In this document: positions 1 through 64,000 of the stretch, in pieces | Layout: each line of letters opens with the position of its first letter | Position numbering within the stretch: position 1 is the first letter of the stretch | Assembly: GCA_902702965.1 (NCBI GenBank) | Contig: CACRXP010000017.1 | Coordinates: 2,263,343-2,327,342 of the forward strand | Origin: Spirometra erinaceieuropaei | Lineage: Eukaryota > Platyhelminthes > Cestoda > Diphyllobothriidea > Diphyllobothriidae | Direction: 5' to 3' | DNA length: 64,000 nt | Program-made: the position numbers and the translations under genes | The notes under the pieces: model-generated | Told to the model about the DNA's origin: nothing | What the model saw: the letters and a program-made list of their open reading frames with translations, nothing else | The model's database searches: none

Positions 1-407
1 AAATCGGGAAGATTGAGTATCATGAGAAGAATGCTTTACCGAAAAGCGCTCGGTCACAAAACGCAACGAAAGGTGTATTTTCCATAAGCCGGTCAGTGAA
101 CCCTCTTCCCATGATGGTTAGTATATATGTTTGTAGGACAAGTCACAAGAGAGGCAACAAGTGAGGTAGGTATTTCTATGACGCTTAAAAGATCTACAGG
201 ATTAACTGCAAACGAGCTTCTCATGTCCCGGAAATCATCTGAGGATAATCGCATCAACGACACGGAAGATTGCGCCTTTCGAGAGCTTATGAGGCAGTGT
301 AGTCGTATTTACCCCTGCCCCCTTCATTTCCCGCAAAGGACGGCCAGAAACGTCTAGTTACTGCTCATGCGTCGAAGGTATATTGTTTTACAAGGCTAGT
401 CGTTGCA
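1..407. other. Unassigned AT-rich DNA
   Basis: No gene, RNA or repeat is recognised here. The short open frame at 127-357 has no recognisable domain or splice context and is not called. Confidence 0.5.
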
Positions 408-1367
408 AGTGAGAGTTAACTCAGGAATCGTCAACCAAAATTCGTTTCCGTTTTCAAAAGGTTAATTAAGTAGGGTTGTAAAATTAATCATGACGCAGCA
501 TAATTCTAAAATAATTCACTCACCTTAGGCTGCCAGCTTTCGAACGAACTTCTTTCCGGCTGCATGCAAAAACTATACTCTTTAAAAATGACTACCAATT
601 AACATGCATTTTTTCCATTTGTCTTTGATGCCCTTAAAAATTCAATAATATTTCATGTAAAACATGCTTAACAGTATTCATCCTTTCGCTAATTCGGTAG
701 AAAATGATGTTTTCTACCAATTTTATACTCCAAGTAGCACTATAATTGTGTTTTAACAACGTTTCTAATTATGCGATTTTTTAATACCGTGGAATGGTTG
801 TTTATAAAACGTCATCTATCTGCATTTACCAATGGGCTTGTAAGCTGAACAATATGGCCAAAATCCACTGCTAAAGCTTATGAACACCGCATGGTCTTCT
901 TTTAATAATTTAGAGAAATGTGTGGTTTTCCGTACACGAAAAATATACGGCGTGTAGTTTGGAAAACCTGAATGCAGGTGTTACGGCAGGTCGGGTTCAA
1001 AATTAGGAACTGAAAAAGTTTTTGGAAACCCAATTATAGCCCTTCTTCGAGTATAAAACTTGGAAGAAGATGTCTTTTTTTATCGACTGAGCAAAAAATG
1101 AATATTTTTATGCATGTCTCCCATGAAATACAATCGTATTATTAGGAGCATCGAAAATAAATAAAAAAATGCATGTTAAGTAAGTAGTCATTTTTTATAG
1201 TTTTGCATGCAGCCGGAAATAAATTCGTACGAAATCCGGTATCCTTAGGTGACTGAACTATTTTATAATTATGCTGCATTACTAGTTTTACAACCCTACT
1301 TAATTAACCTTTCCAAAACGAAAACGAATTTCGGAGTTTCGTTTGACGTTTCATGATTTCGCCCACC
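408..1367. mobile_element. Foldback MITE-like element, copy A
   Basis: The two ends are long inverted repeats. About 428-620 matches the reverse complement of about 1180-1352, including the shared stretch AGGTTAATTAAGTAGGGTTG near 461 and CCGGCTGCATGCAAAA near 558. The element is about 0.95 kb, AT-rich and without a coding frame, so it looks like a non-autonomous DNA transposon. Related copies lie at about 7125-8020, 26580-27215, 28305-28600 and 49650-50480. They share a terminal consensus close to CTACAGCAAGTGAG. No target-site duplication was established, and the outer limits are good to roughly 20 bases. No superfamily could be assigned. Confidence 0.75.
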
Positions 1368-1929
1368 TACTGTAGGTACGTTGTGCATCACTTCTGGTCC
1401 CTGTTAACGCCTGACAGGCAGTCTTGACCCTCGCAACTCCATGTTAAATACCCGCAATTCTATCCAGACTCCAGCGTCGTCAATGTTCACCACCTGCAGC
1501 AAGGCCTTCGGGGTTGCAGTTTAGGAACGTTGTGACAGGGGTGTATTACTGCACCGGATCTGCGCCAAAAAAGCTGTAGGTTTGCGATGAGAAGAAAGAC
1601 ATAAGCCAGCATCTAAACTGGTTGTCAGTTCACCTACAGATTAGGATTATAAAAAAACAAATTTTTGGCAAGTGGCTACATAACAGTTCATGAAGTACGC
1701 AAGAATGTACGCATTTTTTTCATACGATAACTGCGCATTAAAACAAGGTATACTTAGTACTAAGGAAAGGGGAGTGGAGGATAAAAGTAACACTAAAATC
1801 TTCCCATATTAAATACAAAGTGTGCCTTCATTGTATGTCGTGTCTCTAAAAAGGGCCAAGCGATAGATGCGCTGGACCAACAGGGACTAGATCAGAGTCC
1901 AGTAACCGGTTTTGGGAATGCGCAGCTAA
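1368..1929. other. Unassigned DNA
   Basis: Nothing is recognised. The sequence is moderately AT-rich with no long frame in either direction. Confidence 0.5.
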
Positions 1930-2335
1930 AACGAATGCTAACATTGGGACGTGGCGGCAGACCCAGTTTTAGGCTCGCGACACGCCAGTTGAGGTCTGCG
2001 TCGTCACCCCTTTTCGTCTGCTGTGTGCACCAGGGGTGTGTTGTTACGCCTAGGCGCGGGTTTTCGTCGCGCCAGCCACCAGCACCGTCTCCCGCCTCCG
2101 GTCTTCTTGATTCTGTCGGGACACGAGGTCCAGGTGTGGGAGCGAGGGAGCGCGGTCGATACAGCTCAGGTTTGCTACAGACTTTAAAGTTGCACACGCA
2201 AAAGTTACCGTCCCTGCTCTCAGCTTGTTGTGGATCACATGGTGGACATCACCGGTACCGACGGTCGAACACTCGTGTGTGTGTGTAATATGTGGACAAT
2301 TTTTTCTCCTCTGTTTATGTCCTACCAAGTTAACG
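1930..2335 (-). repeat. Dispersed GC-rich repeat, family R, copy 1
   Basis: Read on the minus strand, this block shares an ordered series of short matches with 45400-45720, 50775-51345 and 57190-57560. They include a GATG-TCC start, then a central AATCAAGAAGACCGGAGG block. Overlapping open frames on both strands reflect high GC rather than coding. The family was not identified; it could be a LINE end or a SINE. Confidence 0.55.
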
Positions 2336-3014
2336 CCGCCTAGTAAACACCCAACTTCCCCGGTGAAGGTCAATCGAGCCAGCGTTTTTTTGACTATAAA
2401 TCAACCGGCATTCACGTAACTGTAGTATTTCAAACGATGGTGCTTGTTTCTCGAATAATGTTAGGAGAGGATGTAGGGGTGGGGGCGTGGAGGGAGAAGA
2501 TGCGCCCATTCACTGGACAAGATGTAGAGGAAGGGAAGGCGAAATGCCGCTGGGCTGAGGCTACGAACGCAGGCAGATGTTATGATAACTGGGCCCTCAC
2601 TGAAAAGGGTGAAAGGTTAATGGAGAGCGTATGACAAGCCAGTTATCCTGAGACGCCATGGGGGGTCTTAGCCTAGAGGGTGTGAGGACGGTCGATTGGT
2701 GCTGGAATAGGACGATGTCTGCGTAAGGGCTAGGGCAGGTGTCTGGACCAGGGAATGTCGGACGTCTTAAAACTCTGGTGGCGACTCCAAAAGCGGTCTT
2801 CTCTTGGGTGTTTTTGTAGCATAAGGCAGGGCTGGCTGGCCGTATGACACGGTTCAGCAACACGTGAAGCTCTCCTAGAAACTTGTAGTAGAAGTCGCTG
2901 CATGCAAGGCCAACATCCACTATGTGGAGCAGGACAGCGGCCGCAATTATGTCGGTCGATTAGAGCAGGACAGTATTCACGAATGCCTTTGGAAAGGGTA
3001 GGGTTCGGTTACGC
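2336..3014. other. Unassigned GC-richer DNA
   Basis: Short open frames occur on both strands (2437-2634 plus, 2597-2920 minus) but carry no motif I recognise. The base composition resembles the adjoining family R repeat, so decayed repeat DNA is the simplest reading. Confidence 0.4.
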
Positions 3015-3415
3015 TCTCTTTGTCCCACGGGTAAGCGCATTGTGATCGTTACAAGTAAAGTAGTCCAAAGGAGGAAGCTGAAATCGCTAGTGAGAGTATC
3101 CAAAGCTAAAACGGAAGGGGCAACCTGATGGTTTGGTTTGCATTTTGGGTTGGTTTTAGGGTTCGGGTTAGTGGCAGGCAGATAATTGAGTTCAGGGTAA
3201 GGAATTGTGTTAAGTTAAAGGTTCGAGTTAGAGTTCGGCTTTGGATTGCGGCTTAGGTCTACGTTTAATGATAAGGTTGGGGGTAAGGTTTGTGTTAGGG
3301 TAAAGTTACGGTTAAGGTTGGGGTAAGGATCGGATTTATGTGAAGTTTAGGGTAAGGGTTTTGTTTAAGGTTAGGGGAAGGACTGCAGTCTCGGTTTACG
3401 TTTAGTGATAGGAGC
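3015..3415 (+). repeat. TTAGGG-like foldback element, truncated copy
   Basis: About 3120-3410 is a run of degenerate GGTTAGGG/GGTTTAGG-like words without a fixed period. Its left flank (TAGTCCAAAGGAGG to GCTAAAACGGAA) and word order match the more complete element at 55198-55848, so this is a dispersed repeat and not a true telomere. It is cut on the right by the Penelope-like element that begins near 3420. Confidence 0.6.
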
Positions 3416-3482
3416 GAACAGGTGAGTTCGAGGAAGCTATTCACAAGACGAAGATGCGGTCACCGGAACAAGAAATTTATTA

Positions 3483-3524
3483 ACCTGACGTTTCGGATTC
3501 TTAATCGAACACACCATCGGGGCG
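3483..3524 (-). ncRNA. Degenerate hammerhead-like motif (PLE-1 end)
   Basis: The minus strand retains GAAACGUC followed by AGGU. The first core box has decayed to CCCGAUGG in place of CUGAUGA, so self-cleavage is not expected. It is listed because it fixes the position of the PLE end. Confidence 0.5.
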
Positions 3525-3929
3525 GTCGCAGATAATGGTAATAGTGACACATGGAGTGCAGTACATATAACACGTGGCTACCGCGGGACCATATTCGCAC
3601 TGTAATTAACAACTCCCGCAACCATCACTGGGGTCATAATTAATGCGGTTGTGGCTTGTCAGTTCGCGTCCGAGTCATTGATGGCCATGATTTCGTCATC
3701 CGTGTTGGACGCTGGAGTGACGATTGCCCGGCAAAGTGGCTCAATGTCACCGAGATAATTGCTCGCTAGCGCACTCCCCACGTGACTGATTTCCCTGCCC
3801 AGAAAAAAACTCGGCACGTAATACGGCAACGGGAGGTCACTGCACTTGTTGAATGATCGCGAACCTGAGAACTATGACTCGAGCAGGTCGTGACTAACGC
3901 AGTTGTCACCCCTTACGGGGATTTCGGAC

Positions 3930-4215
3930 TCTTGAAACTTGAAAATATGGCTGGGTCTCGTCCAATGAGCTGCTGCCTGAGAGCTGGCGTCTCTCCTCCT
4001 CACCGCTGCTGTGTGCTCAGTCGTACGCGTCCGGAGTAATCTCCCAGTTTCTCCGAAGTAGTTGCTTTGTCCGCAACTGCACCAGATCCAGTAAATGACT
4101 CCTAACGTTTCCTGCCGTGGCAGTGGGTCTTTTGGCCTCGTGACATGGCGCCTGATGGTTGCTTCCGGTCTGTTTATGATTTTCTTTTGGCTTCCCGATT
4201 AGAATTCCATACGCA
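3930..4215 (-). pseudogene. GIY-YIG endonuclease remnant of PLE-1
   Basis: The minus-strand frame reads a rather intact C-terminal PLE domain. GVIYWIWCSCGQSNYFGETG is followed by RLLRTR and an EH pair. These correspond to the GIY, YIG-equivalent (NYFGETG), conserved arginine and EH segments of the GIY-YIG nuclease, with the CxC of the zinc-binding linker. There is no start codon, and the frame is open only over the domain, so it is a fragment. Confidence in the family is high; activity is unlikely because the upstream protein is missing. Confidence 0.75.
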
Positions 4216-4310
4216 CACTCATAGGCCATCATCGAATCAATTACCACCCCAGCTGTGATTGCAAGAACTTTTATTTACAGTACGCGTATGGTCCCACGGC
4301 AGCCACATGC

Positions 4311-4318
4311 TATAAATA
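4311..4318 (+). promoter_or_regulatory. TATA-like box in PLE-2 5' pseudo-LTR
   Basis: TATAAATA lies 38 bases before the hammerhead CUGAUGA-type box. The same box at a similar distance is seen at 6684-6691 and 37488-37495 on the plus strand, and at 14426-14433 on the minus strand. Its conservation across copies suggests a promoter; initiation itself is inferred. Confidence 0.55.
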
Positions 4319-4356
4319 GTGCACTCCATTTGCCCCCATTAGCCTTATCTTTGACT

Positions 4357-4398
4357 GTCTCTGATGACGGATTCGAGCGAGAATTTGAAACGCCAGGC
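4357..4398 (+). ncRNA. Hammerhead-like motif, PLE-2 5' end, cleavage site changed
   Basis: GUCU-CUGAUGA, a stem II region, then GAAAC and GCC-AGGC. The expected GUC cleavage triplet reads GCC, which breaks the A-U pair of stem III, so this copy is predicted inactive. Stem I (GUCU with AGGC) is intact. Confidence 0.65.
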
Positions 4399-4749
4399 CA
4401 ATAAATTCCTTGTTCCAGTGATCGCTACTTCGTCTTCTGAACTCCTTCCTGGAACTCGCTTGGTCGTTTCTATCAGAATTCTTTTGGTCGCAAAGCGATC
4501 CGATCGGCTCTACGGTTTGAAACCTTTGCCCTTCAAGAATCGATTACATATGCGCAGACGACATGTCTGCACAGGTGTCTCGACAATAATGTGTTGCCGA
4601 AGTGTGCTTCATACAAACCTCCGGTTAACACAGAGCTGGGGAGACGCGCAGTACCTTAGCACGGCAGCCGGATGATTCGAGTGATGCTTCATGACTGTCG
4701 CCTAAGGATCCGCAAATACCGTCAGAGGATTGACCAAGAGAAGCAGGGT

Positions 4750-6545
4750 GCTGCGTGTTCATGGGCGAGGACGGCACAAAACTGCTTCAGCCGAGGCTGG
4801 CCGAACGAACCGGTGAACAAACAGCGACACGTGAAGCAGCCTTAGAGAGCAGACTTTGTAAGCTGTCTGCTCCAATGTCATCCAAGAACGACAAACTGGT
4901 GCACAACTTTTCGCCAAAGGAGCTGACGGAGAGACAAACGTAGGTGATACGGCGTGAGGCCTCATTCAACACAGCCGGTGCCAAACTTGCTAACAGGATT
5001 GCAGCGGTGGAATCAATCCTCAGCCAAACGGGAGCGCTAGACGAAACGAAGAACGTAATTCGACACCAAGTGTCCTCCCTCCTCATGGCCCATAGGCCGT
5101 GCGAAGTGCTTTCCAAGGTCGAGCGCGATTTACTTAAGGAATACAGGGCCGACAGCGACCTCATGAAAACGCTGACACGCGAGATTAACGCGACGCTGTT
5201 GGCAATGGAGAACTCAGGTGCCATATCGCCAATCGACCGTCGCATGGTGAGCGGGCAAGAATCGGCCCTTGGTCCGATTTTGCGGTCTCCGAAAGTATAC
5301 AGAGAGGGCGCTCCTCTACGGCCTATCTTATCACTAAAGGGCACGCCAACCTACGGACTTGCAAAGTGGCCGTTTCGACGTCTCAAATTTCTGACTTCCA
5401 ATTCGAACACCATAATCAGCTCGTCAACAGAATTCTTGGAGAAACTTAAAGCAGCAAGTCTCCTACCAAGCGACATCATAGTTTCCTTGATTTCACGTCC
5501 TTTTTTACTTCCATCCCACAGGACCTGGCATTCGACACCATCGAACTACCTCTACCAGAGAAATACGACAAAACGGAAAATCGCCTTGCACATTCGTAAA
5601 TCACCCAACTCCTGAAGTTCTTTCTTAAGACGTACTTTACGCTCGACAGAACAATCTACGAGCAGGTTAAATGCACGTCAATGAGTACGCCGATTTGGGG
5701 ATTCATAGCTGAGGCGGTCCTAAAACGGCTGAAGTCGCTGGTTTTCCGACACCACAGACCGAAATTCTGGGTTCGGTATGTGGATGATACATTCGTCGTC
5801 ATCAAACGGGATTAGGTGCTGACATACAAAGACCATCTCAACGCCGTCTTCTCTGTTATTCAATTTACGATGGAGGAAGAAGAATACAACCAACTGGCCT
5901 TCCTGGATGTCCTCGTCTGCCGCAAAGATTGTGATCGCCCAAAAAGCAAAGTGTTCAGGAAAGCGACAAATACTATGCAAATACTGAACTTCAACAGCAA
6001 ATACCGTCACAAAGGCAGTTGTGTAAGAGCGCTATACCGGCGCTTTGAGACGCACTGCAGTGGAAGGGAAGGCAAGGTTGTTGAATTACAATGATTTGGA
6101 CGGGTACTGAGAGCCACTGGCTACCAGCCAAACTTTGTCAACCGGTGCGTACGCAGACAAAGCCGCAAAACCAAATGCAGCCTGCGCCAAATTTTGGTGA
6201 GCCCTTCCGTATCTGAGGAACGTGTTGGAACCCCCCAGTCGTATCCTTACTCCACTTGGAGTTAGGGTTGCACACAGGCCGGAAGCAACCATCAGGCACC
6301 ATGCCATGAGGCCGAAAGACCCACTGCCACGACAGGACACGCTAGGAGTCGTTTGCTGGATTTGACGCAGTTGCTGACAAAGTAATTACTTCGGAGAAAC
6401 TGGAGAAATACTCCGGACACGTATGACTGAGCACGCAGCAGCGGTGAGGAGGAGAGACGCCAGCCTACAGACATCAGCTCACTGGACGAGACCTGGCCAT
6501 ATTTTCAAGTTTCAAGAGACCGAAATCCTTACAAGGGGTGACGCT
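4750..6545 (+). pseudogene. PLE-2 reverse transcriptase / GIY-YIG protein, decayed
   Basis: Plus-strand frames, broken by several frameshifts and stops, follow a PLE protein in order. The N-terminal region includes KLVHNFSPKELTE near 4890 and, after a frameshift, a segment from 4944 with LRPILSLKGTPTYGLAKW. RT motif A reads LDFTSFFTSIPQDLAFDT near 5487 with its Asp kept. Motif B is worn (TSMSTPIWGFIAEAVL near 5680). Motif C, YVDD, is at 5777-5788. The thumb region follows, then a GIY-YIG domain near 6320-6470 with internal stops but a readable NYFGETG and TEHAAAV. The element acts through target-primed reverse transcription; this copy cannot encode a full protein. Confidence 0.8.
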
Positions 6546-6652
6546 CTTTAATTTGGCACTGCTTGTCGCTATTCGACTACTGTGGCGGTTCTAGACTGAA
6601 CAATGTGCAACGCAACACGCACGTTCCGGACCTGCTCGGCCATGATAATTGC

Positions 6653-6860
6653 AGTGCGCATACGGTCCACGGCAGCCACGTGCTATAAATACTGCACTCC
6701 TGGTGCCACCATCACCTGTATTTGCGAATGTCTCTGATGATGGATTCGAGTGAGGATCCGAAACGTCAGGCAAATAAATTTCTTGTTCCAGCGATCGCAT
6801 CTTCATCTTCTGAACTGCTACCTGGAACTCGCCTGTTCGCTTCTATCAGTATCCTAACTG
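6653..6860 (+). repeat. 3' pseudo-LTR of PLE-2
   Basis: Direct copy of 4281-4485. It contains TATAAATA at 6684-6691, the best-preserved hammerhead-like motif of PLE-2 at 6730-6771, and an A-rich AAATAAATT segment just after the predicted cleavage site. Confidence 0.75.
6730..6771 (+). ncRNA. Hammerhead ribozyme-like motif, PLE-2 3' end
   Basis: The strand reads GUCU-CUGAUGA-U, then stem II GGAUUC/GGAUCC with a GAGUGA loop, then GAAAC-GUC and AGGC. Stem I is GUCU with AGGC (one G-U pair). Stem III is two pairs, C-G and A-U, with no loop, and GUC is the expected cleavage triplet. One extra U lies between CUGAUGA and stem II in this and most other copies, which departs from the textbook core. 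PLE pseudo-LTRs in other animals are known to carry hammerheads with a minimal stem III. Confidence 0.7.
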
Positions 6861-7124
6861 TCAAACATCCCACGCTGCGTCAACGAGCTTAGAGGAGGAC
6901 AGAGACAGGAGGAATGCATAGTTGCGCTGTTTGAGCAAACTGTGTGCGGCTGGTGAGGCCTGTGGTATCTGGCAGTGCCTGATTTCTGCGCGATTGATAA
7001 AATGCCTGACTGCGAATAATCGGTGCGGGGATGCTGAGTGTTAGTTTGACTTCCGTGTATTGTGGCTCATCAGTCAGGCCCTGCGGTCCAGAATGAGGAT
7101 TGGAGTGGAAGTGTCGCATCATAT
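6861..7124. other. Unassigned DNA between PLE-2 and MITE copy B
   Basis: No gene is seen. About 7045-7080 (TTTGACTTCCGTGTATTGTG) resembles 8020-8045 beyond the MITE (TTTGATTTCCGTGTGTGG) in the same orientation, so the MITE may have landed in a duplicated or repeated sequence. Confidence 0.4.
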
Positions 7125-8020
7125 ACAGTTGAGTGACCGATTTCACTAAATGATGGCTGAAAATCTAGAAAGCGTTCTCGAGTAGGAAGGATTGTTTAAG
7201 CGCGGTTGGAATATTTTGGACTCGGAAAGGTGTCAGATTTTGAATACACTGCCTTTTATTCTTCGGTAGAAACCGCACATGGCAAAAATGACTACTGAAT
7301 TGGCATGCATGTTTCCCATCGATTTTCGATGGCTCTGGAATCGCGTCATCTTTGAATTTTATTCTCGAAGAAGGACTATACATACGTTTGAAAAGTTCCT
7401 AATTATGAGATATTTTAAGACCGCTCAGAGTCCATTTATATAGCATCGTACCTGCCCTTTTACCACTGCTTCTCATGAAATGTACAACAAAGTCCGCATC
7501 CACTGAAATTTTTAATGGACTCTATACGATATCTCTTTAAAGACATAAAATATGTGATTTTCTTTACGCGGAAGCATGCACCTTGCAGACTGAAATTATT
7601 AAGCGCTTATGCAACGACCGATCGGGCACTAAATTTTTGGACAAGTTAAAAACGTTTTTAAAACCTAATTATACTTCTTATCGAGCATAAAACATAGAGA
7701 CGATGTGATTCGCTATCAAACGACTTTAATAAAGCATATTTTATTCGTGGTTTCTATAAAATGCATTTCAATTTGCAAGACCATCGAAACTCAATGGTAA
7801 AAATGCATTCTACTTAAGTAGACGTTTTTTACCGAACACATTTCGTACAGAAGATTGAAAAGCAGTGTGTCTAAAAGCTGACATTCTAATAATTCTGAAA
7901 TATTATAGGATTATGTCGCATAATAATCGGTAATACAACCGCGCCTAAGTAGTTATTCCTAATCTAAAACAAACTTCTGAATTTCAGTCATCATTTTATG
8001 AGATCGGTCACTCACTGTAG
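7125..8020. mobile_element. Foldback MITE-like element, copy B
   Basis: The ends are inverted repeats: CAGTTGAGTGACCGATTT at 7126 mirrors the right end CGGTCACTCACTGTAG near 8005-8020. The inner repeat arms continue for over 150 bases (for example TTTAAGCGCGGTTG near 7197 and its counterpart near 7940). The central AT-rich part matches copies A and C (CTAATTATGAGAT and CTCATGAAATGTA-AACA). There is no coding frame. Confidence 0.75.
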
Positions 8021-8980
8021 TTTGATTTCCGTGTGTGGCTGGTAAACCAGTGCATCCGGTTGAATCACGCCCAAGCGGTGATCCTGTGTGTAGCATGGGT
8101 GTGATATCCAACTGAATGTGGACATTTAAAGAACGAGGAAAAACCCACAGGTGTGCCAAGAATACTAATTATGCAGCCGATGTCGACCAGCACAGCAAGC
8201 TGGATTTCACCTCAAATCACTAGCACGACGTACCCTCGCTTGGTTACCAGGACCTGCTATCCGCGAACGAGTCCTGTGAAGGGTGACCGACTAACGGTCA
8301 GTGTACAGGGCTATGGTTTCTGCGGTCGTTCCTGAAAAATGCCAATAACTCGGTTTGATCAAGAGACTGGCTGTGAATAGCTACGGTTAACCATGTTTTC
8401 TAGCCCAAATGATCTGAACGACCAGCGACTCGACGATTCGCCTAGTGATTTTACAGCCCCGATAGCTAACACGAAGTTTAATCAAAAAAATGTTTTATAT
8501 TCAGGAGAAAAATATTTTGTAAAGGCATTTTCAAAAACCATAATCATGGAACTTGTGGGTCTTTGGCTGAGCCATTTGCATGTGCCGCCATTATGCCACC
8601 ATTAGCAATGATTGCGAATGAACAACAAAGAAGATACCAAATGCAAAAGATGGTAAAGATAAAGAAGAAGGAATATGGACCCATCTTTATGCACTTACTA
8701 AGAACCATGATGAGCTCACTGGACCTGGATTTGGTAAACTAACACAAAATATCCGCCTTTCTCCTGGATGATGGAATCAAGCGCATGCATTTAAAAAAAA
8801 TCAAAAGGGCCTCTATCCCAACCTACCGTCTAGTGAACGAGGTTAGGAGAGCGTTTTAGATCCTTCTGAACTAGTGTCGGCCGTATATGTCAGTTGAATT
8901 AATATAAGAAAGATAAAAATCTACAAAAGGGATTATGATTAGAGGAAGGAAATTAAGTCAAAATACAGGATCAGGAGTTC
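8021..8980. other. Unassigned DNA
   Basis: No recognised feature. Two short plus-strand frames (8153-8335 and 8393-8605) have no detectable motif and no convincing splice sites, and are left uncalled. Confidence 0.4.
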
Positions 8981-9236
8981 CTAATCAGCGATTTTGTAAG
9001 CAGTCTTGTGGAACATGCAATAGTTGTTCGTCAAGTAAGTGAACACAGCGCAACTGAGTGGGCACACATTGATCAGCCCAGCAATCGGCCCTGTCCTAAC
9101 CATTTCCTTTAGCAATGCCAAATCAAGAGGCTTGCGAACGGAAGTAAGGGGGCGTGAAGGCGACAGAATCGCTGGAACAAAAGTTTTATTCGTCTGAGGC
9201 TTCGCATTTCTGTCCGAACGTATCATCGGAGGCAAT
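8981..9236 (-). mobile_element. PLE 3'-end fragment, minus strand
   Basis: The minus strand from 9236 contains a worn hammerhead-like core (CCGAUGAUACGUUCGG, then GAAGCCUC-AGAC) followed by GAATAAAA and a subfamily A-like tail. The left limit is uncertain. It abuts the plus-strand RT sequence of PLE-3. Confidence 0.5.
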
Positions 9237-9675
9237 AGCCAATACGGGCAGTTCAAGCAAAAGGCACTGTAGTACGCGAAGTTAATGCTACCTTGTTGCC
9301 CCTGGAGAACTCAGGTGTAATAACGCCGACCAACAAAGGCATGACGAGGCACCAAGATACGACTTTGGCCTGATTCAATAGCCTCGCTAAGGTAAACAAT
9401 GAGGGCAATCCTCTCGGCCCCATCCTGTTGCTCAAAGGTATTCCAACGTATAAAATAGCAAAGTGGTGGTTCCGCATCTCAAGTTCCTTGCCACTGAGTC
9501 ATACACTACGGTCTCTTCTTCTGTATAATCCCCGGAGAAACTCAAAGAATTAAACTTCCTTCCGAATGAGGTCATGGTTTTTTGATGCTACGTTCACATT
9601 TACTTCTCTTCCGTAGGATCTGGCGATCGAGACTACCGAGCTGCTTCTTCAGAGCAAATCTTCTTGGACACGCTT

Positions 9676-9935
9676 AACTCTAGAATGGTATTAACGACAA
9701 AGACAAGGGAGACTGGAATGGCCATTTGTGATTTATTAGCCGTCGTCAGCCAGCCATACCCAAGCCCGAAGTGTGGGACACCCGAGCCATGAACTCTTTA
9801 CCTGTTAGTTTAGATGTCCACGCTCTACACACTGGGCCACGAGGCCGTTGCCTTGTCGGTTTTCGATCGGAATATACAATGGTAGGGGGCGCTCACCGAT
9901 CGTTCATACGGAACTCACTCGTTCCGTTGTGCCTT
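9676..9935 (-). mobile_element. tRNA-derived SINE, family S1, minus copy
   Basis: On the minus strand, GGCCCAGTGTGTAGAGCGTG (box A-like) is followed by a worn box B and then the S1 body GGTATGGCTGGCTGACGACG and CCAGTCTCCCTTGTCTTTGT. The body matches S1 copies at 9936, 15625 and 28030. It is inserted within PLE-3 RT sequence. Confidence 0.6.
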
Positions 9936-10135
9936 GGGCTTGGGTATGGCTGGCTGACGACGGCTAATAAGCCTGAAATTGCCATTTCAGTCTCCCTTGT
10001 CTTTGTCTGTAATACCACTCTGCCTATATATCATGCGCCGCTGTGCGGCTACTGGTTGGGCTCGAGAGGGAACCCCTAAGGCACAACGGAACGAGTGATT
10101 TCCGTATGAACGATCGGTGGGCGTCCCCTACCAAA
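9936..10135 (+). mobile_element. SINE family S1, plus copy
   Basis: GGTATGGCTGGCTGACGACG at about 9943 begins the S1 body in the plus orientation, so the two copies in PLE-3 lie head to head. Its last 55 bases (CACAACGGAACGAGTGA onward) are an inverted repeat of about 9880-9935. Confidence 0.55.
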
Positions 10136-10410
10136 GCTTAACTCCCTCAGCTCTTACAGTTCTGTCTCAAGACATACTTCATGCTTGACAGGATGGTCTG
10201 CGAGCAGGTGAAAGGCACACCAATGGGATTACCGATTTCGGGAATCATCGCCGAGACGATCCGGCACGGGTTATAGTCGCTGGTCGTCTAACACCACAGA
10301 GCGACGTTCCGGGTTTGCGCTAACAATCAGCGTTGCCAGTAGAAACAAAAAAGCGAGCTCCAGGAAACAGCCATGAATATGAAGTCGCGGTCATTATAAC
10401 AGGGGCTTTA

Positions 10411-10455
10411 TTCGTCTGACGTTTCGGACTCCTGTTCGAACGCAGTCCCCAAAGA
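10411..10455 (-). ncRNA. Degenerate hammerhead-like motif in inverted PLE end
   Basis: GAAACGUC-AGAC followed by GAATAAAGCCCC is kept on the minus strand. The CUGAUGA box has been lost, so it is not expected to cleave. Confidence 0.45.
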
Positions 10456-10469
10456 CACCACCAGATACC

Positions 10470-11020
10470 GGCATTGCGTACACACAAAGGCCTTTGTTCG
10501 GATGAGCTGGAGAAACCGGAAGACTTATCCGCACGCAATTAAACGAACATATGACCGCCGTTGCGAGAAAGGACACCAGCTCTTACGCTGCGGCTCATTC
10601 GACGGCATCCGGCCACAGATGCGAGTTCGACGAGATTGAAATCATCATTAGAGGTGAAGACCGCATGAGCCGCAAGCTGCCTGAATCATGGCACACTGTC
10701 TCCAGTCTGTTAACAGGTGCAACGACCTTCCCATTCCATACTCGGTGCTGAGACTTTGCGGAGTAATTAGCCACGCTGGGAACGCACAGTCAAACACCGA
10801 CGCCACAGTCGGTGGATCGCATGGTCGATCAATCATCAAACCAAAATCCAACACCCGTGATAAAATTGCAACGATTAACGACTCGAATATTGACCATCGA
10901 ACAATCACATCAAGTGCAAAGAGCCCTTATGAACGGGGAGCCGTGAATTTTCGTAGGTATGCGGTAGCAGGGCGACTGTATCCAATAAATGCTGCAGCCC
11001 CTTATGCATGCGTCACCCGT
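10470..11020 (+). pseudogene. PLE-3 GIY-YIG and C-terminal region
   Basis: The plus strand reads a worn GETGRLIRTQLNEHMTAVAR-like segment, then AAHSTASGHRCEFDEIEI and the subfamily A tail (for example a worn PYSVLRLCGVISHAG near 10735). The GIY part before it is missing because of the inserted PLE tail. This is a fragment of the endonuclease domain and the region after it. Confidence 0.65.
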
Positions 11021-11030
11021 ATCTGATTTT

Positions 11031-11072
11031 GTCTCTGATGATGGGTTCGAGCGGGAATTCGAAACGACAAGC
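11031..11072 (+). ncRNA. Hammerhead-like motif, PLE-3 end, mutated
   Basis: GUCU-CUGAUGA is intact, with stem II GGUUC/GAAUUC. The cleavage region reads GAAACGAC-AAGC, so both the U of the GUC triplet and stem I are damaged. Predicted inactive. Confidence 0.6.
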
Positions 11073-11150
11073 TAATAAAACTCACGTCTCTTTCTTCACG
11101 GCGACTTCCTGGGACTCGTCTGTTTGATTCTTTTGAGAACGACTGGTCTC

Positions 11151-11369
11151 TACAATGACTTCATGTCTGTAGGAAATTTGGTCCACGCGTAGGACGTTAC
11201 GATGTTCATTATTCATGTCCTGCCGAAATATTTTCCGTTCGGTTCAGTTTACAGAAGTAAGTAGGCGTGAAAATTTGAGTATACTATTTGCCTTGTAAAA
11301 ATGGGTGCGGTGTAGAGAGAAATTATTGGGACTGAAATAAGCGGACCCGTAATTGTATGAAAAATGGAC
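11151..11369. other. Junction of PLE-3 tail and LINE 3' end
   Basis: Nothing further is recognised. By position, much of this is probably the 3' untranslated part of the minus-strand LINE. Confidence 0.4.
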
Positions 11370-14190
11370 GTTTGTGTCGGGGGACGAGCGTGATCTCTCA
11401 TCACTCTTGCTCATTTTGGAACATAAATATAACAAGGTCCTTTTTGAAGCTTTGCATCGATGGTGACATCACAAAATCTACAGGGAGAGCTGTTCATAGT
11501 TTGACCACTCTGACAGAGGAGACCAAATTCCGCACATCTAGTCAAGACTGTGTAATACCCAGGTGACCTCGGAGGTTAGTCGTGGTAGCGAATTCAAAAA
11601 GTCCTCAAAGGCCAGTTTGCAGACCACTGTTCTATGCGGAATGCCTACAAGAGATCTCTTGGTAGTTGTCTATAACTCAAAGGGAAGAGGTTCAGATTTA
11701 TTAGGCGGGTTGCGTAATGATAGGAGAGTTGACCCCAAACCATCATCGTGATTGTCCTCTTAACACTTTCGAAAAAATTTTAATCTTGTGTCATACATGG
11801 TTTCCAGGCTTGTGTGTCGTTTTCTAAGTGCGGCCGCAGGAATGTTCCAAAAGTCTTTGTGTAAACGTATTCGTCAAAATCCATAATTGCACGCTTGATG
11901 GCGCACAGTGCAGCCATTCCGCTTTCTGCCACTGTCGAACAATTTGCGGACGGTTTTAGGGAGTTCGTCGTCAGTGCACCGAGGTCCCTTTGGGATTCGA
12001 CGTCTCGTAAAGCTGCACCGTTCAGAAAGTAGCCTCTTGTTCTGACGGATCTGAGGGTTCTACCTAGGCGAGGTACGCTACATGTGCTAACGTTGGACCA
12101 CACGATCCGACGGTTTGGCCATTCCTTCAACCTATTTAGGTTCATCTGCAGTCTGTCTTCGTCGACAGGATCTCGAACTACATTCTATATCTTTATGTCG
12201 TCTGCAAACATTGCTACTTCGCAGTCCAAAGCTCTCGAACAATCGTCCACGTATGGTAGGAATGAAATGGATCCCAGTACTGACCCCTGGGGGACATCCC
12301 TCTCGATTACAACAAGATCTGATTTTCCTTTACGATGCACACGACCTGCTGTGAACCCTCAAGGAAGTTTTCGATCTATTTGAGGAAGTTGCCTCTGGTA
12401 CCTATTTTTAAGCTTGAACAGCAGCCTCTACTTTGTTATACTGTCGAACGCCTTCTGAAAGTCAAAAAAACTGTGTGGACGGCGTTCTGGTATTCGAGAG
12501 TTCTGATTCGGCTCTGCAAAGAATGCGGTAAGGTTGTCTTGCAGGATCTTCCTTTCCGGAACCCATGTCGGCATTTCGATAGCAAGTCGTGAACTTCCAG
12601 GAATCGTATCAATTCACTCCCCATGATCCTCTCCAAAGAATGCATATCAAACGTATGGACCTGTAATTCGTTGTTGATGCCCCGCTACCTCCTTTGTATA
12701 GCGGAGTAATATGTACTAACATCCAGTCGATAGAAAGTATTTCAGTGTCATATGACCTTCCAAAGAGCATCGATAAATACTCAAAAGGCGCAATGGCAAG
12801 TTCCGTGATAAGCTTAGGCGGAATCTCAGCTGGTCATGGCGACTTAGATTCCTTCACTACCCCCTAATTCTCTTCGGACAATGTCTTCTGGGAAGGGTAT
12901 ATTACCTATGCTTGGGTTGGGCAGTTCTTCTGTGGATTGAGGAAGGAACTTGCCTCGTTTGTGTGGACTGATTGGGAAAATTCTGAAAAGTGCGCATTTT
13001 TGTCCCTGCTATCAACAATCTCAAAGTTCTCGGTAATCCTTATTAAGGAGGTTTGATGTCGATTACTTGCAATTCTTCTGAGGTGGCTGTGGGGAAATTT
13101 TGGGTTTTGCGTTGCTTTTTGCAGCAAATTCCTCTCGAATTACCGGCGTGCATTTATGATCATGCGTCCCGGTTTTGTCCTCTGTGACTTGTAGGTGTTT
13201 AAATATTCAACTTGCCTATTGACACAGTCTTTTCTCCACAATTTGCACTTCCGGCTAATCTCTTTCTTTAGGTTGCCATTGTGCCATCGAGGGCGTTTGT
13301 TTAGACTTGAAATATTAAGTGGACAGTGGTTGTTGATAAGATGCAGAAGGACATTCTTGGACAAATCCCACTCATGATTGGCAGTAGTTGTAAACACTGA
13401 ACTCCAGCCCAGACCGCATAAGTCTGCCCTCATGTGATTGAAGTCTCCCCGCCAAATGCTGCCTCTTTTCTCGTGTAGAGTATGCAAAATGGAGAATAAC
13501 GAATAAGCACAACATTGTCATTTTGGCTAACGGTCGGTATGCAGATGACCTCGTCTATGCTCTCTGATCTATTTGTGAAAACTAGATGCAGTCTGTTAGC
13601 TATTTGTCCTTCAGGTATTCTCGTTGGAAACATAACATGTTGTGTGAGGAACGTCCCTTTGATGTTTTTTTCAGCAAACGAAAGTCGAAAATCGATTTTG
13701 GACCTGGCGCTTGAACAGTGTTCCAGTTAGTCCCCGGTGCGTTGAAGTCGTTCAAGACTATGACATTATGTCGACTGGAAAATTTCTCCAACTGCTCCAA
13801 ACGATGTGTGCCCGCCATTTGGTCTCTCCAAGGTGGTTGGTATATAGTGAGGCCATCGGGACACGGGGAACAAGTAGCCTTGATAGTCAGCCAAATAGCC
13901 TCCATGCTGCATGCAAACTTAGTGGTATTTGCCGACACTGTCGGGTCTTCCTTTATATACACAACTATGCCACCACCCTGACGATGTTTCCTGTCCCTCC
14001 GATAAATTTGGCCTCCGATTAAGGTTATTTCGCTATCCCTATCGTTTTCGAACAGCCAAGTTTCGGTTACGGTTATAACATCCGGAGGAAGTTTGGCAAG
14101 GCAAAGTTTCAGCTTGTCCAGTTCCGGCATTAGGCTTCGGGCAGTTGTATACATGCAACTTAATTTTGCGCCAGTCCATTTTCTGGATGC
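11370..14190 (-). pseudogene. LINE endonuclease / reverse transcriptase ORF, decayed
   Basis: Starting near 14190, the minus strand reads LPPDVITVTETWLFENDRDS and GGGIVVYIKED, the conserved blocks of an APE-like endonuclease. The frame stays open to 13600. After frameshifts, RT blocks follow: a worn LERIMGSELIRFLE then SKCRHGFRKGRSC near 12600, VPQGSVLGSISFLPYVDD near 12290 and FADD at 12197-12208. The post-RT segment has LNGAALRDVESQRDLGALTT near 12010. The C-terminus near 11400 keeps a worn SFKKDLV-like ending. Stops and shifts make it non-functional. The protein would nick DNA and copy its own RNA at the target. Confidence 0.8.
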
Positions 14191-14245
14191 ATTTGTCAAT
14201 GTTGAGGGCATAACTGCTTTGTCGCGGATGTTATTCCTACTGGCT
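11370..14245 (-). mobile_element. Non-LTR retrotransposon (CR1/Jockey-like LINE), minus strand
   Basis: A nearly full ORF2-like protein is readable on the minus strand: APE-type endonuclease (about 14150-13600), a linker, reverse transcriptase (about 12900-11800) and the C-terminal segment (about 11750-11380). It lies directly downstream of a PLE end (PLE-4), and one open frame crosses that junction. The clade is judged from the order APE then RT, VPQGSVLG and FADD motifs, and the C-terminal LWNSLP-like block; this is inference. Confidence 0.8.
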
Positions 14246-14344
14246 CGTTCAGCTGCCTGATGTGTTTCAATTAAGTCGATTGCTTTGGTCCCAGGAAGCG
14301 GTTCTGAAGAAGGAGACACGATCGCTGAGACAAGAACCTTTTTT

Positions 14345-14387
14345 GATTGGTGCTTCAGACTCCCGCTCAAACTCATCACCAGAGACA
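14345..14387 (-). ncRNA. Degenerate hammerhead-like motif, PLE-4 end
   Basis: GUCU is followed by CUGGUGA in place of CUGAUGA, and GAAGCACC replaces GAAACGUC. The stem II outline remains. Predicted inactive. Confidence 0.5.
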
Positions 14388-14425
14388 AAAGCAAAAACGA
14401 GTGGTTCATGCACAAGGGGCTGCAG

Positions 14426-14433
14426 TATTTATA
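14426..14433 (-). promoter_or_regulatory. TATA-like box in PLE-4 end
   Basis: TATAAATA on the minus strand in the conserved context CCTATAAATACTGC. It lies upstream of the open frame that runs through the PLE tail into the LINE. Confidence 0.5.
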
Positions 14434-14804
14434 GGATGCAGTCGTCATGCTACCGCATACCTATGAATATTCACGGTTCCTCCCTCCATCAGGGATCGTT
14501 GCACATGGCGTATTTGCAATTTGATGGCCAACATTCGCGTCGTTAATTGCTGCAATCCCATCAAGTGTCTTGGATGTTGGAATGAAAATTGCTAAACCAT
14601 CCGACCCACAGACCCTGGCGTTGGGAAAAGGGTTCATCTGTGCGCTCCCCGTGAGGCTAATTACTCCGCCTAGACGAAGTCTCAGCACGCTGTATTGAAT
14701 GGGAAAACCATTGCACTTGTTAATAGACTGGGGGCCCGTAAACCGTGACTCAAGCAGCTTCCGGCTCACGCGGTCGTAACTCCTTGCGAGAATTTCGGCC
14801 TCGT

Positions 14805-15419
14805 CTAATTTATATATATGGCCGGATCTCGTCGAATGAGCCGCAACGTGAGGGCTGGTGTCATTTCTCTCACTGCTGCAGCGTGTTCGGCCATTCGCGT
14901 TCGGAGCAGTCTTCCGGTTTCCCTGACGTAGTTGCTTTTTCCGCAACTGCATGAGGCCCGATAAACGACTTCAGACGTTTCTTGCCGTAGCAGTGGGTCT
15001 TTCGGCTTCATTACCTGACACCTGATGGTTGCATGCAGTCTATTTGCACCTCCAACCCAAAGTGGTGCGAGAAGGCGGCCGACAGCTTCCGAAACGCTCT
15101 TGACATACGGAAGTGCTCGCGAAAATTTGGTGTCCGTGCGGTTAGGTACCTTGTTCCTTTTTTGTATGCACCAGTTGACGAATTTGCGCGGGTAGCCACT
15201 GTCTTTGAAGACCCGTCGGAGATGTTGTGGTCTGGCAATATTATCCTCCGGCAGTGCGCTCCAACTCGCTGATAGAGTCTTAACACAACTGATTTTATGA
15301 TTGACTGGGTAATTGCTGATGAAGTTCAGTATTTGCGCCGTCTTTATCGCTTTCCTGAACACTTTGCTCTTTAGGCCACTAAAAACTTTGCTGCATACCA
15401 GGGCATCTAGGAAGGCCAA
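14805..15419 (-). pseudogene. PLE-4 RT thumb and GIY-YIG domain
   Basis: One minus-strand frame stays open for about 204 codons. It begins AFLDALVCSK (segment just after RT motif C), passes FVNWCIQKRNKVPNRTDTKF and reaches VVYRASCSCGKSNYVRETGR with RTRMAEHAAAV. This is the best-preserved GIY-YIG domain in the window. The glycine of the YVGETGR block reads R here (YVRETGR), which may affect function. The frame then shifts, and the remaining C-terminal region continues in another frame to about 14470. There is no RT core, so this is a truncated copy. Confidence 0.8.
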
Positions 15420-15430
15420 CTGGTTGTTCT

Positions 15431-15624
15431 GATGGTATCTGTCACAAACTCATTTGTGTTAGAACGCTCGGCGTGTCCAATGATGACAAATTCAAAGTTT
15501 AGATTTCCCTTTTAGACCAAAACGCATTTATTACTGAGTAATTCTCGTTTGGTAATCTGGACGCGAGATATGTTCCAGATCGTTTCATTTGGCGTTAGAA
15601 TTCGGACGGTCACAATCGACGGAA
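15431..15624. other. Unassigned DNA
   Basis: No feature is recognised between the truncated end of PLE-4 and the S1 SINE. Confidence 0.4.
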
Positions 15625-15850
15625 CAGAAAGCCCTTGGGTTAGTGGTTAGAGGCGTTGGACGTCTAAGCAACAGGTCGCGGAATCGAACCCCAGGTGTTC
15701 CACACTTCGGGATTGGGTATGGCTAGCTGGTGACGGATAATACGCCAGAGATTGTCATTCCAGACCCCTTGTCCGTGTCGGCCAGTGGGACAGGTGAGTT
15801 TCGTAATACGATCAGTAAGCGCCTCCCTACCAGATGCATGCATATACGAT
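15625..15850 (+). mobile_element. tRNA-derived SINE, family S1
   Basis: The head is TTAGTGGTTAGAGGCGTTGG (box A-like) and GGTCGCGGAATCGAACCC (box B-like), the spacing of an internal RNA polymerase III promoter. The S1 body then follows (GGTATGGCTAGCTGGTGACG and CATTCCAGACCCCTTGTC). The end, CGATCAGTAAGCGCCTCCC, matches the ends of the copies at 9936 and 28030. Confidence 0.65.
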
Positions 15851-18299
15851 TTGTTTTAACGCCTTCCCAACATAGGTGCAGGCTAAAGGCTCAGACAGGT
15901 GCCTCACCGACATTTCCAATGCCGCATGAGAACTTCCAGAGGTTCGGTTTCTTTCTAGATCATCCGACAATCTGTGTCTGGTTTTTCGTATATGAAATTC
16001 AGATATGAGTGTCGAGTTAGTAATTTCACATATACTCAAGTAAAGGACATGAATTTAAGTACGGCAAAACCACTGTTTCATAGAATAATACTAATGAGGG
16101 CGGTTCTCGATGATGGCATGGGCCTAGGTGGATATTCGCAGTGGCCAATTGCTTTTTACCCACCTTCTAATTGTACCTTTGGGGCTGGCAAACATAACCG
16201 CATCCTGAGGACGTACGTTCAAGTTCTTTCCCTCATCATTCGCAACGTCACGATATTCTGTCCCTGAAAATTCATGTCCCGGAGACTTAACTTCAAGTCC
16301 TGCACTGAGTAACTTCTCAAATTATTCATTTGATTCTTCTCTGGAGTTCATATACCAGAAACCACATAGAGAACGCTGGGGGTCCCACTTATGAGCCGAA
16401 CCCCTCGCAGCTGTGTCACGCAGCAGCAGAATATTGGCAAAACACGTGTCTGGGCTTTCAGCAAGTATTTGTTTCGGGAGTACGGTATAATACTTTTACC
16501 ATTTATATATTTATACGTATTGTTAACATAAGCAAAGATTTGAGTTCCCGAGCATAAATGAGAAGAACAGGCGATCTCTGGAACCATGGTTATATTTTCT
16601 TGACATTTCACAAACAGACAAGCTTACATCGTCGGATGCGAGTATCGTACGGCGTCATACAGTATTTATAGGGGGAGAAATCCCGGCCGTCTTAACACGA
16701 TGTTACTTATATGGGGGTGCCTTTAATCGGTTTTGGCTCTAGTTGTCCGCATACACACACGGATCGTCTGTGTAGTCGCCTGTGATATCTTCGTCACCCT
16801 CTTTTCTTATCACTGATGGGAATGCTTGTGCCGAAAAGATACGAAGTCGTACGGTTAGCAAGAGCGAAAACAAGAAATTTTTCTCGTCTTGCTCAGATTG
16901 GCATTCCCAATGAGATGGTCGTCTGTGAAGCCATTAATCTCATGCTAGAAGTACTAAACTTAGGCCTTTGACATCGGAGTGAGACCAATATCCGCCACTT
17001 GCTCATGCAACCCAGGGATCCGTAATCGCCTGCGCCGACGTCAGGAGTCGTCTATCGTGTCAACTACGTAGAACTGTGGCGGTCAAGGGTGTGAGATCAA
17101 CTTAAACCACGCACAATAAGTTCGTTTCGTCTAATGTCGGAAGTCAGGGAGCTTTGTGAGGACTAGTTTATTCTGTACACAGGGCAGGTTGCCGTAAGTT
17201 GGCTGTTTGCTTGCAACAGAGATAAGCGTCCGTTCACGGAGGGCGTCAGTCGCGGTGTGTCGTTTACGCGGGAGTGAAAGCCTGTGTCAGTAGGTGGGGG
17301 TGACTGGTTGAGTGCTGGTCATGAAATTGGACGGATTAGGGGGAAGCATCATTACAAGGGCTCACGGGTAGCAAGCCAGGTCGTCCGACGCGCGTGATAG
17401 TGATAATAGTTTGTGGGGGAAGCCGGGGGTCACTGCAGCTGGACAGCAGGGGCCCAAGTTCTAGCCGGCGCGGTTGGTTGTGTGTCAACGGCGCGGCAAC
17501 GATTGTCGCGGTCATCTACCGACAATACTGAGCAGGAGAAAAGGGGACTGTAGCGGCTGCTACAGGCTGTCTGGCGACAGCTAGCCCTACTTATACTTGG
17601 GTTTGCCATATTTAAGATTCAAACGCGCCTTCTTGAGTCATCGAGCGGCATTAAATCCAACTCTAACAACTAAGGCATGGAGAAGTTCAGCCATCGCGTG
17701 ACTGCCTGGGGGGCTCTTTAATGGGGCGCTGATTACAAATGAGTAAACGCACCCCGTAGCACCATCACGGAACGCAACCCCATCCTTTTTGATACTTCAG
17801 AGCGCCGTCAACAAAACGAAGGGATTGTGTCTTAGTACTGGAGCGTTGGATTCAGTGATCGAATAACAGCGTCCAATCGTCATTCCGCTCATCCTGTCTT
17901 TATTCAACAGTTTTTTATCTACGTACATTGGCAGTTGCTATTAGACTTCTGGGGTTCTATATTTAGTACCAAGACAAAGAGGGACGAACAGGGTTGCAGC
18001 CTGGTTGGCAAACGCCCATCTACCGCACACATATAATATGTTGGAGTGTGTTCATCGTTCGAGCTATGCGAAATGCTCGCCCATTGTGCTTTCCAAGTCA
18101 TGCTGATGACACCTTTGTCATTGTTAAAAGAAGTCGGTCGATTATGTAACCCCACTCAAATTAACCAGACCCCAACTACCGGCAATAAGGGGCCAGAGGT
18201 AATAGAGGTTTTTACAGATGGGGCCGGGGAACGCACAGACGACGAAATCATGTAGTTTTATGCAAAAGAAAACCTATTGGGAATGCGAGGTTTTGCTTT
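15851..18299. other. Unassigned DNA with a GC-rich block at about 17020-17660
   Basis: No gene is supported. The block from about 17020 to 17660 is clearly richer in G and C than its surroundings and has no long frame. It ends with a TATTTAAG word near 17610. A solo LTR or other promoter-like repeat is possible, but no matching second copy is in the window. Confidence 0.4.
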
Positions 18300-18389
18300 G
18301 AGTGGTTGAGAAATAGTTGCCCTAACCTTAACCTTCGTTCCTAACCCTGACTCCCAACACTAACTCCTACCCCGACTCCCACAGTACTG
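18300..18389 (-). repeat. Short CCCTAA-like degenerate repeat
   Basis: Words such as CCCTAACCTTAACC and CCTAACCC occur without a fixed period, which is the complement of the words in the foldback elements at 3015 and 55198. It is probably a fragment of that family. Confidence 0.45.
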
Positions 18390-18820
18390 TGTCCATCAGG
18401 TGGATTTACTCAACCACATCTTAACAAGAAATCAAATAGAAATGTCCCGAAGTACCATTACCTCAACACCTGCAGGAAGCCCATTCACACTCGAGAAAGA
18501 GGATGACGGCAAAATCCAATTTCCTGACGTCCTCGTAAAGAAAGGGACTGACGGGATATTTCACACATTAGTTTACGCAAGGAACTTTATGGTGAAATTC
18601 TTCGACATTACGAGAACAATTACCCCACCTCTCACAAATACAGTGCCGTGAGCAGCCTCCTTAAATGAGCAAAAAACTCACCGATCCGACAACGAAACCT
18701 ACTAAATGGAACTGAATTATCAGTCCCGGCTGTTTCTCCAGACTAGCTATCTTAGAGATTGACACATTTTTGGTTCGAAGGTTTGCACAACACCCTGTTC
18801 TAGTCGCTGAAAAACTAGTT

Positions 18821-19430
18821 TTACAAGCAGCATCGGTATTGGGAGCCCATTGTGTTGTCCTTTATTTGTTGGTAGTACTTCTCATCCAGCTGACAATAAT
18901 TCTTGAGGCAAAACTTAAGCATGTCTAGAAAATGGTGTGATGAAATGCCAATGGAAGTTTGCTCTACACATCGGGCAACGCTGTCAATTAGTAGGCCATG
19001 CGGTATTGAAGAAAACAGGGCAATAACATCGAACGACAGGATGCATTTGTCAAGACTTACTTCAAGGCCTTGGATATTTCGTAGCAAAGCCTGATAATTT
19101 TTGATGCTGTGTTACCGTATTGTTTGAAATACCTTTGTGTTTAAACTCGTGCTCCATGCAATTGCGCACAATTTCGCGCGGGTACTCGTTGTGGGAAAAT
19201 AATTTAAAGAGGTATATAATCTCTGTTTGGTAATTTTTTTCATCAGAGCAGTGCGTTTTGGCACGATTTAGCAGGCTGTGGACAGTGCTCTCTTTGTGAG
19301 AGATGGGATGGTTACTCTCAAAATGTAGAATGACCTCGGAATATGTTTTAGTTGTGATAAACTTAAGTTTGAAGAGATCCATGAGTTTTTCAGCATACGA
19401 GGACATCCAGAAATGGGGGTTGTCCAGCAA
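18821..19430 (-). pseudogene. Subfamily C PLE RT fragments, minus strand
   Basis: From 19430 the minus strand reads a thumb segment (SNHPISHKESTVHSLLNRAK, then EYPREIVRNCMEHEFKHKG). After a junction near 19080 it reads RT motif A (LSFDVIALFSSIPHGLLID) and a worn motif B (IKDNTMGSQ near 18840). Thumb before RT core is the reverse of the protein order. Two head-to-tail copies that lost the intervening endonuclease would explain this. Confidence 0.7.
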
Positions 19431-19576
19431 CTTCTGTTTCGAAAGTGGACTTGGTTACGGGAAATGTGGAGTTAAGATTTCTGTGGAGCAAGCCTAATGG
19501 GTTTTCTGCTCCACAGAAAACTTAACTCCACATTTCCGGGAATCAAGTTCATTTTCGAAACAGAAGTTGCTGGACA
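19421..19576. repeat. Palindrome with about 71-base arms at the PLE-C junction
   Basis: Arms 19421-19491 and 19506-19576 are reverse complements with only a few mismatches; both ends read TGTCCAGCAACTTCTGTTTC. The loop is 14 bases. It sits exactly where the PLE sequence changes strand. Confidence 0.85.
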
Positions 19577-20060
19577 GCTTCCATTTCTTTAAATTATTTT
19601 ACCACAACGAATACCCGCGCGACTTTGTGCGCAATTGCATGGAGAATGAGTTCAAACACAAAAGTATTTCGAACAACACAGCCACCCAGGCACCAAAACC
19701 ATTTACCTGGCGAACTCTCACATACGTACAAATGTTTCTGAGCTCGTCAAAAGACAGGTGCCTACCTGCAATCACCATGGGTACACAGTTTGCACACCCT
19801 AAGGACAGGGTTGACTATCTTAATAGAAAAGGTGTGTCCACGACATACCATGTTTCAGTTGTGATGCCGTCTATTGTGGCCAGACCCCGAAATCTGTCTC
19901 AATTCGTATACATGAGCATCGATAAGCGATGAAGAGACGAGATCATCTATCCCAAGTGGCTATGCACACACTGGACACCGGACACCAATTTGCATAGGAG
20001 AACACGCGCATTTCGGCGCCTGCCCTATAAGAAGAGGCCATGAATTCCTGGAAGCCATGC
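19567..20060 (+). pseudogene. Subfamily C PLE thumb and GIY-YIG domain, plus strand
   Basis: Thumb sequence (DFVRNCMENEFKHKSISNNT) is followed by a frame reading VHDIPCFSCDAVYCGQTPKS and IRIHEHR near 19835-19925. These are the GIY-, YIG- and EH-containing parts of the endonuclease with a CxxC linker. A stop follows directly after EHR. The sequence diverges strongly from subfamily A, so this is a separate lineage. Confidence 0.7.
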
Positions 20061-20259
20061 ACTCAGATGAGGCGTGAGTCAATCGGCATATCAATCTAGA
20101 TGTCACACACAAATTTTTTAAAGACAAATTGATGTGAGTGCAGCCAATGCCGAGGGGTTGACGAAATATCATTGACGCGCATCGGCGCAGACTTCGGCAA
20201 CCACGGAATCATTTGTTCGATGAGATTTAAATAATTAACCGTTTTTGTACATAGCCCAG

Positions 20260-20302
20260 TAGTCTGACGATGGGCTGGGTAATCACTTTCGAAAATTTAC
20301 TA
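20260..20302 (+). ncRNA. Hammerhead-like motif, PLE subfamily C end
   Basis: UAGU-CUGACGA fits the CUGANGA core. GAAAAUUU-ACUA follows after a weak stem II region. Stem I pairs UAGU with ACUA perfectly, and stem III is A-U, A-U. Both differ from subfamily A (GUCU/AGGC and C-G, A-U) while keeping pairing. AATAAA follows at 20302-20307. Stem II here is poorly paired, so activity is uncertain. Confidence 0.6.
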
Positions 20303-20330
20303 ATAAAGTGCTTACTTTTCCCAAAGAGCC

Positions 20331-21865
20331 TGTCATCTTCAAATTTATAGATATATATGTCGAAAGATTGCTGACCCGGACGACCATGCTGCAGTGTAGC
20401 CATCTTCCTCATCACAGTATAGCAGAATCACCCACTTCATGCCAGCAAGTAAATATATACTATAGTAACAACAAAAGCTAACTTCTTCCGCCAAGATGAA
20501 GCACTAGGAGGAACGGCTTGTAGGCAAAAAACACTCTCAGACTTTGGAAGTTTGGGGTCTAACAGAGATTCAGTTCAAATTATGGCCGCGTTTCTCAGAA
20601 AGATTAATTTTTTCCAGGAGATCTTTACTATCTTCAACAGTCACCCAAGGCAGTAACCGCAGATAAGCAATTTATAACATTAGACCTGTCAATGAAGTTT
20701 CAGAGGACATTACTTACTGGGAGAGACAAGTGTCCGTTGTCTGACGTCAATAGTACAGTTATAGAATCTGGACGCCGAACAACAAACGAAATGAACTCGA
20801 AATCCCTCGGGGATATGTGCTACTTGCGCGCATTTTTCAGGACTGCATGAGCATAGAAGTGGAGTAAAAATCGTCAGACATCCGGTCATCCACACACCAG
20901 CCGAAGGAACCAGCAGAATAAATGATCCTGTACCATAAGCCAGTAAATTCCCAGAGATTGGAAAGAGTGGAACACTCTAACATGTGTCAGCTACGTCAAT
21001 AGAAAACCATTACGAGGGTGACGTCACTTACTGCCAGAATTAGGGTGGAGGACTATAAATAACAGAGACTAGTAAGAATGCACTGCGAACTTTCCCCGTG
21101 GCGCAATGCAGCGGAAACGCGCATACTTTATGATATATTTTTGATTGTTGTACCCACCAGATTCCGACACGATACCGACCAACAGATTAACTGGTCGCAT
21201 GTAAATGCACATCTATGAATAACTTTTCTTTCTAAATAAATTCGATTTTCACATCTGTCGCCATTAGATTGGATAGGTTGCTCTTGTCAACAACCGTTGT
21301 ACTTCGGTGCCTCTGGCATTTCGCAATTCATAGACTATTATGTTTGACTGGGGCATTAGGAGGATGATTTATTGTCTTTGAAATACCGTATTCCGAGGGC
21401 GTCCTTGGGACACTAATTACCAGTCAAAAAGACAGTTAAGGTGAAGGGTAGAATTCCAGGTTCACGTCGGTTGTACTTGGTCAGACGCGCTAACAAGGAG
21501 CGTGACGATCGCAAAGTGCACTGGCGAATGCATGCTAGACGTACTTAAAAAGTACAGTTTGTCGCGGCAGACGAATACAGGACAAATTCAGAAAGCGGTA
21601 ATGATAATGAAAATCTGCTATTCGACATGTAGTGAATATACATACTGAAAACGAAAGTAATATGCATTCCAAAATAATATAATGCAAAGGAGAGAGGTCG
21701 TCAAAAATCGCGACGTACATGTGAAATTTCTAGCAAGTAATACTTATCTGTTGCCAAACGATTATCCCTCTCCCCATTTTTCGTTACGTCTGACGACGGG
21801 TTAGTGTAACCAGCTTAAAAATTCACGTGTACATTTCGATTATCCGAGGAACATTTTCCTTTTCA
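20331..21865. other. PLE tail then unassigned DNA
   Basis: The first 100 bases are probably the PLE-C tail. The rest shows no gene or repeat that I can place. Confidence 0.4.
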
Positions 21866-22545
21866 ATACATATATATACTCAGGAATGGGCGCACAGCGA
21901 TCCATTGTCTTCCCGAAGCAAACAAGCTTCGTATGGGTTATAGGGGTCACGATCAGGCAATCAACTACCATGCCGAAGTCGGCCAAGGTATGATAGCAGA
22001 GGGGAAACGACATAGTTTGAGGGTAGTTTGATACAGAACTGTCTCGGATTTGTTTGTCTTTATTCAACTAACCATAATTCTGACTACTAGCTGGGCCCGG
22101 AAACACAAACATGCGAACAGACACACCTGAGGCAGCTGGTTCACCATTGGAGTCTACCAGATGGGTTATAAGCACTTCATCGAATCGGAGTTCATCAGTG
22201 TCCCGCCACCTGTCTTTCTCTGTCGCCGTAAATCGGGTATTTACTCACTCAGGAATAGGCACACACACACCTCCATAGTCTTCACGTGGCAAACAAGCTT
22301 CGCATAGGTTAACGGATTCAAGAACAGGCAACCAACTACCAGGCCGAAGTCGGCTAAGGTATGAGAGCAGAGGGGAGATGACAGAGTGTGGAGTAGTTTG
22401 ATACAGATCTGTTCCCGGCTTGTTTAAATTCATTCAGTCAATCATAATATTGACCACCAGCTTGCACCGGCAGAGCAAACATGCGCAAAGATACACTTGG
22501 CGCAGCGTTTCGGATCCTCACTTGAACCACTCATCAGAAACAGTA
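21866..22545 (-). repeat. Tandem SINE-like repeat with hammerhead-like ends, about 370-base period
   Basis: Two tandem units match each other with an offset of about 370 bases (CAGGAATGGGCGCAC at 21881 with CAGGAATAGGCACAC at 22250; GCCGAAGTCGG at about 21972 and 22343). On the minus strand each unit holds a tRNA-like segment with CGGCCTGGTAGTTGGTTGCC and, in the right-hand unit, TTCTTGAATCCG (box B-like). Hammerhead-like sequence precedes the units at about 22545-22500 and, more worn, near 22190. Size, tandem order, an internal promoter and a hammerhead resemble the schistosome Sm-alpha repeats and animal retrozymes. Confidence 0.6.
22500..22545 (-). ncRNA. Hammerhead-like motif at head of tandem repeat
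   Basis: On the minus strand, GUUU-CUGAUGA is followed by stem II GGUUC/GGAUCC and GAAACGCU-GCGCC. The core boxes are intact, but GCU replaces the expected NUH triplet. Confidence 0.55.
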
Positions 22546-22554
22546 GTAAGACGT

Positions 22555-22690
22555 TTCACCCACAGTTTCTGATGATGGACTCAAGTGAGAATCCGAAACA
22601 TCAGGCGAATAAAGCCCTTGCTCCAACAATCGAATCTCTCTCTCTTAACAACTAGTTCCTGGAACTGGCATCTTAGCTTGTGTCGGCAAT
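22555..22690 (+). mobile_element. PLE 3'-end fragment, plus strand
   Basis: It holds a hammerhead-like motif, then GAATAAAGCCCTTG and the subfamily A tail down to CCTGGAACTGGC. It lies head to head with the motif at 22500-22545. Confidence 0.6.
22565..22606 (+). ncRNA. Hammerhead-like motif with AUC cleavage triplet
   Basis: GUUU-CUGAUGA-U, stem II GGACUC/GAAUCC, then GAAACAUC-AGGC. AUC is an allowed NUH triplet, but the change breaks the C-G pair of the two-pair stem III. Confidence 0.6.
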
Positions 22691-24114
22691 TGCCAAAATG
22701 ACATTGCTATAACTTGGGGAGTTTTCTCATTAGAACTTTTCTGAATTATGTTTAAAGCGGGCAAATTTAAAACACTTGTAGTGACACCGTTTCTCTTTTG
22801 GCAGCAAACGGGGTTTTTATTGTGCGCGTTTACATACAGCGAACATAGGGCTCTTTTAGTAATGCGCAAGTCTTTCGAGTTACAGTGGTTTGTCGCACAA
22901 CGATCATTGGTGCCAAATAACGTTATTGAATTGCTCAGTAAAACCTCGCGGATATAGATTAAGTGTTTAAAATGGAAAGTCACATTTATGGCATGTTCCA
23001 CTATACTGAGAGTAAAAGCATCACCCAAAACCCAGACTCGAGTCTCGCTGTCTTGTGTTTGGCTTCATGAAGCAGTCACGAGTGGTTCGTTTTATCAGCG
23101 TTTCCCGCATGCTTTCAGACATATAATCAAGATTTGAAATTATGGTTTTTTGACGTCCTCTGTAAACAATGCTTTACCTTGACGTAAATCGTTTAAGAAA
23201 ACCACTTTCAGGCATGAAGACAGAAAGAAAGTTGAAATGGACTTTTAGGTCAAATACCGTCCGTTTTATAGATAACAGACTCTCCGTAATATCCAAATAT
23301 TGCATGTTTCGCCATACCAACAGTGCAGGTACTTGCTAAAATCCTCCATATCGATTTACAATTCATTTGTTCAAAATAAGTCGGATCAGTATGGCGATAT
23401 CCACCTAACTACTAACCCGTCTGTATTTTTAATAATTATTGTGCCCTCCCAAACGAGCGAGAAGAAACACAACAAAAAACTGACGATGAGTATCATTTTA
23501 CAAGTTTTTTCCCAGTACAAACACACAGAGGATATGTGTAATTTCTTCGATGAAGGCCAAAGGCGAACGCTTAACCTGTGGTAATTTTTTGTTAATAAAG
23601 ATTTATTACAAGGAAATTTGTACACGCGATATTATTGGAGATTTGCTTAGAAAGATTCGGTACTATCAAGGGGGCGTTAACATAGGAGGCCTACATAACC
23701 ATTTGAATTTGACAACAGACAGCCAATCTCTAATGTGGAATCGATCCCTGGTGTTGAGTTTGCACTATAGATATTACCGATCGTTTAACCTTCGCAAACG
23801 CCGGTCTTTCCTAGGCTTAAACATTTATAATGCGTGACCTATGTCATAAAATTGTAGGAAAAAACGCTAAAATGCTTTTCGATTAGCTCTGTGGGGTTGT
23901 GATACTGATTATCACGGAGCATAATTCTATCGCATTTCGGACTCGACACGACATCAGCATTTGAACGCACTTCCCTTTAAGCTTCTGGAAACATTACATC
24001 TGTTAAAAATAACCACTTAAGAAGCTTGAAATCTCCCATCGATTTCGTTAATTTTAACAATTCAAAAATATGTTATAGAAAATATGCATATAAATTAAAT
24101 TTTTTAAAGACGAC
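22691..24114. other. Unassigned DNA
   Basis: Several frames of 70-127 codons occur on both strands, the longest at 22645-23028 minus. None carries a recognisable motif or splice signals, and the longest runs into PLE tail sequence. Confidence 0.4.
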
Positions 24115-24147
24115 GCAGGCACGATCAGTTGGACAGTAGTTTTATTG

Positions 24148-24192
24148 ACCTGAGCTTTCGAACTCAAAGTGGAGTTCATCATCAGGGACTGC
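24148..24192 (-). ncRNA. Hammerhead-like motif, outer end of left arm
   Basis: CUGAUGA-U with stem II GAACUC/GAGUUC (six perfect pairs), then GAAAGCUC-AGGUC. Stem III is G-C, A-U in place of the C-G, A-U of subfamily A, which keeps pairing. CUC is an acceptable triplet. The first pair of stem I is a mismatch. Confidence 0.6.
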
Positions 24193-24432
24193 TAGAGTGC
24201 AGCAACGTGTGAACATTTGTATCGTAGTTCCATGCGCAGGGGGGCTACGTCCGTGGTTAGGTCTGGTTTGTGCCGCCTGTCACACGGTGGTCCCCCGGCG
24301 TGGTAACGCCGTTTTTACTTTGCGACGATGTGAACTGCGCCACCTGGTTGCGTGGGCGCAGGGCATAATTACCCGCAGGCAAATCCATGTGTTGAAAAAG
24401 GAGACACGATCGCCGGGACAAGGGCTTTATTA

Positions 24433-24474
24433 GCCTGACGTTTCGGTTTCCTACTCGAATCCATCATCAGGGAC
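24433..24474 (-). ncRNA. Hammerhead ribozyme-like motif, inner end of left arm
   Basis: GUCC-CUGAUGA-U, stem II GGAUUC/GGAAACC with one mismatch, then GAAACGUC-AGGC and TAATAAAG. The cleavage triplet GUC and the loop-less stem III are intact. The mirror copy is at 26117-26158. Confidence 0.65.
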
Positions 24475-24479
24475 AAAAA

Positions 24480-25616
24480 AGCGGAAACGGGTGTGTCTAT
24501 TGATAAGATTGGTGTCCGATACGCACGCCTCCAACAGTTCTCGTCCCGTCTTGTTGCCGGCTCGCGCCAATATCCGCATGTTGGCGAAGTCGAACTCATG
24601 GCCTTCCTCCAACGTGTGAGTGGCGACTTGAGATAGTGAGTCGCCTCTTCGAACGGCCCGTTTGTGCTCAAGTATTCGCGAGATGAGACGTCGTTCTGTC
24701 TGGCCTGTGTAGTGTCAAGGACAGTTTTGGCACGGGATTTGATAGACTACGCCCGACTGCTCACCTGCGTCCAGCCGATCCTTCATTTTCATGATCCTGC
24801 TGCACATTCTGGCTGCCGGATTATGAGCGATGTCCACGCCTAGCTCTGACGCAATGCGTTCTGTAGCCTCGGAAACATTCTCTATGTACGGTAGGGAGTG
24901 CCAAATTTGTGATTTTGCTATTACTTTTGTCCGTCCTGTGTGCGTGCGTATGCAGCGATTGATAAAACTATTTGGGCAACTGTTTTTTGTTAATTAGTCC
25001 CGTAGCTGCCGTAGTTCTAGCATCCTTACTTCCGACTCGCTTCAGTGCGGCTTTATCCGGTCGAAATGCGCCCTAACACAACCCTGTTTGAGCACAAATA
25101 GGTGCTTGCTATGGTAGTTTACGACCTGGGTTGTATTGTTCGCCTTTCTGTGCACTGTAGTGATGAGTTGACCGTTAGGTGTGCGCATGATGACCACGTC
25201 AAGGAAGGGTAGTTTCTCATCCTCCTCGTCTTCTTTTGTAAACTGAATGTCGGGCAATGTGCTGTTAAGCAAAGCTTGAAAACCCGATAGCTTGTCCTTT
25301 TCGATATTGACGAATGAATCGTTCACGTTTCGGCGCCAAAATGCAGGTTTTTAGTGGCTGAAAGCAATTTTTCCAACCAATTCCGCAACTAGATTGAATA
25401 TTGGGGAACCCGTGGGTGTTCCTTTGATTTTTTCGTATGTTCTGCCGTCGAATGTGATAAGGTTCGTTGGCAAAATGCAAAGAACTGCATTAGACGCTGC
25501 ATCCATAGCCGAACTGTCGTTTCGTCGTACTTAACTTCGAGGAGTTTGCGTAACATGTCGCACGCCAAGTCTGGTGGGTTGGACGAGAACAGTGAGACGA
25601 CATCGAAGGATGACAT
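24480..25616 (-). pseudogene. PLE-B reverse transcriptase and GIY-YIG protein, decayed
   Basis: Minus-strand frames read RT motif A (MSSFDVVSLFSSNPPDLACD near 25610). A worn motif B (KGTPTGSP-like) lies near 25430. Motif C has changed from YVDD to NVND (NVNDSFVNIEKDKLSGF near 25320). LPFLDVVIMRTPNGQLITTV follows. After a stop and shifts, the GIY-YIG domain near 24760-24640 reads SGVVYQIPCQNCP, then HYTGQTERRLISRILEHKRA. Loss of the first catalytic Asp of motif C makes the RT inactive. The endonuclease is well kept apart from one stop. Confidence 0.8.
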
Positions 25617-25799
25617 GAATTGGTCGGGTCGAATAGTTTTTCCCCGAATATCGACAAGAAATTGGGAGGCCGAATTGACTGACGTAACAGAGCCCTCTCG
25701 GAGAAAAGTGAGTTTTCAGGACATCCACTTGGCTAAGCAGTATGTGGGGCTGCCTTTCAGGGCAACGATTGGCCGGCAGCTGCATGCGTAGCAGGATCA

Positions 25800-26135
25800 T
25801 GAAAATGAAGGATCGGCTGGACGCAGGTGAGCAGTCGGGCGTAGTCTCTCAAATCCCGTGCCAAAACTGTCCTTGACACTACACAGGCCAGACAGAACGA
25901 CGTCTCATCTCGCGAATACTTGAGCACAAACGGGCCGTTCGAAGAGGCGACTCACTATCTCAAGTCGCCACTCACACGTTGGAGGAAGGCCATGAGTTCG
26001 ACTTCGCCAACATGCGGATATTGGCGCGAGCCGGCAACAAGACGGGACGAGAACTGTTGGAGGCGTGCGTGTCGGACACCAATCTTATCAATAGACACAC
26101 CCGTTTCTGCTTTTTTGTCCCTGATGATGGATTCG
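25800..26135 (+). pseudogene. Second GIY-YIG domain of PLE-B (right arm)
   Basis: This reads the same protein as the left arm, with SGVVSQIPCQNCP (the YQ of the left arm is SQ here) and GQTERRLISRILEHKRAV. Retention of the same internal stop before HYTGQT in both arms indicates that the duplication came after the inactivating change. Confidence 0.7.
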
Positions 26136-26158
26136 AGTAGGAAACCGAAACGTCAGGC
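26117..26158 (+). ncRNA. Hammerhead ribozyme-like motif, inner end of right arm
   Basis: Mirror of 24433-24474 with identical core boxes, GUC triplet and AGGC. Confidence 0.65.
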
Positions 26159-26371
26159 TAATAAAGCCCTTGTCCCGGCGATCGTGTCTCCTTTTTCAAC
26201 ACATGGATTTGCCTGAGGGTAATTATGCCCTGCGCCCACGCAACCAGGTGGCGCAGTTCACATCGTCGCAAAGTAAAAACGGCGTCACCACGCCGGGGGA
26301 CCACCTTGTGACAGGCGGCACAAACCAGGCCTAGCCACGGTCGAAGCCCCCCGTTCACACTTTGCTGTACT

Positions 26372-26416
26372 CTAGCAGTCCCTGATGATGAACTCCAGTT
26401 TGAATTCGAAAGATCA
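26372..26416 (+). ncRNA. Hammerhead-like motif, outer end of right arm
   Basis: CUGAUGA-U, stem II GAACUC/GAAUUC, then GAAAGAUC-AGGCC. The triplet AUC is acceptable, but the G-C pair of stem III seen in the left arm is lost. Confidence 0.55.
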
Positions 26417-26465
26417 GGCCAATAAAACTACTGTTTCATTGATCGTGCCTTCATCGTCTATTAAA

Positions 26466-27215
26466 CGTGAACCTGGGATGCTCGTATTCTTTTCCATTCG
26501 TTATATTCTTTCGATCGTTTTTTAGACATTCGCATTATCTTCATGGTTTATACCCGAATGAATTGTTTATTTTGGTTTTTACAATGTTTCTAATTATGAG
26601 ATTTTTGAGACCATGCGATCTTCCTGCATGCAAGGCCGCACAAGTCAGTTTACCAGTGCTCCTCATGAAATGTAGAACACAGACAGAATCCGTTGCAAAA
26701 TTTTATGAACTCTATATAGTAGCTTCTTAAAGACATAGCGGATTATATGATTTTCCTTACGCGGAATGCATGCACCCTGTAGACTGAAATCGCCAAACGC
26801 TGATGCAATGGCAGACCAGACTGAATATTATTCGGGAATTCGGAAACCTCTTCAAAAGCTATATATATATACACTTACTTCGGGTATGAAACATGACGAT
26901 AATGAGATTTTCTACCAAACGTGTAAAAAAGTGTATTTTGTGCATATTTTTTAATAAATATATTTGGATTTATGAGACTGTCGAAGATCGTTGGGAAAAA
27001 TGGATGCAACCTAAGAAGTCATTTTTTACCAGGTATGATTTCTGCAGGAGGTCAAACAGAAATGCATTCAAGAGCTGACATACTGACGGCTCCAAAATTT
27101 TATAGGATTATGCTGCAATATAATCAGCATTACAATCTTACCTAAGTAATCGTTCCTAATGCAAAACGCATTTCCGAATTTTTGCTTAACATTTCATGGG
27201 ATCGGTCACGCAAGG
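26466..27215. mobile_element. Foldback MITE-like element, copy C
   Basis: The centre (CTAATTATGAGATTTTTGAG, CTCATGAAATGTAGAACA, TTCCTTACGCGGAA-GCATGCACC) and the right end (ACATTTCATGGGATCGGTCAC) match copy B in the same order. The left inverted-repeat arm is poorly preserved or truncated next to the PLE-B arm. Confidence 0.65.
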
Positions 27216-28029
27216 TTGGTTATAGCATTCAGCAGATATCTTTCATTCTGAATGAAAACAGAAACAACGAAACAGCATAGACGATAGATATATGTGCCTT
27301 AAAAACAAATGCCCAGTGGTCTTCGCGACGTCCTGTGTACTCGAGGAGTCTACAATGTTTGGAAAATTGCCGTTTGGACTAAATTTCATTATGCTACGAG
27401 GCTTTTCCTCGAAGATTTGATCGTCAGTTTTATATATTGACGTAGGTATTCTATATAATTCTTCGTACTATTCATGTTTACCTTTGTGGACGAAATTTAA
27501 CTACCTATTGATTAACCTTGTAAAGTATCTTCAGAAACAGGCAAACAATATATATATTTAACTAGTGAAGTAAATGAATGAACAACGTGAACCAAAACAA
27601 AGTCTGCAAGTTGTCCAAAATTGGTGTCGTCGAATGCCAAAATCATCACATTGGCTAAATCGTAAGGAAAATATATCCCATCGGCACTTTCGAAATGATT
27701 TGGATTAACTGTAACATAAAAACTAGCTAATAAGGTGCGTATTGAGGGGTATTTTATCGGTGTATCGTTTATATTTGATGGGACAAAATTTTGACAGGCC
27801 GATTAGATCCCAGTGAGTTCATACTGTCTATGATTATTGTCTATAATGTCCTTGTTCTGTCAAAAAGTGAATGTTTAGGCAGTCCACATACGTTTAAGGG
27901 GTGCTTTTGAACAAGGAAAGATAATTGGTTTGATTAGCTGTATCCAATAACTTTGGGTCTAGAAATCACCATGAAGTAGAGCATTTGATACCAAGCTGAT
28001 GGCTAACTGGCAATCACAGGACACATTAA
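27216..28029. other. Unassigned AT-rich DNA
   Basis: Nothing is recognised and no long frame is present. Confidence 0.5.
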
Positions 28030-28295
28030 ACGGATCGGTGGTATAGTGTCAAACTCCATGATCAAAGGTTCCGGGTTCGACTCCCTAGTGGTCCGCACTT
28101 GGAGTTGGTTATGACTGGCTGATAACAGCTACTAAGCCAGAAGTAGCCATTCCAGCATCCCTTGTTTTTGTCGGTACCATCTTATTAACATCTAATGCTA
28201 GTCACTGTGCGACTTCCGGCGAAGGTCCTAGCAAAAGTCCCAAGGAACAACCGAACAAGCAGGGTTCGTGACTTGATCGGTGACCTACAAAGTGA
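28030..28295 (+). mobile_element. tRNA-derived SINE, family S1
   Basis: This copy has the best-preserved box B (GGTTCCGGGTTCGACTCCC at about 28066). The S1 body follows (GGTTATGACTGGCTGATAAC, CCATTCCAGCATCCCTTG, TTTTTGTCGG). The shared end includes GATCGGTGACC. Confidence 0.7.
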
Positions 28296-28299
28296 GTAA

Positions 28300-28600
28300 A
28301 AGAAAGAAATATTGAATGCATGTTTTTATGAAACATATTTGAAATTATAAAGACATCAGAAAACAAGGGGGAAAAATCGTACAACATAAGTAGCCATTTT
28401 TTGCAGAGTATGCTTTTGGAGGCAACCGTAAAGAAGTTCGATCAAACTCCAGCACCCCGAAAGGACTGAAATGTTATGGAATTATTCCGTGGGGTAATCA
28501 AATTTTTTAACCCTACTTAAGTTATCTTTTCGAGTCTAAAACGCATTTCGAAAATTTGGCCAATATTTAATGAGTCAGCACATTTAATGTATACTCAATA
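28300..28600. mobile_element. Foldback MITE-like element, right-end fragment (copy D)
   Basis: AACCCTACTTAAGTTATCTTTTCGAG and the preceding 200 bases match the right arm of copies A and B. The left part is absent. It directly follows an S1 SINE. Confidence 0.6.
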
Positions 28601-31600
28601 ACGTACCGTGAAAAGGCCGTAAAATGGTTACGTTCACTTCAAAACAAAGCATAAACTATTATTTGTATGGTCGGGATGCCACGTATGTGTAATTTAGAAA
28701 CAGAAGAGAGAGAAAATTAACATTTTTCGTAATATCTTTTGTTCATATGACTACAAGTTTGTGTGTTTATAATCGTAGAACAGACACTACAAGCAGATAA
28801 AATAGCGAAAATTCGTCCTTTTGTTTGCCATTAAGAAAGTATCATTATTTTAAGGAGGTAAAAAACCGACCAGAAGTTCTAATTTTAGCTTCGCCTCTAC
28901 CTTAAAAAGGCGCCAGGTATGCAGACGCTCATCAAAGAAATAATATAACAAACAGCTTTTTAACAAGTTGACTTTTTTGAGAAAGAATTTACTTAGACCT
29001 GAGCGTATTTGCTACCTACCAACATAATGGATGCCCAATCTTCTCAACGATGATGTTTAAATTTTGGGTAAGCCTGAAAATATGACCCAAACGCTGTCTG
29101 CGTTAGAAAAAATGCCCAAACACTGTTATGGTAAATTTTTAAAGATATTTTGAAATTGCGATAAGCCCCTAGCACAGAACGCACTTTAATGGACAACTGA
29201 CTGAAAACAGTGAAAATTTATTTATTTATTCATTTATTTATTTAAAAACCAGCGTACTTCAACAGCAAAAAGGGGGAAAATTATATGTACAGAAGAGTAG
29301 TCTTATCTGTTAAAAAAATGATACCTCTGCGATTTGGCCCCTCATTCCTATTCACATGCATTAGTCGCTGACAGGCCTGTCGACATGGGGCCTTATAAAA
29401 GCGTTTATTCTTCTGATATGCCTGCCGGTCAACTTAAATAAAGTCGTACATGCCCTAGTCAACAGCCTCTAAGGCATTCTAAAAGCGGAAAAGTAGGGCC
29501 CGCTCTCGCAAAACCGTTTTGAAATCCAAACCAAAACTACAATTTGTTGGCTAACTTCCGTATGTGACAGTCTACTTATTCTGGACAGACATTTAAATAC
29601 GAACTTCAATAAAGAACCATTTCGAACGTTATTCTGGTTGTTTAGGTTAATTAGTTCAGTTTGCTTGCATGACGGGCATTTTGTATATCCAGAAGGTATA
29701 ATTGCTTAGTAGCAATGATTTCTGGCCTTTTCCGAGTTCCCGATTGGCGCTTAACTGTATTTCTAAACAAGGCAACATTGTTTTTGTTACGCATTTTATG
29801 GTTTCATTTCGATTGCAGCCATTCATTATTTATTTAGAGTTTCGATTAAATTATTTACGCTGGCTTGAGAGTGATTGGAAACGTTACGTAAATTTTGGCA
29901 CAGCTCTGGTTTAGGCATCATTGTGTACCAACTGCCTTCTGTGAACGGCTGCATCCGGCAGGCATATTTGGCGCCAAGTCTTCAAAGCCAATCAGTCCTT
30001 ATTGAAAGGTTGATGTCGAGAGCGAACGTCTGCGCTAGCATCGTTAAGGCCGTCCCAATAGGCATGCGATCTCGTATTAATGGAAATGTATGGATGACAT
30101 TAGCGGCATTTTAAAAGACCGAAATAGTATTTGTCACTTTAATAAGACTTGCAGGCTTCACGGAGTAATGCTAGATACTTAATGCCTAAACTGCAAATTC
30201 ATGAGGATTGACCTAAATGTCAATAGTATTTATGCGTCCTCGTGTTGAGCCCTCGATTGAAGAACGTGAATGGCACTCTGCTGTAGGTGTCTTTCTAGGG
30301 TCTAAAAGAACACCGAAGACGGATCGATAAGAAGACAATTTTTTCCTGCCATTAGTAGATGAGTTTGCAAAATCGATTGACAGGGACTACCTGGCATGAA
30401 TCGGAATTCGCAAACGATTCTCTGAATTATTCCACCGTTCTTTCAAAGTGGAAAGATCACCTGAACAAGACTGGCGTATAAACTAGTCTGCGACACAATT
30501 CCAATCCAAAGGCGCAAAAAAATTATGGTTGAAATTTTGTGATGCACAAACACGGCAAGGGATCTATTTATAAAAGGCAAATTAATTCTACCAACGTCGA
30601 TATCCACACGAATACGGTGAGGTTATTCGGGGAGTGCGTCCTGAAACGTAAGCCTAACTACACATTATAGAGATCGTTACACATTTATCAATTGCTCCGG
30701 TCCTTTAAAAGTTACATATTAATATAAATTTAAGCGAACTACCTGCGCATAAGTTTTTTTGATCAGCGTACTGTTTGCATTCCTTAAAGGGGGGTTGAAC
30801 TTCACCTTAGGTTTTTCTGAAGGTCATTCATTGGGACTATAAATCAGCAAATTCTTAAGGCATTGCACTATCTGCGTCTGGATCGTCAGATTTTAACGCG
30901 CATACGCCTTAACCTTACACGTTATGTACTAGTAATGTTTGGTTTGAAAACGAAATTCGGCATTTCTTCATGCTTGAAATTTGGATGCAACGCAACTTCT
31001 CGAGACTGCATCTAAGTGATACAATTTGGGACTTTCCTTCCCTGAAATAAGAATTACTTTATGGAGGCCCTTTAAAGTCATGTTGGCAATATGTTTGTGA
31101 AATATAATATTCAGAGAGCCGGCTGAATAGTTGTGATACGGAAGACGTTCTTGTTCGCACACATTCATAAAACTAAGCGTACAAGTTACTCAGGGTTACA
31201 TGTTAACTTATGTACGCAGTCCATTGCATTTTTATTTTACATTAGACATTTGCGTTTTATTTTCGTAAGTATTCGTGCGCAGTGTATCTCCGAATGGACC
31301 CTCTTGCAGATTGCGGGTCTTTGATGAATGTTTATTCACCCCTCCTTGTGCTTCGCTTTCACGAGAACATTACTAGCCAAGATATACTTTTGACTTCTGA
31401 TTTCGATGCTTGTGTGAATTTATTTTTAAAAAAATTGAAGAAATACTGAATTACACATATATCCCACTCTTTTACATTAGATGTCTCCCTGAGACACAGT
31501 TATTAAAGGAGGAAAATACGTCCGCTGATTGATTGCCGGTGGCTCGGACTGTCTACTGTATGCAGATGTCCTATTCTTGGTTAAGAGATATCTAACTTCA

Positions 31601-34132
31601 TCGATGTCTATTGCATCATTGTATCAAGACACATCGCTCAAAGGTTTTATGTAGATGCTGCGGATACGTCGAAGCTAACCTTTTTACAAATTTCACAGAC
31701 AAAAACATGTAGTTTAAAATCATAAATTTACTTTTAAAATCAAAGAAGCATAACGGTGATGATTGAATTCAAAATGCATGCAAGTATTTATCGTCCGTTA
31801 ATGCATTTGTCATTGGTATTTCAAAGCTCACCAAATGTGCGTGGAGTTCTGAAGTATCGTTAAGACTTATGTCATTTTTTGGTTAAGGCAAATCCATTTA
31901 ACTATTAATTCCGCACAGCTTGATGAATATGAACTAGGGATACTTAAAAGCGACGGGGGAGTTAGCGTGTTTTAAGGTTTGTTACAAGATAAATCATCTT
32001 AACATTTTGGCATTGCAAAACTACACTCAGTTCTGGAACGCGAAGGAAACTGCTTATACTCGCTACTATAGAATCGGGACCCCTTATGAAAATTCTGCTC
32101 TGTATAACCTCGTTCTTCTGGCAAAGAACATGACGTCTTACCTATACATTTTACACAGCTATGATAACTATTTATGTTATAATCTTGTTTGTAAGTAATT
32201 TTTATCCCGTTTAATAATGTGCTTAAATTTGGCCGTCTTTTTATACTGTGTAAACCGCATGTTCAGGAAGATCTCCAGAATCCTTAGAAAGTAAACCAGA
32301 TTTTCGAAAATAACCAGTAAAGTTCCGCACATTATATCTACTTTGTAGTGAAACCCGTTTTCATATAAATATGTGCACAAGGAAACATATACAGACCCTC
32401 TGCATGAGTTTACCTAGAGGACTGTTATAAGTCTTGGCAGGTACTATGCAAGCTGCTTGATATACTCGTGCAGTATTGGCTAATACGGTCACAGATTTAT
32501 GGTAGAAGATTGTTTGATGAAAATCAAGATTGGGAAGCCTAGAAACAATTGAAGATACAAAGTTTAATGACGTGGACACCAACTTGACTTAAAAGCTGAA
32601 CACAATTCCACATGCATCATGCGACACACAGAAAAAAAAACAGTTCATTGGCGGCGACTAATAAGGGAAATCGACAAACTTTATTAATAGACCCAAGAGT
32701 AATATTCGAGTGCTCCGCATATTTTTTCCCCGAAATACCTCAAGACCCTGAGCACGAGGTATTATGAAAACGTAATTACCTACAAGCTGAACATAAAGAA
32801 CCGAATAAATACTGGATTCGTTTTTGTTAAGCATGTTCAAATTTGTAAAAGCACTAGAAAAGACCAATTCAGGAAACATTTTCAAACGAATTTACTTTAT
32901 AAAGATGGCTGAAAATGTTTTCCAAGGGAACCAATATGCTTTCAGCTTTGCTAATCGGTCTTACAACTGTTTAGGAGAAAATTTGTGGGAAATGCCGTTT
33001 TTGGATTTAGAAAAATAATGTTAATTTCTCTACACTATGTTAGGATTTTCACAAAATGGTTAACCTGCTTGCTCAGGACAGCGCTGAACGCCTCTATGTT
33101 AAAGTTCATTATTCTAAAAGTTATTTCAATTTTTGTCGTGCGAAAAGCGACTGAAGGGTTTTTTGGTGCCAGCAAATTATATTCCATCACAAAAGCATTA
33201 ATTGGTTGGCTTAATGATGTAACCGGATATTGTTTTTTTGCTTTGGAGCTTTGAATTCAGAAGCCGCATCAGGTGAAAGCAATCAACTGATAGGTCGCCT
33301 GATTTTAGGCTTGTGTTTTATTGATAAATATCGTCCAAGGTTAATTCTTACTCATCATCTTTAACAACCCCTGGGCATGAATTTACAAAATGAATAAAAG
33401 AGAAGAGACCTCATTAGATCAAAATATTGGTACAGACTCATTATGTTCAGTTAATCGCTCTCTCCATGTCTGCTTTTTGCTAAACTATCACCTAATTTCG
33501 GTGTAAAATACGTATTTCCTTCCCATATGCATATACACATTTCTGTTTCTACCTTAGAGTAATTCTTCTTTCAGAGAATGTATGGGATACATTCCAAGCT
33601 AAAGGTCTTGTCTTGTCTCCTCCTGCGAGAAATATTATTAAAAAAATAATTGACTCAAAAATGCATTTTCAAGGTTTTAGAAAATCGTCGATAACAGTTG
33701 CATAACCCACAGAGCGCAAGCTATTCAGTCACAGTGAGTGGAGGGGGGCGTTGTTATTTCGTAAAACATAGGAGCCTTAACGAAAAAATAAATGATGGAA
33801 GAACAGTTGGAAGAACAGTGATTCAGCGTTTCCTCTTTGATCAAAAATGAGGAAAAACAGTTGAAATATCTATGATATATTTTTGGAGTTGTTTAAAAAG
33901 GAAAGGGTTGAGACTGATCCCAGTGACGTAGGTGAGGCTCGAGAGAGGAGAAGGGAGGGATAGGATAAGGGGGGGGTGTTGAAGGGCCAGAATATTCACA
34001 CCTTTGAGGTAGATGTCTTGGTCGGCACTCTTCGAACCGCGTTTAGAGGCCGTGGCGGACTGGAAATGTAGTAGCGACCTTCAGCTACTTGGGGCATCTT
34101 GAAAGATGTGGGACGTCTCGGCAGAAAAAAGG
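28601..34132. other. AT-rich flank, nothing recognised
   Basis: This stretch lies downstream of the NDNF-like gene. No repeat family of the window and no convincing exon was found. A short (TTTA)n tract lies at about 29218-29245. Open frames here are short and without motifs. Part of the gene 3' untranslated region must lie just left of 34133, but no clear minus-strand AATAAA is close by (the nearest seen is about 33316). Confidence 0.45.
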
Positions 34133-34417
34133 TCAGAAACACCGGTTTTTCCGCCGATGGCTTGCACATCGGTCATAGACAAGACTGCAGGCGTTCACCA
34201 ACCTCTGTCCGACCAATTGTCGGTGCTCTCCAGTCAGATCAGTCAGACGCGCCGAGTAGACGGATACCAGCACGTAAGTAGGACCGTGGGCACTATAAGC
34301 GAAAGGCAAGTCCACTTCGATCCAGCGTTCACCGGAGGAGGTGAGGATATGTTGAGGGTGCAGGGCGTGGCCAGACCACCCCAGCATGGAATGTGCGGCA
34401 AAGTGGCAATAATCCGT
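34133..34417 (-). CDS. NDNF: NDNF-like gene, predicted last coding exon
   Basis: The minus strand has a pyrimidine-rich acceptor ending CTTTCAAACAG just before 34417. A 94-codon frame then runs to a stop at 34133. It reads TDYCHFAAHS and later GPTYVLVSVYSARLTD. In the NDNF/nord family, the last fibronectin-III domain has a C-x-x-F-H-S block and a Y-x-L-x-V-Y strand shortly before the end, which this matches in order and spacing. The exon opens in phase 0, as expected from the preceding exon. The protein is a secreted glycoprotein of the NDNF family; its function in flatworms is unknown. An alternative is that the coding part ends earlier at a hidden donor. Confidence 0.55.
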   Translation of the reverse strand, partial: TDYCHFAAHSMLGWSGHALHPQHILTSSGERWIEVDLPFAYSAHGPTYVLVSVYSARLTDLTGEHRQLVGQRLVNACSLVYDRCASHRRKNRCF

Positions 34418-35641
34418 CTGTTTGAAAGAAAGTATGCAAGAATTGCTCTGTTGGTGAGGAAAAATGCAAAGAAAATCGACGTCCTACAAGTTATTAAGTG
34501 TACTGTAAGTTTCTATAAATAAATTTAACTGATGACTGAAAACACGCTCATGTAGGTAAACTATCTGACTACTCTGGTTTGCTTTTTATGTCAATTTGGA
34601 TGCCTTTGAGGGTCAAAGCTTCTGGCAGATGCACTCGCGGTTTAGTTGAATCGTTGGATTTCTCAAGAATGAATGCTGATGCGAACTTAATGAAGTGTCC
34701 GCTGAAAGTTAAATATTTCGTACATCTTCGTTTTCTTAGTAGAAAAACGAACATATGGTGCGCTTGACAGCTTTGCCTGCGTAGAAGAATGCATACAATT
34801 TTACGGCCATCGTATTAAGCCATTGATTGTTGACTTTCTTGGAATATCTGCGGTCACGGTAATGGTCACTATAGAAAAAGTGCAGGATTGAAAATTGCAT
34901 TTTAATTAAACTTACGTTTACTTTGATACTCCCAGACCTTACGGCTCACTACTGCTTACAAATTTTAAAACAGGTAGCTTTAAGTATGAAAAAGTTCTTT
35001 AGGTTTTCCATCTTACGTTATTTTAGAGAACGAAACAGCTAGATTTTGAAACTAAGGACTTAGATCGGCGGAACAAATATGGCTCAGAAACTGATTTCGT
35101 AAAGGAGAACGACAGAGTCCTGTAAATAAGCGACATTTGTAATGATTTATTTATTTATTTCCGACTCTCAAGAATCAAAAGCACCCAAATCTCAAGCTGA
35201 ATTTATTGATAATCTGTTTAGGTCTTACTAAAAATCATCCTGCCTTCCAAAGCATATCAATCGGTATTTGCACATGCAATCTGTGATTAGGAGATATTTT
35301 TTGATACGTTTAGTGCGTGATCTGTACCGTACTAGGGGGTGCAAGTTTATTGCAATATCAGATTTAAATGTTTACCGCTAGCTTTGAACAATGCCAACGT
35401 AGAAAATTTATTTTACATTAAGTTTATTTTGTTTTAAACTATGCATTCGGTCAGTAGTTAAAATAAAAATGAACTGATGTTGGATTAAAATTACTTTCAG
35501 CAAAGACGTTCAGCTCAAAACTTGTCTTTTTCGTGAATGTCGTTTTGGTTTGAGGTGACACCGACCATGTTTTGCCGACTGACCATCCAAATATATTTGC
35601 AACGTCTTAAAGACCGTTTGCAATCTAGAAGCCTGACAAAC

Positions 35642-35957
35642 CTTTTTCTGCATTTCACGAAATAAGCCGTTTCGTAGGGCTGGGGTCATCGTTTTTGGCA
35701 CCGGAAGTGTATAGATCCAAAGTCTTTGCCGTTCTGGGTGCACCGCGAGGACAATAGACAGACGCTGACGTTGACAAGAAACGTTAAAGAAAAATCCTTC
35801 GGAAATTTGAGCGGCGCCTGTACCAGAACCATTTCTGACTTCCACGAGGCTCCAGTAGGCTCCGTTGGGGGCAGTCTCAGCCCCGCTGTCTAAGGTCTCG
35901 TTGGACCCATTTTTGTCAAGGAGGGAGATGTTCTTGGGAACCTTCTCGACAATATAG
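35642..35957 (-). CDS. NDNF: NDNF-like gene, exon with second FN3 domain start
   Basis: The minus-strand frame reads YIVEKVPKNISLLDKNGSNE, then SEGFFFNVSCQRQRLSIVLA and ERQRLWIYTLPVP. The spacing from the Cys to ERQRLWIY parallels the C...ERNKFCIY segment of vertebrate NDNF as I recall it. There are N-glycosylation sites (NIS, NGS, NVS). The donor is AAAAAG/GTTTGT at 35642. The acceptor at 35957 keeps phase with the previous exon. A stronger-looking acceptor (GTTCTGTTTTCAG, exon from 35976) would break phase unless an extra exon lies between. The frame remains open past the donor to 35510, so the 3' boundary is the least certain of the gene. Confidence 0.6.
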
Positions 35958-36239
35958 CTTACAAGGGGTTCAATGACTGAAAACAGAACGTAAAACGTGA
36001 TGTTAGAAATTGTGCAGCCTTGCTAGACAGATTAATGAAAGCAGGCGAAGTCTGTTATCCAGTGAGAGTTCATCTTGAGAGGATAGAACAAAGCAATTAA
36101 AAGAAGGTCGCATTTTCGAGTGTTACCACCTCTCGGTCATGTGAGTCCTAGATCGTAGACGGAAACGTGCCATAAAATAATGAGAACGCAATATGCTCTA
36201 GGCAAAATGCAAGTTGGGATTTTCTGTCTGCAAAATTGC
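35958..36239. other. Intron sequence of NDNF-like gene
   Basis: Nothing is recognised between the exon at 35642-35957 and the inverted PLE-5. Confidence 0.5.
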
Positions 36240-36249
36240 TACCAGATTC

Positions 36250-36640
36250 CAGGCTCTAATTGGCCTCTAATTGACTGTTGAGACCATCAACTGTCTCTCT
36301 TCTTTCACCAAAGTAATCCGAATTCGCCAAATGGCTGTTCTCTTCCTCCTCCATCGTAAATTGATTGTTCGAGAAGACCGCATTCAGACGTTACTTGAAT
36401 GTCAGCAGTTGATCCCCGTGGATAATAACGAAGGTATCATCCACATATCGGGCCCAAAACTTCTGTCTGTGGTGTCGGAAGAGCAGCGACCCTAACCATT
36501 GCAAGACCGCCTCGACGATTAATCCCACAATCGGCGAACCCATTGGTGTGTCCTTCACCTGCTCGTAGAGTGTCCCGTCGAACGTGTGGTACGTCCTGTG
36601 ACAGAACGTCAGAAGCTGAACTTAAACAGCAACCACCCAA
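36250..36640 (-). pseudogene. PLE-5 reverse transcriptase, inverted segment
   Basis: The minus strand reads TYHTFDGTLYEQVKDTPMGS followed by PIVGLIVEAVL (motif B). RYVDDTFVII follows (motif C, YVDD at 36436-36447), then FTMEEEE. Motif B is close to the intact GTPMGSP form. The segment is cut on both sides. Confidence 0.8.
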
Positions 36641-36654
36641 TCAGCCACAAAGCC

Positions 36655-37515
36655 AGATGTGAGAGGACGCTCGATCGGCGTGTTGAAACGCCCTGGGGTG
36701 AGCAGGAGGACACGATTGTCCAACTACAATAACTCCGACGGGTCTTCAAAGCCAATGGCTACCCGCGCAACTTCGTCAACCACTGCATACGCAAAAGGGA
36801 CGAAAGGCCTAACTGCACAGACACCAAATTTCAGCGAGCGCTTCTGTATCTCAAGAGCGTGTTGGAAATTGTCGGACGTCTTCTCGCACCACTTGGGCTT
36901 GAAGTTGCACACAGACCGGAAGCAACCATCAGGCGTCAAGTAATGAAACCGAAAGACCCACTGCAACGACAAGAGACGTCTGGAATCGTTTTCCGGATCT
37001 GGTGTAACTTCTGACAAAGTAATTACGCCGGAGAAGTCGGAAAACTGCTCCGAACACGAATGGCCGAACACGCTGCAGCGGTGCGAAGAAATGACGCAAT
37101 CTGTCAGGTTGCGGCTCATTCGACGGCTTCCGGCTACACATTCAAATTCCACGAGACCGATATTCTCGCAAGAGGGGACAACCGCGTAAGCCGGGAGCTG
37201 ATTGAGTGCAATGACGTTCCCCTTCAATACTCGGTGCTGAGACTTCGCCTAGGCGGAGTAATTAGCCACATGGGGAGCGCACAGGTGGACACCTTTCCCA
37301 ACACCAGGTTCGGTGCGTCAGATAATAGAGCAATCATCACATCAACGTTCAACGCAAGTGATGGAATTACAGCAATTAACAACGCGTATGTCGGTCATCA
37401 AACAGTCATCGCACCAAGTGCCACTATCCTTGATGAAGGGGGAACCGTGAATATTCATAGGTATGCGGTAGCATGCCGATTAAACCCTATAAATACTGCA
37501 GTCCCTTGTTCATGA
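36655..37515 (+). pseudogene. PLE-5 thumb, GIY-YIG and C-terminal region
   Basis: The plus strand reads RRVFKANGYPRNFVNHCIRK, then RQVMKPKDPLQRQETSGIVF. A damaged CxC follows (an internal stop after CNF), then QSNYAGEVGKLLRTRMAEHA. One frame continues without a break from about 37060 through AAHSTASGYTFKFHETDI and YSVLRLRLGGVISHMGSAQV to a stop at 37515. The GIY part is worn and the YIG-equivalent reads NYAGEVG. Confidence 0.75.
37488..37495 (+). promoter_or_regulatory. TATA-like box in PLE-5 end
   Basis: TATAAATA in the same CCTATAAATACTGC context as PLE-4, 40 bases before the hammerhead-like motif. Confidence 0.5.
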
Positions 37516-37534
37516 ATTACCCGTATCTGTTTTT

Positions 37535-37576
37535 GTCTCTGATGATGGGTCCTAGCAGGAATCCGAAACGTCAGGC
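37535..37576 (+). ncRNA. Hammerhead ribozyme-like motif, PLE-5 end
   Basis: GUCU-CUGAUGA-U, then a stem II region GGGUCC/GGAAUCC that is only partly paired, GAAACGUC-AGGC and TAATAAAG. Core boxes, GUC triplet, stem I and two-pair stem III are all intact. Confidence 0.65.
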
Positions 37577-37645
37577 TAATAAAGCTCTTGTCCCAGCGAT
37601 CTTGTCTCCTTCTTCAATGGTGTGGATGTGTGAAATAATCTGGAT

Positions 37646-40600
37646 GCGATCTTCTACTCGGCTGTGATGTTGCTCATTCCGATATCTGCAGTTCAACTGT
37701 TGCCTAAATCAGCGTTTTCGGTAAATTTTATCATCTTTCGCGCTTTCGACATAAGCTCATCTAGGAGCTTATTGCGTTGACAAAGGCGTTCGATACCGGC
37801 ATATCTTTTGGAACCACTTTTCAGTGCGATTCAGGAATGGACATCGCGAGTTGGCGCTACAGGATATTCACAGAGTAAGTCAACGCTGTGGCTAACTCTA
37901 TATGTATTCAGTCCGTTCAGGTTCGAGACAAAAAATTCTCTGACTCTAATTTGTCGATAGCCAAAGATGGAGAATATCTTTATACCGACTTATTTCTAAA
38001 TAAATGGGTTTTCAAAATTGTTTTATGCTATCTCGGAATACGAAAACCGTCAGCGTTTTACGAGAGAACTTCTAGAAGACCAACATGAACATCTACGCCT
38101 ATTATTTTGAAATATTTCTCAACTTTCAGAATAAGTCCCTGAGTTCAACTCCGACAGAATTTTTCCAAATTAGGAGACTAAAGGAACAAAACCTAATATG
38201 AGTTCGGTTTTGTGTCATGGTCGTTGCTTACCTTTGGACACGTCTCAGAATGTCCTCGCTGCAAAAGAATATCGCGGAGGACAAACCGACCGGCTAAATT
38301 CATGCACTCTTCAAAAGCATTCGAGTTCTCAAAGCAAATATTCCTTTATCGCATCTGCTATGAAACATTCATGCAGACTTATATCTCGAAGTAAGTGTCT
38401 CTCTTTTTAGATAGACAATTTTTTGGTCTTTAAATGGCTAAATTATGCTAGAAATAAATCCCCTCTTTTTGTCTACTGACCCGAGGACTACAAAAATGTT
38501 GGTCGCTTTTCACTAATCTCTGAATTCTGGCGCACATTTTGGACGCTAGTGGGATCTCGCATATCGTCATCCCCTTCTGTTTTCTGCTAGACACTTACAG
38601 GTTTTTCAACGGATTAGCAATTGTTCTGCCACACGTGTGAATCAGACACTAAATAATTCGGCTTTCAGATAAACTTTCTGAGTAGCGGCCTCCGGCCCAT
38701 CAGACGGATTTGATTTCCTAAAAATCCCTTGAGCCAGTCGGCTGTTGCCACTTACTTATTTGCCTTTGGGCATTTATGAACCCTTTTCTGTTTTGTCTGG
38801 GTTCTTGACCTTCATCAGTTTGTCAGTTGTGGTTTTTGGGTTGTCAACCCTGGAGGCCCACAGATCCTGTGTTATTCAGCGGTATCCTGTCCTTCGGTAA
38901 AGTTGGCTCAGACAGACACGTTTGTGCGGACGCCACGCATCATGTTTTTGAGGGTGACTGGCCCAGACAGGATCCGTCTGATGCCACTAAGATCCCTACA
39001 TATGACTAACCACCGGGAAAAAGGGCAACGTGAACTATAATGCTCTTAAGAAGTTTAATATAATCCTTAACAAGACAAACTTAATTTGCCATGGCAGGAG
39101 GCTTTAACTTTTAAAAGATGCCTACCTCTGCACCGGAATCAAGGCTGTTCGCGTTAATAAATAGGTTGGACGTCCAGAAACTGCAATCAGGGTTGCATTC
39201 CACGGAAACAACTCACTGCACCCATCTATACCCAACCTACCTCGGTAACTACCGTCTTATTTTCGACTATGTGCCTGGACCAGTGAAATGCCTTTTTTAA
39301 GCACTTCAGTGACCATAGTCGAGTTAAGTGTATCAAGGATGGACGGGACGAGAGGGAAGGACCATATCGTTGACCAGTCAGTCTTTAAAGATTTCTGAGC
39401 GCAAACAGCGACAACAGTCACATCGAGTAGGAAATGAAAATTTAATTTAATTTGAAAAATGAACAAAGGAGTGCTTAAATAATTCCTTATCAACCTCAAT
39501 GGTTTTATTAATGATCTATACAGAGAACCGCAACTCGTCAACCAAGTGGGGAGCTAAACATTCCCGGCTGATTTCGTGACCGAAGTCCGAACTTCGTTTA
39601 CAAACTTGACCTGAACGTCTCACAACGACAGTCATTACGAAGAATAATCATAGCTTCATACTCGAAAAAAGATCCCTTATCCTAACTTTGGCCTTAGGAG
39701 AAAGGTATGATGACGGGCATCTTCAAGATCTATTTATTGAGAAAACAGGACTATGGGATCATATTGCCGGTAATGGCTCAGTACATCAACATTTTTCTTC
39801 TCCACTCTATTTTTCCGACTGCAGGTCCATATAGTTCTCAGTTGTTTGAAAGCTTCAGCATTAATTTCTACTTGTTTTCCAGCCTTTTCTTAAACTGGGA
39901 TCGCCAATTTAATTCTGGCTTACTTGTTTCACTTTTAACAGCTCCAAGTAGTGTGTGTAAAACGTCATCTGCGAATAAAGAGAATTTCATGCCAAGGTAA
40001 ATGGAACTGCTCTACTTTAGATGGCTATCACAGAAAAACTTTCACAGCGCATTCGGTCAACCTTCAAAACTGCCAGAAAGTCATGTTTTGCCAATCAAGG
40101 ATAAAAGAAACTCGTTTAATATAAATCTTTTAAGTATAACCTTGAATGTGCAAGTAGGCTCTTGTTTTAAATACAATGCTTTCTTTATGTCTAACTGACT
40201 TCTGAGTCTTTGCAACGGACCGTCGTACTAGTTTGGGAAATTTGTTTTTGTGCCGTTTATGTCAGTATCTTTGTACTCCCCCGAGAAGGGTTGTGCTTTG
40301 AAGGCCTGGACGTGCGTTCCACTGATTTTTGCACTTGCTCGACGCATTCCTTAGTGCGTTCGGTTTATCAATCTTTCTTTCAGCATTTAATTGCTGTTAC
40401 TTGGATTTGATATAACAATTCTAATTCCTGGAAACTAACGCCAACATAAAAATTAGGATGTTCGCCTAAAACTTCGACACAAGCCGACTCACCTATGAAC
40501 CAGGGCGGTTAACGCGCATATTTCCTACACCACGGAACCTTCTCTTACGTGGAAATATACCCTTATATTCGGACTTTGCTGTTCATGGAGGCAGTCGATG

Positions 40601-41479
40601 AGTAGAACCCCTGAGCTACACAAATTCGTTGAAAAATAGACCTGATAATTTTGTCATCCACCAAATATTTCAAAGCAACGCGAAAATAAGTACCTCGGCC
40701 AATCTTAATTTTGATTCTCATTGGATGGCCGGGTTGTGGAAAAGGGAAACAAAACCAGACGCTAAAATGAATGCTTTTCAAAAATATCTTGACACGTCTG
40801 CTAAGGAAACTGAAGCTAATTATTGCTTTTTCACTTATCTTGTTACGCTTGGGTTGTCTGCGTATTCTCTATCGATTTTTGGCCAGTTAAGTTGTTTCCA
40901 GCATAGGACGTGCAAATAAACGAACAGCAGTCTGTAATCCTTCCGAAAAAGGATAATGAGTCTGATTATTGTCTTTTATCTTATCCCGGACTGCCTGCAC
41001 AGTTTACATCGATTTTTTGTAGCGTGTCTGCTTTTATCTGTCAATTTTACAAGAAAGGGCTAAATTGTGAGCGTTTTACTGATGAAATCTTATGGTTCTC
41101 TTGTATGGGTAGGATTCGTGTCATTTTAAAACGCAGCGAAATAACATCTGGATAACTTTTTCAGCTATCTTCTGCCCCCATGGGCATAACAGTTAAATGA
41201 ATTTGAAGAGTATTTAGTATGCGAAAGGGCCAATAGCAGTGTATTGCTTATTTCGTCATCTGCTCTCTTTTACATAAAGGAGCTCTCTCGATTTATCCTA
41301 CTACCAAAAACATAGAGTAACGAAATTTTCGCAGTAAAGTAGTTAAGGCCACATAGGCATTAGAACACTTTATTACCACGAAGGCCTGGTGCCCAGATAA
41401 AAGAAGGCAGCAACCTTGCTAAAGGTCTAGAAGAAATTTTGCGAAATTATAGGAAAAAAACACGACCAAATGTATGCAC
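37646..41479. other. Intron sequence, nothing recognised
   Basis: Short frames without motifs occur (for example 39118-39300 plus, 38827-39009 plus). No member of the repeat families seen elsewhere in the window was identified. Confidence 0.4.
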
Positions 41480-41580
41480 AGTAATACGTTTGCTCACTTG
41501 CATGTCTAGGCCGAAGAGGAAGGGGGTTCAAATCCGGTGAAACAAAGAAAACGCGACCAATCCGTTGACTAGCGAAAAAG
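41480..41580 (+). repeat. tRNA-like SINE head
   Basis: CTTGCATGTCTAGGCC followed by GGGGGTTCAAATCCGG resembles boxes A and B of a polymerase III promoter. No complete tRNA fold is evident, and the body has no match in the window. Confidence 0.4.
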
Positions 41581-42089
41581 GAGACGGTTGAGTTTGGCGA
41601 TGAGGAATTTAGGGACGTATTTGGGCTACTGGTTTCGGAGACGCGGATTCTGTACGAACCGGAGGAAATGGTGGGGCAGAGACGGACAGCCCGACTGTTC
41701 TCCACTATCAGCTGACAGACAGGAACTCCAAAATTGTCACGCTGCTTACTCGAAAGAAGGAAAGACCTTCAGTTTATTATGTAATTAAAGACCAAGCAAA
41801 CAAACAGCAGCACTCAGTTCAATATTAAAGTAAGTGTGTCTGACGACTGCGTGATCTCCGCTGTCCTAGCTTTTAACTATCCCCCTCCAGCGCTGAGCGC
41901 GCTTCACACGTAAAAGAAACTTATCCCTATGATACTTCTTGGGAATTTAATAAATATGGAAAGCGCTTTGCTAGAGGAAGTAGATTACGACTGTGTGAAT
42001 AATAAGCATGTATGCCGGCGGACAAAAGATATGCACTATTAGCAGATGTTCTTGTGTGGGATTAGAGTAATCACTCTAACTGGCTTGTC

Positions 42090-42250
42090 AATAAAAGTGT
42101 TCGAGGCAGCGCAGCTGAGGTGCTTACGTTGTTGCTTGTACGCAAACCTTGCGCCTGTTGTGGTGGGTTCTAATCCCGCCGACGTGCCGATTTTTTCGGA
42201 AATAGTTCAGACGACAGCTGAATCCGCCAAAATATTTTTTTATTAAGTGA
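42090..42250 (+). repeat. tRNA-like SINE head
   Basis: GCGCAGCTGAGGTGCTTACG (box A-like) and GTGGGTTCTAATCCCGCC (box B-like, paired as a T stem) indicate a tRNA-derived SINE. The tail is AT-rich. Confidence 0.5.
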
Positions 42251-42384
42251 TCCTGGTAGACATGCGATAGGTTGTATAATGGTTGTTTGGAAAATCCTGC
42301 TTGGGTAGTCGGCATACCGTGTCAGAATAAGAAGATTTCGTAAGTTTTAGCAGGCTGGATAGGGAGTTTGACCCAAACTGTCTA

Positions 42385-42510
42385 AGCTCACGACTCTTGG
42401 TTAGGTCAAAACAGTTCAGGTGGTTACAGCGCTGGTCGCACTCAGGTTTTGGGCTAGTTGTCTTAGGTTCCATTCCGACCGAGGCCACTGGGTACTTTTG
42501 GATTTGCTGC
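42385..42510 (+). repeat. tRNA-like SINE head
   Basis: GTTCAGGTGGTTACAGCGCT (box A-like) and TAGGTTCCATTCCGACC (box B-like) are spaced as in tRNA-derived SINEs. The long spacing and lack of a closed acceptor stem argue against a functional tRNA. Confidence 0.5.
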
Positions 42511-43152
42511 AAGAGATAGATACTTTGATGGGAAATTAGTAAAACAAATATGACTACCTATTTGCGAATAGACGTTCTGGCATACCGTACTTACAGAAAG
42601 CACTTGGTCTAGGAAAACGGTTTATTTCAAACGGCGACTTCTTCAAAAGTAATTTTGATCTTGAAGCAAGCAAGCGTTATTTCCCAGCAGTTGACTCTAG
42701 ATGGAAGAATGTCAATCAGGCCAACGGGTGCTGGGGGGTAATTTTTACATTTTCTAGAAACGGTTTCACGGAAGAAATTACGAACTTCTCTTAGAAAATG
42801 GAAGTAGTTTATCGGTGTTACAGATGCCAAATGTACGAAAAATTTGCGTTTTTATGGCATTTGTTGACTCCCTGCAGTTTTATTATTTAACTTGTGTCGT
42901 TAAGCCGCGTAAGACCAAATTTACGACCCAAGACCTGTTTGACCAACACAAACCACATGCACACCTATCCGAAATTCTATCTACATCGCCATAATGAATG
43001 TCTGTTTTTCTGTCCTACTGAAGGGCGGGAATTCTACTCATGACGGTTTTTGACTGCAATTTTCGCTGCTGGTCTGTAGTTGAGGGGAATCTGATCTCAG
43101 ATTCACCACTTTATTAACGAAGACACCATTAACCACTAGATAACCAGGCAGC
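42511..43152. other. Intron sequence, nothing recognised
   Basis: No repeat or exon is seen. Confidence 0.4.
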
Positions 43153-43929
43153 AATCGGGAGATGGCACCCAAAAAAATCGCTACCTAGAAATAATACCTT
43201 TAAAAGTAGACTCAAACGCCTTCAGGCTACATCAGCGGTTGCAGGCCTACTTTCACGCACTACTTGGACTTTCCGTGACCGCCTAACATGGGCTGGCCGA
43301 ACGAAAATCGCAGAAGGTTACATGGACGATGGTCGCTGTCACCCAACCTTCTCCGTCGTTACACACGTACACCTGAATATACGCCATACATTCGCATTAT
43401 GGCAGTTAATTACCATGCAAAATCACTTTTAAATAGGATAAGCCTGCAAAATATGGGACAGGAACAGTTTTCAGGCATCTGCCAAAGACATGGCATTGAG
43501 GCCAAACCAAAGACGATACTGTACTTCGTCTATGTGAACCCACACAGCTCGATCACATACAGGGCCTCCCTCGTGGAGTTTCCTTTTCAGTCTACTCCAG
43601 TAGGCCTCAAGGGCATTGGTGTGCCGTGCGGTGGTTGGGTCCTTCAATTTCTTTGAGTGGTAAACAAAGAAATGCAGATAACCTCCTGAGGAAAGACCAT
43701 TTTACGCCTTCCACTCGTCCGTTACCGTTATACTGCCTTTGGCGACCCATTTTGTAATAACGGAACGGAGAGCGGGCCGGCTTCGATCATTCACCTGTTC
43801 AAATAAAGCTTTCTGTCGGCTAGTATCTTACCTCCCAACCAGCCACCACCCATAAAACCCCTATAAGCACCTGTCCCGTAAGACAGGCTGTGTTGGTTAG
43901 GTGGATTTTTTGGGTGCCATCTCCCGATT
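43153..43929 (-). mobile_element. Merlin-type DNA transposon, non-autonomous
   Basis: Terminal inverted repeats AATCGGGAGATGGCACCCAA occur at 43153 (plus) and, as reverse complement, at 43929. The 777-base element carries the C-terminal half of a Merlin (ISXO2/IS1016-like) transposase on the minus strand. The N-terminal half is missing, so an internal deletion derivative is likely. No clear 8-9 base target duplication was found. It lies in an intron of the NDNF-like gene. Confidence 0.8.
43255..43820 (-). pseudogene. Merlin (ISXO2-like) transposase fragment
   Basis: The minus strand reads RSRPALRSVITKWVAKGSIT, then VTDEWKA followed by an in-frame stop. It continues LHFFVYHSKKLKDPTTARHT, NALEAYWSRLKRKLH and VWVHIDEVQYRLWFG. 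The D of TDEW, the H-S-K block and the H-T-x-x-x-E-x-x-W-x-x-x-K block are the signature of the ISXO2-like DDE nuclease, so two of the catalytic acidic residues remain visible. At least one internal stop and a later one (after LADA) disable it. Confidence 0.8.
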
Positions 43930-44309
43930 CTTACCGTTAACCATCCACGCACGCCAATTGTTTGGACTTATTCATTTAAGGAAGGAAGGTTCGAAGTCTG
44001 TATGACTTCGATTAAACGGAAATTTAGGGGTTCAGCCTTGAATGTACCATCCCCCTGAAAAGTGCATAATGGCTCTGTTGGGAGCAAAATCTCCCAGATG
44101 CATTACCAGGCAAGGTTAAGTTAGGTTTTCTAAGATTACCTTCCCTGTCGGACCTTTCTAGCAAAAACAAGTGTAGGCAATTTGTTTCAGTTAGGGGCTG
44201 GCCGAGCGTAGTAGGCTGTTCGGACCAATCCACTTTGACAGACACATCAAGTTAGCCCTCATCAGAACCCATCACATCCATAAAAAACCTCCAATGATTT
44301 CTTGCTTAC
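43930..44309. other. Intron sequence, nothing recognised
   Basis: No feature apart from the donor site of the adjoining exon at 44310. Confidence 0.5.
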
Positions 44310-44659
44310 TGGATGGGGCTTTTTTGGTAAACTTTCACCAGGTAGGGCGACTCGCCCAAGAGGCAGGGCTGAAACAGCAGTTGAAGATTACTGGCAGGCA
44401 GGTCAAAATCAAGGTCGGTGTGCCAGCGTAGGCTGTGGGCTGTAAATTGGGTGGAAAGGCCATCATCGACAGGCATGGGGGCTTTCCGGGCGCGCTGGGG
44501 TGAATTACAGTAGTCCGGCGGAAAGTGACGTTCCAGGACTACCGCTCTGTAGGGGCTGCTCAGTTGGGAGTCCTGGTTCACGGCGTAGACATTAATGAAG
44601 AGTTCTCCTCCGGCCTCTAGCATTCTTAGGCGGCTGGCCAGGGGATCAGGTAGGGTTAC
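44310..44659 (-). CDS. NDNF: NDNF-like gene, exon ending first FN3 domain and linker
   Basis: A long pyrimidine tract (TCTCTTCCTTTTTTGCCTAAG) precedes the exon and a good donor, CCA/GTAAGC, follows. The frame reads RLRMLEAGGELFINVYAVN, which matches the Y-x-F-D-V-F-V-V-N strand of NDNF family FN3 domains. The linker then reads FDLPASNLQLLFQPCLLGES. The exon is 350 bases and runs from phase 0 to phase 2. It is separated by only 256 bases from the exon at 44916-45074. Outside the repeats, this is the clearest coding stretch in the window. Confidence 0.7.
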
Positions 44660-44915
44660 CTTAGGCAAAAAAGGAAGAGACACGACAGACAAAAGAATGT
44701 CCACGTAGACCGCACTAATTCAATAAACAATGCTGAAAATCTTTTTTTCGCCCCTCCCCCCTCGCCCTACGTGTTATAACTGTGGGAGACGCATGTAGCT
44801 CTGAAGGTCATGCATTCATAATTAGCTACTCCTAAAATGTATTACTACTTCCAGTATCAATACCAGTGCTAGCTTGTTTTATGAATACACTCAGTAGTCT
44901 CCCGACCCCACTTAC

Positions 44916-45074
44916 ATGACAAACATGGCCCATGTTATCCTGTGCGAATTTCACGTTCTGCATTTTGCAAAGGTCAGTTGTTATGGCTAACCCTTTAACC
45001 TTGAGGTTCATACGGTAACAAAAGACGTTTTTCAACCTGAAGCACAGGAAGATGCCATCAAGAATAACCCTTGA
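44916..45074 (-). CDS. NDNF: NDNF-like gene, 53-codon exon
   Basis: A perfect donor, CAT/GTAAGT, closes the exon at 44916. The acceptor, TTCCTGTAAAG before 45074, has a weaker pyrimidine tract. The frame reads SRVILDGIFLCFRLKNVFCY to DNMGHVCH and is phase 0 at both ends. It lies in the part of the first FN3 domain that precedes FINVYAVN. It is 136 bases from the assembly gap, so an additional exon hidden in the gap cannot be excluded. Confidence 0.6.
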
Positions 45075-45210
45075 CTTTACAGGAATATAATGTTGCACCT
45101 AGATTTATATATTATTTAACTTGATGCCTACGACTTTGACACTTATTATTCTGCCCGTTTCTTATACTTTCGCAGCTTCCAAATGCAAGCATATGAACTA
45201 TATCTCAGGA

Positions 45211-45342
45211 NNNNNNNNNNNNNNNNNNNNNNNNNNNNNNNNNNNNNNNNNNNNNNNNNNNNNNNNNNNNNNNNNNNNNNNNNNNNNNNNNNNNNNNNNN
45301 NNNNNNNNNNNNNNNNNNNNNNNNNNNNNNNNNNNNNNNNNN
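45211..45342. other. Assembly gap (132 N)
   Basis: A run of N inside the intron between the exons at 45822-46074 and 44916-45074. The true length is unknown. Confidence 1.
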
Positions 45343-45399
45343 TGTTCACAGCATGGTGAGAGCAAGCACGTTGTCCTGCGTGTTCTCTAGTTGTTTAAT

Positions 45400-45720
45400 G
45401 TGGGTAAACTTGCTCAGCATCTATCGCAATCTCTCCTCCCCCACTTGAGCTCGGTGTAAAGACAGTCAAGAAGATCGAGAGTGCGATAGGGCGCAGGTGG
45501 CTAGCATAGCCGTAGCCATTCTAAGCGTGCAAACACACTCCCTGGTCGGCAACAAACACGGCCAGGATTTTACCCAACATCCACATAAGCGTATCAGAAA
45601 GAGAAGAGGATGACACAGGTCACTGGGCAACCATGCATGCAACCTGCATACCAAGCTAGAGCGCAAGCACATCCATGGGCAAGGAACCAGTGACCGAAAA
45701 ACAGCCAGCGAGCAGCAGGC
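45400..45720 (+). repeat. Dispersed repeat family R, copy 2
   Basis: GACAGTCAAGAAGATCGAGAG near 45458 and GCGCAGGTGGCTAGC near 45490 match the ordered core of the copy at 50775-51345. It is more diverged than the other copies. It lies in an intron of the NDNF-like gene. Confidence 0.45.
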
Positions 45721-45821
45721 TGCAAGAGTCATGGTTTGCTGAACCATGGCATAGCAGACGCAGAGAATTCCTTAAAGTATCACCTTTAAAACAAATTAAA
45801 AGGCACTTATAAGGTCCTTAC

Positions 45822-46074
45822 CCTCATTTCAGTGGAATTGGTGCATGCATAGACGTAATGCTTGGTTGGTTCTGACCGAAAGACTTCTGTTTTGTCAAAG
45901 ATGGCCGATCGCAGAAGAAACCGGTGGTTTTTCTGCGCTTGCGGGTGCAGACGCGTTGCTGCCGAACACTGTTGGGGAAGGTTTTCTCTGTCATTTATGG
46001 CCACACAGTAGATCATCTTTTGGTCTTCCGTGTGTTCTGCTGAAGGCCAGTTTATTTCGAGCTCAGGGACCGTC
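45822..46074 (-). CDS. NDNF: NDNF-like gene, exon in first FN3 domain
   Basis: Pyrimidine-rich TTTCCTCTACTTAATTCCAG precedes 46074, and ATGAGG/GTAAGG closes the exon at 45822. The 253-base frame reads TVPELEINWPSAEHTEDQKM then IYCVAINDRENLPQQC, and later HYVYACTNSTEMR. The IYCVAIND segment followed by a Cys matches the Q-Y-C-V-V-I-N-K...C block of NDNF. W-P-S before it fits the B strand of an FN3 domain. The exon takes one base to finish the codon begun by the upstream exon, and ends in phase 0. Confidence 0.7.
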
Positions 46075-49000
46075 CTGGAATTAAGTAGAGGAAAGTACGC
46101 ATGCATTATAAAGCACTGAAATCAAAGTTTGAAGGAAACATTTTTAGAAAGGAAAAAGGCGTTGAAGAGGAGGAAGCTAAAAAACATTGTGGCCTGCAAA
46201 ACGCCAGGAGCTTGTAGGAAAAGTAATTGGTTTGTGATATCAGAAACACCGAAGCTATAGTTGACATGAAGCTCCATAAGTATTTTAAAATGTGAGAAGC
46301 AAAACCGTAGATTATTTTGAATATCCGAGTAAAAAAATTTGTTTAACTTTATTTTAAGTTGAATTGTTTCCATTTACTCTCTCACCGCCCTCTCCCTGAG
46401 TTCGTGCAATAACGCTTGCGCGTAGAGGAGAAATATGGACGGATTTTCATTATAGAAAGTTGAAGACCAACAACAAGAGGGATAGAAAGGTTTGAAAAAG
46501 TGAAAGACGGTTAAAAAGGATGAACTTTAACTACAACAATTTTCTTCGCAGGATTTGAAGGTCAGAAATATATAGAAAATTCAGTCTTTTATTCATGCTT
46601 CAGATAACTGTCCTCGTAAGTTTTCCATGGGGTTCGTTGACTACACGTTCTAAACATATCCCGGGGTATATTTGTCTGACAGTTTTGGAAAACAGTTTTG
46701 CATGACATCAAATGGCTGGCATCGGGAATAAAAAAATATTAGCAAGAAAATATGCTTTGTTAACATCTTAAACCTCTAAAGTATGTTTAATTTCGCGAAA
46801 GCTGGTCTACTTTATCGTAGGCGGAATTTTAGCCCTTTGTGCAGATTGTACTGCAGTCAGTCCTTCAATCCCACAATTTTTCTTAGACCTAAGCTTGGCT
46901 TTCTCGCGCCTTATTACTACGCAAAGGGAACGAATCTCGGATTTTCAAATAGCAAATTGATTGTTAGTCCCGTCATTTCGTCTCAAAACCGCCAAGTTTA
47001 ATATTTAATGACATCTGTTTTTCAAACAGTACGAAATAATTTGAGTAAATAATTGGGGCTTTTTTTCCTTGAATCCGGGGCTTTATACAAAAAATGGCGA
47101 GAGGAATTCGATTCAGAAGGACTTAATTTACATTTTTCTTTGTGTGCCGCCATAGTAACAGTAATTGTCGCCGCAAATGCATATATATTTTTAATTTCTA
47201 CAATAGCAGAAGGCATGCAGTCGTCATAATTAATTTTCCTGTAGGTGACAAGACCTCCGGGTCAGTGCAGCGGCACTGAACGTGAAAGCTAGTTAATAGT
47301 TTAAAAGTTGGTAGTGGACTAATGGGTCGTTTGGATGTGCTGCAAAGACCACGATAGCAAATAACTCGCTATGAGAGTTTTAGTAGTGCTGATCTGTGGG
47401 TTGAGAGAAAAATGGAGGAAGCAGTAGGTGATGGGGATGATGAAACGCCGAAGGACAATTCAGATATGTAAGTCGCTTGAGAAGGAGATGATGTGGAATC
47501 CGACAGTCAAATAAATCAAGGATGCTGAAAAGGATGGTTTGGAAAAGACTAGAGAGGAAATGGGTGAACGGGAACAAAAAATGACGTAGATGAACGAAAG
47601 CCCGATTGAAAGGCATCAGGATGTGCAAGCTGATAAAAAGTGAGAAGAAATAGAAGGAAATTGGGAAAAAGGCAGACCTGGAGGCCTTGTCCGTGTGATT
47701 CGAAACATGCCGAAATAGTACATGTGCTCTCTAAAAGAGAGTGCATAGGCGCATGTATATACTAGGTCTGACACTCTCCAAACTTTAGAGGAAAAGCGGA
47801 AAATGTGACCTAGAATGCACGTACGTTGTGTACGTGCTAATTGCAAAATAATCAAAAGACAGTGAAGCATATTTTGCAATCTGAGAGGGAAAATGAAACA
47901 CGAGGAAGTTATTATGTGCGTATGTAGTGTAGGAATCTAAGGCTACTTATTGTTTATTGTATTCTTTGAGGATATTTACGGACACACAATTCTATTCATG
48001 ACCAGGCACTTTAGTTGGCAAGATACAACTAAAATGTCTTAAGATGAATTAATGAATTTTGAAGGATATCTCATGTTAGGAGATGAAAACAGTAAGTTCC
48101 CACTAGATAATTAAAGTATGGACGTATTCGCATAAATGGAAAGGATAGACGGTACTGGAATGTTTCGAAAATTATGACAAAAGGACCTTACCCGAGTTTA
48201 AGCAAAGTACATGACTCTACCCCGGCCACATCATTTTTGACAGTTAGATTGATTTGGGGCGCAAAGGACTTCCAACAGAGGGGAATTTTCTTCAGTGCAG
48301 TCGTATTAAACAAAGCCGACTATCCTCATATCCAGAAAGTGTACTATGCTGCCTAGTGTCGCCAGTCAAGTTCGCATTGTTGTGCACGATCTTCTGTGAA
48401 GGGGCATTAATAAAAACGAGCATAGCTTGCTGCAAATGTCGGCCGGAACCCAAAGTGCAGACACTAGGCGCGTGAACGTTAAGTGAGACCGACTATTAAA
48501 GACTATTGCTATCCAGTCGACGAGGAATGGATTCGGCTTTAAAACGTCTTTTGCAAATCAGCCATATTTGTGTTAGAAAATGCCGTCAAGTGTATTTTGT
48601 TTGAGGGCAATGAGGCTTACAATATGTGAGGAGTACTCTAAGGATTGTATGTGACATGCTATCTATCCGTTGCCGACTTTAAACAGATACAGGGACTGTA
48701 AGCGGACGGGCAACGTCATGGATCATTTATAAGTAACAGGGAGTATGAATGAGGTAACTCTTTGGCGACGTACTAGTGGAAGAGCCGTACTTAGAAATAA
48801 GCAGGGTGATTAAAATCAGACCAAGCGTAAACAAAATGACAATTTATTTATTGAACTTTTTGACGTCTCTGCGTGCATAGACAGAGAAAGCTGAAGGACA
48901 ATGACCTTTATTTGCACGCGACAATGGCAATTTTAAAAGAGGTGTGGCGTAAACGTGAGCCAAACAGATCTCAAAAATTTTATGAACAAGCGTTCTCTTT

Positions 49001-49649
49001 ACCGCTTTAAGAAGGCCAAATCGAAAGACGCCTAAAAATGTTTATAGTCTTACGTTCATAACCAATCACAAGGCTCTTAGTGTGCCGTCTCCAAGCTATC
49101 TGCATTTCTATCTACAACCCGATCTGAATTGCATCGAATGAAATGTAGAAAATATCAAAACTAACTTAACGAAATGCAAGATGAAATATTTTTCAGTGCA
49201 ATAGCATCTAGTTTTGTCTTATTAGTTAAATATATTGATCTATCATGAAAAATGCGAAATCCCAACGTCTGATACATTCAGGAATATTTCATATTTAGAA
49301 GAAAGATCAAGTAAGGTGTCGCACTCACACTATCGCTTCAATATGACCCTTTCTGAGGCAATTAGCACTGTTACATCTGCTGCATCACGTTGTCTTTCGG
49401 CCATTTCTAATATATTCACTTGTTAAATTCTTCGTTTTTGATGAAAAGCACTTTATAGCATTATTAATAAATATTAATTTATAAATTAAAACACAGTTTT
49501 AATGGTATAATTATTTAAAATCCCGAGGTCCGCGGTGGTCTTTGCAGTCAAATCTGGCTTCATGAAATTCATGACTCGTCGCCATCCAGCTCACCTGTAA
49601 TCTTATATGCATATTCAAAAGGGCCGAATAGATGGTAGTCAAAATTCTA
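46075..49649. other. Intron sequence, nothing recognised
   Basis: First part of the large intron of the NDNF-like gene. It is AT-rich with short frames lacking motifs, and no repeat with a second copy in the window was found. Confidence 0.4.
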
Positions 49650-50480
49650 TCATGTATTCTTAACTAGGAAGGGTAAATTAAGGGGGTTGTAATGCTAATT
49701 ATCGCACGAAATAAACCCGTGATATTTCAGCTATGTCAAGATTTTGGCTTTTGCGTCAACATTTTGGGGTTTTAAAATCCTTTCCAGGTAAAACATGGCT
49801 TCTTATGCAGTGTGCATTTATTATTGGTTTTTGATGTTCTTTTTTCAAATTCTTCTTTTGAACAGGGGTCTTAAAAATGTTTATCGATAACAGAATATTT
49901 TTAAACTCGATCTGTTGCTGTATCCTTTATTGCGGTTTATGCTGCATACCCTTCGTGTTAAGAACATCATATATTCCTTAACGCTTTTAAGAAGATATTA
50001 TACAGTGCTCATAAAATTTTGTCATGAATTTGGAATATATTGCAAACTTCATGAGAAGCATAAGTAAACGGGCCGATGCGCTGTTATTTTGGTAAAAATT
50101 TTGAGGTTATAAAATGTCATAATTAAGAACCTTTTAAAACCAAAAATAATTTGTGTTTTATAATAAAAATTGATAACGTAATTTGCTACTTATTGGGCGC
50201 ACGAAAGAATGTTTTGTTGCATTTTGTCTGCAAAATGTGGTTGAATTAATAGGGCTATTGAAAATAAATAAAGGGATAGATATTAAGAAAGTAGCTACTT
50301 TTCCACTCAGTGTGGTTTTGTAGAAACCTGAAAAAGTGCATTCAAAGTTCAGCATTCCGGTTAGTTTATTTCACAGGATAATTAGTACTGCGACCCCACT
50401 TAAGTAATCCTTCGTAACTGAGAGCGCATTTCAGAATTTCAGTCAACATTGCTTAGATTTCTCACTTGCTGTAGGTGTGC
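49650..50480. mobile_element. Foldback MITE-like element, copy E
   Basis: The left arm (GGTAAATTAAGGGGGTTGTAATGC near 49672) and right arm (GCGACCCCACTTAAGTAATCC near 50390, ending in GTCAACATTGC and TCTCACTTGCTGTAGGTG) are inverted copies and match copies A and B. There is no coding frame. It lies in the large intron. Confidence 0.7.
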
Positions 50481-50774
50481 AAACAATCTAATAATATGTC
50501 TCCGAGTTTCGAACATTGCGAAATCAAGGGAGAGTTCAGAGCGAAAAGGTTAGACAGTGATAGAAAAATTATTGTGTCAAAATCCGTCCAATGCAGACAA
50601 GGATTTTAATTTAATAAATCCAAGGGCCATTTTGGAATTTATCGAACTGACCTTTCTACAAATGATCACCGCGAGCCAAGCAGCCAAAAAACTAATATTT
50701 CGAGTGCAATTGCCGATGGTTTCGATGAAGCGAAAAAGTCTTTCGTTAGAGAGCTGGGCGCAGACCGAACCTAA

Positions 50775-51345
50775 GGGAAGATTAGCCGTTAGACGGCCGT
50801 TACCGACGATGTTCCCAGTGTTCCTCACAGCCGGATTGGCACACAGACGGTGCCACACGCGTAAAGTAGTGAAGGTGAATTTCGCTGCGTCCACCGCACT
50901 CCCTCCTCTATCCTAAACCAGAGTCCGCTGTCAAGACAGAGTCAAGAAGACCGGAGGAGGGGGACAAGATCGGATGCAGTGGCGGACGTGGCTAAACAGC
51001 TGGTCTGCGCGGGCTACACACGCTGGGCCGGCGTTTAATCAACCAGATTTACACACAGTGCGAATGGCGAACGACTGGGATCTCAACGGACTGGGATTGC
51101 CTATAGGCCAAATCAAGAAGGGGTCCTGTGGTCCGACCTACACCCTGAGCAGAGGACCAAGATAGACCGTCTGCTGACAACTTTTCAGGCCATGGATTAA
51201 TTGCACTGTGATAGTTTCAATCCGAGTCAGATTGTTTATTATGAGGAATGTGCGCTGCGCTTCCTGGAGACGCGGCTCCAAGAATCGGTGCACCATCTCT
51301 TTCCTCTCTCTCTAGGGCACTGTACGAGCCGTTGAGTCAGATATA
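50775..51345 (+). repeat. Dispersed GC-rich repeat family R, copy 3
   Basis: This is the longest copy. It starts near ACCGACGATGTTCCCAGTG, passes GTCAAGAAGACCGGAGG at 50941 and GGACGTGGCTAAACAGC, and includes CGAATGGCGAACGACTGG near 51060. All these blocks recur in order at 57190-57560 on the minus strand. The region after 51180 probably belongs to the same element. Confidence 0.6.
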
Positions 51346-51659
51346 GCATAGGAAGGATTGCGTTGAAGTGCCGTGGGAATGTATAACCCATAGTCAACCT
51401 CGCCCTCTACTTCCTCGCCTGTACACCAGCTGCTTGTTTGAGTCCTTCAACCAACCGATTCTGAGGTTTGGCAGAATTGCTGGCAGATTTTAAAGAGCCC
51501 CTTTTACGCGTGCCACGCCCATGATCCGGCCCTCGTAAAACACACCAGAGTTTTACGCGATGAGCGAAGAATGCTCGATCTCACGTGTATTAAAGTAGCA
51601 TAGCGGCCACGTTGAGGAGAAGCCGAAGATTACACATCCCAGTAATTTAAGCGGTGCTT
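51346..51659. other. Intron sequence between repeats
   Basis: Nothing definite. It may be the 3' end of the RTE-type LINE that follows. Confidence 0.4.
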
Positions 51660-53230
51660 GGTCCGCACCTATCTTACTCGAGTTCGCATGTATGCATTTG
51701 TGGCGCATATGTTAATGGAATAAAATGCAGTGGCTTGCTGCAGAACTTCAGGGATACGCATGCGGTCGGGAATGTCCCTGCATTCACTGGATGCGCGAGG
51801 GCAGATGATGCGGGTGCAATGAATGCACGCTAGTGCTCCTGACATTAGTTTGCAAGTTTCAGTTCGATGGATTCGCAAGTGGTCGACTAGGTCGATTCCA
51901 TGTGTGAAAGTGCAGTCGGAATGAGGACAAGTTGGGATCGAGACCCACTGCTTGTGAGAGGGACTGTTTGGTGGAAATAGTGGTTGACAGGGCGTCGGGG
52001 GTGACCTCATCAATCATAGGGATGTAAGGAGTAGTAGTCTTCCTGTTGTGATCGTGGAAGGAATGATGGGAGTGGTTGGCGGCGGGGCAGCGAGAGGGTG
52101 GGCACATGGATTGATGTCGGTCACAGTCGTGGGCTTGGTAGGGTTTGCGATAGAAGGTGACTGCGGAGGCGGGGGATGAATTTTTGTTGTTGTTATTGCT
52201 TAACGCCTGGGGATGCCCGACGAGGCCGATCAGTTGCAAAATGTCCTTGGACGGCAAGAAAGTGTTGAAAGTGGTGGCCAAAAGTGTTGGAGTTAAGGAT
52301 CCGTGGCAATTTCGCCTTTCTAGGCGCTCTCTTGGTTTTGTCAGTGACGATCGGGTTGGCTGCTCCAGTCTTCACTACCATCTTCCAGATCGAGGCGTTC
52401 TGGACGAGATCCTCGAGATCGCCGGACCAATAGGTATATCCCTAAGGGAGGGCCCCTGACTGTTCTTTTGGCGTCGCTGTTATCGCTCTTGTCAACCAGC
52501 GGCGTTGGCAATGTCCCAGGTGATTACTCGTCGTTTGTTCTCACTAAATGGGCTCTCTATCGCAGTTGCAGTTACCTCGGCATAGAGTGGACATTGGGGA
52601 TTGCAGCCCGTTCCGGGACTTCCTTGTTCGGACCCCATTCTGCTACCGCAGACCTACTATTACTCGGAGACTGTTGAGATGCAAGGGGTCCATGCCTCCG
52701 CCTCCAGTATTACCATTGTCAGGATTACCGGCCTCTACATTTTGAGCTTCTTGTTAAGCCGAAGTCCTTGGCATTTCCAGACAGAGGCCTGCGGCCTGAC
52801 TGGATTGGAAGATCTGATGAGATACTTCGTCGTCTGTCATGACGTTGTATGAAATGTTACTACCGGGGTAGGCGAACTGTCCCCTACTGAGGGTTGTATT
52901 CCATTCACGTTGATAGTGCACTTAGCGTGTTCCTCCTCCGTTCCATCATTTTGTCGTTGTTCATGGTCAGTCCGAATTTTTCAAAGCCGGATGCGAAAAG
53001 ATCCGTGTTTCTTTGCATGAGCGCCTTGGTCATGACAATGACTACGAAGTCGTCCTTTGATCTGAATTCATGAACCCCATTTGACGTTGAAAAACTGACC
53101 GTTGATCCGGTAGACGATGCTTATCCCAGTGCCTTCAACACAGGTGACATGCATCAGCACGGCAGATTACATGAGATTACAGAAGAAGGGGGCCGGTGCG
53201 CAGCCTTGCCTCACGCTACCAATGCTTCCG
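51660..53230 (-). pseudogene. LINE reverse transcriptase C-terminus and C2H2-like fingers, decayed
   Basis: In order on the minus strand: VRQGCAPAPFF near 53210 (RT motif B region, a worn VKQGCVLAPTLF type); LFASGFEKFGLTMNNDK near 53000; DDEVSHQIFQSSQAAG near 52830; and WKMVVKTGAANPI near 52415 with a lysine-rich linker. A first worn finger ends in IGLVGH near 52215. A second reads PTCPHSDCTFTHGIDLVDHL followed by RIHRTET near 51930-51860. A third is badly worn. Many shifts and stops are present. The fingers presumably bind nucleic acid during retrotransposition. Confidence 0.65.
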
Positions 53231-53290
53231 TCACTATCCCATTGTCTGTGACCGGCGTCATAAGACATAACATGAAAATTCGTAGCGGAG
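51660..53290 (-). mobile_element. RTE-type LINE remnant with zinc-finger tail, minus strand
   Basis: The minus strand from 53290 follows the C-terminal half of an endonuclease-reverse transcriptase polyprotein, its basic linker and a zinc-finger tail. Only the region after the RT palm is preserved. Elements of this type are abundant in tapeworm genomes (recalled, not searched). It lies in the large intron of the NDNF-like gene. Confidence 0.65.
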
Positions 53291-55197
53291 GATCCAAGGG
53301 TGGGTGTCAGTTGGCAGAATGTTCGTGAGAAGAAACGGAATCACGAATATGTACGAGGTTACTAGCAAAATGACAGTTAGCACAGAATTTACAAGACGTG
53401 ACAGGAGGCTTTGTAGTACTACATGTAATCATGATCGGGTGCAGTGAGATAAGATGCGATGACGACTCATTGCTTGAAGTGTGACGATCTGAATGCTGTA
53501 CCTATGCTAAAAGCTCTCCATCTCAGGCGATGGAGAACAAAATTGGTTTAAAACGACTTGTCCGGCACATTCTTCGCAGTCTGTCCTAACGAAAAGTCAG
53601 AGTTGGAAATATTACAAATAGCGAACTAACTGACGACATTAAAACCACACGAGCGCGTGCCATAGATGGAAAGTATGAACCTTGAAATACGTCTAAATTG
53701 CGACATAAGTAGTAAGCGACTCGGCTGGCCGGAGATAACATGGCGAGGCTACGGATATATGGAGGTAATTGGCAAAGGACATGTGTTAGAAGAGGGAAGA
53801 TGATGGAGAGAAGTGAACCATGTGTGTGTGCGAATCTCGTATTCAAATTTTTGAAATTATGTAGGTGGCTCAACCACAGATTAGCCGACAAGCTCGTTGA
53901 AAACCAGTCATGAACACTCAGATCGATAATACGCTCAGAAGTGGAAATTGAGTGAAATTAATTAGATGATAATTGACCTATCTTGCGCACGATTCTCTAA
54001 CATTCATTTAGGTGCTTTAGATAACTAAGGGGGTAGTTTTTGCATAAGTCCTCTCACTGAAATTGCCACTGATAAGCGAATCGAGAATGCTGCTCTTTAT
54101 AAAACTGAAACCTCCACTTATGAAAGGAAGTTGACACTACATAAACATTCTGGAGTATATTTTGCCGACAACATTTCTTGATAGCATAATTTTGTTTCCA
54201 GTTAAATGGCCGACCCATATGACTCCCCAGTAGGCCGGATTAGGTGAAAAAGAAGGGGAGAGAGAAGCAGAAACAACATTCAAGCTTTGACGTGTCGGAG
54301 GGGTCTCTCGATGATGTGACCGTCTGAACAACATTCATTTTTTGTCTTGTTCCGGCCCATCATATTGTCATTAATCATTCTGTGGAATCGGTCAGACCTT
54401 CAGTGTGATTGTTCAGGCACAGAATGTGTACTCAAAATCACCTTGCAACACATCCTTCCGTAAACATCCGAATAAGTAAACAACCTTTTGCCTCCAAAGG
54501 AGCCGCCCTCAGAAATTTCGTTTCACCATGGCCCAAATAAAATGATGTCATTTGTTGATCGCAGTGCCTAGTCCCTATACGAACTCTCCGTCTCTTTCCT
54601 TAGCATATGTCGTTAATTTCCAACTGCGCACCGCCTGCAAGACAGCATCTGCCACGCAATGAGATGGCCATTCCTATTAATACTGAAGTAGATCGAGACT
54701 GCAATTCGCCACCGATCCTTCTGCCTGATTAGTGAATATGTTCGCAGGCATGCTAAAAGGGAAGATCTCACGACATTAAAAGCTGAAATCGCCCGCTTAC
54801 GTCAACGACGGCGCCTAACCAGAACGCTGAGTCCGTTTACGCACCGAAAACCGTTATTTACGTTGGACATCGATAATTAGACGAGCACAAATGCTTTTTG
54901 GACGTGTCAAAGTGTCGATTTTAACATTCGCTTGTACTTTTAGCCTATGATGAATGCCTTTGAAATTGGAATCTTTGTTACCGGTCAGTTGTGGCAGTCA
55001 TATGGTCCACACTTCTTTTGGTCCAAAGTTATAATTTTAGAAGTACTAATTTAATTTAGCGTTGAGAATAATAAAAGTGTCCCAAAATTTTTTCGTACTG
55101 CATTTGAAATTCGTTTGAATTTCTGAAAAAGGAGTAAATTCCTGCGCAGTTCAAAATATAAACAGTCCTCTTTCTGCGTAGTTTTGATTACGCTGTC
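53291..55197. other. Intron sequence, nothing recognised
   Basis: No exon or repeat was identified. Open frames on the minus strand (53586-53891 and 54137-54334) carry no motif. Confidence 0.4.
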
Positions 55198-55848
55198 CTG
55201 GTCCCAAGTGTAGTCGCAATGTGGGCACTGCAACCAAAGTATACTAAAGGATGGTAGTGAACTCGATAGTAGGAAAGATGACGAGGCTAAAACGAATACG
55301 GTAATCTGATGCTTTGGTTTAAAGGTAGGGTTACTTTTAGGGTTTGGGTTAGTGTCAGGCTGAGAATTGAGTTTAGGTTTAGGATTTGCGTTAAGCTTGA
55401 GGGTTGCGACTAGAGTTTGGGTTTGGATGGAGATTAAGGTTTGCGATTATTGTTAAGTTTGGAGTAAGGTTTGGTGTCAGGGTTGAGTCACGGTTAAGCT
55501 TAGGGTTCCGGTTAGGATTTGGGTCACGATTGGGGTTAGGCCTAGGTTTAGGGCTAGGTTTTGTGGTACGTTTAGGACTAGTTTTATCCCTATAAATGCA
55601 CTAAGGATTAGGATTTTTGAGGTTGCGTTTTAATTTACCGTTAGGTTTGCGGTATTGATGTCCCGCATATTGAGTCAGGCAGGTCTTTTGCGGGGATTCT
55701 AGGCTTCCTTCAGTCTAGCAGCAGATTTTACACGCATCACGTTGCATTTTCCGTTCTAGCCTCGGCTACTTTCCCACTAACGATTCCTACACCCCGTCTT
55801 CGGCTTACTTCACTTTCAATGCCCACATTGCGCTTGCATTTTGGACCA
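55198..55848. mobile_element. Foldback element with TTAGGG-like core
   Basis: The ends are inverted repeats of about 100 bases. CTGGTCC at 55198 with GCAATGTGGGCACTGC near 55216 mirrors the right end, where AATGCCCACATTGCGC and TTGGACCAG close at 55848. The centre (about 55320-55640) is a degenerate run of GGTTAGGG/GGTTTAGG words. A truncated relative is at 3015-3415. The frame at 55404-55595 is an artefact of this composition. No transposase is present. Confidence 0.7.
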
Positions 55849-56509
55849 GAAGAGGCATGTTTAACATTCCGAAAAGAGACATTTGAAGACGGTTCTTACA
55901 ATGCTCGACGTCTGGTTAATTGTAGGGTATATAATTTGCTAAAGATGCTTCATGTAAGGGCACACTTAAGATAGAAACTTTGTTAAAACCTTAACAGACT
56001 GTCCCAATTCCACACGACAGCATCATCGTATTTTCAGAATAGTCTTGTCTGATTGGACAATTGCGGACTTTGGACGATTTTGTCTGTGCATAAGGTTGAC
56101 AGTTCGTCTCTTTGCCTTACCAGACAGATAAAGTACATGAAGCAAATGCCAACGATTCCCTGTAGACGACGTAAAAACGAGGCCTTGCCTGCACTAGACT
56201 CTTCCCGACATATATTCAGCCCACGTTAAAATGCTGTCCTGTGTGGGGGGAGGGGGCAGGTCGTGTACGTAACACGCGCAGACGAACTCTTTAGAGTTGC
56301 CAATCACTGTCCCACTTCCTGCATCAGTAGACTCAACGGCTCGCCCGGGGAACTCGAGCCTGAAGGATGGAAGAGAGAGCGAATCGACATAGGGAACCGC
56401 GTCCACATTGCACTCAATACACAGCCTTCGCCACAAATATTCATACTCCTTTTTGGTTTATCACGGTGCTTCATATTTGTATTGGCAGACTTTGAATAAT
56501 TCATATTAA
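55849..56509. other. Intron sequence, nothing recognised
   Basis: No feature was identified. Frames at 56194-56504 on both strands carry no motif. Confidence 0.4.
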
Positions 56510-57175
56510 CCCAACTATGAAAAACTCGGGGCCTCGGTGGAATTTGGACTCACGCAGTGGGGGGAAGGCTTTAGTACAGCCAACGCTCTGATCACCCGAG
56601 CTACGAGGCCCCGCTGGACGACATGAGTGTAATCACATTTGGCTCAAGTTACCCGCCCAACCTACTGCAACATCTGTAATCCACCAAATCGGATGCATTA
56701 AGTCGACTGCCCAAGCAGGATTTCCTAAGTAATTCACCCAGAATCCATCAGATGACTACCAGTCTCACGTAATTCATAGATATTTTGGCAGATTTTGAAT
56801 AAGCCATACTGACTGATCTAAAGCCTTACCCTTACTGTGTGGGTTCGAATTCCACCGAGGTGCCGAGCTTCTCACAGTTGGGTCAGTATAAGTTATTCGA
56901 AATCTGCTAAAACATATATGAATTACGTGAGACTGGTAGTCATCTGGTGGATTCTACGTGAATTACTTAGGAAATTCTGCATAGGCAGTCAACTTACTGC
57001 ATCAGATTTGGTGGATTACAGATGTTGCAGTAGGTTGGGCGGGTAACTTGACCCAAATGTGATTAAACTCTCGTCGTCCGGCGGGGCCTCGTAGCTCAGG
57101 TGATTAGAGCGTTGGTTGTACTAAAGCCTTCCCCTTAATGCCGAGTTTTTCACAGTTGGGTCAGTATGCATTATC
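56510..57175. mobile_element. Head-to-head pair of tRNA-derived SINEs (family S2), palindrome
   Basis: About 56515-56830 on the minus strand and 56840-57170 on the plus strand are inverted copies about 300 bases long. Each has the head GGGGCCTCGTAGCTCAGGTG and ATTAGAGCGTTGG, which are the acceptor and box A of a tRNA. Each has a body with CAAGTTACCCGCCCAACCTA (minus-strand sense of the right copy). The matching box B (GTGTGGGTTCGAATTCCACC at about 56836) lies at the centre. It sits in the large intron of the NDNF-like gene. Confidence 0.7.
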
Positions 57176-57189
57176 ACAGTGCTTTAAGT

Positions 57190-57600
57190 TCATGGTCTGA
57201 AAAGTTTCCAGCAGATGGGCTCTCTTGGTCCTCCGCTCTGAACAGAGACTTAAAACTTTTTCTTACTTCGCCCTTTGTGGCATTCCCACTCACTTGGGTT
57301 CCGAGTCGTTCGCCATTCGTATTGAGCGAAATACTGTCTAGCACGCGCAGTCCAGCCGTTTAGCCATGTTACTCACTGCACCTGATCCCGCCTCCAGTCT
57401 TCTTCAGTTATTCTTGACGCGGGACGTAGGTTTGATAGACGCAGTGCAAGTCGCCCTTCACAATAACCTGCACTACTGGTATCGTCTGCGTTCCCAGCCG
57501 GCTGTAGGGAACACCGTGGACATCGTCGGAATCGAGGGTGAAACTCTGATACACTCAGAAGATTTGTTAGTGGGAAAATGTGTTTATGTCAATGATCTTC
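57190..57600 (-). repeat. Dispersed GC-rich repeat family R, copy 4
   Basis: The minus strand repeats the blocks of copy 3 in order (GACGATGTCCACGGTGTTCC, CTGAAGAAGACTGGAGGC, GGCTAAACGGCTGGAC, CGAATGGCGAACGACTCGG). It ends about 140 bases before the exon at 57736. Confidence 0.6.
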
Positions 57601-57735
57601 AGTCGTAATATCAAAAGGTCAGTTTACTATTTTGATAGCACACAGTCTGCTGAAGACACGTTCATCTGAGTAATGTAAATTTACTCAAAAAGAACTATTC
57701 TGCTTGGTTCTCACATCAGAAAATGCAAGCCTCAC

Positions 57736-58045
57736 CTCCCTTCTTTTTCCTGCCCCTCCTCAACCAGACACACATGGACTTTATGGTCCGGAGGTACTTG
57801 AGGGTAACCGGAGATGCGATGAAGGGGACTTGTGCGAGTACTGAGACGTACTTTAAAGGTGGCGCCTGGCGGTCCTTTGATGTCCACCAATAGGGTGTCG
57901 TTGGGACAGCCGCGACTGAAGAAGTGCTGGCGTGTGCCCCCAGACCCTCGAAAGCGAAGGCGTCCAGCGGATGGTTTGGCAGCATCTGAACTCAGCGAGA
58001 GGGGAGTAACTCGGAGCCATCGCAACCCTGGCCGACGTGCGACAT
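57736..58045 (-). CDS. NDNF: NDNF-like gene, exon before first FN3 domain
   Basis: The acceptor follows CCCTCTCCTTCTCTAAATCT near 58056 and ends GTGAAG just before 58045; the donor at 57736 is GGGAG/GTGAGG. The frame reads CPNDTLLVDIKGPPGATFKV and ISGYPQVPPDHKVHVCL. The YPQVPPDHKV segment parallels the Y-P-E-L-P-Y-D-P-R-V linker that leads into the first FN3 domain of NDNF. The preceding strand-rich part fits the NDNF N-terminal (DUF2369-type) domain. It ends with two bases of a codon that the exon at 46074 completes. The 11.7 kb intron between them is full of repeats. Exons encoding the signal peptide and the start were not found. Confidence 0.65.
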
Positions 58046-60469
58046 CTTCACAGATTTAGAGAAGGAGAGGGTGAACGTAGTGGCCAGAAGAATCGAAACT
58101 GCAGACGGGATAGGGCCAAGGTATGCCTTTATAAGCAGTCTGTTGTGTCAAAGGTTTTTGGTTCATCGTATTTGTGCCTTTTACAATGACCACCGTTAAA
58201 CGTGACTGAAGGACCCCTTAGTGACAGTGGAAAAGGAGCCTACTTGACAATCCGAGGTATGAGCAGCCCGTCACTAGACCAAACTGCATGTAAAACAAGG
58301 GCGAATATTTACGCCCGGAAACGTTTTCCGCACAGGATAATAACATCGCCAGCAATAAAATCGCCTCAGTGAGGGTGAAACAAAATTTCGACCCTTCTGT
58401 AAAGTCCCTCACATCTAAGGGGAATTTTATATTCATTATGCATGCTACGAATACCTAGCGAAATTGCAATACAGTCTTGCAATAAAAACAGCTGGAATGA
58501 TCTTTTCCATGTTTGTGATGTTTGCTATGGGAATTTGCAACATTCCTGAAAAAGGAAACACATCATAAGTTTCCAACTTTGTCAAATGTTTTCAAGTAGT
58601 GTGAGGGATATGAAATTTGCGTCATTAAAAAAGATATCAAACGATGATCCTCAGAAGGTAATTGAGCAGCTTAAGAGGATTACCTGGCCGCTAAAAATTG
58701 CGTTTTGTCGCTAGCAACGACGTTGCTTGCCTAGTTAAGCGCCTTTTCAAGAGCAAGGCGATATGATGCTGTATGAAATGGTATATGATGGTATGTGCTG
58801 GTGAAACAGAGAGCCACCCAGCCATAAATATGTGAATTTTAGCTTGTTGCACTCTTGGATAGTAAATTTAAGCAGGATTCAAACGCCGTCTTACTATATT
58901 TTTTCGCAAAATCGGTTCTCTTTATGTGTGTTTTTTCCGTCGCCAACAGCTTTTCTTGTGCAGTGAGGCCCTTTTGTATGCTTACGCTTTGCCTTCGGAT
59001 TAGGATGAATTATTCTACGCATCTTTTCACGTTAAATTTACACATTTTATCTCCAAATAAAGCGGATTATTCTGTTAGAGGCCTAGGCAGTTGCTTTCGC
59101 ACGCATTATCAGCTTCACTGAGAAAAATCGTTCATGCAGCCTGAAAGAGGCCCTCCGAACCTTGTTTGAAGCAGGTACTTCGCAAAACATTACTGGTTGG
59201 CTCCATTATATGAACTTAACTTCCGCATTAGAAAGCTCTATTTCGAAGAATTTAGTTACAGACTACATGACGTCCCATTCCTCGCAGTCCACTGCCTGGT
59301 CGCTTAAGCGGTTTTGCGTCAGTTTGAAATTAAGCTACCTACCAATCCCAAAATACGGGTCTTGTGTCAGGGTCTTCGGTCAGAGCATGGTGATATGAAC
59401 TGGAATAGGACCGGTGCCAACATGTTTTGTTCGGCGTCATCATCCAATAGCAGCTGGTCAAAACCATAGGCATTGGCCGGAGAGCTCGGGGGGGGGGAAA
59501 TTAATGAGTGAAATTTGCTCTCAAAGTGAAATGAGATTATCTAGGACGCCGCTCGTAGTTTACCACGGATCTGGTGAGATTCTAAATGTCTTAATGTCAT
59601 TTTTACAGTGTCCAATCCAGCGGGAAACAAAATCGTTACAAACACAGATATTGCCTTACATAAATAAGTTATAACACTTCCAAACATTCATCCCTTGACA
59701 GCTGTAGGTCAGTAATGGAAGGGTTCTGATCACTTATGGTTGTCATTTCCGCTACGGGTTACCCATGTAGTCAGTTCTGCACCTGAAAACAATCACGTTT
59801 ACTTGCCAAATTCCGAAGACGCCACAAGGCATTGGGAGATCAGAAAGATAACGGTATGTACAGAGGTGCCGACATGTAAATATTGAAGTATTAGTTGCCA
59901 AGACTGTCCTGAACCCTTTCTGCGATTTTGGCCGCACTGACTGTCAGTGGGTTCAGCTTGCAAAGATGTAAACAGTTACTCACATGACAGAAACTTAGAC
60001 ATATCAAAATATTCGTTTCTGGATTAGCTGCATGTCTGCAAACTTCAGCAAGTACCAAAATTTATGCATACTAAAGTTACTGATCTTATTGACATCTGTT
60101 TATTGTCACCAAAAAAAACTCATGGTATTTATCCATATAGGATATCAAATGAAGGAAGAACCAAATGGCTACGGACGGCGTTAAAATTTGTGTTTAATAT
60201 ACTTTCTGTTCATAGCTCGCATATTATTCATTACGATGCCTACGGTTGGATATGTTTAGAATATATAAACATAAACAGAAAAGGCTTACGAGACCGATGA
60301 GAGCGACGTCCACCCAGAAAATGCTGTTTATTGTGCGTTTTGCCAAGAACTTTGTTCTCCGCAGCGGTAGCAACCGAACTGAACCGTATAAGCTCGATTC
60401 GATGAGAGCACGGTGTAATAGTTATCCAGAATGGTTTTTCACTCCCCAGCATGTAACGTAGCCTGTGCA
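58046..60469. other. Intron or upstream sequence, nothing recognised
   Basis: This should contain further 5' exons of the NDNF-like gene, or intron. No frame here matched the expected N-terminal part. A G10 run lies near 59490. Confidence 0.4.
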
Positions 60470-60870
60470 AAAGAAAGAGTACGCTTCAGTAAAGCCCTGG
60501 TCTGAGATGCCTGTAACTACGCGGGTCAAACTGAGCGCGTGCTCGGAACATAGGATGATTGTGTGACAGGATAGCGAATTATTGCAACTAGCTGCTCGCC
60601 ACTCAAATGTCGTCGCCAAGATACGTGTCCATGCCGGACGCAAGGTAGACTGAGAATTCATTGAGATCTGTGCTTCGGCAAGCAACCCAGTCAATCAACG
60701 CATTTACTGACGCTGGCATGCAGAACCCCGCGGAATCACCTCCAGATCCGCAGCATCGCTCGATGATCAATTAATACCACCTTTAACCGTCACTTGTTCC
60801 GTTGCTGCTGTTATCTCTGATGATGGATTACTGCACGACGTCAAAAGCACATACAAGTAAAGAAATGATC
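60470..60870 (+). mobile_element. Penelope-like element remnant PLE-6
   Basis: Plus-strand frames joined by small shifts read CNYAGQTERVLGT, then a worn endonuclease tail. A TCTCTGATGATGGATT sequence near 60813 is probably the relic of the hammerhead region. It is a strongly decayed GIY-YIG and 3' end fragment, closer in its GQTER block to subfamily B than to A. Confidence 0.5.
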
Positions 60871-63800
60871 CCTGAATTCGACATGTTTTCTTTTTGTCCT
60901 CTACCTATACCCATAATTGAAAGTCTCCTGACTCCAAAAGATCCCATTCCAAAAGGCGAAACGTTGGCATCTCAAGTATTCCCATTTAACAATAAGTGGC
61001 CCTAAAATATCAGTGGTTATTCTTCACTATTAACGCATGCATACGAAAAAGCAATGTCAGTGTTATTACATAAGCAGTGAGTACATGACGGCAGGTTGGT
61101 CGTACGACCATTTTTTTCAAATCTTCTGTAGGAATAAACAATTTTCTCTTAAACTTATTACTACCTTTTTCTCGCAAGTAACCTTATGGTTGTCTTTCAA
61201 CGCCTTCTGTTACTTCATATATTTTAATTGTATCTATTGCATAAGTGAGGAAGAAGATTAATGGAGCGCCAGAGCTATATGTTTATTGTTCTGAACTTTT
61301 GAAATCGTGCGGGAGTTCACTGTCATGGGTAGTTGCAGCAACGGAACGACCAGCAAATTAAGGACATGCTAGCCAATCACCGATCGACAGCGTAAGCTTG
61401 AAGGGGATTGCGTTATAAACAAACGCCAGATCGATAAGTCGATTGACTGAGCGCAAGTCTAGAACGATAAACTTTTTGCTATGGTGCTCGATCAGCCTTC
61501 TTTTTCAGTTGCGCATACACCTGAAACTAAACTTTATAGTCCATCTATTTTGAGCTATTGCGTCTGTCGCAATCTGTTACATTTTTTACGAAAAACTAAA
61601 TATCTAAAATTTGTACAGCTGTGTTAAACCGCAATTTATGTATATTTTGAAAATATTATGAGGTCATAAATAAAGCCCACACAATTAAAAATGCCCAATA
61701 TATAGTTTTTTTTAAATTTTCGCAGCATAAATTCATTGGTGATATTTCCCTACGAGACCGTTCTTTCTTATTTATATCTCATTTCAATCCTCATTTAGAT
61801 TTTTGCTTTCTCTGCTTGCTTCAATACCTAAAATTTTACTCCGTTTGCAACAATTTTCCAACTAATCAAGCTAGCTTTACATGACGCCCAGAACATCTGC
61901 AGCCATTTGATCTGTTTCTTTTTTTGACTATTGCTGACGCAATTCTCCCCTGTCAAGTAAAGTTACGTCAACGGGATTACTTATTTTGCGCTTACGCATC
62001 TAAAACGTACCCCCATTATCATGGTAAAGAGTAATTGTTTGTTGTCTTATAATATACTTCGGCCGAACTGGCTGGAAGGAGCACATTACTTCAGCCTCTG
62101 CGCATCGGCAACGAGGCAGATTTGCTTTGCTTGTACAATAATTTGTTGGAAATAAAAAGACTGCCTATGAGGAGGTCTTTAGTTCAAATATGCGCCCAGA
62201 AGACCAACAATAATTTGCAACTTGGCAAGCTTTGACATTTGACATCGTCTCTTCCTCCGTTGACATCAACATTTAAATTGTTAATCTACTTATATGTGCC
62301 TGTCAAAATTAAATGTGGCATTTTTACTGTTATCGCAGTTTGCTCTTTTAACCACTGATTGTTTGAGTGCTAAGCAATCATTATCACTGCGTCCAACCTT
62401 TCAGTCTCCTCGATTTAAATTAGACTTTGTACGATAGCTCATGATTTCTGGAGTAATAGCAACACCTTTAAACTAAAATAACGCTAGCCAAGACCAACTG
62501 AACAGGTGGGCTAAAATGCGGCAAGTTTCAAAATCATATGCAAAGATAACTAGGCACATTTTTGTTAATAAGACGTTGGCTCCGTATTTAATCATAGAAA
62601 GATTCCATTAGGCGGTAGTATGTTAATAGCCTGCTAACTTTCCTCTGAGGAATAAGAAATTGTGCTTAATCACAGCTCTTCCCACAAGAGGACAGTGCAA
62701 GTGGTGTTCATTTCATTTCAGCCTGCAATAAAATTCGCTTTAAAGGCTGAACGACCATACTGATGGGATAAGCGAAGACCCTAGCATGTGAACAGGATAG
62801 AAGTTCATAGGTAGAAAACGTGTTTTGCACGTTCTGTGACCCAAAAGTCATGTTTGAATAGACATCTGTCAGGCAATTGGCTAACAGAATAAGTGCAAAC
62901 ACAAGTGTCTTTACTTTTTCGGTGGTTCATCTGCGGCCGAGGACGGCGAAGTTGGTTCTCCAATGTAGGAAAAAAAGCAAATTCGCATTAAATGGTACTA
63001 GCTGACTTATGAAAATAAAATTATTGTAGGTTTCCTGATATTGTGTAAAGAGTCTGGTTGAAGGGGATGATTCAGATAATTTGAAAGCAAACAAACCAAT
63101 AAAAACCGCCATTTTCTACGAACAAAAATATGCTCATCTTATATATTAGGTCGATTTTCTCATGTAATGGTTTCAATCAAAAAAGAGTATGTAGTAGTGG
63201 CTCGATATTTATTGTCGTGCAGCACGGTGCCAAGATATTTCAGGCATGACAAGATGCCAGATTTTAAATGAGCCTCATTCTGACGGTTTGCAAATAGCAT
63301 GGATCTGTTTTTAACATAGGTACTATTCTCAATATAAATTTAGATATATTATTTCATATGAAGCGTTGGAAAAGGTTCCGTCCCATACCGATTTCGCAGA
63401 AAATTCCATTCACATCAAACTTAGTAGCTTGAAAAAAGTGCCTTTTTCAGATTTTTAAAAATCTTGCTACCGTCATCTCTTGTTTGCATTGTGGCACATA
63501 ATCTACAAATCCGTGAGTTCTTCAAAGGCAAATGCGCAGTGCATCAGGGTTTTCCGTGCTGACGCCGAAATCCATGTAGGAGCCTTTATAAACATGAAGA
63601 TGGTGGCGAACACCGAGAAAGCAGCGCTCCTCATCACATAACCAGCCTCATCTTTCCATCTGTTGTTAAGGATCTAGTCGCTAATTGATGTGAAGTCTTG
63701 TTGAATAACATTTGCGAAATTCTGTTGGGAGGCCGAAAGGAATTTGCTGTTCAACATCTTTTCATTTGTGCAGAGGGCAAAACAAAACGCCAAACCCTTG

Positions 63801-64000
63801 ACGCATCCGTCGAATTTCGGTATGAAAGCAATGATAAACAGTTTGTTGACGTCATCCTCGTGGGTATAAAAGTGTAAGCTCTTGTTTGATTAATGGCAGC
63901 AAGAAATAACGTCAGTGAACTTCCCTCTGAATTACTTCACTGTTGGCGAGGCTTCTAAAACAAGAAAGGCAGTCTTCTGAACGGTATTCGTGTTGTGAAG
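60871..64000. other. AT-rich DNA, nothing recognised
   Basis: No gene or repeat was placed. One minus-strand frame at 62708-62902 begins with a hydrophobic stretch (VFALILLANCLTDV), but it has no start codon and no convincing exon structure. Confidence 0.45.

Follow-up and report, generated by a model that had tools for sequence, protein, structure and literature searches.

Within a 64,000-nucleotide stretch of the genome of the tapeworm Spirometra erinaceieuropaei (hereafter, the window), short motifs with the CUGANGA and GAAA boxes of hammerhead ribozymes recur beside the coding sequences of Penelope-like elements (PLEs), raising the question of whether these motifs are ribozymes and what their cleavage could do for the element. 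Judged from the sequence, they are very probably type I hammerheads with a diminished stem III, located in the pseudo-LTRs of the PLEs of this diphyllobothriid and presumably cleaving as dimers, for which we favour a role as a switch or brake. They fall into an established class, the PLE hammerheads whose stem III is diminished; the phenomenon is already known for PLEs, and the additions made here are families with a self-complementary stem III, an AUG within the core, and target-duplicated pairs apparently made from uncut templates. The presence of more than 8000 exact motifs, in several families of one genome, allows comparative tests of the role of PLE hammerheads.

Abundance and conservation of the motif

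The window contains 18 matches to the pattern CTGANGA-N4-30-GAAA where 5.13 would be expected, and 0 of 100 shuffles reached 18; CTGATGATGG-N10-16-GAAACGTC gave 8542 matches in the tapeworm genome compared to 1 for the reversed pattern. The core boxes are real. A model built from 10 window copies produced 22 window matches at E<=5, and a model of 74 genome and window copies produced 13 at E<=0.01, 11 of which are themselves part of that model. These are 3475-, 4349+, 6722+, 9184-, 10406-, 11023+, 14337-, 22557+, 24140-, 24425-, 26109+, 26370+ and 37527+ (Table 1). A preliminary description of this DNA had counted at least thirteen sites sharing all boxes; thirteen sites do exist, but every core base is kept in only seven of them (6722, 22557, 24140-, 24425-, 26109, 26370 and 37527), with core bases lost in the other six, including 4349 and 11023 (U16.1 lost). 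The copies listed there as best preserved at 6730, 24433, 26117 and 37535 are present, but 24433(-) and 26117(+) form opposite arms of a single inverted repeat (98%) and hence are not independent; each carries A.A as a mismatch in stem II as well as C.A in stem I. A fifth, at 20260, is poorly preserved (E = 0.26 with the 10-copy model, and absent from the 74-copy matches); its GAAAAUUU and UAGU/ACUA nonetheless fit a hammerhead architecture. Candidates 22492(-) and 16590(-) obtain a score from the 10-copy model alone, which was partly built from them, and 9954 is absent from both match lists.

Table 1. Hammerhead motifs and associated PLE features in the window
Feature	Position	Strand	Details
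Decayed PLE hammerhead	3483..3524	-	Downstream of same-strand GIY-YIG coding
Hammerhead, 5' side of the 4361-6734 PLE	4357..4398	+	C in place of U16.1 (GCC); ACG as start
PLE reverse transcriptase (YVDD) and GIY-YIG region	5495..6542	+	Frames broken; flanked by two sense hammerheads
TATAAA	6684..6689	+	50 nt before C3 of the 6730..6771 hammerhead
Intact PLE hammerhead motif	6730..6771	+	Match 6722; stem I GUCU/AGGC, CUGAUGA, extra U, stem II GGAUUC/GGAUCC, GAAA, loop-less stem III ACGU, cut site GUC
AUG from A9, extra U and G10.1	6740..6742	+	Reading frame MDSSEDPKRQANKFLVPAI
Decayed PLE hammerhead	9192..9233	-	Mutated core; no adjacent coding mapped
Decayed PLE hammerhead	10414..10456	-	Core mutated, one base inserted; coding piece on opposite + strand
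PLE hammerhead	11031..11072	+	U16.1 changed to A; end of PLE coding 10379-11121
Decayed PLE hammerhead	14345..14386	-	3' of PLE coding 14460-15434(-)
Doubtful PLE-derived relative	20260..20302	+	GAAAAUUU (stem III AAUU), stem I UAGU/ACUA, stem II poor
Hammerhead	22500..22541	-	Back-to-back with 22565-22606; 3' side of stem I and GUC lost; absent from the 74-copy matches
Hammerhead, core intact (AUC triplet)	22565..22606	+	No clear PLE coding alongside
Hammerhead, another family	24148..24189	-	Stem II GAACUC/GAGUUC, stem III AGCU
Hammerhead, core intact	24433..24474	-	285 nt upstream of 24148-24189, same strand; inverted-repeat arm
Hammerhead	26117..26158	+	Other arm of the inverted repeat holding 24433..24474
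AGCU-family relative (AGAU here)	26378..26419	+	261 nt downstream of 26117-26158
PLE coding, C-terminal GIY-YIG	36583..37461	+	Upstream of hammerhead 37535-37576
Hammerhead, core intact, PLE 3' end	37535..37576	+	Frame MGPSRNPKRQANKALVPAI

An Rfam scan of the window detected no hammerhead at the gathering threshold or at E<=10, a test of little power because the Rfam models also miss phage hammerhead loci. Rfam is a detector of hammerheads rather than their definition. No match was found in the phage and plasmid collections searched, nor any CTGATGATGG...GAAACGTCAGG pattern in viral contigs.

PLE context and the ends of insertions

At seven of the 13 sites (3475-, 6722, 11023, 14337-, 24425-, 26109 and 37527) PLE coding lies directly upstream on the motif's own strand, and at 4349 it lies downstream, also on its own strand. 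Sites 24140- and 26370 are found 261-285 nt past 24425- and 26109, no adjoining coding was mapped for 22557 and 9184-, and 10406- faces a coding piece on the opposite, + strand. The earlier statement that the motifs are always at a PLE end and in its sense strand is therefore borne out for the seven that directly follow same-strand coding, but "always" is too strong. The PLE assignment comes from best matches to Spirometra and Sparganum proteins, two of the 39 matched proteins (P0022 and P0037) carrying the GIY-YIG domain PF01541, and from a YVDD reverse transcriptase motif in the coding sequence. A Pfam search of 10 broken window pieces found neither reverse transcriptase nor GIY-YIG, nor did a PDB search. 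Certain of the 39 proteins also gave matches on the opposite strand, which we take as gene models read antisense.

Seven of 19 outward-facing motif pairs are single insertions flanked by target duplications of 11-15 bp, with one short and one long end, by insertion-end ranges that were set after inspection of the same 19 pairs; target duplications were found in 0 of 342 mismatched control pairs. None of the four window pairs is among these seven, and an earlier inspection of outward pairs had left out L042:2078. Both ends of the target-flanked insertions carry the hammerhead motif. Counted from the cut site, the short end comes about 43 nt later, and insertions have two 3' ends, slightly downstream of the motif. 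TATAAA was present at most 90 bases upstream of 31 of 76 motifs compared to 7 of 304 control windows, and in many copies a TATA box sits some 50 nt before the motif. None of 73 copies starts at the cut site (25 of these lacked the exact motif used for the choice of regions), and the idea that cleavage makes the 5' ends was dropped on this account; in four copies flagged by script as lacking the motif, remnants are visible by eye. The copies examined have an intact cut site and so came from uncut templates.

The available text on the Penelope elements of Adineta vaga (PMC3846280) describes a similar arrangement, with inverted pseudo-LTRs, a tail on one inverted copy, a pseudo-LTR reaching into the ORF, and target duplications of 8-10 bp. 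The word "hammerhead" does not appear in that text, whereas the tapeworm target-flanked insertions have the motif at both ends.

The lack of any trace of cleavage in the sampled insertions fits the view that the motifs are dead remnants, of ribozyme ancestry but with no present role, as does the finding that insertion in vitro does not need the Anolis ribozyme (PMC11167929, in its available part). We nevertheless regard this as unlikely, because the whole core (CUGANGA, GAAA, UH) is kept in 59 of 87 sampled motifs, even if many were picked for that intactness, and because covariation across families implies selection in the source copies.

Covariation of the stems and a start codon in the core

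In 68 distinct rows, 91.8% of the hammerhead cells pair, against at most 53.7% in slid structures, with a covariation score of 0.218 compared to 0.140 in shuffles and at most 0.127 in slid structures. Cells changed on both sides numbered 20 versus 3.7 in shuffles, although sliding by +1 gives 19, so that this count is not distinctive in that comparison. In stem II, 92.6% of cells are paired, with double-sided changes at four of six pairs, and in stem I, which consists of 4 bp flanking C3 and the cut site, 90.4% are paired, in the forms GUCU/AGGC, GUCU/AGAC and GACU/AGUC. The 54 distinct genome copies listed have 216 free cells in stem II, of which 202 were paired, the best of 2000 shuffles reaching 185. 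All these conservation and shuffle results are overstated, because the 40 regions were fetched by exact motif and the copies are related. In 21 of the 25 copies found without the exact motif (four, shifted by indels, were left out), pairing was seen in 105 of 126 stem II cells and 60 of 84 stem I cells. Alignment A3 left out L042:2078 and window:10452, and window copies 22537(-) and 16635(-) are absent from its source list. Taken with the genome-wide count and the coding context, the covariation of stems I and II leaves both the PLE link and the hammerhead identity well supported.

The same region could instead form a simple hairpin, CUGAUG/CGUCAG around stem II, that is bound by the protein of the element or marks the start of reverse transcription, with no ribozyme involved. 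This fold is more stable than the monomer hammerhead fold in seven of eight window copies, 94.9% of its cells pair, and the position of the short insertion end, some 43 nt past the cut site, would suit it. We consider it improbable, however, since its unpaired letters are exactly the hammerhead core and the AGCU families break two of its pairs yet keep a self-complementary stem III. Double-sided change was found at none of its six pairs, with no excess over shuffles, which is a weak argument as most columns were fixed by the choice of copies.

Returning to the hammerhead, the extra base between core and stem II is T in 81 and C in 4 of 87 aligned matches, and T in 97 and C in 3 of the first 100 genome copies listed with a pattern that leaves the base open, confirming the extra U that had been noted in nearly every copy. 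Its proposed meaning as the sign of an unusual core is not supported in that form, because three-stem phage hammerheads have the U and one family here has C. Of 20 viral loci, 15 have T at this position, one C and one A, and three read as having no extra base, which 14 further loci also lack; several of these loci are near-duplicates, and full-hammerhead status is not shown for every one. The phage hammerheads with an extra U, their stems read by eye, have no start codon there. In the main tapeworm families the extra U is the U of an AUG, found at A9-U-G in 65 of 76 motifs, most of them fetched by a pattern that fixes the AUG; in one family (4 of 4 listed) ACG replaces it. The cut falls in codon 10 of the ORF starting at this AUG. 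We considered and dropped the idea that the extra U serves solely to create the AUG, as viral loci carry the extra base and one family here has ACG.

It is highly improbable that the letters are kept merely as code for the N-terminus of the PLE protein (MDSS..PKRQANK). The frame is indeed kept in most copies, and third positions are the more variable, by values given without a significance test, in codons 10-20 (0.96 vs 0.74 and 0.77 bits) and 1-3 (0.81 vs 0.46 and 0.60 bits), but not in codons 4-9 (0.57 vs 0.58 and 0.74), and changes in stem II alter residues (DSS..NP to ETS..FP) while its pairs persist. Long proteins carrying this N-terminus were not found at E<=0.001 among 108 candidates.

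Stem III, proposed dimer cleavage and possible role

As first described, stem III consists of two pairs without a loop. It forms the self-complementary tetramer ACGU in the main family and AGCU or AAUU in others, so that at the family level stem III is CG, GC or AU, always within a self-complementary tetramer. Two such loop-less pairs cannot form in a monomer, whereas self-complementary tetramers permit them in a dimer. Where the first stem III base is C, the 87 sampled matches gave CG 74, CA 5, CC 2 and CT 1. Among 100 listed copies in which that base is not C, AG (23 of 24) and GG (13 of 13) occur with the main-family stem II, as would be expected of decay, while GC (20 of 23, the 23 being 16 distinct) and AT (4 of 5) occur with another stem II. 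The self-complementary stem III and the weak monomer fold lead us to favour action as a dimer. Cleavage would require a second hammerhead, in a tandem or a paired element RNA, because stem III is loop-less and self-complementary: two hammerheads, on a tandem RNA or on two RNAs, would join by base pairing of ACGU, AGCU or AAUU, giving a double hammerhead that cuts after NUH, perhaps aided by the element's protein as in Anolis. Indirect support for dimer cleavage comes from stem III itself, and the sampled copies apparently derive from uncut RNA.

In the function that we tentatively propose, which is possible rather than probable, the hammerhead would be a switch for translation and RNA processing, its dimer-dependent cleavage sensing RNA dimers and removing them from translation and templating. 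The catalytic core would supply the start codon (A6-U7-G8 and A9-U-G10.1), and because the AUG is within the core and the cut in codon 10, initiation and self-cleavage would be mutually exclusive, the cut parting the start codon from the ORF. Cut RNA could not template the upstream body either, because the cut is 5' of the reverse-transcription start. A switch or brake is favoured since the cut would both separate the AUG and block templating; it would separate RNAs to be translated from those that serve as templates and from read-through tandem RNA, and cleavage would not be a step that makes inserted ends.

The closest known systems are the minimal type I PLE hammerheads (Cervera & De la Pena 2014; Lunse, Weinberg & Breaker 2017), reviewed in PMC6155905 and PMC7761336. 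By the available descriptions in these reviews, they share the core, an absent or minimal helix III, the pseudo-LTR location and a proposed dimer cleavage, and the tapeworm motifs differ in host lineage, the extra U and the several stem III families. Together with PMC11167929, these sources bear out the earlier remark that PLE hammerheads are known from other animals. In the Poseidon PLE PAc of Anolis carolinensis, according to the available part of PMC11167929, the ORF likewise begins at stem II, the cut lies 26 bp past the start codon, and there are two reverse-transcription start sites and a tail; protein-assisted cleavage was measured there, whereas for the tapeworm PLE protein assistance is inferred. 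As the core of a flatworm hammerhead, like that of Anolis, contains the start codon, a conflict between translation and cleavage becomes directly testable.

Metazoan retrozymes also contain type I hammerheads in tandem repeats, but are described in the available text of PMC7761336 as small non-coding units, whereas the tapeworm element is coding. The tandem pairs 260-285 nt apart (24433/24148(-) and 26117/26378(+) in the window, plus C1:598087/598347) could suggest small retrozyme-like non-autonomous elements, but this is scarcely credible, as the members of the window pairs come from different families and adjoin PLE coding and one 260-285 nt tandem was found among the places listed (the first of the 8542 matches). 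Finally, phage hammerheads (L001-L013, L071 and L072, stems read by eye) share CUGANGA, the extra base, stem II and GAAA-CGUC, but differ in having a full stem I and a looped stem III, and neither a retroelement nor an ORF start in the core was seen in them.

PLE coding sequence and abundance of the motif

Proteins of Spirometra erinaceieuropaei and Sparganum proliferum were the best matches to window positions 37015-37515 (top match 70% identity over 77%), with those of Dibothriocephalus and Schistocephalus ranking lower, and two of the matching proteins (P0022 and P0037) carry the GIY-YIG domain PF01541. Mapping 39 such proteins back onto the window located seven coding pieces of Penelope-like elements (PLEs), and each has a hammerhead motif on its own strand, either after it or overlapping its end; some of the 39 proteins also matched the opposite strand. 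LINE/Penelope sequences are given in PMC8166898 as 10.41% of the bases of S. erinaceieuropaei v2.0.

PLE coding pieces located in the window
Feature	Coordinates	Strand	Evidence
PLE coding piece	3374-4198	-	protein mapping
PLE coding piece	5495-6542	+	protein mapping
PLE coding piece	10379-11121	+	protein mapping
PLE coding piece	14460-15434	-	protein mapping
PLE coding piece	24478-25616	-	protein mapping
PLE coding piece	25778-26125	+	protein mapping
PLE coding piece	36583-37461	+	protein mapping

In the window, CTGANGA-N4-30-GAAA occurred 18 times against 5.13 expected. Across the genome (758.7 Mb, 1932 contigs), CTGATGATGG-N10-16-GAAACGTC gave 8542 matches versus one for the reversed pattern, and CTGANGANGG-N10-16-CCGAAACGTC gave 8260 versus none. 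The first 100 listed matches to the latter were all 34 bases long, where 30-36 were permitted, with T at N7 in 99 and an extra base that was T in 97 and C in 3.

Because GAAA-XY-UC lacks a loop, pairing of X with Y requires two hammerheads. The pattern CTGATGANG-N12-18-CGAAA-(not C)-N-TC matched 1325 genomic sites versus 9 when reversed, and XY in the first 100 listed was AG (24), GC (23), TG (19), GG (13), AT (5), GT (4) and, more rarely, AA, TA, TT (3 each), AC (2) or GA (1). Stem II, counted as resembling the main CG family if 9 or more of its 12 letters agreed, did so in 23/24 AG, 13/13 GG and 16/19 TG matches of this set, and was of another type in 20/23 GC (16 distinct sequences) and 4/5 AT matches. 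Judged by these stems, AG, GG and TG look like decay products of CG, so that XY at family level is CG, GC or AT, each of which, flanked by A15.1 and U16.1, forms a self-complementary tetramer. Mismatched stems III beginning with C were, among 87 sampled matches, C-A in 5, C-C in 2 and C-T in 1.

Pairing and conservation of stems I and II

The hammerhead structure paired 88% of cells in ten window copies, with two-sided changes in 6 cells versus 2.3 in shuffles, and 91.8% in 74 copies (68 distinct), with 20 such cells versus 3.7, a value reached by none of 500 shuffles. Slid structures paired at most 53.7% of cells in the 74 copies and scored at most 0.127 versus 0.218, with the slide of +1 giving 19 cells changed on both sides versus 20 unslid. 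The hairpin CUGAUG/CGUCAG paired 94.9% of cells and is stabler than the hammerhead fold in 7 of 8 window copies; it showed no two-sided changes and no excess. Selection of the copies had fixed most of its columns. A second family (four regions: L045, L059, L063, L064) has stem II GGAAAC/GUUUCC, and stem I GACU/AGUC in two of five motifs.

Forty genome regions were chosen for holding the exact motif, and 21 ungapped copies were located solely through a search string of 30 downstream bases. Within these 21, core and stems had a mean column identity of 0.71-0.93 and loop II one of 0.65. Identity was 0.78-0.89 in the 40 bases that follow, of which the search string makes up 30, and lay at 0.40-0.51 past them and at 0.38-0.48 in the 70 upstream bases; paired cells amounted to 105/126 in stem II and 60/84 in stem I.

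The extra U and a start codon within the core

A9, the extra U and G10.1 form an AUG in 65 of 76 motifs, most of them fetched by a pattern containing AUG; A6-U7-G8 supplies another AUG in frame with it. The frame encodes MDSS..NPKRQANKALVPAI or METSVFPKRQ, and the predicted cut falls after base 28 counting from A9, in codon 10. The 90 bases upstream contain TATAAA for 31/76 motifs, against 7/304 control windows, and in 29 of the 31 it stands 41-55 bases before C3. ACG replaces AUG in a 35-base family (4/4 among the matches listed), and phage hammerheads have the extra U and lack the start codon. By this comparison of sequences the extra U is an insertion that the core tolerates and these PLEs use as AUG, and no proof of new chemistry; the preliminary description's reading of it as a sign of an unusual core was not supported in that form. 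A viroid hammerhead with an extra core nucleotide is already in print (a title cited in PMC6155905).

Cleavage would separate the AUG from the ORF, and the element body from the start of reverse transcription; we infer that it may serve as a brake or sorting switch acting on paired element RNA.

By eye, IMG/VR viral contigs (L001-L013, L071, L072, L076) hold three-stem hammerheads with or without the extra base, with stems I such as CCCGC/GCGGG or CCCGU/ACGGG; Rfam at gathering gave no matches in L001-L013.

Insertion structures and uncut templates

Neighbouring motif pairs less than 5 kb apart (n = 33) point outward in 19 cases, inward in 5 and in the same direction in 9. An exact target duplication of 11-15 bases stood at the expected ends of 7/19 outward pairs versus 0/342 mismatched pairs, the end ranges having been fixed after inspection of the same 19 pairs and the outermost letters possibly being element sequence. 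Three further outward pairs had 8-base matches (at least 8 bases in 26/342 null pairs), and the other nine, including all four window pairs, at most 7. In all seven duplicated pairs one end lies 76-80 and the other 112-129 bases past C3, as if two reverse transcriptions had begun on both target strands at two distinct sites. These pairs, which all combine a short with a long 3' end, are in L029, L038, L041, L051, L056, L059 and L061. Inverted pseudo-LTRs with one tail are already known from Adineta PLEs (described in PMC3846280).

The predicted cut site is intact inside the examined copies and none of 73 copies begins there (48 hold the exact motif, 25 are independent of that choice), which indicates that their templates were uncut RNA. 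For the Poseidon element PAc of Anolis, passages of PMC11167929 report an ORF whose start is at stem II, 26 bp before the cut, cleavage that requires added protein and is dispensable for insertion, and an absence of RNA-seq reads that end at the cut. PLE hammerheads are a class already known (in passages of PMC6155905 and PMC7761336), extended here by the families of stem III, the flatworm start codon and the evidence from insertions.

Back-to-back motifs in L037, L051, L059 and at window 22500-22606 have C3-to-C3 spacings of only 23-40 bases, as if both cDNAs had stopped near the presumed transcription start. Two hammerheads of different families lie 261-285 nt apart in each arm of an inverted repeat, at window 24148-24474(-) and 26117-26419(+); the arms are 98% alike in their inner parts and, by eye, diverge more in their outer parts. 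At 13600-14460(-), an ORF that matches endonuclease/exonuclease/phosphatase with E 5.3e-5, slightly below the Pfam cut-off, continues reading out of a PLE 3' end and probably represents an adjoining non-LTR element. A further inverted repeat, at 56554-57141, has 260-base arms, 90% complementary, and a 68-base spacer.
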